In this document: in pieces, positions 1-29,244 of the stretch | Layout: every line of letters begins with the position of its first letter | How positions within the stretch are numbered: position 1 is the first letter of the stretch | Virus record (IMG/VR): IMGVR_UViG_3300036651_002363 | Location: 1-29,244 of that record | Source of the DNA: a virus | Length of the DNA stretch: 29,244 bases | Strand: one strand, 5' to 3' | Notes under the pieces: model-generated | Databases searched by the model: none | What the model saw: only the letters and a program-made list of their open reading frames with translations | Told to the model about the DNA's origin: nothing | Translations under genes and position numbers: made by a program

Positions 1-548
1 GCCGAGACGGTCAGCGTGCCGAGGTTGTTCCAGACCTGCCCGCTGACGTGCGGATCGCTCGTCGGTGGGATGATAACGGTGCCGAACGTGCCGGTCGCTC
101 CGGTCGCTCCGGTCGGGCCGGTGACGCCGGCAGCGCTCGGGCCGGTTGCACCAGTGGGGCCCGTAGCGGTGCCGGTCGGACCGGTAACGCCTTGCGGACC
201 CGTACCTGTCGGGCCGGTCATGCCGGTCGGGCCACCCGCGGGACCAGTGAGGCCCTGCGCGCCAGTCGGGCCGGTCGCACCAGTGCCAACGGCACCGGTC
301 GGGCCGGTTACGCCGGTCGCTCCGACTGGCCCCTGCGGTCCTTGAAGACCGTTAGCCGGACCGGTCGGGCCAGTCGAACCAGCAGAACCGGTCGGACCAG
401 TAGCGCCTTGCGATGGACCCGTCGCTCCAGTAACACCGGTCGGTCCTGTGGGGCCACCGATACCGCCGGCGTTGATCGCATCGACCGCCTGCTTGAGCAC
501 CGGGCCCAGCATGTTGCGGTCGTAATTTTTAGACGACAGGATCGTCAT
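1..548 (-). CDS. Collagen-like phage structural protein (3' end cut by window edge)
   Basis: Reading leftward from the ATG at 548-546, the frame stays open to the window edge (at least 182 codons). An N-terminal segment beginning [20 protein letters not shown] (residues 1-20) is followed by about 110 residues of Gly-Pro-Thr/Gly-Ala-Thr/Gly-Pro-Gln collagen-type triplets, interrupted in a few places. It ends in a non-repetitive tail containing [14 protein letters not shown]. Tails of this kind (HV-G-xWNN-G-L-VS) often close phage head or tail surface proteins, so only a few residues are probably missing. A GGGAGAG ribosome site lies six bases before the ATG. Gly-X-Y repeats in phages form trimeric rods in fibres or decoration proteins. 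The gene lies downstream of the portal on the same strand. The structural role is inferred from composition and neighbours. Confidence 0.8.
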
Positions 549-604
549 GGCTCTCTCCCGAAAGTCGGTTCCTATCTCGTACGGCGCGACCTCTTAATGC
601 CGTG

Positions 605-619
605 TTACCGTGGCGGTAA
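605..619 (+). repeat. Dispersed palindrome copy 1 (TTACCGTGGCGGTAA)
   Basis: Exact match to the 15-bp consensus TTACCGT[G/C][A/G]CGGTAA. It lies directly beyond the portal stop codon (620-622) and upstream of the leftward collagen-like gene, so it could act on read-through or on a promoter for that gene. Centre form is G-G. Confidence 0.9.
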
Positions 620-2926
620 TCACCCCGGACCCGGCGAGATCGGCAGTGCGTTCGGACCCTTCATGTTGCCCACGAGCGCGGTCTGCGGCCCCATGCCGCC
701 GGCGGCGATCTGTCCGTGCTGGTCGCCTTGCGACTGGCGCGCAGCGTGATCCATGCTCGGATTGTTCGTGTGCCCCGGTGCGCCACCGTTCGGTGCGGGC
801 TCGCCGCCACCTTCCGGGAGTGTACCGATATGCGTGGGCATGCCCTCCGGCATGTGCGCGTGCGAAGCGAGGAGACCCGCGGTCAACTCGGTGGCAATCC
901 GGGAAACGCCCGCCTGCACGCCCTTCTGCACGCCCTCTTGGACTTGGTGATCGAGATCACCGCCGGCCTGTTGCTGCGCCTGCTCGGCCTGCACCATCTT
1001 GTCGATCTCGTCCTCCGGCGGCACCACATTCTCGCCGTCCAGACCGATGGTCGTGGACACCGAGCGCAACACCGTGGCGCGGCCCTTGATGCCCATGATC
1101 TTCATGTCGGTCGGGTTGTTCGTCGTCGACAGGAACTCAATCTGGCGCTGGCGCAGCGTCTCGCGCTGGACGGCGACGTTGACACCCTGCACCGTGATCC
1201 GCTCCTCGCCGGTGAGAATGCCGGTCGTGTCGGTCAGCATGATCAGGTCGCCAAGCTGCAACAGCGCTGGCTCCATCACATCGCGGTCGATGTTGGCGCT
1301 CACCGTCTGCAAAATCTTGCTCGCGTTGCCCATGAGCATGGCAAGCCCGGACGCCGTGCGGCCGGCGCCGCCGCCGCTCTGGCCACCGACGTATTTCGGA
1401 ATGGCCGACACGTCATCGGAAATCTCGACGAATTTCTCATACACCGCAATGAGTTGCTGCGCGTTCGACTGTGGCTGGAAGAAGCTGATCGGCGGCTGCG
1501 AGCGGCCGGCATTCGACGGATCGTTGTTCGTGTGCCAGCGCTTCCACGGGTACATCTCCTCGCTGTTCTCGTCGACCGATAGCCGGTCATCGTCGATCAC
1601 GACCTGCGGGCCGGATGCGATGGACAGGTTATTGATCAGCGCGCGCAGCGTGGCGTTCGCGCTCTCCTGCAAGTCCTGCAAGAGATCAGTCAGGCCGTTG
1701 CCAACCGGCGTGCCGGGCACCTTCTCGAACGAGGTAATGAAGTACGGATGGCGCTGCCGAGGCGACGGCGACAGGTGCGCCTTGATCACGTGGTTGCCAA
1801 TGCACCACGCCTGCACGCTGTAATCGCGCAGATCATCTGGCACGGCGAGACCATAGTCTTGAAGAACGCGCCCTTGCACGTTCCCATTGAACTCCATCAT
1901 GGAAATCATGCCGGACCGGTTCCACGCCGGGTTCTCGCGGCTCTCTAGCGCAGCGCGCTCGGCGTCGGTTGTGTCCCAGTTGTCGTAGAGGCCGCCACGG
2001 CCATACTCGTCGAGCACGGCGCGAATTTCGTCGTGGTCGTAGCCCGGCAGATCGAGCAGATCGTTCAACTCGGCGCGTGTGATGCGCAGCTTCTCGATGA
2101 CGTTGGCGTTCTCGATATCGGCCACGCCCGGCGTCCACCAGAGATCGAACGGCGACACCCGGCACCACGTCAGCCGCGGCTTGTGCTGCACCGTCGGCTT
2201 CCCGCCGACGGGCGGCCACGTCACCTCCGGGATGACCTTGACGACCGGTCCCTTGATGCAGGCGAACGGGAACACCGGCATATCGACCAGAAACTCAGCG
2301 AGCGCGTGGTAGAAGCCACCCACCCGCAGAATGTCCTCGATCTTGTCCTCGCTGGCGCGCGCCTGCTGGGCTGCCTTCTTTTTGGCGGCGTCGCGCGCGG
2401 CTTCAAGCAGGGCGTCTCGGCGGTCGTCCACCTTGGCGGGGTCCGGTGGCTGGCCCAGTTGCTGGGCGACCATCTGGGTCTCACCCTCGATCAACTGGTT
2501 GATACTGTTGAGGATATTCGGCGGAACGTCGGGATCGGACGACGGACGCACGGACCATGGGCGATCCTGCCCGAGGTAAATATCCCGCAGTAGCGACGAC
2601 GCGGCACGGCACTTCTGCGCGATCAGGCGCGCGAAGACCTCGGTGCCACCCCACTTCCGGATTTCCTGCAATTTCTGGGCATCGTACTGGCCGTTGAATG
2701 TCCGCAGGGCGGCGAGCATGCGGTTGCTCCAGCCGGCCGATGTGTTGCGGTGGTTGCGGAAAATCTCGTACTGGCCCTTGATATAGCCGATCAACTCGAC
2801 CGGCGCGGGCTGCTGCTGTTGCTGCTGCGACGCCGTAGCCTTATCCTGCGCCTGCTGCTGAAGCTGCTGCTCCAGCGCGGCGGGAGGAATGACCTGAAGA
2901 ACGCCTGCCTGTCCGAGATTTGCCAT
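620..2926 (-). CDS. Portal (head-tail connector) protein
   Basis: This 768-residue protein resembles the large portal proteins of podovirus-type phages. The portal is the dodecameric ring at one capsid vertex through which DNA is packaged and ejected, and which docks the terminase. Visible hallmarks are an N-terminal region with KWGGTEVFARL and LRDIYLGQDRPW, a middle part with SPFDLWWTPG, and the segment around ISDDVSAIPKYVGG...GAGRTASGLAMLMGNASK, a typical portal crown/wing motif. A glutamine run lies near the N-terminus and a Gly/Pro-rich tail at the C-terminus. I chose the ATG at 2926 (MANLGQAG); the frame extends back to 3013, but that stretch is basic, unlike a portal start, and would consume the divergent promoter gap. 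It is oriented opposite to the terminase genes, which is unusual. Confidence 0.9.
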   Translation of the reverse strand: MANLGQAGVLQVIPPAALEQQLQQQAQDKATASQQQQQQPAPVELIGYIKGQYEIFRNHRNTSAGWSNRMLAALRTFNGQYDAQKLQEIRKWGGTEVFARLIAQKCRAASSLLRDIYLGQDRPWSVRPSSDPDVPPNILNSINQLIEGETQMVAQQLGQPPDPAKVDDRRDALLEAARDAAKKKAAQQARASEDKIEDILRVGGFYHALAEFLVDMPVFPFACIKGPVVKVIPEVTWPPVGGKPTVQHKPRLTWCRVSPFDLWWTPGVADIENANVIEKLRITRAELNDLLDLPGYDHDEIRAVLDEYGRGGLYDNWDTTDAERAALESRENPAWNRSGMISMMEFNGNVQGRVLQDYGLAVPDDLRDYSVQAWCIGNHVIKAHLSPSPRQRHPYFITSFEKVPGTPVGNGLTDLLQDLQESANATLRALINNLSIASGPQVVIDDDRLSVDENSEEMYPWKRWHTNNDPSNAGRSQPPISFFQPQSNAQQLIAVYEKFVEISDDVSAIPKYVGGQSGGGAGRTASGLAMLMGNASKILQTVSANIDRDVMEPALLQLGDLIMLTDTTGILTGEERITVQGVNVAVQRETLRQRQIEFLSTTNNPTDMKIMGIKGRATVLRSVSTTIGLDGENVVPPEDEIDKMVQAEQAQQQAGGDLDHQVQEGVQKGVQAGVSRIATELTAGLLASHAHMPEGMPTHIGTLPEGGGEPAPNGGAPGHTNNPSMDHAARQSQGDQHGQIAAGGMGPQTALVGNMKGPNALPISPGPG

Positions 2927-3030
2927 GCCGGGCTTTGCCTTTGTGCCCCGATAGAACCTTAAGGGCCTTAACGCGCCTTTAATGGGGCGCTGATCTTGTA
3001 AAACAGAACCCACGATGGTACAGACCGCAA
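2927..3030. promoter_or_regulatory. Divergent intergenic region between portal and small terminase
   Basis: These 104 bases separate two divergently transcribed units and must hold both promoters. A perfect 13-bp palindrome, TTAAGGGCCTTAA, lies at 2959-2971. It has the same architecture (two arms around one central base) as the dispersed TTACCGT palindrome but a different sequence. A GCGCC...GGCGC inverted pair follows at about 2973-2990. I see no clear -35/-10 pair. Confidence 0.4.
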
Positions 3031-3576
3031 ATGACCACCGCTCCCACCGTGCTGCCGCCCGCTCCGGCCTTGGACGAACCCATGCTGGTGAAGCTGGCGC
3101 GCGATGTGGTCATGAATATACACGACCTTCACGTCGTCCTGTCGCGGTACCAACTGACGCAGAGCCAGTACGACCTGTACGTCGCCGCCAATCCGTTCTT
3201 CCGCAAGATCGCTGATCAGTTCCGCATCGAGTGGGAAGGCGTCGCATCGACCTCGCAGCGGATGAAGATCAAGGCGCAGGTCGCGCTGGAAGAGAACATG
3301 TCGACGCTCGCTGCGCGCATGGGGAACAAGGATGAAGACCTCGGCAAAGCGACGGAAACCGCGAAGCTCTTCGCCCGCATCGCAGGCGTCGAAGCCGGAG
3401 ACAAGTTCGCGGGCACCGGCGAAAAAATCGTCATCGAAATCAACCTCGGCGCCGACGAAAAAATCAAGTTCGAGAAAGAGGGGGAGGCCACCGCTCCCGT
3501 TATCATCGACGGAACGGTTACAGAGGAAACGAGCACAGCAGCGCGCAACGTCGCGACGATACCGTCTGACGCCTAA
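3031..3576 (+). CDS. Putative terminase small subunit
   Basis: A 181-residue, mostly helical, charged protein placed where a small terminase is expected, ahead of the phosphoesterase and large terminase. Small terminases recognise the packaging site on phage DNA and recruit the large subunit. Residues about 35-80 (LSRYQLTQSQYDLYVAANPFFRKI) read like a DNA-binding helical domain, followed by a helix-rich middle (VALEENMSTLAARMGNKDEDLGKATETAKLF) and a C-terminal part with IVIEINLGADEKI. I recognise the architecture and position rather than a diagnostic motif, so the call rests partly on context. The start at 3031 has only a weak ribosome site. Confidence 0.6.
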   Translation: MTTAPTVLPPAPALDEPMLVKLARDVVMNIHDLHVVLSRYQLTQSQYDLYVAANPFFRKIADQFRIEWEGVASTSQRMKIKAQVALEENMSTLAARMGNKDEDLGKATETAKLFARIAGVEAGDKFAGTGEKIVIEINLGADEKIKFEKEGEATAPVIIDGTVTEETSTAARNVATIPSDA

Positions 3577-3760
3577 AGGCGTGGCGAACGATCTTCGTTA
3601 CCGAACATCGGCTTGGCGCGCTGACGCAGTGGCGCGCTACAACCGGTCGCTCACCAAACACGAGTGCGACCGCCGGTATGATCAATCCGCCAAAGGCCAT
3701 GAGCGCAGAAGGAAATACAACCGTGCCCGAACCGAAAGACGACGCACAGCGTCTGTATGA
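3332..3760 (+). CDS. Basic repeat protein overlapping small terminase and phosphoesterase (start uncertain)
   Basis: An open frame runs from ATG 3332 to 3760. Beyond the small-terminase stop (3576) it encodes a convincing Arg/Tyr-rich pattern: RRYRLTPKGVANDLRYRTSA, VARYNRS, then YDQSAKGHERRRKYNRA. This tandem S/T-x-KG...R-x-Y pattern is familiar from small phage proteins of unknown, probably nucleic-acid-binding, function. Because RYRLTPKG begins before 3576, the gene must overlap the small terminase out of frame. No clear start lies between 3332 and 3581, where a GTG follows AAAGG too closely. The true 5' end could be 3332, giving 142 residues with a Lys/Ser-rich start, or much later. The 3' end overlaps the phosphoesterase by about 60 bases. 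Confidence 0.45.
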   Translation: MKTSAKRRKPRSSSPASQASKPETSSRAPAKKSSSKSTSAPTKKSSSRKRGRPPLPLSSTERLQRKRAQQRATSRRYRLTPKGVANDLRYRTSAWRADAVARYNRSLTKHECDRRYDQSAKGHERRRKYNRARTERRRTASV

Positions 3761-4826
3761 CGCTATCGAGATCATCCGCAAGAAGAACGCGGAGATCAAC
3801 GACCTCAATCGCACCATCACCCAAATCCGTCGCGACAACGACACTTGTGAAGCGATCCGGAAGGAGATTTGGGGGCTGGCCGCACACTCTCCGGAGCCGC
3901 CAGAATGGATACAGGGGCGCGGCGTGCGCAACGGCTCGCGCGGCGGACCGATCACCATCTGGTCGGATATCCACTACGGCGAGGTCGTCAACCCGGACGA
4001 GATCAACGGCGTCAACGCCTTCAACAAGAACATAGCTGCCAAGCGCATCCACCGACTCGTCAACACCACGGTCGACCTCGCGTTCAACCACATGGGCCGC
4101 GCCAAGACGACCTACCCGGGCATCGTTATCTGTCTGGGCGGTGACATGATCGGCGGTGACATTCACGAGGAACTGCTGGCGACGAATGACCGCACGCCGC
4201 ACCAGTCGGTCAACGACCTCACAGACCTACTGGCTGGCGGCATCGAGGAGTGTGCCAGCAAGTTCGGCAAGGTCTTCGTGCCCTGCGTCGTGGGCAACCA
4301 CGGTCGCAACACCAAGAAGATGCGCATGAAGGGGCGCGTCTTTACCAACTTCGACTGGTCGATCTACTGCAATCTGGAGCGCTCCTTCCGCAAGGACCGG
4401 CACGTGCAATTCTACGTGCCATCGCAGGCGGACGCCGCGTTCCAACTGTACGGCCACCGCTACCTTCTCACCCACGGCGATAGCCTCGGCGTCAAGGGCG
4501 GCGACGGTATCATCGGCGCACTGGGCCCGATCATGCGCGGCACGCTCAAAGTGCACCGCTCCGAGGCGCAGATCGGCCGCGACTTCGACACGCTGGTGAT
4601 AGGCCATTGGCACCAATACATCACTCTCCCCGGCCTCGTCTGCAACAACGCGCTCAAGGGGTACGACGAGTACGCGATGCTCCAGCTTCGCGCGCCGTAC
4701 AGCCGACCTTCACAGGCGCTGTGGTTCACTCACCCGGAACACGGCATCACGGCTCACTGGCAGGTCTACCTCGAAGGCATCCAGCACGCGCAGGATAGCA
4801 AGACTTGGATGAAGTGGGCCGCCTAG
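3699..4826 (+). CDS. Calcineurin-like metallophosphoesterase
   Basis: All five metallophosphoesterase blocks are visible (numbering from this start): SDIHYGE with D90 and H92, GGDMIGGD with D149, GNHGR with N200 and H201, THGDS with H259, and GHWH with H303 and H305. These bind two metal ions that hydrolyse phosphomono- or diesters, often nucleic acid ends or cyclic nucleotides. The protein is 375 residues, with an N-terminal helical extension (about residues 15-60) before the catalytic domain. I chose ATG 3699 because AAAGG precedes it; ATG 3678 is also in frame. It lies between the two terminase genes, so a DNA-end-processing role during packaging or replication is plausible but unproven. 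Confidence 0.88.
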   Translation: MSAEGNTTVPEPKDDAQRLYDAIEIIRKKNAEINDLNRTITQIRRDNDTCEAIRKEIWGLAAHSPEPPEWIQGRGVRNGSRGGPITIWSDIHYGEVVNPDEINGVNAFNKNIAAKRIHRLVNTTVDLAFNHMGRAKTTYPGIVICLGGDMIGGDIHEELLATNDRTPHQSVNDLTDLLAGGIEECASKFGKVFVPCVVGNHGRNTKKMRMKGRVFTNFDWSIYCNLERSFRKDRHVQFYVPSQADAAFQLYGHRYLLTHGDSLGVKGGDGIIGALGPIMRGTLKVHRSEAQIGRDFDTLVIGHWHQYITLPGLVCNNALKGYDEYAMLQLRAPYSRPSQALWFTHPEHGITAHWQVYLEGIQHAQDSKTWMKWAA

Positions 4827-4838
4827 CGGAGACCAGCA

Positions 4839-6299
4839 ATGGCGGGCCTGAAGTACACAGCACCGGCGACGTGCGCGCGGTTCATGAAGTCCGACGCGTT
4901 CGGCCGGATCATCACCGGCCCGGTCGGCTCCGGGAAGACGACCGCGTGCATCATCGAATTGCTTCGGCGCTCGACCGCGCAGGCACCGGGCAAGGATGGC
5001 AAGCGCTGGACGCGGCACGCCATCGTGCGCCAGACGCTGAAACAGTTAAAGGACACGGTGCTGAAGGACTGCCAGAACTGGCTCAACGGGCTGGGCGAGT
5101 TCAGGGTCAGCGAGAACACCTTCCACCTGAAGTTCGGTGACGTGCGCAGCGAGTGGATTTTCATCCCGCTCGAAGACGCCGACGATCAGGCCCGGCTGCT
5201 GTCGATGCAGTTGACCGGTGCGTGGCTGTCGGAGTGCATCGAGATGAACTTCGACGTGCTCGCGCCTATCAGCGGTCGTATCGGCCGCTACCCGTCGGCA
5301 GAGCGCGGCGTCCCGTCGTGGAATGGCATCATCGCTGACACCAACATGCCGACCGAGATGACGCCGTGGCACAACTTCCTCGAAGCCATGCCGCCGGATT
5401 GGCAGAAGTTCAATCAGCCCGGTGGGCTAGCGCCGGACGCAGAGAATTTGAATTTTCTGCTGCAAAACGCTGACACCATCAAGCTTCCTATCGACCACCC
5501 CGTACGTGTCGCTCAGGGCCGCAAATACTATGAACGATTTGTAGAAATGTACGGCGAGGAAAGCGACTGGGTGAAGCGGTACGTGCACGCGCAGTACGGG
5601 GACGACCCCTCGGGCGCCGCGGTGTTCAAGCAGTCCTACCGGTCCGACTTCCATCTCGTCGACGACACCCTCGTCATCCCCGGTTATCCGTTGCTCGTGG
5701 GTCAGGATTTCGGACGCAACCCGTGGAGCCTCATCTGCCAGCCCGATCACATGGGCCGGCTTATCGTGCACGAGGAGGTGGCCGGCACCAATATCGGGCT
5801 TGAGAAGCACGTGAACGAGCATCTGCGCCCCGCCCTCCTTAGCGACCGATATGTAGGCTGTAAAATCGCCACTGTGGGCGACCCCTCCGGCGTGGCGAAG
5901 GGCAACATTGCAGAGGAGAGTTGCTTTGATGCGCTCAAGCGCCTCGGCCTTCCAACTTTCCCTGCACCAACGAACGATATCGAACCACGCCTTCGCGCAG
6001 TCGAAGCGCTGCTCAGCCGGCAGGTGAACGGTGGTCCCGCGCTCCTGATCAACCGCAAGCGCTGCCCGATGCTGGCGCGCGCGATGGGCGGCGGATACCG
6101 CTTCACCAAGACCAAACAGGGCGCGCTGCGCGCAGTGCCAGAGAAGAACGATCCAGAGGGCTTTTCGCATGTGGTCGACTGCCTTCAGTACGTGTCGTTG
6201 GTGGTGCACGGCGGCATGACCGGGTACATCGTGCGCAAGCTCGACCCCCGGCCACGCCGTTCGCCGCGCGGCAAAATCACTGCCGCTGGGTGGACCTAA
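4839..6299 (+). CDS. Terminase large subunit (packaging ATPase-nuclease)
   Basis: This is the packaging motor that cuts concatemeric DNA and pumps it through the portal. In 486 residues it shows a Walker A motif GPVGSGKTT (27-35), a Walker B-like AWLSEC (128-133), and an RNase H-fold nuclease with acidic residues at D290 (VGQDFG), D348 (VGDPSG) and D447 (VVDCLQY). A GGAG ribosome site sits eight bases before ATG 4839, thirteen bases after the phosphoesterase stop. The last codon overlaps the end of a convergent leftward gene by a few bases. Length and motif order are normal for the family; nothing looks broken. Confidence 0.95.
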   Translation: MAGLKYTAPATCARFMKSDAFGRIITGPVGSGKTTACIIELLRRSTAQAPGKDGKRWTRHAIVRQTLKQLKDTVLKDCQNWLNGLGEFRVSENTFHLKFGDVRSEWIFIPLEDADDQARLLSMQLTGAWLSECIEMNFDVLAPISGRIGRYPSAERGVPSWNGIIADTNMPTEMTPWHNFLEAMPPDWQKFNQPGGLAPDAENLNFLLQNADTIKLPIDHPVRVAQGRKYYERFVEMYGEESDWVKRYVHAQYGDDPSGAAVFKQSYRSDFHLVDDTLVIPGYPLLVGQDFGRNPWSLICQPDHMGRLIVHEEVAGTNIGLEKHVNEHLRPALLSDRYVGCKIATVGDPSGVAKGNIAEESCFDALKRLGLPTFPAPTNDIEPRLRAVEALLSRQVNGGPALLINRKRCPMLARAMGGGYRFTKTKQGALRAVPEKNDPEGFSHVVDCLQYVSLVVHGGMTGYIVRKLDPRPRRSPRGKITAAGWT

Positions 6300-6550
6300 A
6301 CGGCCACCGCGCTCACGATCTTCTCGACGGTCTCGGCAACCGCCGGGACGTGTTCGAGAATAGCTGCTTCGATCATACGCAGAGCTTCAGCAACAGGATT
6401 GTCCGCCTGAGTACAATCAGTCGGGACGCCGTTCACCTTACAATTTACGCCGAAAACTTCCAATTTCGGAATAAAATTCGCCGAGACAACGATGGTGAGG
6501 TCGTTCACATCGCGGCGGATGAGCCAGCTATTCTGTTTCGCGTTCGACAT
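6296..6550 (-). CDS. Hypothetical protein at the end of the leftward operon
   Basis: An 84-residue protein I do not recognise. It starts MSNAKQNSWLIRRDVNDL, has a beta-rich middle (TIVVSANFIPKLEVFGVNCKV) and a helical end (EALRMIEAAILEHVPAVAETVEKI). ATG 6550 is preceded by AAAGGGGA at about ten bases. A GTG at 6598 would add sixteen residues but has a poorer site. It converges on the large terminase with a 4-bp overlap, so transcription from the two sides collides here. Confidence 0.6.
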   Translation of the reverse strand: MSNAKQNSWLIRRDVNDLTIVVSANFIPKLEVFGVNCKVNGVPTDCTQADNPVAEALRMIEAAILEHVPAVAETVEKIVSAVAV

Positions 6551-6597
6551 GTCAAGCAAGTCCCCTTTAACCTTTGTGATTGGTGTTTTTAGCTCCA

Positions 6598-6654
6598 CCC
6601 GCTGTCCCTAGCAGCGGGCCCCTTACGGAGCAGGGGGCAACGCGCCCCCCGCTC
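6598..6654. terminator. Two adjacent hairpins in the gap between leftward genes
   Basis: CCCGCTG (6598-6604) pairs with CAGCGGG (6612-6618). GAGC-GGGGGC type arms at 6628-6638 and 6644-6654 pair with one mismatch around a five-base loop. Both could slow or end leftward transcripts from the 6671 gene. Neither is followed by a T-run, so intrinsic termination is uncertain. Confidence 0.35.
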
Positions 6655-6670
6655 ACCCCCGAATTGTCCA

Positions 6671-7099
6671 TCAGTCGACGAACCGAAATTCGTTCTCCAG
6701 ACGGACAACCTGCCCGCGCTCGAACTTGCCGAAGCTCGCATCAAGCTGGGCGTCTATAGCCTGACGCATGGTGGCCACGTCCTGCTCCGTCCAATCGTAA
6801 ATCCCGCGATTAGCGAGATTGCCGAGCAGGCGGATCGAGCGGAGCACATTGACCATGCGACCGCCGCCGAGGCGCAGGAACTTCTGCCGCTTGCTTTCCT
6901 CGGGCGGAGCCGAAGAGGCGGGAGCGGTCGGCGGCGAGGACACGCGAGTGCGCTGCCGGCGCGTTACCGTGGCGGTAACACCGGGAGCGGACTGCGCAGC
7001 CTTGGCAGTGGTGGTGTTGCGCCGGCGCACAGCGGCCGGCGGCGTGCGGGGCACGGTCGGCAGGAAGTCCGCCAACGTAGCCTGAGTTGCAGTAGCCAT
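6671..7099 (-). CDS. Hypothetical phage protein with disordered N-terminus and helical C-terminal domain
   Basis: This 142-residue protein starts MATATQATLADFLPTVPRTP behind a strong AAGGAG site seven bases upstream; an in-frame codon at 7120 lacks one. Residues 1-75 are Ala/Thr/Pro/Arg-rich and probably disordered. Residues about 78-140 form a compact domain (KFLRLGGGRMVNVLRSIRLL, NLANRGIYDWTEQDV) of a kind recurring in small phage proteins with no assigned function. One copy of the 15-bp palindrome lies inside the low-complexity part, encoding TATVT. A good sigma70-type promoter sits upstream. Confidence 0.75.
   Translation of the reverse strand: MATATQATLADFLPTVPRTPPAAVRRRNTTTAKAAQSAPGVTATVTRRQRTRVSSPPTAPASSAPPEESKRQKFLRLGGGRMVNVLRSIRLLGNLANRGIYDWTEQDVATMRQAIDAQLDASFGKFERGQVVRLENEFRFVD
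6964..6978 (+). repeat. Dispersed palindrome copy 2 (TTACCGTGGCGGTAA), inside a CDS
   Basis: Exact consensus with centre G-G. It lies in the disordered, insertion-tolerant segment of the 6671-7099 gene and is read there as Thr-Ala-Thr-Val-Thr. Confidence 0.9.
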
Positions 7100-7147
7100 T
7101 CGGTTCTCCTTTGGCGCCACCCCACCATGGGGTGCAGCGTTAGGAGA

Positions 7148-7176
7148 ATTGTGGCTCCGCTAGTCCAAAATGTCAA
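7148..7176 (-). promoter_or_regulatory. Sigma70-like promoter for the 7099 leftward gene
   Basis: On the minus strand a perfect -35 TTGACA (7176-7171) is followed by 17 bases and CACAAT (7153-7148), four of six matches to TATAAT. It points at the gene starting at 7099. A CACCCC...GGGGTG hairpin (about 7118-7134) lies in the short leader. This is the clearest host-type promoter in the window. Confidence 0.6.
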
Positions 7177-7184
7177 TAGGGCGT

Positions 7185-7463
7185 TTACGACAGGGGCGGG
7201 ATTTTATCCAAGCGCTTGAGCGCGTCAATTTTGGATTGCAACTTGGCGGCCTTGCGCGCGCGGCGTCGCTTGAAAAACGCCTGCACCGTCTGGTTTTCGT
7301 GAAGCTGCACCGCGTACCAAAAGCAAGCGAGGATCGAGGCGATCAGCCCGAAGAAAATGGGCAGCATGCCGAACAACGCGGCAACGCTGACGCCGGCTGC
7401 GAAATGGTTGACCCAAGTCAGCCACCCATCCTGTCCCCCATTCATCGTCGTGGTCCGCTGCAT
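7185..7463 (-). CDS. Small membrane protein, putative holin
   Basis: A 92-residue protein with a soluble N-terminus (MQRTTTMNGGQDGW), one long or two short hydrophobic segments (about residues 20-56, HFAAGVSVAALFGMLPIFF and SILACFWYAVQL), and a strongly basic tail (FFKRRRARKAAKLQ). Size, topology and basic C-terminus resemble class II/III phage holins, which open the inner membrane at lysis. No endolysin is visible nearby, so this is tentative. I chose ATG 7463 because GAGG precedes it by five bases; ATG 7445 is the alternative. Confidence 0.55.
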   Translation of the reverse strand: MQRTTTMNGGQDGWLTWVNHFAAGVSVAALFGMLPIFFGLIASILACFWYAVQLHENQTVQAFFKRRRARKAAKLQSKIDALKRLDKIPPLS

Positions 7464-7498
7464 GCTGGCCTCGTTCTGCCGACGAAAGCACACCCGTC

Positions 7499-7873
7499 TT
7501 AATGGAGAGTATCAAAATCACACGGGCACTGCACCACCAACTCCATATGGCGGATCAGCTTGGCCCGGTGGCTCTCGCACACGGCGGTAACTTCTTGCAC
7601 CGCCTCGGAAAAGTCCTCCACTCCGACCCCGCGGCCGGTCTGCTCGCACTGCGCCTTGAGGTGGGCGACCAGCGACAGGCGACTAGTGTAATCGTGCAGC
7701 AGCATGGCGTCTTTCAAAATGTCGATGAACGCCTCGCGGTCGATGCCGCGGTCGAACGCGTCGAGAATGGATAGCTGGGCGCCGGCTTGGAGGTTGAACG
7801 CACTGCGCGGGGTGGCGATATTGTCCAGCGCGTCGAGCAGCACCTTCTCACTGAACAGCGGGTTCTTGGCCAT
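7499..7873 (-). CDS. Hypothetical protein
   Basis: A 124-residue, largely helical acidic protein I do not recognise. It begins MAKNPLFSEKVLLDALDN and contains FDRGIDREAFIDILKDAMLL and a C-terminal CESHRAKLIRHMELVVQCPC with several Cys/His residues that might bind metal. AAAGGA lies about eight bases before ATG 7873. Its start overlaps the end of the upstream regulator gene by 26 bases, so the two are probably co-translated. Confidence 0.7.
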   Translation of the reverse strand: MAKNPLFSEKVLLDALDNIATPRSAFNLQAGAQLSILDAFDRGIDREAFIDILKDAMLLHDYTSRLSLVAHLKAQCEQTGRGVGVEDFSEAVQEVTAVCESHRAKLIRHMELVVQCPCDFDTLH

Positions 7874-8474
7874 CAACTTTTCCTTTCATCACGGGCTGTC
7901 CCGCAAGATACGCGTCCAGCATCTCGAAGACAACCCGGCGCGTGGCGCGCTCGATGAAATAGCCCTTGGCCCACAGCGTCTTGATTTCGATCACGACGCC
8001 AGACCGGGTCTGGTGCTCTTTCAACTTCTTGCGGATTTTGTGCACGACGACGTCGACCATCTTGGGGTCTGTCTCCTCCACGTCGGCATGCGCGCGCGCG
8101 GCGCGCCCCGACTGGATGGCGGCGTGCAGCATCTGCTTGCTGGCCTCGTCGCGCTTGACCAGCGGCACGAGCACGGTGGCCTCAAGCTGGGTGAGGGAAA
8201 ACAGACGGCGGCAGTAGGTCGCCAGTTGCTCGTCGGTGTGCACCTGACTGCCGGACGGCGCGCGCTCGGCGCGGCGCATGGCCGGTGGCCAGTCGTCCCG
8301 CGGCATCTCGACGATGCGCCCCTCGTCGATGGCTTCCCGGAGCGCGACGCGAACCTCGTCTGACGGGTGGCGGATGGAGCGCGCGATGGCGCAAACCGGG
8401 ACACCTTCGTCGGCCAGCGCGACGGCGATGGCGAAGACGGGCACAGGAAGAAGTGGTTCGACGGGAGCGGTCAT
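7848..8474 (-). CDS. Putative DNA-binding regulator with OmpR-type winged helix
   Basis: This 208-residue protein has two DNA-binding-like parts. Residues about 14-55 (ALADEGVPVCAIARSIRHPS) resemble an HTH of the 'is-the-rule-matched' type. Residues about 92-180 resemble the C-terminal winged helix of OmpR/PhoB proteins: a recognition-helix-like VDVVVHKIRKKL, then a wing strand pair IEIKTLWAKGYFIE. No receiver domain is present, so it would not be a classic response regulator. AAGGACA precedes ATG 8474. As the most obvious sequence-specific DNA-binding protein of the leftward arm, it is a candidate reader of the dispersed palindrome; that link is my inference only. Confidence 0.65.
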   Translation of the reverse strand: MTAPVEPLLPVPVFAIAVALADEGVPVCAIARSIRHPSDEVRVALREAIDEGRIVEMPRDDWPPAMRRAERAPSGSQVHTDEQLATYCRRLFSLTQLEATVLVPLVKRDEASKQMLHAAIQSGRAARAHADVEETDPKMVDVVVHKIRKKLKEHQTRSGVVIEIKTLWAKGYFIERATRRVVFEMLDAYLAGQPVMKGKVDGQEPAVQ

Positions 8475-8476
8475 GG

Positions 8477-8683
8477 TTATTGTCCTTCGTTAACGAACCC
8501 TGACAGGGTAGGTAAAGAAGGGTAAACGAGGAGTATAGATGGAGCATACGCGCGCGGGCGCGCGCACAACATATTGAGTGGCCCGGCGAACGCCCCCCGA
8601 GGGCGGCCATATGACTGGCGCACGCCCAACGCCGCCGGGCCGCCACAACGCTCGCATGGGAAAGTGAACGGCTCGTTACGCAC
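8477..8683 (-). CDS. Small protein with N-terminal CxxC (tentative)
   Basis: A 68-residue frame from GTG 8683 fills the gap between its neighbours, overlapping the upstream gene end (stop at 8676-8678) and stopping two bases before the regulator ATG. It begins MRNEPFTFPCERCGGPAALG, where CERC could bind zinc, and ends in a hydrophobic PSILLVYPSLPTLSG. The coding part crosses a CG-rich tract (about 8548-8566). The case rests on tight packing and the CxxC; it could instead be an untranslated spacer. Confidence 0.45.
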   Translation of the reverse strand: MRNEPFTFPCERCGGPAALGVRQSYGRPRGAFAGPLNMLCARPRAYAPSILLVYPSLPTLSGFVNEGQ

Positions 8684-8885
8684 GGACGCACTTCACGATG
8701 ACGCGCCCCGGGTGCGAGCGGGCGCCGGCATCGCGGCCGACCTCGGTGCCGGCGGTGTACGCCATCCCGAGCATCAGGCAGCGGCCCGGCAACGCGCTAA
8801 GCACGGGGGTCTTGATCACGTCCCACGCCGTGCTCTCGTTGCACGGGCCGGTGAGTGCGCAGACGAGGATGATGGCTTTCAGCAT
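8676..8885 (-). CDS. Small probable exported protein
   Basis: A 69-residue protein starting MLKAIILVCALTGPCNESTA, a short hydrophobic leader with Cys followed by a polar region. It resembles small phage proteins with an N-terminal signal or lipoprotein-like segment and paired cysteines (C-C...C...C). Function is unknown; periplasmic or membrane-associated location is likely. AGGA lies nine bases before ATG 8885. The start overlaps the upstream stop (TGATG). Confidence 0.65.
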   Translation of the reverse strand: MLKAIILVCALTGPCNESTAWDVIKTPVLSALPGRCLMLGMAYTAGTEVGRDAGARSHPGRVIVKCVRA

Positions 8886-9097
8886 CACGATGGTCCTGTG
8901 TAGCCAGCGATCTCGATGGTGCGCAGCCCGGCGTGGGCGCCGCCGCTATCCTGCAAGGTCGGCACCTCCTTGCCACCGTCGCCGGCGTGCTGCTGGCAGG
9001 TCTCAAAAACGTGAGCGGTCTGGCTGGTGACAATATTGACCGTCTCCAACTCCTTGTTGCTCGCGTCGGCCAAGACGCGCACCGTGCGCAGCGCCAT
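8885..9097 (-). CDS. Hypothetical protein
   Basis: A 70-residue protein (MALRTVRVLADASNKELETV...) with alternating hydrophobic residues suggesting a small beta-rich fold, ending IEIAGYTGPS. I recognise no family. The ATG at 9097 follows GGGAGGG by five bases and overlaps the stop of the cupin gene (TGATG), so translation is coupled. The frame runs back to 9148, but without a ribosome site. Confidence 0.65.
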   Translation of the reverse strand: MALRTVRVLADASNKELETVNIVTSQTAHVFETCQQHAGDGGKEVPTLQDSGGAHAGLRTIEIAGYTGPS

Positions 9098-9441
9098 CAC
9101 ACCCTCCCGTGATCGTCCTCGATCCGGACAATATCGTCTTCGTCGCAACGCTCTCCTAATTGCGTCTCGACGATGATAGCAGGGATCGTTTCCCAGTTCT
9201 CGATGCGGTGGATGGCCCCGAGCGCCACGTCGATACTGTCGCCGACGCCCAGCTTGGCGCGCTGGTCATTTACCGTGGCGGTAACAAATCCCTCGACCAC
9301 CACCCAGTGCTCCTGTCGCCACTTGTGATACTGGAGACTGAGACGCTTCCCGGGGAGCACGTACAGGATTTTCACCTTCCAACCCGGGGCCTCGAACAGC
9401 GTCTTGAACCAGCCCCACGGACGCTTCTCGGTGGTGGTCAT
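9097..9441 (-). CDS. Cupin of the mannose-6-phosphate isomerase type II / ManC C-terminal family
   Basis: This 114-residue protein matches the C-terminal isomerase cupin of bifunctional ManC/AlgA-type enzymes. The N-terminus has RPWGWF, followed by PGKRLSLQYHKWRQEHWVVVEG, GDSIDVALGAIHRIEN and EDDIVRIEDDHGR. Probable metal ligands are Q37, H39, E44 and H78. In bacteria this domain interconverts mannose-6-P and fructose-6-P for GDP-mannose and surface polysaccharide synthesis. No nucleotidyltransferase domain is attached, so it stands alone. A palindrome copy lies inside it, read as FVTATVN between cupin strands. ATG 9441 overlaps the upstream stop (ATGA). A sugar role in the phage is inferred; standalone cupins can have other substrates. 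Confidence 0.85.
   Translation of the reverse strand: MTTTEKRPWGWFKTLFEAPGWKVKILYVLPGKRLSLQYHKWRQEHWVVVEGFVTATVNDQRAKLGVGDSIDVALGAIHRIENWETIPAIIVETQLGERCDEDDIVRIEDDHGRV
9270..9284 (+). repeat. Dispersed palindrome copy 3 (TTACCGTGGCGGTAA), inside the cupin CDS
   Basis: Exact consensus, centre G-G. It is read on the minus strand as Thr-Ala-Thr-Val-Asn, at a position where related cupins vary. Confidence 0.9.
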
Positions 9442-9827
9442 CTGTCGGCTCTCACGGTGTGCTCGTAGCGGATGCCGTAGATGCGGTTGAAGATGTACTG
9501 CGCGACGTAGGCCATATGCTCGCGCTCTTCCTCGATCAGCGCGCCGCGCTCTTCGACGATGTGCTGGAGCACGTGGATAATCTCGTGCACGACCAGCGCC
9601 GGCATGGCGTCCTTGCCGAGGTGAATTTCGCTGCTGTCGTGACCCATGTTCCTGAAGAAGGCGCCAGCCGCCTCGGTCCGCGGCAGGCGGGTCTTGAGCA
9701 GGTCGGCGGGCTTGGCCCACACCACGCGCAGTTTATAGTTGATGTGCGGCAGTGTGATGGTCTGCGGCAGCACTGGCTTCAGCACCGCGTGCGGGTGTTT
9801 CTTGCTGACGACGTATTTGCGCCTCAT
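9438..9827 (-). CDS. Zinc metallopeptidase-like protein (HEXXH)
   Basis: This 129-residue protein carries HEIIH at residues 81-85 within a hydrophobic helix (ALVVHEIIHVLQHIVEERG). An E/H-containing helix further on (EREHMAYVAQYIF, about 103-115) could supply the third zinc ligand. This is the minimal layout of small SprT/WSS1-like or ImmA-like peptidases. Phages use such proteins for unknown, possibly host-directed, proteolysis. The start at 9827 overlaps the upstream stop (ATGA) and the stop overlaps the cupin start, so it is embedded in a translationally coupled run. Confidence 0.75.
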   Translation of the reverse strand: MRRKYVVSKKHPHAVLKPVLPQTITLPHINYKLRVVWAKPADLLKTRLPRTEAAGAFFRNMGHDSSEIHLGKDAMPALVVHEIIHVLQHIVEERGALIEEEREHMAYVAQYIFNRIYGIRYEHTVRADR

Positions 9828-10135
9828 GCCGCCAACCTCGCGGCTTCGGGCGCGCCGGCAAGCGGCGGATTATCCGGCGCCTCCTGCGGCCGGCCCTCGT
9901 ACACTCTGACAAGGTGGGCCCACAGCGCGGTGGCGTTCTGCATGTTGGTGGTGGTCGGGTTGTGGAAGAGCCGGTTGATCGCTGCGTCCAAGTCGTCGGC
10001 CGCGATGGTCATCGCCAGCCGGTAGTTGGCGTGCGTGCACTCGCGCGCGGCGGCGCGAACGACGGCGAGGACGGTCAGTTCTTTGCCGGCGTCGTTCTTC
10101 TCAACGAGCGGCCCGAGGGCGCGGTGGGCTGTCAT
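9824..10135 (-). CDS. Hypothetical helical protein
   Basis: A 103-residue Ala-rich protein with clear helical periodicity (VVRAAARECTHANYRLAMTI, DLDAAINRLFHNP) and a proline-rich C-terminus. I do not recognise it. Start ATG 10135 follows GTGAGA; the stop overlaps the metallopeptidase start by four bases. Confidence 0.65.
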   Translation of the reverse strand: MTAHRALGPLVEKNDAGKELTVLAVVRAAARECTHANYRLAMTIAADDLDAAINRLFHNPTTTNMQNATALWAHLVRVYEGRPQEAPDNPPLAGAPEAARLAA

Positions 10136-10238
10136 GGGCTGGTCTCACGGTGGGGGACTGGGCGCTGTGGCTGTCCCCCATGAGGACCGAGCCGAAGCCG
10201 AGCATAACGCTCATATACCAAATGTAAAGCAAGATCAT
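10101..10238 (-). CDS. Small single-span membrane protein
   Basis: A 45-residue frame starting MILLYIWYMSVMLGFGSVLM, one transmembrane helix, then a Ser/Pro/Arg-rich hydrophilic tail. Its ATG overlaps the stop of the upstream zinc-binding gene (ATGA) and its end overlaps the start of the 9824-10135 gene. The coupled start and hydrophobic N-terminus support it; no separate ribosome site is seen. Function unknown. Confidence 0.5.
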   Translation of the reverse strand: MILLYIWYMSVMLGFGSVLMGDSHSAQSPTVRPAHDSPPRPRAAR

Positions 10239-10426
10239 CGGCGGTACGGCAATATACCGCCGGTGTGCTCGCAGTGCCCGATGGTGCCGCCGCAGAACTC
10301 GCACTTCGGCGGCGCGCGCCGCGGCACGACGTGCTTGGTGAACTCGACCTTGGCAGCTTCATCCTGCGCCGCGTGGTTGCGGGCGATCTCGTCCGCCGGG
10401 GTATATGTGCGGATGGTTACAGACAT
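10235..10426 (-). CDS. Small putative zinc-binding protein
   Basis: A 63-residue protein (MSVTIRTYTPADEIARNHAA...) whose C-terminal half has CEFCGGTIGHCEH (about residues 46-58), a plausible Cys3His or Cys4-like zinc site. GGGGG lies five bases before ATG 10426. Its start overlaps the upstream membrane gene by ten bases. A CGGCGGTA...TACCGCCG inverted repeat (about 10239-10262) covers its last codons and might fold in mRNA at the next start. Function unknown. Confidence 0.6.
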   Translation of the reverse strand: MSVTIRTYTPADEIARNHAAQDEAAKVEFTKHVVPRRAPPKCEFCGGTIGHCEHTGGILPYRR

Positions 10427-10647
10427 GACGCCCCCAACAGCCAGTGCACGCCGGTGAGCGCCAGCATCGCGAGCACTTGCCCGATGACTAGCGCCACGGC
10501 GGACGGGGTAACCTTCTCGGTGAACTCGCCCTGCACGTCGAACCACAGGCCGGTGGCGATGATGACGGAGGAGAATATAGTGACGCCGACGACGGAGAAG
10601 CCGAGGATCAGCACCATCCATGGGTAGGCAGCGTTGAAGGCGGTCAT
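10417..10647 (-). CDS. Small two-span membrane protein
   Basis: A 76-residue protein with two hydrophobic segments: WMVLILGFSVVGVTIFSSVI (about residues 10-30) and VALVIGQVLAMLALTGVHWLL (about 50-70), joined by a charged loop (QGEFTEKV). Its ATG at 10647 overlaps the stop of the tiny upstream gene (ATGA), which fixes the start. Together with its membrane neighbours it suggests a small membrane module, perhaps lysis or superinfection related, but there is no family match. Confidence 0.65.
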   Translation of the reverse strand: MTAFNAAYPWMVLILGFSVVGVTIFSSVIIATGLWFDVQGEFTEKVTPSAVALVIGQVLAMLALTGVHWLLGASCL

Positions 10648-10754
10648 GCGGGCTCGCTCGCTTTCAGCCACAACCAGACGGCGAATGCAACGATGCTACC
10701 GTCGAAGACGATCCGTAGGATATCGCCACAGGCATTCGCAATCTCGTGAAGCAT
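10644..10754 (-). CDS. Micro-ORF, 36-residue membrane peptide
   Basis: The frame reads MLHEIANACGDILRIVFDGS followed by IVAFAVWLWLKASEPA. A near-perfect GGGAGGAC ribosome site eight bases upstream and an ATGA junction with the next gene strongly support translation despite its size. The C-terminal half is hydrophobic and could span or dip into the membrane. It is the first gene of the leftward run that ends near 7185. Confidence 0.65.
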   Translation of the reverse strand: MLHEIANACGDILRIVFDGSIVAFAVWLWLKASEPA

Positions 10755-10987
10755 CGTGTCGTCCTCCCAACGATGTGATGTTCGAGCTTGATACCTTTAC
10801 AAAGGGTTAATTTTGGTTTTCGGGGTCCTAGATATTACTGAAGGGGGTATAAGCGATCCAGAAAGGGTGGGTCCTGTCCATGGTAGGGGGCGGGTAACCC
10901 TAACAGACCATGAACGCGCGGCGCGCGGCCGCAATGCCGAAAGCCTCACACGGTTTCCCGTGCAAGGCATACAGACCGGACGTGAAA

Positions 10988-11015
10988 GAGGCTGCGCGCT
11001 TAAGCGCGCAGCCTC
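10988..11015 (-). terminator. Perfect 28-bp inverted repeat, terminator for the 11022 gene
   Basis: Arms 10988-10999 and 11004-11015 (GAGGCTGCGCGC and its complement) pair perfectly around TTAA. On the minus strand it lies six bases past the stop at 11022 and is followed by CTTTC. This is a strong stem but a weak T-run. It would separate the 11309 gene from the operon starting at 10754. Confidence 0.65.
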
Positions 11016-11021
11016 AGAGTG

Positions 11022-11309
11022 TTAGGCGCTCAGACCGGCCCAGCCGGCCGTCGCCTTGCTCGCCTTGGGCGTATCCTTGGGCGCAATGGCCAGCGAAAGT
11101 CGGCCAAAGTTGTAGGAGAACGCCAGCCGCGTGTCATCGGACGTTACCTTGCGCGCCTTGGCCTCTTCCGCCATGAGCGCCTCGAACGCCTCGCGGGCCT
11201 CTTTCGCCTTGGCATACACGGCCTTGTAATTGGTGTAAGCCGCTTGCGCCTTGCTGCTCAGGTCGGTTGACGGGTTGAGTTCCGTCCACTTCAGTTCGCT
11301 CTTAGCCAT
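11022..11309 (-). CDS. Small coiled-coil-like protein, first leftward gene next to the control region
   Basis: A 95-residue protein starting MAKSELKWTELNPSTDLSSK with a strong GAGGAG site eight bases before ATG 11309. Residues about 20-55 form a long charged/alanine helix (AAYTNYKAVYAKAKEAREAF), followed by LAFSYNFGRLSLAIAPKD and a Lys/Ala tail. It resembles conserved small phage proteins of unknown function; a nucleic-acid-associated role would fit composition and position. It has its own terminator (10988-11015) and is probably an independent, highly expressed unit. Confidence 0.7.
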   Translation of the reverse strand: MAKSELKWTELNPSTDLSSKAQAAYTNYKAVYAKAKEAREAFEALMAEEAKARKVTSDDTRLAFSYNFGRLSLAIAPKDTPKASKATAGWAGLSA

Positions 11310-11365
11310 GATATTTGCTCCTCTTATGGTCCGGCATGATGTGGCGGAATGCCGTTGACCGGACA

Positions 11366-11387
11366 CCGCTGCCGCGTCGGGCAGCGG
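11366..11387. promoter_or_regulatory. Hairpin in the leader of the 11309 gene
   Basis: CCGCTGCC (11366-11373) and GGCAGCGG (11380-11387) pair perfectly around a six-base loop. It lies in the presumed untranslated leader, roughly 55-80 bases upstream of the leftward ATG, and may affect mRNA stability or transcription. Confidence 0.45.
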
Positions 11388-11453
11388 CTCACAGACGCGA
11401 CAGACGCGCGAGGGGTTCGGCACCAGCGCGTAGTGCTACCCGACCGCGAACTA

Positions 11454-11468
11454 TTACCGTGAAGGTAA
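11454..11468 (+). repeat. Dispersed palindrome copy 4 (one mismatch)
   Basis: TTACCGTGAAGGTAA differs from the consensus at position 10 (A for C). It lies at the left edge of the control region, about 145 bases upstream of the 11309 start, where it could control that gene's promoter. Confidence 0.75.
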
Positions 11469-11517
11469 CAAGGTTGTAGTCTGAAAGAACTATTAACCGT
11501 GGAACCGTCGTGGAACT

Positions 11518-12094
11518 GTGCTATGTGGCAACTTTATGGTATGTAAGAGTACAACCTTGCCATTACACCCACAACTTAAGGGACACGGTGTGCTATGCAA
11601 ATGGTCTTTCGCAGGTAGGCATAGCAGCGCACATAGCACTTTCCGTTGAAATCATTGAAGAAATCCAAACTGGTATGCTGCTATGCACGATTTTGGAAGT
11701 AGGAGAGACATTTTTGAGGGCACCTTCACACCGTGTCCCATAGGTTGTACCACACAACCGGAAGCATGATATGGCTCGGCAGAACGAACTGCTATGCAGA
11801 AATCCGTCCAATTTTATCAATTATTATAGCTATATGGAAAAATAGATATGATTTCAATGGGTTGGCACTTTTTCATATCATGCCACAGGTTGCAATCGTG
11901 CAAGGTTTCAATCCGTAGTTATCCAGACCCTCGCTTGGATTTAAATGGTCGTCTACCCCTTACATACCAGCATAGCAGCATACCAGAGTTCCATCGAGCC
12001 ACTGCTATGCAAGTTGTACTCTGCTATGCAAGGCAGCCACTCACCGATTGCACCGTCTCATTCCATGTGCTATGCAAGATCAACTGCTATGCAA
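11518..12094. repeat. Iteron-like array of TGCTATGCAA words
   Basis: Exact forward copies of TGCTATGCAA are at 11591-11600, 12003-12012, 12022-12031, 12068-12077 and 12085-12094. Forward variants are at 11518 (TGCTATGTGG), 11679 (TGCTATGCAC) and 11790 (TGCTATGCAG). Reverse-strand copies of the TGCTATG core end at 11626, 11638 and 11977. The last four forward copies come as two pairs with starts 19 and 17 bases apart. Such a cluster is expected for binding sites of an initiator or master regulator. Confidence 0.8.
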
Positions 12095-12123
12095 GTACAA
12101 CCGCCTCACATCACACCGTGTCC
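11580..12123. repeat. CACACCGTGTCC boxes, two direct and one inverted
   Basis: CACACCGTGTCC occurs at 11727-11738 and 12112-12123, and as its reverse complement at 11581-11592. The inverted copy runs directly into a TGCTATGCAA iteron. The box is itself partly palindromic (ACACCGTGT) and is absent from the coding parts I read, suggesting a second protein-binding site family in the control region. Confidence 0.65.
11811..11858. other. AT-rich tract, possible DNA unwinding element
   Basis: About 48 bases of mostly A/T (ATTTTATCAATTATTATAGC and onward through TATATGGAAAAATAGATATG) in otherwise GC-rich DNA, placed between two groups of iterons. A near-consensus DnaA box (TTATCCAGA, 11919-11927) follows. 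Confidence 0.45.
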
Positions 12124-12191
12124 TATTACGTGCATCACACGAGCCCATACGAGCAGCCTGTTGCTACGCATGAGAGGCCACGACCTTGCTA

Positions 12192-12217
12192 GGCGCGAGC
12201 GCGTAAGCGCGAGCGCC
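12192..12217 (+). promoter_or_regulatory. Leader hairpin with tandem G-A mismatches and GTAA loop
   Basis: GGCGC (12192-12196) pairs with GCGCC (12213-12217) and GCGC (12199-12202) with GCGC (12207-12210). GA faces GA in between (12197-12198 and 12211-12212), and GTAA (12203-12206) forms the tip. As RNA this would be a stem with sheared tandem G-A pairs capped by a GNRA tetraloop. It lies about 115 bases before the first rightward gene. Confidence 0.5.
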
Positions 12218-12331
12218 AACCACACCTGCCGAGCTTCACAGCGAACGCGCGCGCCTCTGTGGGGCCGCTGCCCGACGCGCCAAACGCGCCGGCCGGCAAA
12301 CCGCCGCTGCCGCAAAGAGGAGCACAACGCA

Positions 12332-12496
12332 ATGCCGAAATACCGCACCAACAAGTCCCGCCTTCACAGCGTCCTGCGCTACTGCATGGGCCGTCTCGCT
12401 GCCGCCTACATGGCCGGCACCGGCGCGCAGGTCGACCGCTGGCTTGCCGCGGTGGAGCAGGCGCGTCGCCGCATCAACGCGACTGCGCTCGCCTGA
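12332..12496 (+). CDS. Small basic protein, first rightward gene
   Basis: A 54-residue Arg/Ala-rich helical protein (MPKYRTNKSRLHSVLRYCMG, then AAVEQARRRINATALA). ATG 12332 follows a strong AGAGGAG site by nine bases. It is the first gene on the rightward side of the control region and is followed at once by a terminator, so it forms a short early-type unit. High charge suggests nucleic acid or protein binding; no family recognised. Confidence 0.7.
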   Translation: MPKYRTNKSRLHSVLRYCMGRLAAAYMAGTGAQVDRWLAAVEQARRRINATALA

Positions 12497-12507
12497 TCCT
12501 CCCAACT

Positions 12508-12544
12508 CCCGGCGTTACCGTCACGGTAACGCCGGGCCTTTTCC
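12508..12544 (+). terminator. Rho-independent terminator with the dispersed palindrome at its tip
   Basis: A perfect 29-bp inverted repeat (12508-12536) has the outer arms CCCGGCG and CGCCGGG around the 15-bp palindrome, and is followed by CCTTTTCC. It sits twelve bases past the stop of the 54-residue gene. A protein bound to the palindrome would sit in the DNA of the terminator stem. Confidence 0.75.
12515..12529 (+). repeat. Dispersed palindrome copy 5 (TTACCGTCACGGTAA)
   Basis: Exact consensus, centre C-A, at the apex of the 12508-12536 terminator stem. Confidence 0.9.
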
Positions 12545-12645
12545 GGCGGGCCCACTGGCGAGCGTCCCGTCACACCCCCTGATTGGTCGTGATCTCCCCC
12601 AGATCGGTCAGTGGGTCCACCGGAGAAGGTAACAAGGTGGCAAGC

Positions 12646-13056
12646 ATGAACATCGTCAAATTCGCCGCGTCGTTAGGTGAGCGAGTTCACCGAGGTCGCA
12701 CGATCCTGCCCGAATTGGCGCTCGCCGTGGTGCGAGAGGCCGCCGCGGGCGACGTGAAGCCGACGGACGCAGAGAGCATTTACAAAGCGTATATCAGCGC
12801 GGCGTGCGGCGGCGACTTCACCAAGCGAATGACCTACGGCTCGTATCGAGCGCAGTGCTCGAAACTACGGCAGGTCATTCGCCTAGGGCTGCACTGGGGC
12901 AGGCACGGTGCCACGGTCATGCGCTGGGCAGCCAACTACCACATGACGCTGAGCCGGCCCACCGACCTCTACGGAGCGATGGTGGACATAGCCCGCGCGC
13001 AACTGCGCAGCGACAAGAAACTCACCCGCGTCGATGTATGGCGCTTCATCAAGTAG
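12646..13056 (+). CDS. Hypothetical protein, distant relative of the 16573 gene product
   Basis: A 136-residue protein starting MNIVKFAASLGERVHRGRTI, with AAGGTGG before ATG 12646. The C-terminal half (SKLRQVIRLGLHWGRHG, then MVDIARAQLRSDKKLTRVDV) lines up with the middle of the 16573-17271 protein (RKLISCVRTCVRLGQWPKGG, LKYARVQLKRDTLVDDNEL) in order and spacing, so the two look like diverged paralogues. No known function; basic character and repeat in the genome suggest a DNA-associated role. Confidence 0.7.
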   Translation: MNIVKFAASLGERVHRGRTILPELALAVVREAAAGDVKPTDAESIYKAYISAACGGDFTKRMTYGSYRAQCSKLRQVIRLGLHWGRHGATVMRWAANYHMTLSRPTDLYGAMVDIARAQLRSDKKLTRVDVWRFIK

Positions 13057-13065
13057 GAGGAGCAG

Positions 13066-13395
13066 ATGGCTAATCGTATCCTAAGCAAGGTGGCAAGGGC
13101 GAACCTCAACAGGCTCGCCAACTCGCTCGAAGCAAGCGACCACGAGTGGAGCATGTACCAGCACGAGACCTGCGCGTTGGGGCAGGCGATACGCGAGTTC
13201 GGGCTCGACTGTTTCAGCAGCCGACACATCGCTGCGGCGCTGAAACTGCCGCCCGACGTGGCGGTCAAGTTTTTCATTCACGCCGAGGACGAGAACGGCA
13301 TGAAACTCGAACATGGGGCTGTGACCAAGGAGATGATGGTCGACAGCCTGCGAGCGTGGGCGCTCACCGGCAAGGCGCGATGGGTATTGGGCTGA
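13066..13395 (+). CDS. Hypothetical protein
   Basis: A 109-residue protein (MANRILSKVARANLNRLANS...) with an excellent AGGAGG site before ATG 13066. The middle has WSMYQHETCALGQAIREFGL and CFSS; the end is helical (KEMMVDSLRAWALTGKARWV). The W/F-x-M...C-x-x-G-x-A pattern faintly recalls the CG-x-x-GCIGG motif of the 15374 protein, but not enough to claim homology. Confidence 0.7.
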   Translation: MANRILSKVARANLNRLANSLEASDHEWSMYQHETCALGQAIREFGLDCFSSRHIAAALKLPPDVAVKFFIHAEDENGMKLEHGAVTKEMMVDSLRAWALTGKARWVLG

Positions 13396-13461
13396 CCGCA
13401 AGCCCATGCCCACTGTTCACGGTGTGAAGGTGGGCATGATCGAGTGGTTAAGGAGAGCACC

Positions 13462-13881
13462 ATGAGTTTCCAGAGCCGCCGCTACACGCTCGCTGAAATG
13501 CTGGACGGCGTGGTCTACGTCGGCACGGCGAAGAAGCTGGGCTACAACGTGTGCACGTACACGGCGCCCAACGGTGACAAGGTGATCCGCCAGTGCCGCA
13601 CGGACATTGTGCGCCGGTCACCCGAGGGGCATTACACGATCTCGTCGGGCGGGTATCGCACCAGCACGACGAAGAAGCACATCAACGACTACGCTCCGGT
13701 GCGCCTGTTCCAGCGCAAGAGCGAGTGGTTCCTTGCCGGCCGCACGGACGATGGCGCTTTCGACTTCGATATCGCCATCCCGTTCCGCGACGGCATCGTC
13801 GTCAACGCCGATGGCATCGTCATCGACATTTTCGACAACAGGAGGTTACATGACCAAGCAAGATATGATCGACGCGTTTAA
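13462..13881 (+). CDS. Hypothetical protein
   Basis: A 139-residue beta-rich protein starting MSFQSRRYTLAEMLDGVVYV with AAGGAG seven bases before ATG 13462. Regions such as APNGDKVIRQCRTDIVRR, KSEWFLAGR and PFRDGIVVNADGIVIDIFDN suggest repeated strands. I do not recognise a family. Its end overlaps the next gene start by 32 bases. Confidence 0.65.
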   Translation: MSFQSRRYTLAEMLDGVVYVGTAKKLGYNVCTYTAPNGDKVIRQCRTDIVRRSPEGHYTISSGGYRTSTTKKHINDYAPVRLFQRKSEWFLAGRTDDGAFDFDIAIPFRDGIVVNADGIVIDIFDNRRLHDQARYDRRV

Positions 13882-14077
13882 GCGCGACGTCCTCTACAAA
13901 GACGACGAGGTCAGCGCCGCAGTCATCGACCTGATCGAGGCTGGACGCATCATCTTCGTCCCCGCCGCCGCGTCGTGGCGCGAGACCGGCAGGCTGTACA
14001 ACGCCGACCCCGAGGCAACCAGCGAGAGCATCCGTGCGATGCAGTTCATCGCACAAGCTGAGAAGGTGCGACGCTGA
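13850..14077 (+). CDS. Small hypothetical protein
   Basis: A 75-residue acidic protein (MTKQDMIDAFKRDVLYKDDE) with AGGAGG five bases before ATG 13850. The N-terminal half reads like a small winged-helix (EVSAAVIDLIEAGRIIFVPA), but it is too short to be sure. It ends TGATG with the next gene. Confidence 0.65.
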   Translation: MTKQDMIDAFKRDVLYKDDEVSAAVIDLIEAGRIIFVPAAASWRETGRLYNADPEATSESIRAMQFIAQAEKVRR

Positions 14078-14268
14078 TGCCCAAGTTCACCGTCAACGTC
14101 GGCGACACTGTAACCTATCAACGCGTGTTCGCCATCACGGTCGAGGCAAAGACGCGCGCCAAGGCCGAGGAGATGGCGCTGAACGAAGCTATCGTGGGTG
14201 ACATTATGAAGCACCCGCAGATCGAGGACGAGCAGATCGACAACACGCCGTGGGAGGTCGTGCGATGA
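14077..14268 (+). CDS. Small beta-type hypothetical protein
   Basis: A 63-residue protein, MPKFTVNVGDTVTYQRVFAI followed by TVEAKTRAKAEEMALNEA. Two strands plus an amphipathic helix with the pattern 'V-A-x-T-x-A-x-A' are typical of small phage proteins of unknown role. Start and stop overlap both neighbours (TGATG, ATGA). Confidence 0.65.
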   Translation: MPKFTVNVGDTVTYQRVFAITVEAKTRAKAEEMALNEAIVGDIMKHPQIEDEQIDNTPWEVVR

Positions 14269-14510
14269 CAGCATACGCCAAGCTGATGTTCGTAGCGGCG
14301 CAGCACGATGACTGCAACATGGACCTGTTCGTCCATGCCACCGACTTTCTGCACGCTGTGCGTATGTGGAAGCAGCGTTTCCCCGCCAGCGAGATCACGT
14401 GGCCCGAGAAGCTTGTGGTCTTCACCATGCCGTGCCAACGTGCTGAGCAGGGCGTTGTTGAGTGGCGCGACTTGCACCATATCGAGATCAACCCGAGGGA
14501 CGTGGTGTGA
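14265..14510 (+). CDS. Small hypothetical protein
   Basis: An 81-residue protein (MTAYAKLMFVAAQHDDCNMD, later FLHAVRMWKQRFPASEITWP). The start overlaps the upstream stop (ATGA) and the stop overlaps the next GTG start (GTGA), so it sits in a coupled cassette. No family recognised. Confidence 0.65.
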   Translation: MTAYAKLMFVAAQHDDCNMDLFVHATDFLHAVRMWKQRFPASEITWPEKLVVFTMPCQRAEQGVVEWRDLHHIEINPRDVV

Positions 14511-14692
14511 CGCGCATATGCAGTAGTCAAATACGCAGAGAAGCGTACAAGTATTGGCTACGTTGCGCGCTCAACCGTCCCAACGCCGCGTCACCTCTTG
14601 TGCAGGCTCGCTGGATTAGGTGGGTCAGCCGATGGTTCGACGACGCGCACCAAATAGCGCAAGAGCGCGAACGTGAGGAGCAAGCGCGATGA
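14507..14692 (+). CDS. Small basic Trp-rich protein
   Basis: A 61-residue protein from GTG 14507 (MTRICSSQIRREAYKYWLRC, later RWIRWVSRWFDDAHQIAQER), helical, basic and rich in Trp/Arg. GTGA overlap with the upstream stop and ATGA overlap with the next gene fix both ends. Function unknown. Confidence 0.6.
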   Translation: MTRICSSQIRREAYKYWLRCALNRPNAASPLVQARWIRWVSRWFDDAHQIAQEREREEQAR

Positions 14693-15279
14693 CATACAAG
14701 GTTGCATTTCAGGTCAAGCCTGAGCGTCTGGAGGGCGTGCTGCGCATGCTCTCGCAGGCCGAGGTCTCTCTTGTTACGGTGAAACTCGTGCAACAGGACC
14801 CCGAGCCCATGGTGACCGTCACACGCGAGAAGTCGGAGCACTGGACCGCGCCCGTCATCGAGAAGTGGGGCGAGGAGGATCGCCAAAAGTGGCGCGAAGA
14901 GCGGTCGGAGACGAATACCGAGATCAAGCGAGAGATCGCAGAGCGACTGGTCGAAGGCACGCTTCCTGTGCCGCCCAAGAGCGTCATGTACAAGCCCGGC
15001 AACGGCGCCCGCGGCAAAGACAACGAGCCTCGCATCTATGTCGGCGGCAAGCGCGACAAGGGTATCACCGGGCGCGAGTTGGTCCTAGAAATCTTCCGCA
15101 CGCTGCCCTACGGCAAGGTGTTGTCTATCAGCGAGATCACGGAGGAGTTCGTCAAGCACGACTTCTCGACGTCGTCGCCGTCGGCGCCGCTGCACGCGCT
15201 TGTCGCGGAAGGCGTGCTGATCCGGCCGGCGTTCGGCCAGTACTTCATGCCGCACCCCTTGGAAGTGCAGGTGAAGTGA
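14689..15279 (+). CDS. Putative winged-helix DNA-binding protein
   Basis: A 196-residue protein. The N-terminus is a small beta-type domain (MTYKVAFQVKPERLEGVLRM), the middle is highly charged, and the last 70 residues read as a winged helix: GRELVLEIFRTLPYGKVLSI, then SEITEEFVKHDFST, a recognition-helix-like SPSAPLHALVAEGVLI and a wing RPAFGQYFMP. This suggests DNA or RNA binding, possibly regulation of the rightward operon. Coupled to both neighbours (ATGA, TGATG). Confidence 0.6.
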   Translation: MTYKVAFQVKPERLEGVLRMLSQAEVSLVTVKLVQQDPEPMVTVTREKSEHWTAPVIEKWGEEDRQKWREERSETNTEIKREIAERLVEGTLPVPPKSVMYKPGNGARGKDNEPRIYVGGKRDKGITGRELVLEIFRTLPYGKVLSISEITEEFVKHDFSTSSPSAPLHALVAEGVLIRPAFGQYFMPHPLEVQVK

Positions 15280-15383
15280 TGGCACAGGACCACGAGGAAT
15301 TGTTGCTCCTTATCGCAAGGTGGCAACGGGAAGCGCTGGAACGTGTGAAGGCGCGCAACAGAGGAGAGACGCAATGCCAGTGA
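15279..15383 (+). CDS. Micro-ORF, 34 residues
   Basis: The frame reads MAQDHEELLLLIARWQREAL then ERVKARNRGETQCQ, a single amphipathic helix. Its ATG overlaps the upstream stop (TGATG) and it runs ten bases into the next gene. Coupling supports translation, but it might only be a leader that bridges ribosomes to the following gene. Confidence 0.5.
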   Translation: MAQDHEELLLLIARWQREALERVKARNRGETQCQ

Positions 15384-16240
15384 CATTGAATACAGGGAAG
15401 GTGATCCAGTCCCACGAGGACTTGAACATCACGTTCCGCGAATGGGCCGCCATGTTCGGCGTGGCGCTTGCGCTGCACGATGGCCTTATCGCCATGCACC
15501 GGAATGGACGCGGTCCGGAAGGCGGGCACTTTTTCAATATGAACGGTACGTGCATTCCCAACGGTCACTGCGGCTCGATTGGCTGTATTGGCGGATATGT
15601 TGGTATGACGATGGGCAAGAGTACCTACGAGGCTTCGGACTACGTGTTCGACAATGAAAACGGCGGGCCGTTCGACGAACTCTACTTCCCGAAGTTCGTG
15701 GACGACTATGGCACGGTCACGCCACGGCAGGCGGCGGCGGCGATCTGCAACTTCTTGTCGACCGGCGATCCGGGTTGGCGCAACGCCATCGCCGCCGACC
15801 ACGGCGCGGCGCGGCGCAAAGCCAAGGTGATAGACCATCGTGAACTGGGCACCACGTTCTCGCAATGGATGGCGCTGCTGTCCATCCGTGCGATGCTAGA
15901 CGTCGGCGCGCTGGCATATGATGGTAAGGCAGACATCGAGCCCGCTGTGCACAAGTTCAACATGGGCATCGCTGCCCTAAAGCACGACTGCGGCACGGTT
16001 GGCTGCATTGGCGGCTACGTCGGACTGCTGAACGGCATGACGGCGGGCCTTGCCGCCGACTTTGTCGGTGGCGTGCGCGGGGCGCTGTATGCGCTATTCT
16101 ATCCGTCCTACCGGGGCCGCGAGTGCACGTACGCCGATATCAAGCCGGCGCAAGCGGTGAAGGCCATCGACAACTATCTGTCGACGGGCAAGCCGAGGTG
16201 GCACGAGGTGCTCGGTACGGATAGAGCGGTCTGGTATTAA
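15374..16240 (+). CDS. Internally duplicated protein with two GCIGGYVG domains
   Basis: A 288-residue protein made of two copies of a roughly 140-residue unit. Copy 1 has HFFNMN, CGSIGCIGGYVG (66-77), LYFP and LSTGDPGW (128-135). Copy 2 has HKFNM, CGTVGCIGGYVG (206-217), LFYP and LSTGKPRW (269-276). Spacing between matching motifs is close to 140 residues. The CG-x-x-GCIGG core occurs in small phage proteins of unknown function; here two are fused. Paired cysteines might bind metal or form a disulfide. GAGGAG precedes ATG 15374 by nine bases. It is followed by a hairpin and a palindrome copy. Confidence 0.75.
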   Translation: MPVTLNTGKVIQSHEDLNITFREWAAMFGVALALHDGLIAMHRNGRGPEGGHFFNMNGTCIPNGHCGSIGCIGGYVGMTMGKSTYEASDYVFDNENGGPFDELYFPKFVDDYGTVTPRQAAAAICNFLSTGDPGWRNAIAADHGAARRKAKVIDHRELGTTFSQWMALLSIRAMLDVGALAYDGKADIEPAVHKFNMGIAALKHDCGTVGCIGGYVGLLNGMTAGLAADFVGGVRGALYALFYPSYRGRECTYADIKPAQAVKAIDNYLSTGKPRWHEVLGTDRAVWY

Positions 16241-16261
16241 AAGACGTCGACAACTGAGAAG

Positions 16262-16285
16262 GTGGCAGCGTGGGGGCGCTGCCAC
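16262..16285 (+). terminator. Hairpin after the duplicated-domain gene
   Basis: GTGGCAGCG (16262-16270) pairs perfectly with CGCTGCCAC (16277-16285) around a TGGGGG loop. It lies just past the stop at 16240 and 12 bases before a palindrome copy. There is no strong T-run, so termination may be partial. Confidence 0.5.
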
Positions 16286-16296
16286 TCACTGAGTTG

Positions 16297-16311
16297 TTAC
16301 CGTGACAGTAA
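16297..16311 (+). repeat. Dispersed palindrome copy 6 (one mismatch)
   Basis: TTACCGTGACAGTAA differs at position 11 (A for G). Its right arm runs directly into the AAGGAG ribosome site of the 16321 gene, so a bound protein or folded RNA could affect translation start. Confidence 0.8.
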
Positions 16312-16320
16312 GGAGCACTG

Positions 16321-16545
16321 ATGAATTGGAAAAAGGTGAGAACGTGGACGTATTACGCAGCCATGGTCGGCGCGAGCGTCTACTTCACTATGGATATGCG
16401 CCAGCACGCGTTCAAGCGGGGCCTTGAGGCCGGCTACTACGTGGGCTATATTGACGCCCTTAGTTGGGTGAGCAACGAACTTGAGCGTGCGCCGCTGCCC
16501 GACGCGCCAGCGGTGTTCGCGCGGCCATCCCGGCCGGAAATCTAG
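16321..16545 (+). CDS. Small membrane-associated protein
   Basis: A 74-residue protein (MNWKKVRTWTYYAAMVGASV) with an N-terminal hydrophobic segment (about residues 9-24), a helix (KRGLEAGYYVGYIDALSWVS) and a proline-rich tail. AAGGAG six bases before ATG 16321 overlaps the end of a palindrome copy. Function unknown. Confidence 0.65.
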   Translation: MNWKKVRTWTYYAAMVGASVYFTMDMRQHAFKRGLEAGYYVGYIDALSWVSNELERAPLPDAPAVFARPSRPEI

Positions 16546-16572
16546 GAGCGCGTAACCAGAGGAGCAGTAGCG

Positions 16573-17271
16573 ATGAACACTCAGAGTGTTTCGCAACCTG
16601 CCACTGCCAACACGATCAAGTTCGACGATCTGATGAAGATCGCCGCGGAGCTTGGCTCGGACCATGGCAAGGGCAAAGACACGCAAGTTCGTTTCCTGTT
16701 GAAGGTCGTGGAGGGCGGCTATCATGGTGCGCTCGACCTCGACAGCAACAAGCACGGCGCTGACGTGGACGACGCCACGCGGTTGAGCGAGGCGTATGTG
16801 ATGGCGCAGACCGGCTCGACTGTGTTCGATGCGAAGGCGCCGAACCAGCGCAAGCTGATCTCATGCGTGCGCACGTGCGTCAGGCTCGGGCAGTGGCCCA
16901 AGGGTGGCAATGGCGAGCCGCTGGCCACGGTCAACAACTTGATGACGACGCGACAGAAACTGCGGCAGAAGCCCGAGACGGCGAAGAAGCTTGACGATGC
17001 CGCCAACACGTTGTTGAAATACGCGCGTGTTCAGCTTAAGCGCGACACGCTTGTCGACGACAACGAGTTGCAGTCGTTCTGCTTCAAGTCGCAGGCGCCG
17101 CTTCAGACTGCGGAGCAAATTCTGGAGGGCTGCCGCAAGACGCTGATGGCGCTCCGGGATGGCAAGGCGGCGCACCACACCGCGTCGGACAACTCGACGC
17201 ACGTCGTGGCCGCCATTGCTGAGTTGAACAAGCGCCTCAAGGCCATCGCGGCCGAGAGGGCGAAGAAGTAG
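16573..17271 (+). CDS. Hypothetical DNA-associated protein, paralogue of the 12646 gene product
   Basis: A 232-residue protein starting MNTQSVSQPATANTIKFDDL with GAGGAG about nine bases before ATG 16573. The middle (RKLISCVRTCVRLGQWPKGG ... LLKYARVQLKRDTLVDDNEL) resembles the C-terminal half of the 12646 protein; the C-terminal third is a helical, basic region (ELNKRLKAIAAERAKK). Composition and duplication suggest a small DNA-binding family, with function unassigned. It is followed by a terminator-like hairpin. Confidence 0.7.
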   Translation: MNTQSVSQPATANTIKFDDLMKIAAELGSDHGKGKDTQVRFLLKVVEGGYHGALDLDSNKHGADVDDATRLSEAYVMAQTGSTVFDAKAPNQRKLISCVRTCVRLGQWPKGGNGEPLATVNNLMTTRQKLRQKPETAKKLDDAANTLLKYARVQLKRDTLVDDNELQSFCFKSQAPLQTAEQILEGCRKTLMALRDGKAAHHTASDNSTHVVAAIAELNKRLKAIAAERAKK

Positions 17272-17321
17272 CCGACAAGACACCGCGGCTGTTTGCAGCC
17301 AAGGTGACACTCTCGGCCACG

Positions 17322-17357
17322 GCGGGATGGTGTCGATGCTCCTCTGCACCATCCCGC
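17322..17357 (+). terminator. Terminator-like hairpin
   Basis: GCGGGATGGTG (17322-17332) and CACCATCCCGC (17347-17357) pair perfectly around a 14-base loop, followed by a pyrimidine tract TTCCCTTCCCC. It lies about 50 bases past the 17271 stop. Confidence 0.6.
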
Positions 17358-17387
17358 TTCCCTTCCCCAGAGGAGCATGAGGATCAC

Positions 17388-17534
17388 ATGGGCTTGGGCT
17401 GGGTCGTAGCGACATGCGCCGGTGTGTTCATCGTCGCAATGATCGTCTGGGACTGGGCGAACCGTCCCAACGGCGTCGTGCTGCCACCGTCGCGTGATGA
17501 CGACTGGCATGACTGGCCTCCGTCGGCCATTTAA
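17388..17534 (+). CDS. Small single-span membrane protein
   Basis: A 48-residue protein: MGLGWVVATCAGVFIVAMIV forms one transmembrane helix, then a Trp/Asp/Pro-rich tail (WDWANRPNGVVLPPSRDDDW). AGGA precedes ATG 17388 by six bases. Function unknown; its size fits phage membrane modulators. Confidence 0.6.
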   Translation: MGLGWVVATCAGVFIVAMIVWDWANRPNGVVLPPSRDDDWHDWPPSAI

Positions 17535-17537
17535 CCG

Positions 17538-17552
17538 TTACCGTCGCGGTAA
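17538..17552 (+). repeat. Dispersed palindrome copy 7 (TTACCGTCGCGGTAA)
   Basis: Exact consensus, centre C-G, lying three bases after the 17534 stop and 22 bases before the MoxR start at 17575. It is well placed to be an operator or an attenuating structure for the MoxR-VWA cassette. Confidence 0.9.
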
Positions 17553-17574
17553 CATCGAAGAGGAGCGTAAAAGC

Positions 17575-18714
17575 ATGAATATCGAAGAAGCTGGCCGCGA
17601 AATCCTTATCAACGCGGATGCTGGCAACAGCACCCTACTCGTTGGTGAGAGCGGCGTCGGTAAATCGCAGAAGATTTACCAGACATTCCAGAAGCTGAAG
17701 GCCGCCCGTGAGAAGAAGGGCGAGCGCTGGGGCTTCGGGCAAATCTTCGCGGCGACACAGACCCCGCCGGATATCATCGGTTTCCAATTCAAAGGTCAAA
17801 AGACCTTCGAGTTGGGCGGCAACACGCATACGGTGACGGTCACTGATCCGTCTGTGCCGCTGTGGATGATCTCCACCGAGGGCCTGCCGGCCTTTGCCTA
17901 TGACAAGTTCTTTCTCAATATCGAGGAGTATGGTCAAGGCGAGGCGGACGTGAAGCGCGCCATCGCTGAAATCTTCCTCAACGGCGGCTCGTCGCCGTGG
18001 TATCTGCCGCCCGGTTCGATCCGCGTGGCCAGCACCAACGAGGGTTCGCGCCATGGCGTGACGAAGGATTTCGACTTCGCCATCGCGCGTCGCACCAAGA
18101 TACACGTCCGCGGTGACGTGCGGTCGTGGTTGAACTGGGCCAATGCGCCGTATCACTTCCAAGGGCGCGACTGGCTGGTACAGCCGGTGGTCAAGGCGTG
18201 GGCCGAGACCAATCCTCAAATCCTGTTCGAGGACCCGCCGAAGGAACAGGGACCGTGGGGTAACCCGCGCTCTATCACGGCGACCGACCGCTATTTGCAG
18301 GTCAAGGCCGAGCACAGCGGCGGCCAGCTTGACCTGACCGATCCGACCATCGTCGAGATGATGGCCGGGACCATCGGTATGCCGGCGGCCACGTCGCTGA
18401 TGAACCACCTCCAGTTCCGGCTGGAGTTGCCGCCGTACGAGGACGTCGTGCAGGACCCCGGTGGCACAAAGCTTCCGGATCGCGCTGACCTCAAGATGCT
18501 GATGGCGTACGAGTTGGCCTCGAAAACCGAGGTTAGTGACCTCGGCCCGGTGCTGTCGTATGTCAAGCGCCTGCCTGCCGACATGTCGATCACGTTCGTC
18601 AGTGCGCTGCTGCGGCGTGACTATAACCGGTTCATCAATGAACCGGCGATGCAGGGCTGGATCAGCAAGAATGCCGCGCTGGTCTCCATCATCGCGTCGT
18701 TGAGCCAGAACTGA
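17575..18714 (+). CDS. MoxR-type AAA+ ATPase
   Basis: A 379-residue AAA+ protein. Walker A GESGVGKS (24-31), Walker B-like FFLNIEEY (112-119), sensor 1 VASTNEG (151-157) and a following FDFAIARR with candidate arginine finger are in MoxR order. MoxR ATPases work as chaperones that remodel or load metal into partner complexes, typically with a von Willebrand A protein encoded next door, as here at 19959. GAGGAG lies nine bases before ATG 17575; an upstream in-frame ATG (17494) is ignored. A palindrome precedes the gene and a palindrome-tipped hairpin follows it. The substrate in this phage is unknown. Confidence 0.88.
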   Translation: MNIEEAGREILINADAGNSTLLVGESGVGKSQKIYQTFQKLKAAREKKGERWGFGQIFAATQTPPDIIGFQFKGQKTFELGGNTHTVTVTDPSVPLWMISTEGLPAFAYDKFFLNIEEYGQGEADVKRAIAEIFLNGGSSPWYLPPGSIRVASTNEGSRHGVTKDFDFAIARRTKIHVRGDVRSWLNWANAPYHFQGRDWLVQPVVKAWAETNPQILFEDPPKEQGPWGNPRSITATDRYLQVKAEHSGGQLDLTDPTIVEMMAGTIGMPAATSLMNHLQFRLELPPYEDVVQDPGGTKLPDRADLKMLMAYELASKTEVSDLGPVLSYVKRLPADMSITFVSALLRRDYNRFINEPAMQGWISKNAALVSIIASLSQN

Positions 18715-18722
18715 GAGTGACC

Positions 18723-18764
18723 GCGGTGGCCGGTGTTACCGTGACGGTAATCTCCGGCCACCGC
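18723..18764 (+). terminator. Long hairpin enclosing a palindrome copy, after the MoxR gene
   Basis: GCGGTGGCCGG (18723-18733) pairs with CCGGCCACCGC (18754-18764); between them lies the full 15-bp palindrome with two and three spacer bases. The stem is strong, but there is no T-run after it. It starts eight bases past the MoxR stop and is the second case of a palindrome placed at a hairpin tip. Confidence 0.65.
18736..18750 (+). repeat. Dispersed palindrome copy 8 (TTACCGTGACGGTAA)
   Basis: Exact and fully self-complementary apart from the central base. It forms the tip of the 18723-18764 stem. Confidence 0.92.
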
Positions 18765-18788
18765 GCCATCTATAGTCCGAACCATCAC

Positions 18789-19097
18789 ATGCTCAAAACC
18801 ATCCGTGAACACGACGGCCATGATTTTGAATATGTGACTAGCAGTCTCGGGATCGTCGGCAAGCCCAACAGGTGGACCTCGTGGCACGCATATGTCGATT
18901 GGAAATTCCAATGGGACGTGTTACAATATGAAAAAGGCAAAGAGAGAGGCGTTGAGACACACGCGCCACATGGAGAATACAAAGCGGCGTCAGGAGCGCG
19001 CGTACGCTGCAATTGCGGCGGATGCCAAGCGCTACTACGGCGTTCCGAAAGCGCACTATACGGTGCTAGCGCGTCTCGTCGCGTGGCGCAAAGGTGA
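18789..19097 (+). CDS. Uncertain ORF, possibly the 5' part of a frameshifted gene
   Basis: From ATG 18789 the frame reads convincingly for about 50 codons (MLKTIREHDGHDFEYVTSSL, NRWTSWHAYVDWKFQWDVLQ), then becomes Arg/Ser-rich (ALLRRSESALYGASASRRVA), as expected when reading the wrong frame of the overlapping 18928 gene. No ribosome site is seen. It may be a short real protein with an overrun, or the start of one longer gene joined to the 18928 frame by a +1 shift near 18936. Confidence 0.35.
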   Translation: MLKTIREHDGHDFEYVTSSLGIVGKPNRWTSWHAYVDWKFQWDVLQYEKGKERGVETHAPHGEYKAASGARVRCNCGGCQALLRRSESALYGASASRRVAQR

Positions 19098-19227
19098 GAA
19101 GTGCAAACCATATGACAGGTCAACGCGGTGGGTAGACGTCAATCCGTGGTATCTGCACGAGATGAAGGAGAACTACCAACTGAAGTCATTAATAAGCGGC
19201 GGCGAGACAGGACGGCGTTGGCCATGA
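18928..19227 (+). CDS. Hypothetical basic protein
   Basis: A 99-residue protein (MKKAKREALRHTRHMENTKR, later YYGVPKAHYTVLARLVAWRK and WVDVNPWYLHEMKENYQLKS) with convincing amino acid make-up: basic and Tyr/Trp-rich. ATG 18928 has only a weak site (GGGACG ten bases upstream). The stop overlaps ATG 19224. Function unknown. Confidence 0.6.
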   Translation: MKKAKREALRHTRHMENTKRRQERAYAAIAADAKRYYGVPKAHYTVLARLVAWRKGEKCKPYDRSTRWVDVNPWYLHEMKENYQLKSLISGGETGRRWP

Positions 19228-19319
19228 TGCCGCACAGCGAAGAAGTTCTTGATAAGTACCTTAGGTGGCGACAAGGCGACCCAAGGTTCATGACGAAGCG
19301 CGATCAACGGAGGAGCACG

Positions 19320-19631
19320 ATGCAGCGACAGTTCACTATCGAAATCCGCGTCGACTACGCGGACAATGCCAAGAATGACACCATGAAGACGGCAATGCAG
19401 GCGGCGGCGCGCCACGTGTACGCGACCGCAGTGCTGCTGGCCGACGGCGTCAAGCCGCAGGTGGCCATCTTTAGCGATGACTTTTTCACGGGGCACGAAG
19501 AGATCGCCTTGTTGGAGGACACCATCGCCAAGGGTATCGAGGCCATCGACGCCGCCAACGATCAGGAGCAGATCAGTGGGGAACTTCTCGCGGCTGCCGG
19601 AAACGGAAACCCTCTTGGGTCTGGCAAATAG
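19320..19631 (+). CDS. Hypothetical protein
   Basis: A 103-residue acidic protein (MQRQFTIEIRVDYADNAKND, then KTAMQAAARHVYATAVLLAD, QVAIFSDDFFTGHEEIAL), alpha/beta in style. GGAGGAG six bases before ATG 19320 supports this start. A longer in-frame start at 19224 (MMPHSEEVLDKYLRWRQGDP) overlaps the upstream stop as ATGA and cannot be excluded. Function unknown. Confidence 0.65.
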   Translation: MQRQFTIEIRVDYADNAKNDTMKTAMQAAARHVYATAVLLADGVKPQVAIFSDDFFTGHEEIALLEDTIAKGIEAIDAANDQEQISGELLAAAGNGNPLGSGK

Positions 19632-19969
19632 CCGTGTCGCGCGTGCCCGCCGGCGTGCCTCTGGTCACCGCGGATCGGGTGCTCCCAACGGAGCACCCTA
19701 CGCTGACTGGGAACGTTACATCATGTGGGAACTCGCTTGGCTCCATATGTGCGTTGTCGAACGAGATAAAATACTGGCACACGCGCGCCGAGGTGTGCGA
19801 GTGCCTGTGGCATGCGTACTATCGGAATAGACCGCGCAAATTCCCCGGGTGTCTATCCCGGACGTGGAGGTGGCGGACCGCGTGGTACGACGAGATCGAG
19901 AACCAGCACCGCCTGTGCTTGCACAAGATCGAAGAATTGCAAAAGAGGAGCATCGAGTATGGCAAATGA
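19576..19969 (+). CDS. Hypothetical protein requiring a +1 frameshift at about 19771
   Basis: GTG 19576 follows AGGAG by seven bases. The first frame reads well through WERYIMWELAWLHMCVVERDK, then turns into Arg/Val-rich shadow and stops at 19830. The next frame, shadow-like before this point, reads YWHTRAEVCECLWHAYYRNR and DEIENQHRLCLHKIEELQKR up to the stop at 19967-19969. Skipping one A in the AAAA run 19768-19771 joins them into a 130-residue protein with consistent Trp/Tyr/charged composition. The end overlaps the VWA gene start. Either an indel (real or sequencing) or a programmed +1 shift is needed; alternatively two overlapping short genes exist. Confidence 0.55.
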
Positions 19970-21251
19970 AGTCGCACCGCTCACGGACGAGTTCAAAGAA
20001 ATTGAACTTACGCCGGAGCAAAAGCAGAAGTGGGGCGACACCATGTCGCTCATGGCGTGGACGGCGCCGGGCTTCCGGCATCTGTTCTACAAGTTGCTGG
20101 CCTATAACAAGGGCCAGCACGTCGCGGTGTTCACCGACAAGGTGCCGCTCGCGGCAACGGACGGGCAGCATATCCTGCTGAACCCGGAGCCGTTCTTCAA
20201 GATGGAGTTGAAAGAGCGCGTGTTCGTGATCACCCACGAGGTGATCCACAACGTGTTCAACGATATCGAGTTGCTGCATCGCTGCCGCACCTCTGAGAAG
20301 GTGCCGCTCAACAACGGCACGACTCTGCCGTTCGATGAAGATACGATGCAGAAGTCGATGGACTACCGCATCAATGCGCTGATCGTCGACAGCCGTATCG
20401 GCGCCATGCCCAAGACTGCCGACGGCAAGCAGATGGGCTGCTGGGACACGAACCTGAGCGGTCCCAACGACAGCGTGCTCGACGTGTACGAGAAGGTCTA
20501 CAAGAACAAGCCGCCGTCCCCGAAGGGGTTCGACAAGGTGCTCAAGCCCGGTTCTTCCACTGGGCAGAACCCGGGGGCTGCCTCGCAGTCGCGCAATGGC
20601 CAGCAATGGGCAGTGGAGATCGCCGCGGCTCAGACCATCGAGGCGATGAAATCGCAGGGCAAGATGCCCGGTGCGCTCCAGCGCATGTTCCACGACTTGC
20701 TGAACCCCGAGGTGCCGTGGACCGACCATATCCGCGCCATCTTCGCGCGGCGCGTCGGCTCCGGCTCGTACAACTGGCGGCGTCCTGACCGCCGGTTCAT
20801 CGTCCGCGATATCTACCTGCCCAGTTCCTCCGGCTTCGGCGCAGGCTGGGTGGTGTGCTGGGGCGACACGTCCGGCTCTATCAGCCAGCCTGAGTTGGAG
20901 AAGTACATGGGCGAGCTTGGCGGCATCATCGAAGACGTGCGCCCGCGCCGCCTGACCGTGCTGTGGTGTGACAGCAAAATCCATCACGTCGACGAGATTG
21001 AAGACACTGCCGACTTGCAGTCGATCAAGGCGCGCGGTGTAGGCGGCGGTGGCGGCACGTCGGTCAATCCGGTGTTTGATTGGATTTTCGAGAACCCGGA
21101 CGAGCAGCCGGATTGCTTCATCGGCTTCACCGATGGCCACGTCGGCTTCCCGCAGATGGAGCCCGAGTTCGACGTGGTATGGTGCTGCACGACCAAACAG
21201 CCGTTCCCGTGGGGCGAGGTGGTGCGCATCAACCCGGGGCACAGGGAATAG
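19959..21251 (+). CDS. HEXXH metallopeptidase-like / von Willebrand A protein, partner of MoxR
   Basis: A 430-residue protein with the layout of DUF2201-type proteins: an N-terminal putative peptidase domain with HEVIH (93-97, in VFVITHEVIHNVF), a Gly/Ser/Gln-rich linker (about 195-215) and a C-terminal VWA-like domain. MIDAS metal-site residues are visible as DTSGS (303-307), the GGGGTS loop (363-368) and TDG (391-393). MoxR-VWA pairs remodel protein complexes; the MoxR gene lies upstream. GAGGAG precedes ATG 19959 by nine bases. Palindrome copies lie immediately after the stop and again at 21801. What it cleaves or unfolds in infection is unknown. Confidence 0.85.
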   Translation: MANEVAPLTDEFKEIELTPEQKQKWGDTMSLMAWTAPGFRHLFYKLLAYNKGQHVAVFTDKVPLAATDGQHILLNPEPFFKMELKERVFVITHEVIHNVFNDIELLHRCRTSEKVPLNNGTTLPFDEDTMQKSMDYRINALIVDSRIGAMPKTADGKQMGCWDTNLSGPNDSVLDVYEKVYKNKPPSPKGFDKVLKPGSSTGQNPGAASQSRNGQQWAVEIAAAQTIEAMKSQGKMPGALQRMFHDLLNPEVPWTDHIRAIFARRVGSGSYNWRRPDRRFIVRDIYLPSSSGFGAGWVVCWGDTSGSISQPELEKYMGELGGIIEDVRPRRLTVLWCDSKIHHVDEIEDTADLQSIKARGVGGGGGTSVNPVFDWIFENPDEQPDCFIGFTDGHVGFPQMEPEFDVVWCCTTKQPFPWGEVVRINPGHRE

Positions 21252-21252
21252 G

Positions 21253-21267
21253 TTACCGTGACGGTAA
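21253..21267 (+). repeat. Dispersed palindrome copy 9 (TTACCGTGACGGTAA), overlapping a GTG start
   Basis: Exact consensus one base after the VWA stop. Its central GTG (21258-21260) is the apparent start codon of the next gene. Confidence 0.92.
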
Positions 21268-21809
21268 CGAACGACGTTGCGTACGAAGTCTTTGCCGTGG
21301 TGTGGTTTCCGGGGCTGGGCGAGTACATTCGGCCCCGGGGCTACGACGCGCCGACGATGCAGTTGGTGTGCGACGTCATCGCAGACGACATAGACCGTGG
21401 CTTGCGCCACACCGTCCATCTTATCGAGGAGGAGTTCATGGCATTGAATACAGAAGAGGAACGCTTCCGCTCGTTCGCGGAGCGCTATGTCATCGAACGC
21501 GCGCAGTCGTTCACCGTGGGACATGAGCAGGAGGAGGCGTGGCGTGCGCTTCTCGACGCCAAGTCCCTGTACATGCAGGTCAAGGGCATGGGTTCGGTGA
21601 CGTTCGGCCAGCAGGATACGACACAGGCGCCTATGACCAATGGACAGACGAACCCGGCTAGCGGTGGCCTTGTCCCGCGCGCACAGCCGAAGGTGTCACA
21701 GCAGATGGCGCATGACGCGCTCAAGGCGGCGGAGACCGCGCCGCGTAAAGGCGCGTTGAGAAAATTAAAAGATGCCGCCCGGCGCATCGGCGGGGGTTCG
21801 TTACCGTGA
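21258..21809 (+). CDS. Hypothetical protein starting inside a palindrome
   Basis: From GTG 21258 (in TTACCGTGACGG) the frame gives 183 residues: MTVTNDVAYEVFAVVWFPGL, DVIADDIDRGLRHTVHLIEE, then a helical part (ERFRSFAERYVIERAQSF) and a polar linker and basic tail (KGALRKLKDAARRIGG). An alternative ATG at 21438 with a better GAGGAGG site would give 123 residues starting MALNTEEERFRSFAERYVIE. The upstream part still reads like protein. It ends inside another palindrome (stop 21807-21809). The helical part resembles Acb2/phage accessory proteins only in general style; no function is assigned. Confidence 0.6.
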   Translation: MTVTNDVAYEVFAVVWFPGLGEYIRPRGYDAPTMQLVCDVIADDIDRGLRHTVHLIEEEFMALNTEEERFRSFAERYVIERAQSFTVGHEQEEAWRALLDAKSLYMQVKGMGSVTFGQQDTTQAPMTNGQTNPASGGLVPRAQPKVSQQMAHDALKAAETAPRKGALRKLKDAARRIGGGSLP

Positions 21810-21815
21810 CGGTAA
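21801..21815 (+). repeat. Dispersed palindrome copy 10 (TTACCGTGACGGTAA), overlapping a stop codon
   Basis: Exact consensus; the TGA of its centre is the stop of the 21258-21809 gene. It lies 21 bases before the 40-residue ORF at 21837. Confidence 0.92.
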
Positions 21816-21836
21816 CATCAACCAAAGGAGAGAACT

Positions 21837-21959
21837 ATGAACAGCATTTTTGTCGGACTTGTACCTTTCTCTTGGCGCCTCGGCCTTGTGCGGAGCAAAC
21901 CGGGCGTGAAGGTGGTTTACGGCTTCGGGCCGTTCCGCCTCGCGTTCCATAAAATCTGA
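21837..21959 (+). CDS. 40-residue peptide whose end lies in a 56-bp direct repeat
   Basis: The frame reads MNSIFVGLVPFSWRLGLVRS then KPGVKVVYGFGPFRLAFHKI. AAGGAG lies seven to eight bases before ATG 21837, so translation is likely. The last 18 codons come from a 56-bp sequence repeated exactly at 22770-22825. Hydrophobic/basic composition suggests a membrane-active or short regulatory peptide; no known family. Confidence 0.6.
   Translation: MNSIFVGLVPFSWRLGLVRSKPGVKVVYGFGPFRLAFHKI
21904..21959 (+). repeat. 56-bp exact direct repeat, copy A
   Basis: Identical to 22770-22825 over 56 bases, including the stop codon, and offset by 866 bp. Third-position identity shows a recent duplication or ongoing conversion rather than old protein-level similarity. 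Confidence 0.9.
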
Positions 21960-21974
21960 ATAGGAAAAGCCCCG

Positions 21975-22184
21975 ATGCCGGAAGCAGTCGATCACAAGGG
22001 TTATCCGGTCAGTCCGCGTGACCTCACTAAGACGGCGTGGTTCTACGAACAAGCCGAGGGGCTGGTCGTCTGTCAGCAGCCGGCCGAGGGTGTAGATGCC
22101 GTCACCGTGACGATCCCGTGGCGGCGCTTGGAGGGCGCCCTTAACCGGCACCACCACACCAAGTCCAAATCTCGAAAGGAATAG
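21975..22184 (+). CDS. Small hypothetical protein
   Basis: A 69-residue protein (MPEAVDHKGYPVSPRDLTKT, later WFYEQAEGLVVCQQPAEGVD), with a His-rich basic tail (RHHHTKSKSRKE). AGGAAAAG precedes ATG 21975. The ATAGG-x4-CCCGATGCCGG start region is nearly repeated at the next gene (22190). A degraded palindrome-like TCACCGTGACG (about 22102-22112) is read as VTVT. Function unknown. Confidence 0.6.
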   Translation: MPEAVDHKGYPVSPRDLTKTAWFYEQAEGLVVCQQPAEGVDAVTVTIPWRRLEGALNRHHHTKSKSRKE

Positions 22185-22189
22185 GCCCG

Positions 22190-22579
22190 ATGCCGGCGCC
22201 AGTAACGAAGCCCATCATCGTCGAGTGCCCGCGATGCAACGAAGCGGCCGAACGGTCGCTCGGTGAGAACCGGTGTGGCCTATGCGAGTGCCGGTTCGTG
22301 GTCCGCGTCGGCGGGCAAGTGTTTTCACCTGAGCACTCCAAACGGATTGCCAACGTAGGGACTGCGCCCCCCATGCCGGTTGCGATTAAGACAGTCGATT
22401 TCCAGACCGCCACAAATCTCATAAACGAGAGCGGGCTTAACTCCTTGCAAGGGCGCATTGCGGAAACAATCGCGGCGCAGCGCGAGCAGTGCGCCAAAAT
22501 AGCCGAAACGTGTGGCGTCGAAGGTGACAACTGGCGGCGAGATATTGCTGCTGCGATTCGAAATCTCAAATCCGAGTAG
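22190..22579 (+). CDS. Small zinc-finger protein
   Basis: A 129-residue protein starting MPAPVTKPIIVECPRCNEAA, with CPRC (residues 13-16) and CGLCEC (about 29-34) forming a likely four-cysteine zinc ribbon, then a helical C-terminal half (IAETIAAQREQCAKIAETCG). AAGGA precedes ATG 22190. Nucleic acid or protein binding is likely; no specific family. Confidence 0.65.
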   Translation: MPAPVTKPIIVECPRCNEAAERSLGENRCGLCECRFVVRVGGQVFSPEHSKRIANVGTAPPMPVAIKTVDFQTATNLINESGLNSLQGRIAETIAAQREQCAKIAETCGVEGDNWRRDIAAAIRNLKSE

Positions 22580-22589
22580 GATCACCCCG

Positions 22590-22757
22590 ATGGCAAACAA
22601 CGACCTGATTAAGCACTGGCGCGAGGTAACAGACCCGCGCAAGGCACTGGCGGAGATAGTCGAGCACCAGGACTTTCTCGGCTATGACCCATACTTTGCA
22701 GAGATGCGCGACGCCCTGCTTGCAATGGCGGAACGCAACTCCAAATCGCAGGAGTAA
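22590..22757 (+). CDS. Small acidic hypothetical protein
   Basis: A 55-residue helical protein (MANNDLIKHWREVTDPRKAL, later FAEMRDALLAMAERNSKSQE). AGGA precedes ATG 22590 by nine bases. It lies inside the interval bounded by the 56-bp direct repeats. Function unknown. Confidence 0.6.
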   Translation: MANNDLIKHWREVTDPRKALAEIVEHQDFLGYDPYFAEMRDALLAMAERNSKSQE

Positions 22758-22765
22758 AAGGCCAG

Positions 22766-22825
22766 ATGCGCGTGAAGGTGGTTTACGGCTTCGGGCCGTT
22801 CCGCCTCGCGTTCCATAAAATCTGA
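22766..22825 (+). CDS. 19-residue micro-ORF, second copy of the repeated peptide end
   Basis: The frame reads MRVKVVYGFGPFRLAFHKI, identical to the last 17 residues of the 40-residue peptide at 21837. GGAG lies nine to twelve bases before ATG 22766. Translation is possible but unproven; the DNA repeat itself may be what is selected. Confidence 0.4.
   Translation: MRVKVVYGFGPFRLAFHKI
22770..22825 (+). repeat. 56-bp exact direct repeat, copy B
   Basis: Identical to 21904-21959. Recombination between the copies would delete or duplicate the 866-bp cassette holding the 21975, 22190 and 22590 genes. A palindrome copy follows 21 bases later. Confidence 0.9.
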
Positions 22826-22845
22826 TCCGCAAGGGCAAGGGCTGA

Positions 22846-22860
22846 TTATCGTGACGGTAA
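22846..22860 (+). repeat. Dispersed palindrome copy 11 (one mismatch), overlapping a GTG start
   Basis: TTATCGTGACGGTAA differs at position 4 (T for C). Its central GTG (22851) is the apparent start of the next gene. Confidence 0.8.
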
Positions 22861-23063
22861 AAACTCCCGAGGGCGTAAAGGACGATATATTCGTGGCGGC
22901 GTATGACCGATACCGCAGGGCGCTGTATGGGGAGCGCATGCCTGACAAGGACACCATAGAGTTCGCGAAGTGGCGCTCAGGTTTATACACTTTATGCGGT
23001 CGCGCGCACCTCGCGCAGGTCGACGGCGGCACGACGGAGCGCAGTAGATGGCTGAAGGCGTGA
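22851..23063 (+). CDS. Small hypothetical protein starting inside a palindrome
   Basis: A 70-residue protein from GTG 22851 (MTVKTPEGVKDDIFVAAYDR, later TIEFAKWRSGLYTLCGRAHL). AAGGG lies about nine bases upstream. Like the 21258 gene, its first residues Met-Thr-Val come from the palindrome itself. It overlaps the next gene by 16 bases. Function unknown. Confidence 0.6.
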   Translation: MTVKTPEGVKDDIFVAAYDRYRRALYGERMPDKDTIEFAKWRSGLYTLCGRAHLAQVDGGTTERSRWLKA

Positions 23064-23269
23064 CGCCGCTCGACCGGTCTATAGCCAACGACGTCTTGGG
23101 TGCATGCAGCGCCCGATGGCAATCTGCATGCGGCGTAGGATATGGGGACGGTTTGGAAGAAGATATGCGCTGCGCCTTCGCCGCGTGGCGGCAGGCTTGG
23201 TATGATGTTTACAACGAGTTGTATGGTGCGACGATTACGGCGAGACCCCAGCGGAGGAGCACACTATGA
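23048..23269 (+). CDS. Small hypothetical protein
   Basis: A 73-residue protein (MAEGVTPLDRSIANDVLGAC, later EEDMRCAFAAWRQAWYDVYN). GGAG precedes ATG 23048 by seven bases; the end overlaps the next start (ATGA). The F-x-x-WR...Y pattern is shared with the preceding protein, hinting at a tandem pair of related genes. Confidence 0.6.
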   Translation: MAEGVTPLDRSIANDVLGACSARWQSACGVGYGDGLEEDMRCAFAAWRQAWYDVYNELYGATITARPQRRSTL

Positions 23270-23970
23270 GCCGACGAAAAAACACGGTCAGGACTGGTAA
23301 GCGAATGCTGGGCCAGCACTTAACCATGGCTACAGACAAGGTGATGTGGTTGGCCCGCAATGTTCTGGAAGCGACGATACGCTCCGAGCCGGCCATGACG
23401 TCGCAACAGATCATCGACCAACTAATCCTTCCGCAGCATCAACGCGCGCTGCGCGAGGCGCGCGGCATAGTGCAATACTACCCCGCCATTGACAACGTCC
23501 CTACACCCTATGTCGGCGTGCAGGTACAGTTCAACTGGAGCCGCTTGCCTTACGCGAGAGCGGAGGAGAAAATTTTTAACTTCGCCCCCGGCACGCCGCT
23601 GTCTAATCTGTGCGAGCGCCTAAGCAAGGTGCGGCAGGATTGGGAACGAGTAATGGCCGTGCTGCACTATTTCGACAGGTATGGCACCCCGGGAGCGGCC
23701 CGGTACTACTGGCCGACTATTGTCACGCTTGCTCCCGACCACGACGTATCGACGGCCGGACTGGGCAACTCGTTCGTCGATCCGATTAACTATTCGCAGT
23801 GGTTGCCAATGATGCGGGACACCGCTACAACGGTGGCATCGGCGCTGATGCTGGCGACCCCTGAGCAAGGTGACACGACCGCGATCCAGATTGTGCTTCC
23901 TACACTGTCTCGCAACCTGCACGGCGAGAACTTCGAGTGGGGTTCGGTCGTAGTGCCCCTCTGCGATTAA
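23266..23970 (+). CDS. Hypothetical protein upstream of the DNA polymerase
   Basis: A 234-residue protein starting MSRRKNTVRTGKRMLGQHLT with GGAGGAG before ATG 23266. The middle is helical with Trp/Tyr motifs (LPYARAEEKIFNFAPGTPLS, VRQDWERVMAVLHYFDRYGT) and the C-terminus is strand-rich (AIQIVLPTLSRNLHGENFEW). I recognise no family. Its place directly before polymerase suggests a replication-linked job. Confidence 0.6.
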   Translation: MSRRKNTVRTGKRMLGQHLTMATDKVMWLARNVLEATIRSEPAMTSQQIIDQLILPQHQRALREARGIVQYYPAIDNVPTPYVGVQVQFNWSRLPYARAEEKIFNFAPGTPLSNLCERLSKVRQDWERVMAVLHYFDRYGTPGAARYYWPTIVTLAPDHDVSTAGLGNSFVDPINYSQWLPMMRDTATTVASALMLATPEQGDTTAIQIVLPTLSRNLHGENFEWGSVVVPLCD

Positions 23971-23980
23971 GGAATTGGGA

Positions 23981-25894
23981 ATGAGCGGCGCCCTGAACCT
24001 CGTCTTTCTGGACTTCGAGACCTATTACGACGACGTGTACAGCCTGCGTCGTATGCCGACGCCAAACTATATTCTCGACCCTCGGTTCGAGAGCATTATG
24101 ATGGCGGCGAAGGTGAACTCCGGTCTATCTCAGATCGTGGACGGGCCGGACATTCCCAAGTTTCTCGCCACCCTGAACCCCGAGCGTACCGTGACGGTAA
24201 GTCACAACGCTCTGTTTGATAACAGCATTCTCTCCTACCGCTACAACTTCATCCCCTACATGATGCTGGACACGCTGGGCATGAGCCGCGCCCTGCTGGG
24301 GCACGAATTGCGCAGCCACTCGCTCGACAAGGTGGCGGACTTCCTCGGTCTCGGCGCCAAGGGCAAGTTCCTCGCCAACGTCAAGGGCATGACGCGCGCG
24401 CAGATCATCGCGGCCGGCTATTGGCCCGAGTTCTGCCGATACTGCCTGCAAGACAACGACCTGTGCGCCGGCATCTTCGCCAAGCTAAGCCCCGGTTTCC
24501 CCGAGCCCGAGCGCCGGCTGATGGACCTCGTGCTCCGCTGTGCCGCGGTGCCGCGCTTCCGCTGCGACACCCAGCTACTCACTGAGCACCTTGTCGACGT
24601 GCGGCAGGAGAAGGAGGACCTGATCGCCAAGGTGGCAGTTTCGACCTCTGACCTGCAATCCGCGGCTAAGTTCTCCCAGCTACTCACCGAGCGCGGTGTA
24701 GAAATCCAGTACAAGACCAGCGCTGCAACCGGCAAGCAGACGCCGGCTTTCGCCAAGACCGACCAGTTCATGGCGGACCTGCAAGAACATCCGGATTTGG
24801 AAGTGCAGGCGCTAGTAGCCGCCCGGTTAGGCGTCAAGAGCACTATCGAGGAGACGCGTAGCGACAAGCTACTTAGTATTGGTAACCTACCGTGGCCAAC
24901 ATGGCTGGGCAGCAACATGATGCCCATTCCCCTAGCGTACGGCAAAGCGCACACGCACCGACTGGCCGGCGAGTGGGGTATGAACATGCAGAACCTGCCC
25001 TCGTCGCGTAAGAAGGACAAGAACGGCGTCCCGATCTCCAAGCTACGTCGGTCGCTCGTCGCTCCACCCGGGTACAAGGTGATCACCGCGGACCTAGGAC
25101 AGATCGAAGCGCGCCTGAGCGCGTTCATTTGTCAGTGCACGCAGCTATTGGAGCAGTTCGCGAAGAAGCTGGACCCGTACGCCAAGATGGGCAGTGCGAT
25201 CTTCAGGTTTGAGGTAGACCCGACCGTGCACAAGCTGGAGCGCTTCATCGGCAAGACAGCCATTCTAGGACTGGGCTACGGCTGCGGCTGGAATAAGTTC
25301 TACACGATGGTCATCACCAGCGCGCGCCTGTTCGGCATCCCACTTGGCAATATCTGGACCGAGGAGCTAGCCGAGAGATCGGTGCGCACGTATCGCAGCG
25401 TCAACTGGCAGATGCAGGTGGGCTGGGGTACGCTCGACAATTTTCTGGACGCGTGCTGGTTCAGTGGCCATCCGCCGATGAAGTTTGGGCCGGGCGGCAT
25501 CGTCGAGATCGGACCCGGCTACGTTAAGCTGCCCAACGACATGTACCTGCGCTACGCCGACCCGATGCGAGACGCCGTGGCCGAAAAAACTTACCGTCAC
25601 GGTAAATTCACCCACAAAATCTACGGCGCGAAGCTGCTGGAGAATATAGTGCAGGCGCTGGCGAGGATCGTAGTGATGAACGCAGCGCTCCGGATCAGGG
25701 GCCGCGGTGACAAGTCATGGTCCCGGTTTGTGTTGCAGGCCCACGACGAGCTAGTGTTCATCGTGCCGGACGCAGAAGTTGACAAAGCCAAATTGATAAT
25801 CCATGAAGAGATGACGCGGCGCCCGTCATGGGCACCGTCACTACCCCTGACTGCTGACGTTGGTGTCGGCCAGTCATACGGTGAAGCCAAGTGA
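23981..25894 (+). CDS. Family A DNA polymerase with 3'-5' exonuclease domain
   Basis: A 637-residue replicative polymerase. The exonuclease domain has LDFETYY with D11 and E13, SHNALFDNSIL with D80 and CRYCLQDND with Y154 and D158. The polymerase domain has motif A DLGQIEAR (371-378), motif B in ERFIGKTAILGLGYG (420-434) and motif C HDE (588-590). No 5'-3' exonuclease domain is present, as usual for phage enzymes. AAGGA precedes ATG 23981 by about seven bases. Two palindrome copies lie inside the gene (read as RTVTVS and TYRHGK), one in the exonuclease domain and one shortly before motif C. Helicase, primase and SSB are not seen in this window. Confidence 0.93.
   Translation: MSGALNLVFLDFETYYDDVYSLRRMPTPNYILDPRFESIMMAAKVNSGLSQIVDGPDIPKFLATLNPERTVTVSHNALFDNSILSYRYNFIPYMMLDTLGMSRALLGHELRSHSLDKVADFLGLGAKGKFLANVKGMTRAQIIAAGYWPEFCRYCLQDNDLCAGIFAKLSPGFPEPERRLMDLVLRCAAVPRFRCDTQLLTEHLVDVRQEKEDLIAKVAVSTSDLQSAAKFSQLLTERGVEIQYKTSAATGKQTPAFAKTDQFMADLQEHPDLEVQALVAARLGVKSTIEETRSDKLLSIGNLPWPTWLGSNMMPIPLAYGKAHTHRLAGEWGMNMQNLPSSRKKDKNGVPISKLRRSLVAPPGYKVITADLGQIEARLSAFICQCTQLLEQFAKKLDPYAKMGSAIFRFEVDPTVHKLERFIGKTAILGLGYGCGWNKFYTMVITSARLFGIPLGNIWTEELAERSVRTYRSVNWQMQVGWGTLDNFLDACWFSGHPPMKFGPGGIVEIGPGYVKLPNDMYLRYADPMRDAVAEKTYRHGKFTHKIYGAKLLENIVQALARIVVMNAALRIRGRGDKSWSRFVLQAHDELVFIVPDAEVDKAKLIIHEEMTRRPSWAPSLPLTADVGVGQSYGEAK
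24186..24200 (+). repeat. Dispersed palindrome copy 12 (one mismatch), inside the polymerase CDS
   Basis: GTACCGTGACGGTAA differs only at position 1. It is read as Arg-Thr-Val-Thr-Val in the exonuclease domain, just before the conserved SHNALFD. Confidence 0.8.
25591..25605 (+). repeat. Dispersed palindrome copy 13 (TTACCGTCACGGTAA), inside the polymerase CDS
   Basis: Exact consensus, centre C-A, read as Tyr-Arg-His-Gly-Lys in a different frame phase from copy 12. Confidence 0.9.
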
Positions 25895-25951
25895 GCGAGC
25901 GTGTCCCGATGGATACTCGCAGTCTGCCCCGCCACAACGATGGAGCAAGCT

Positions 25952-26302
25952 GTGAAGGTATATCTAGCGGGACCGATGCGGGGATACCCGGAGTTCAACT
26001 TCCCTGCCTTTCGCCAAGCCGCACGCACGCTGCGTTCGCTGGGCCACGAGGTGTTCTCGCCAGCGGAGAAGGACAACGAGCGCCACGGCAAGGATATCAG
26101 CAGCGGCAACGCGACGGGGGACGTGGAGAAGGCCATGGAGGAGCACGGCTTTTCGCTACGCGTGGCGCTCGGCGACGACTTGGCGTGGATTTGCGCGGAG
26201 GCCGAGGCCATCGCGCTCTTGCCCGGCTGGGAGAAATCGTCAGGAGTGGCCGCGGAGTGGGCCACGGCCAAGGCGTTGGACCTCAAGTTCATCTACTTGT
26301 GA
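25952..26302 (+). CDS. DUF4406 / nucleoside 2-deoxyribosyltransferase-like protein
   Basis: A 116-residue protein beginning KVYLAGPMRGYPEFNFPAF, the signature start of DUF4406 and related nucleoside deoxyribosyltransferase-fold proteins, with a Rossmann-like core ending IALLPGWEKSSGVAAEWATA. Relatives cleave or transfer the base of deoxynucleosides or deoxynucleotides. I chose GTG 25952 because GGAG lies six bases upstream and family members start just before this motif; ATG 25940 would add four residues. It follows the polymerase by 57 bases, with the nucleotide hydrolase next, pointing to control of the dNTP pool. Confidence 0.82.
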   Translation: MKVYLAGPMRGYPEFNFPAFRQAARTLRSLGHEVFSPAEKDNERHGKDISSGNATGDVEKAMEEHGFSLRVALGDDLAWICAEAEAIALLPGWEKSSGVAAEWATAKALDLKFIYL

Positions 26303-26310
26303 GCGTGACC

Positions 26311-26844
26311 ATGGACACCAAGTTTGAGTATCCGGTCGGACTAGCGACAACCGCGCATGCGCATGCGCGCGCAGATCAAAGGCCGGCCGGCGCGAAACCG
26401 TCAAACCCGAAAGACGCTGTCGGCATCAAGAAAGTGCCGTGGTCCGTGATCCCGTTGCCTGTGCTGTGGGAGTTGGGCGTCGCCATGTTGGAAGGCGCGC
26501 TCAAGTATGGGCGGCACAACTATCGCAGCATCGGCGTGCGTGCGTCGGTGTACTACGATGCGACGGTCGCGCGGCATCTCGCGTCGTGGTGGGAAGGTGA
26601 AGACCTTGACCCGGACAGTGGGCTCTCCCATATTACAAAAGCCATCGCGTCGCTGACCGTGCTCAGGGACGCGATGATCAGAGGCAACTGGATCGACGAC
26701 CGTCCGCCCAAGACCGACCCGACGATACTCGCTGAACTGAACGAGCGGGCTGCCGCCTTGCTCGCGAAGTACCCCGAGCCGAAGGACGCGTTCACGGAGC
26801 AAAATTACCGTGGCGGTAAAGGAAAAAACGCTGCCGGGCGGTGA
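26311..26844 (+). CDS. MazG-like dATP/dGTP diphosphohydrolase (DUF5664/MazZ-like)
   Basis: A 177-residue protein with the all-helical MazG/MazZ pattern. The N-terminal KPSNPKDAVGIKKVPWSVIP leads to ELGVAMLEGALKYGRHNYRS, ARHLASWWEGEDLDPDSGLS and HITKAIASLTVLRD. Acidic residues E61, E95, E97 and D98 and H107 are likely to bind magnesium and nucleotide. Known relatives hydrolyse dATP/dGTP to the monophosphate and, in some phages, help replace adenine by 2-aminoadenine. ATG 26311 follows the previous stop by eight bases. Its end overlaps the next gene and contains a palindrome (read as NYRGGK). Confidence 0.8.
   Translation: MDTKFEYPVGLATTAHAHARADQRPAGAKPSNPKDAVGIKKVPWSVIPLPVLWELGVAMLEGALKYGRHNYRSIGVRASVYYDATVARHLASWWEGEDLDPDSGLSHITKAIASLTVLRDAMIRGNWIDDRPPKTDPTILAELNERAAALLAKYPEPKDAFTEQNYRGGKGKNAAGR
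26805..26819 (+). repeat. Dispersed palindrome copy 14 (TTACCGTGGCGGTAA), at a gene junction
   Basis: Exact consensus, centre G-G. It is read in two frames: as part of the MazZ-like tail and as the GTG start plus Ala-Val of the next gene. Confidence 0.9.
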
Positions 26845-27364
26845 ACTACTGAGCCGGCTGCAACGATGGATGCGCCTAGGGTGGGTGGAAGAGCACAACA
26901 CCCTAGGCGTCTGGGACCGCGCTGGCCGTCGGCAGAAGAAGCGGTTCTACACCGTGTTATGCGACGTCCGACGGTTCGAGGACACGGAGTGCGGGCCTTT
27001 CCCGCCCGGCAATATGATGGTCGCGATGGGTGGCGCGTTGATGCGGGCTGGCAAGGCGACTGACGAGAAGTGGCCAAGGTTGATGTTCACGCCGGCGCTA
27101 ACGCTGGACAGTGTATGGATCGACATTTACATGCAGGGCGATGGCGCATTCGCACGACACGAACGGCTCCAGACCGTCGAGGTGTGGGCCAAGCAGAAGC
27201 GGATCACCATAGATTTTCAGGTCAACAACCAGAAGACCCGCTCGACAGCGGTGGTGAAGTTCGGTCAGTATGAGCGTCGCGAGGACGCGGCTCTTTTCCC
27301 GTCACAGGAAATGGTCGCCAATCTAGCGTTGGCATTGGACGTTGCCGGAGTGGACAAGGAATGA
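26810..27364 (+). CDS. Hypothetical protein starting inside a palindrome
   Basis: A 184-residue protein from GTG 26810 (MAVKEKTLPGGELLSRLQRW), overlapping the previous gene by 35 bases; GGAG lies about ten bases upstream. It contains TVLCDVRRFEDTECGPFPPG, ALTLDSVWIDIYMQGDGAFA and RITIDFQVNNQKTRSTAVVK, a beta-rich make-up that could suit a single-strand DNA-binding or structural role, but no family is recognised. ATGA overlap with the next gene. Confidence 0.6.
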   Translation: MAVKEKTLPGGELLSRLQRWMRLGWVEEHNTLGVWDRAGRRQKKRFYTVLCDVRRFEDTECGPFPPGNMMVAMGGALMRAGKATDEKWPRLMFTPALTLDSVWIDIYMQGDGAFARHERLQTVEVWAKQKRITIDFQVNNQKTRSTAVVKFGQYERREDAALFPSQEMVANLALALDVAGVDKE

Positions 27365-27612
27365 TCAACGATTTTGAAATCGTCGCCCGGCAGAAGTGCG
27401 ATCCCCCGACGACGCACAAGACCGGGTGCTACATCGCTGCGTGCGTAGACGATGACGAGATCATCCGCGCTCAGTGCGAGGGGCCTGTGATGATATCCGA
27501 GATCGTCATGTTCAAGGGCACGTTCGAGAGAAAGCCGGTGGCCGGCGCTCTGTTCGTGTGCAAGGACGAAGTGAAATTTTCCGAGTGCACAATTAGTAAG
27601 GCGAGCAAATGA
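27361..27612 (+). CDS. Small hypothetical protein
   Basis: An 83-residue protein (MINDFEIVARQKCDPPTTHK, later DDDEIIRAQCEGPVMISEIV) of beta-rich character with four scattered cysteines. Both ends overlap neighbours as ATGA. Function unknown. Confidence 0.6.
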   Translation: MINDFEIVARQKCDPPTTHKTGCYIAACVDDDEIIRAQCEGPVMISEIVMFKGTFERKPVAGALFVCKDEVKFSECTISKASK

Positions 27613-28286
27613 AACCGGCAAAAACGTGGGCATGGTCCTACTCGAAGCTGAAGAACTTCGAGACATGCCCCAAGCGCCACTACGAAATCGACCTCGCCAA
27701 GAACTACACGGACACGTCCGAGGCGCTGACGTGGGGCAACGAGTTGCACGCGGCCATGGCGAAGGCGTGCACTGGAGCAGCGCCCCTGCCGCCGCAAATG
27801 GCGGAGTACCAATACTGGGTGGACCGCGTGAAGGCCGGCCCCGGTGAACTGCACGTTGAGCAGAAGTACGCGATAACGCAGGGGTTCTCCAAGACAAGCT
27901 GGTTCGGCTCCGACGCGTGGTATCGCGGCATCGCGGACGTGGTGCGCATCGACGGCCCGGTGGCACTGGCGCTGGACTGGAAGACGGGCAAAGTGCTTGA
28001 GGACAGCGTGCAGCTTGCGCTCATGGCGCAGTGCATCTTCGCCGCGTACCCGCAACTGCGGAAGGTGCGCACCGAGTTCATCTGGTTGAAGGAGGGTGAC
28101 TACACGACGCCCGAGGTCTTCGACCGAAGTGACATGATCAAACTGTGGGGTGGCCTGCTGCCGCGCATCTCCGCGATGAAGCAGGCGCACGACCTCCAGC
28201 ACTATCCACCGCTGCCGGGCAGGCTATGCAAACGCTGGTGCCCGGTGGCTTCTTGTCCGCATCACGGCAAAGGACCCCGGCGCTAA
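27609..28286 (+). CDS. PD-(D/E)XK nuclease of the RecB/Cas4-like type with probable Fe-S cluster
   Basis: A 225-residue protein with SYSKLKNFETCPKRHYE (C20), GNELHAAM (H47), GIADVVRID (D110), LALDWKTGK (D123, K125) and QLALMAQ (Q135), the RecB-family nuclease order. C207, C211 and C216 near the C-terminus (CKRWCPVASC), with C20, match the four-cysteine iron-sulfur clamp of Cas4/AddB-like exonucleases. Such enzymes trim DNA ends in recombination or host DNA breakdown. The start overlaps the upstream stop (ATGA) and the stop overlaps the next start. No CRISPR locus is present, so a replication/recombination role is likelier. Confidence 0.87.
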   Translation: MKPAKTWAWSYSKLKNFETCPKRHYEIDLAKNYTDTSEALTWGNELHAAMAKACTGAAPLPPQMAEYQYWVDRVKAGPGELHVEQKYAITQGFSKTSWFGSDAWYRGIADVVRIDGPVALALDWKTGKVLEDSVQLALMAQCIFAAYPQLRKVRTEFIWLKEGDYTTPEVFDRSDMIKLWGGLLPRISAMKQAHDLQHYPPLPGRLCKRWCPVASCPHHGKGPRR

Positions 28287-28588
28287 TGCCCTACATCGCA
28301 GAAAAGGACCGCCCCGCGCTCGACAAGCACATCGACGCGCTGGCTGACGAGATCAGGCGCATCGCGTGCTCATACGACTACGCAGGCGCCTTTGCCGGCG
28401 TCCTCAACTACACGTGCACGCGCCTAGCCATGCGCGTGATCCCCGCCAAACGCTACTGGACTATCGCGCTGGTCACCGGCGTCTTCAAGAACATCGCGGA
28501 CGAGTTCTACCGCCGCGTTGGTGTCCCCTACGAGGACGAGCAGATCGCCAAGAACGGCGACGTTCCCGAGTACAAGGAGTTCAAATGA
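28286..28588 (+). CDS. Conserved phage protein (DUF6899-like)
   Basis: A 100-residue helical protein: MPYIAEKDRPALDKHIDALA, YDYAGAFAGVLNYTCTRLAM, then FKNIADEFYRRVGVPYEDEQ and KNGDVPEY. I recall this pattern (PYI...R..LD..I..LA, GVFKNIADEFYRR) from a conserved phage family of unknown function, labelled DUF6899; the label is from memory. The start overlaps the upstream stop (TAATG); the stop overlaps the next start. Confidence 0.7.
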   Translation: MPYIAEKDRPALDKHIDALADEIRRIACSYDYAGAFAGVLNYTCTRLAMRVIPAKRYWTIALVTGVFKNIADEFYRRVGVPYEDEQIAKNGDVPEYKEFK

Positions 28589-28668
28589 TCGAGGAGGGAC
28601 TGTTGTGGTTACAGAAGCGAACGTTGGACCGGATGAAGAGGGGCGTCGAGGGGACGAGCAAGATTTAA
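28585..28668 (+). CDS. Micro-ORF, 27 residues
   Basis: The frame reads MIEEGLLWLQKRTLDRMKRG then VEGTSKI, an amphipathic helix. Its ATG overlaps the upstream stop (ATGA). The next gene starts inside it at 28605 and uses its GAGGAGGG as a ribosome site, so it may serve mainly as a coupling leader. Confidence 0.4.
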   Translation: MIEEGLLWLQKRTLDRMKRGVEGTSKI

Positions 28669-28940
28669 TCCCGGACTTCCTTCGCCTCACCGCCGAGGAG
28701 CGCCGGGCCAACTGGGAAGGTCGGACCCTCACCGATCCTTACCGTGGCGGTAACATCGACGAGCAGCTTGCGCGCGAGCGAGCGTTGCGCGCGGCTGCCG
28801 ACGCCGAGCGCCGAGCCAAGCGCGACGTGGCACGCGAGGAGATGCTGGCTCGTCACGCTGCCGCCGGCGAGGTCTACGACCGCAAGATGAAACTGTGGGT
28901 GAAGAATGCGAACGGCGCAGCAGGATCAGGAGCTAGCTGA
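28605..28940 (+). CDS. Hypothetical charged helical protein
   Basis: A 111-residue protein from GTG 28605, preceded by GAGGAGGG at about seven bases. It contains DLIPDFLRLTAEERRANWEG, then a palindrome read as PYRGGN, then a long Arg/Ala/Glu helix (ARERALRAAADAERRAKRDV) that could form a coiled coil. The LT-x-EER-x-x-W motif is common in small phage proteins. Function unknown. Confidence 0.6.
   Translation: MVTEANVGPDEEGRRGDEQDLIPDFLRLTAEERRANWEGRTLTDPYRGGNIDEQLARERALRAAADAERRAKRDVAREEMLARHAAAGEVYDRKMKLWVKNANGAAGSGAS
28739..28753 (+). repeat. Dispersed palindrome copy 15 (TTACCGTGGCGGTAA), inside a CDS
   Basis: Exact consensus, centre G-G, read as Tyr-Arg-Gly-Gly-Asn at the hinge between the N-terminal part and the coiled-coil helix of the 28605 gene. 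Confidence 0.9.
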
Positions 28941-29130
28941 CGAACGCCGCGCCTACCTTGGTCGCATGATGCAGGAGGGAGAGTGGCATCCATGGTTCGT
29001 GTGTATCCCCCGCGTCGAGACATACCGTCGGCGTCGGATATGGGGTCGGTGTTGGCGACGCATCATAACAATGCGCGGGCTCACAGGATTATCGTACTTC
29101 AAACAAGAGTTGCGAGCGAGATCGCGATGA
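28906..29130 (+). CDS. Small WHPWF-motif protein, first of a tandem pair
   Basis: A 74-residue protein (MRTAQQDQELADERRAYLGR, then GEWHPWFVCIPRVETYRRRR, WGRCWRR). The W-x-PWF...P-R...W pattern matches small phage proteins of unknown function. Start ATG 28906 lies inside the end of the previous gene. The 16 bases TGGCATCCATGGTTCG (28984-28999) recur at 29211-29226 in the next gene. Confidence 0.6.
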   Translation: MRTAQQDQELADERRAYLGRMMQEGEWHPWFVCIPRVETYRRRRIWGRCWRRIITMRGLTGLSYFKQELRARSR

Positions 29131-29244
29131 CAAGAGCATGGGGTGGACAGTGGAACGCCGAGCACGAATTGCGGCGTGCGCAGGGACTACGAACGACTAT
29201 TCTCAGTGACTGGCATCCATGGTTCGCATGGTATCCTTTTTTTC
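29127..29244 (+). CDS. Second WHPWF-motif protein, cut by the window edge
   Basis: From ATG 29127 (ATGA overlap with the previous stop) the frame reads MTRAWGGQWNAEHELRRAQG, then SDWHPWFAWYPFF at the edge. WHPWF and its DNA are shared with the preceding gene, so this is a tandem paralogue. The rest lies outside the window. Confidence 0.6.
   Translation, partial: MTRAWGGQWNAEHELRRAQGLRTTILSDWHPWFAWYPFF

Follow-up and report, generated by a model that had tools for sequence, protein, structure and literature searches.

A dispersed palindrome array and an ATPase/VWA gene cassette change together in a family of soil phages

The window, by which we mean the whole 29,244-base stretch analysed, is one IMG/VR record and forms part of a larger phage genome of 60-70 kb. 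Upstream of PolA it encodes a cassette of a basic helical protein, a MoxR-type ATPase, a small acidic protein and a VWA/DUF2201 protein, and within its 29 kb lie 15 palindrome sites of the form TTACCG-N3-CGGTAA where 0.25 would be expected (Table 1). Eleven of these match TTACCGTNNCGGTAA exactly and the remaining four carry one mismatch, in full agreement with an earlier note on this DNA. The frequency far above chance claimed there is likewise borne out: allowing up to two mismatches on both strands, the 15 sites yield 30 strand-matches, compared with a mean of 0.25 and a maximum of 3 in dinucleotide-preserving shuffles. The codon-preserving shuffle that the note had proposed as a control gave 0.06 in-gene copies for the window against 5 observed; for 18 related phage contigs, synonymous-codon shuffles gave 4.2 against 250. 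Extension to 17 bp by flanking G and C, said to apply to many sites, was found for only 5 of the 15. Scans of the window with Rfam and for tRNAs returned no matches, nor did a megablast comparison with isolated phages, and ParB had no match among the window proteins scanned.

Table 1. Palindrome sites and genes of interest in the window
Feature	Position	Strand	Remarks
Palindrome site 1, TTACCGTGGCGGTAA	605..619	none	intergenic
Palindrome site 2	6964..6978	none	within gene 6671-7099
Palindrome site 3	9270..9284	none	within gene 9097-9441
Palindrome site 4	11454..11468	none	intergenic; one mismatch
Palindrome site 5	12515..12529	none	intergenic; inside 12-bp perfect hairpin (CCCGGCG...CGCCGGG), TTTT shortly after
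Palindrome site 6	16297..16311	none	one mismatch; immediately 5' of gene at 16321
Palindrome site 7	17538..17552	none	immediately 5' of cassette ATPase gene
Palindrome site 8	18736..18750	none	immediately 3' of ATPase gene; nested within longer inverted repeat
Palindrome site 9	21253..21267	none	immediately 3' of VWA gene
Palindrome site 10	21801..21815	none	5' of gene at 21837
Palindrome site 11	22846..22860	none	intergenic; one mismatch
Palindrome site 12	24186..24200	none	within PolA gene; one mismatch
Palindrome site 13	25591..25605	none	within PolA gene
Palindrome site 14	26805..26819	none	where genes 26257-26844 and 26810-27364 overlap
Palindrome site 15	28739..28753	none	within gene 28605-28940
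Exonuclease-like protein	3723..4826	+	PHROG 284; in most array-bearing contigs, in no array-less contig
Second, shorter cl19-family member	12637..13056	+	139 aa, pI 10.2; ~110 bp past site 5
Cassette protein cl19	16573..17271	+	232 aa, basic, pI 9.3; all-helical in AlphaFold model; candidate site binder, helix 90-106
Cassette ATPase	17575..18714	+	PHROG 1297; full-length alignment with phage MoxR-like ATPase annotations, as in N4-like phages
Cassette small acidic protein	19224..19631	+	17/18 array-bearing, 0/8 array-less contigs
Cassette VWA/DUF2201 protein	19959..21251	+	metallopeptidase-like; 18/18 array-bearing, 0/8 array-less contigs
Frequent additional cassette gene, family 41	21258..21809	+	called GTG start falls within site 9
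Fast-evolving protein, family 35	23266..23970	+	immediately 5' of PolA

The phage is one of a family of bacterial viruses from soil, and its cultured relatives are the Rhizobium phages RHph_TM3_14A, TM27A/B and TM29. Because the window is a genome fragment, the genome-wide spread of sites asserted in the earlier note holds for relatives and not for the window record alone; array-bearing relatives carry about 20 to 70 sites per genome. The motif as first described is present but too narrow, the true form in relatives being TTACC-N4/5/6-GGTAA with a preferred inner G..C. A literature search with the literal motif sequence found no paper. The array is selected for: besides the excess inside genes, intergenic copies in the same 18 contigs number 119 where 31.5 are expected, and between G002 and G003 the site arms are 98-99% identical and the flanks 83-84%. 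Spacer sequence varies from site to site, with 4-6 bp between the TTACC arms, and the sites therefore arose independently of one another, which lends no support to the minimal mobile palindrome suggested earlier. Copies are certainly numerous, as for a dispersed mobile element or the binding site of a host factor, but the spacers are not shared between sites, in bacterial genomes the exact 17-mer is found just once in a contig and at close to chance frequency (45 hits versus ~30 expected), and relatives without the cassette also lack the array; we regard such an origin as extremely unlikely. Nothing observed speaks in favour of a packaging landmark, a methylation site or a host nucleoid protein.

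Site density is 0.57 per kb in the PolA-strand (replication) arm versus 0.28 in the other arm, the replication arm being the denser in 17 of 17 genomes. About two thirds (~67%) of the sites lie inside genes, which makes promoter control unlikely for most of them; 23% are located ≤50 bp 5' of a start codon, compared with 7% for random placement, and sites are over-represented in short intergenic gaps. The stoperators of Cluster A mycobacteriophages, to which the earlier note likened the array, are the binding sites of the repressor that these temperate phages encode. Those of L5 are asymmetric 13-bp sites aligned with transcription (PMC4351075, PMC3203893); like the present array, they consist of a short site repeated throughout the phage genome, often in short gaps between genes, whereas the sites described here are palindromic and lack orientation to transcription, in phages with no known lysogeny. 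Start-associated sequences of Cluster K are also numerous short repeats, and in both systems some copies stand near gene starts, but they are asymmetric and lie no more than a few bases from a start codon (PMC3203893), unlike the mostly genic sites found here. A stoperator-type system proper, with a repressor using the sites to silence transcription for immunity or early shut-off, would agree with the dispersal over both arms, the doubled density in one of them and the excess in short gaps. It nevertheless appears somewhat unlikely, given the symmetry of the sites, the share of them inside genes, the lack of a recognised repressor family in the cassette and a genome search across 84,980 species of bacteria and archaea, which found no relative of this ATPase and hence no sign of a prophage.

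In several genomes the sites are spaced more evenly than random placement would give, and they are seldom <~400 bp apart (the pooled p-value counts related genomes); in G029, which has the highest count with 68 sites, the largest gap is 2.2 kb. These features speak for sites chosen for their spacing, in the manner of genome architecture, segregation or a pre-packaging clamp from which the ATPase/VWA pair would strip the protein before packaging. Yet the evenness is not significant in many genomes taken singly, the array is biased twofold towards one arm, and no ParA or SMC-like partner was seen in the cassette, so that we judge this explanation unlikely.

The array and the cassette are present, absent and re-specified together. 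ATPase and VWA genes occur in 18 of 18 array-bearing and 0 of 8 array-less contigs, a sample that includes one 45-kb fragment (G051). For the core-gene tree, an AU test rejects the grouping of all array-less contigs in one clade (p 2.7e-5); there are five independent changes and array and cassette shift jointly in all five, although with five changes the sign-test p is only 0.0625. As predicted, both array and cassette were present in two contigs found by portal homology (G043 and G048), and neither in G041, G049, G050 and G053; IMG/VR holds at least 580 portal matches for this clade. One shared replacement cassette in the array-less relatives was considered and rejected: two large genes at this place are common to G026 and G041 but not to the others. 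Three cassette carriers without TTACC arrays have palindromes of their own, with TTACA, TTACT and TTACT half-sites: G047 bears ~20 copies of GTTAC(A/C)-N4..6-(T/G)GTAAC, G062 bears 21 of TTACTG-N3-CAGTAA (≤1 mismatch), and G068 has TTACT-N6-AGTAA. Of 11 contigs recovered via the ATPase, 10 contain 8-38 TTAC..GTAA palindromes, compared with 0-4 in the reversed control. In G064, the ATPase is very distant (28%) and the palindrome array is absent. Since array and cassette are found together, are lost together and have changed in sequence together, the array very probably consists of docking sites for a phage-made DNA-binding machine, and the comparison argues strongly that a cassette product reads them.

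The exonuclease-like gene is likewise found only in array-bearing contigs, and the number and spread of sites seem to matter more than their exact position. Bound sites might accordingly act as a self-recognition tag that shields phage DNA from the phage's own or a host nuclease. The exonuclease is missing from several array-bearing genomes, however, searches including PADLOC gave no defence-family match within the cassette, and array-less relatives belong to the same clade; a tag is in our view improbable.

Folding is possible at every site, those at 12515 and 18736 lie within longer stable stems, and in relatives the half-site changes affect both sides, all of which would suit an RNA or single-stranded DNA hairpin (a terminator, a processing site or an N4-type hairpin promoter). 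The spacer argues otherwise: bases beside the arms do not covary and pairs are under-represented there (71/188 at position 6 versus 91.6 expected under independence), which indicates that the palindrome is not a hairpin. In addition, arm position 5 is mismatched in 8 of 20 sites of G047, spacer length ranges from 4 to 6, and for 2 of the 6 sites tested the folding was no stronger than in shuffled sequence. A hairpin is thus very unlikely.

Neither binder proposed in the earlier note is supported. The 7848-8474 product resembles an OmpR-type winged helix (just under the Pfam cut-off), but its family occurs in every array-less relative, and the 14689-15279 product is in no widely shared family. 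What is supported is a set of protein-binding sites over the whole phage genome, resembling stoperators in distribution: this fits the dyad symmetry, strong constraint and independent spacers of the sites, their link to the cassette and their higher density in the replication arm. Presence alone does not single out the binder, as the small protein and family 35 also track the array; family 35 was found in 16 of 18 array-bearing contigs, a 17th by profile match, and in 0 of 8 array-less ones. Its AlphaFold model is of modest confidence and a fold search gave no match. The cl19 family is basic (median pI 9.4, versus 4.7-5.7 for ATPase, VWA and small protein), and between G047 and its sister G016 its members are 31% identical, compared with 56-60% for ATPase, VWA and PolA. 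Residues near-invariant in 22 proteins of the TTACC type are altered in G047 (Q92, K94, R100) and G062 (N91, Q92); position 92 is changed in 3 of 3 divergent proteins, one such column against ~0.6 expected by chance. Searches of the cl19 protein against Pfam, PHROG, PADLOC and PDB sequences returned nothing useful and no recognised DNA-binding domain, while its model matched no PDB fold and, among viral folds, two unnamed phage proteins only. We infer with moderate confidence that this protein is the site-reading product, with helix 90-106 as predicted contact; its homologue in RHph_TM3_14A is EVB41_028.

The earlier note knew of no described match; the closest array on record is that of Cluster O mycobacteriophages, whose 17-bp palindromic repeats TGTTCGG-N3-CCGAACA are predicted dimeric-protein sites (PMC4351075). 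Both arrays comprise dozens of odd-length palindromes with a short variable centre, genic and intergenic, more crowded in one region of the genome, of unknown function and in phages without recovered lysogens; they differ in sequence, host group and virion, and the accessible text of that paper reports no gene linkage. In a contig with 35 sites of the Cluster O sequence, spacing is not even and relatives of cl19, the ATPase, the VWA protein, the small protein and family 35 are absent, which rules out that the same cassette serves those repeats. The ATPase and VWA genes resemble N4 gp24/gp25; in N4-like phages these encode an ATPase of the AAA type and a vWFA protein, with function listed as unknown (PMC2784036), and tblastn links the window's pair to Schitoviridae. 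The VWA protein matches 463 phage records, and the phage pair is currently annotated 'ATPase' and, misleadingly, 'HNH endonuclease'. The pair does not always come with an array: VBP32, XC38 and IME11, the three N4-like genomes tested, have both homologues but no palindrome array.

We propose that the sites are probably double-stranded binding sites of a dimeric cassette protein, for which cl19 is the best candidate, working with the ATPase and the VWA protein. A dimer would bind the half-sites (G)TTACC(G) flanking the short spacer. Placed at intervals of about 1-3 kb, and more closely in the replication arm, the bound protein might serve as a roadblock or an architectural clamp; it might damp early transcription and organise the genome, and the ATPase/VWA pair might load or remove it. 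More tentatively, array and cassette may constitute a new phage DNA-organising/silencing system, with a new all-helical DNA-binding family, selection-dispersed sites and action driven by a MoxR-type ATPase/VWA machine.

Cluster O already offered an example of palindromes arrayed over a whole phage genome, with unknown function and no partner gene in the accessible text (PMC4351075); the comparison made here connects an array of this type with a particular cassette. Several independent changes, together with three lineages that use a different half-site, name the genes to test, and the cultured RHph_TM3_14A, which carries the cassette together with 34 sites, makes the question one that laboratory work can settle. 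The link would offer a first handle on an ATPase/VWA pair found in many phages. If the proposed system is real, it would give a first function to this uncharacterised pair, which N4-like phages also encode.

An earlier note had located 15 palindromic sites (TTACCG-N3-CGGTAA) in the window, which is an entire IMG/VR record of 29,244 bases, and all 15 were recovered at their assigned positions. Its claim of an excess over chance was borne out, as shuffled sequence gave 0.25 matches. Within genes, codon-preserving shuffles returned 0.06 copies against 5 observed in the window and 4.2 against 250 in 18 contigs; protein sequence and codon usage cannot account for these copies. Scanning 2.9 million viral contigs with one 15-mer variant yielded many single matches together with multi-match contigs near 66 kb, the long ones holding 12–25 sites each, compared with 0–2 for a reversed-pattern control. 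TTACC-N5-GGTAA (TTACCG-N3-CGGTAA) was the top palindrome in each contig in a de novo search for spaced palindromes, with N4 spacing additionally present in contigs G004 and G009. N6 predominates in contig G029 (49 sites, plus 19 N5) and in the isolate RHph_TM3_14A (26 sites, plus 8 N5); nearly all spacers differ between sites in these two genomes, and therefore the copies arose independently. The sites are under selection, the arms being conserved at 98–99% between G002 and G003 (flanks 83–84%) and at 96–100% between G028 and G030 (flanks 82%). GGACC/GGTCC arms 4 bp apart form another palindrome that is weakly in excess in G027, G028, G030, G031 and G053 (4–6 copies versus 0.1–0.25 expected), whether or not the contig has the array.

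Portal, terminase and PolA group the window with phages of 60–70 kb. The nearest isolates are the Rhizobium phages RHph_TM3_14A, TM27A, TM27B and TM29 (portal 61%, PolA 42% identity); in an annotated Rhizobium phage genome, PolA, helicase and RecB-type genes are encoded on the strand opposite to the structural genes. Two short IMG/VR contigs (loci L228 and L229) have a portal 100% identical to that of the window and come from the window's own phage species, sampled elsewhere. The contigs are metagenomic, G012, G016, G020, G044, G046 and G051 being partial.

Gene families were compared between 18 array-bearing and 8 array-less contigs. The ATPase and VWA families both occur in 18/18 array-bearing and 0/8 array-less contigs, and the basic helical and small acidic proteins in 17/18 and 0/8 by BLAST, with the helical protein of the 18th array-bearing contig, G029, matched by profile. 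These genes form a cassette at a single locus upstream of PolA. Array-less contigs are not one clade (core-gene tree, AU P=2.7e-5); the tree needs five independent changes, and cassette and array change jointly in all five, the lowest attainable P in a sign test on five pairs being 0.0625. As a test of the array–cassette prediction, 20 contigs from those found by portal were scanned. The cassette is present in G043 and G048 (long, with array and whole locus) and absent from G041, G049, G050 and G053 (long, without array); the fragments G044 and G046 carry the array, their cassette locus being partly or wholly missing. The VWA/DUF2201 protein is often labelled 'HNH endonuclease' in RefSeq phage records, a label to which its Pfam match (DUF2201) gives no support.

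Coordinates of features in the window and in two array-less contigs
Contig	Position	Feature	Observation
Window	11592-12170	Putative replication-origin iterons	Cluster within ~500 bp in which GCTATGCA recurs seven times exactly and several times as a near copy, accompanied by ACACCGTGTCC repeats; intergenic DNA, richer in AT, where the two divergent arms meet
Window	12508-12541	Longer inverted repeat	Palindrome site nested in tip; TTTT next; resembles an intrinsic terminator
Window	16573-17271	Basic helical protein	
Window	17575-18714	ATPase	
Window	17828; 27296	Two extra sequences	Three mismatches; chance level
Window	18722-18767	Longer inverted repeat	Palindrome site nested in tip
Window	19224-19631	Small acidic protein	
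Window	19959-21251	VWA/DUF2201 protein	
G026	27637-30682	Cassette locus	Two other large genes (547 and ~470 aa), shared with G041
G041	33936-36997	Cassette locus	Same two genes as G026
G041	29390-31748	PolA gene (locus L324)	Apparently split in two by insertion of an HNH-endonuclease-like gene

G047, the sole apparent exception among portal-found contigs, has the cassette and no TTACC array, and carries an array of its own, GTTAC(A/C)-N4..6-(T/G)GTAAC. Further contigs came from an ATPase scan, and 10 of the 11 examined contain TTAC..GTAA palindromes, among them TTACTG-N3-CAGTAA in G062 (21 sites when one mismatch is allowed) and TTACT-N6-AGTAA in G068; in G063 the array is sparser and degenerate. 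The eleventh, G064, showed no palindrome array, and its ATPase is the most distant (28%). Array and cassette are present or absent jointly, and their sequences change together. An RNA or single-strand hairpin is disfavoured, because spacer bases beside the arms show no covariation within each genome (pairing tends to fall below the independence expectation) and the fifth arm position is mismatched in 8 of 20 sites of G047. The same pattern fits double-stranded DNA bound by a symmetric protein dimer, and we infer that such a dimer binds the sites.

The basic member among the strictly linked proteins is the helical protein, the leading candidate for the binder. Its AlphaFold model is confident and all-helical (pLDDT 87). 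A fold search of the PDB gave no match, and one of a viral library returned two phage proteins without names, one of 242 aa, the same length as the RHph_TM3_14A homologue. The G047 protein is only 31% identical to that of G016, compared with 56–60% for its neighbours (ATPase, VWA and PolA), and is changed at Q92, K94 and R100 of helix 90-106; N91 and Q92 are changed in G062. Among conserved columns, only position 92 is altered in the three divergent proteins alike (G047, G062 and G063); with ~0.6 such columns expected by chance, this is no more than suggestive.

About two thirds of the sites lie within genes, and those between genes are 3.8 times as many as uniform placement would give; gene calls in relatives came from a simple script, and single boundaries are therefore approximate. 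Enrichment within 50 bp upstream of starts (3.4 times) and just after stops (3 times) is that of short gaps in general. The PolA-strand arm carries sites at twice the density of the opposite arm, and its density is the higher one in 17/17 genomes tested. In several genomes the sites are spread more evenly than random placement would give, and this is clearest in G029, G046, G030, G028, G004 and G047; the genomes are related and not independent samples, so a pooled P value overstates evenness.

The likeness to stoperators drawn in the earlier note stands for distribution; stoperators, however, are asymmetric, whereas these sites are palindromic. The 17-bp array of Cluster O (PMC4351075) is similar in form but different in sequence, and a contig with an array of that type contains no cassette homologue. 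A search of the literature library for the literal motif found no paper; the earlier note knew of no described match. Control of lysogeny and binding of a host factor are less likely readings, because genomes from 84,980 species of bacteria and archaea yielded no ATPase relative and the 17-mer stays close to its chance frequency in them (45 single matches versus ~30 expected). Function is the weakest part of our proposal. The presence of sites everywhere, most of them within genes, with a fairly even spread and a higher density over the replication arm, leads us to favour a bound protein that would act as a dispersed roadblock or an architectural clamp and that the ATPase/VWA pair may load or remove.
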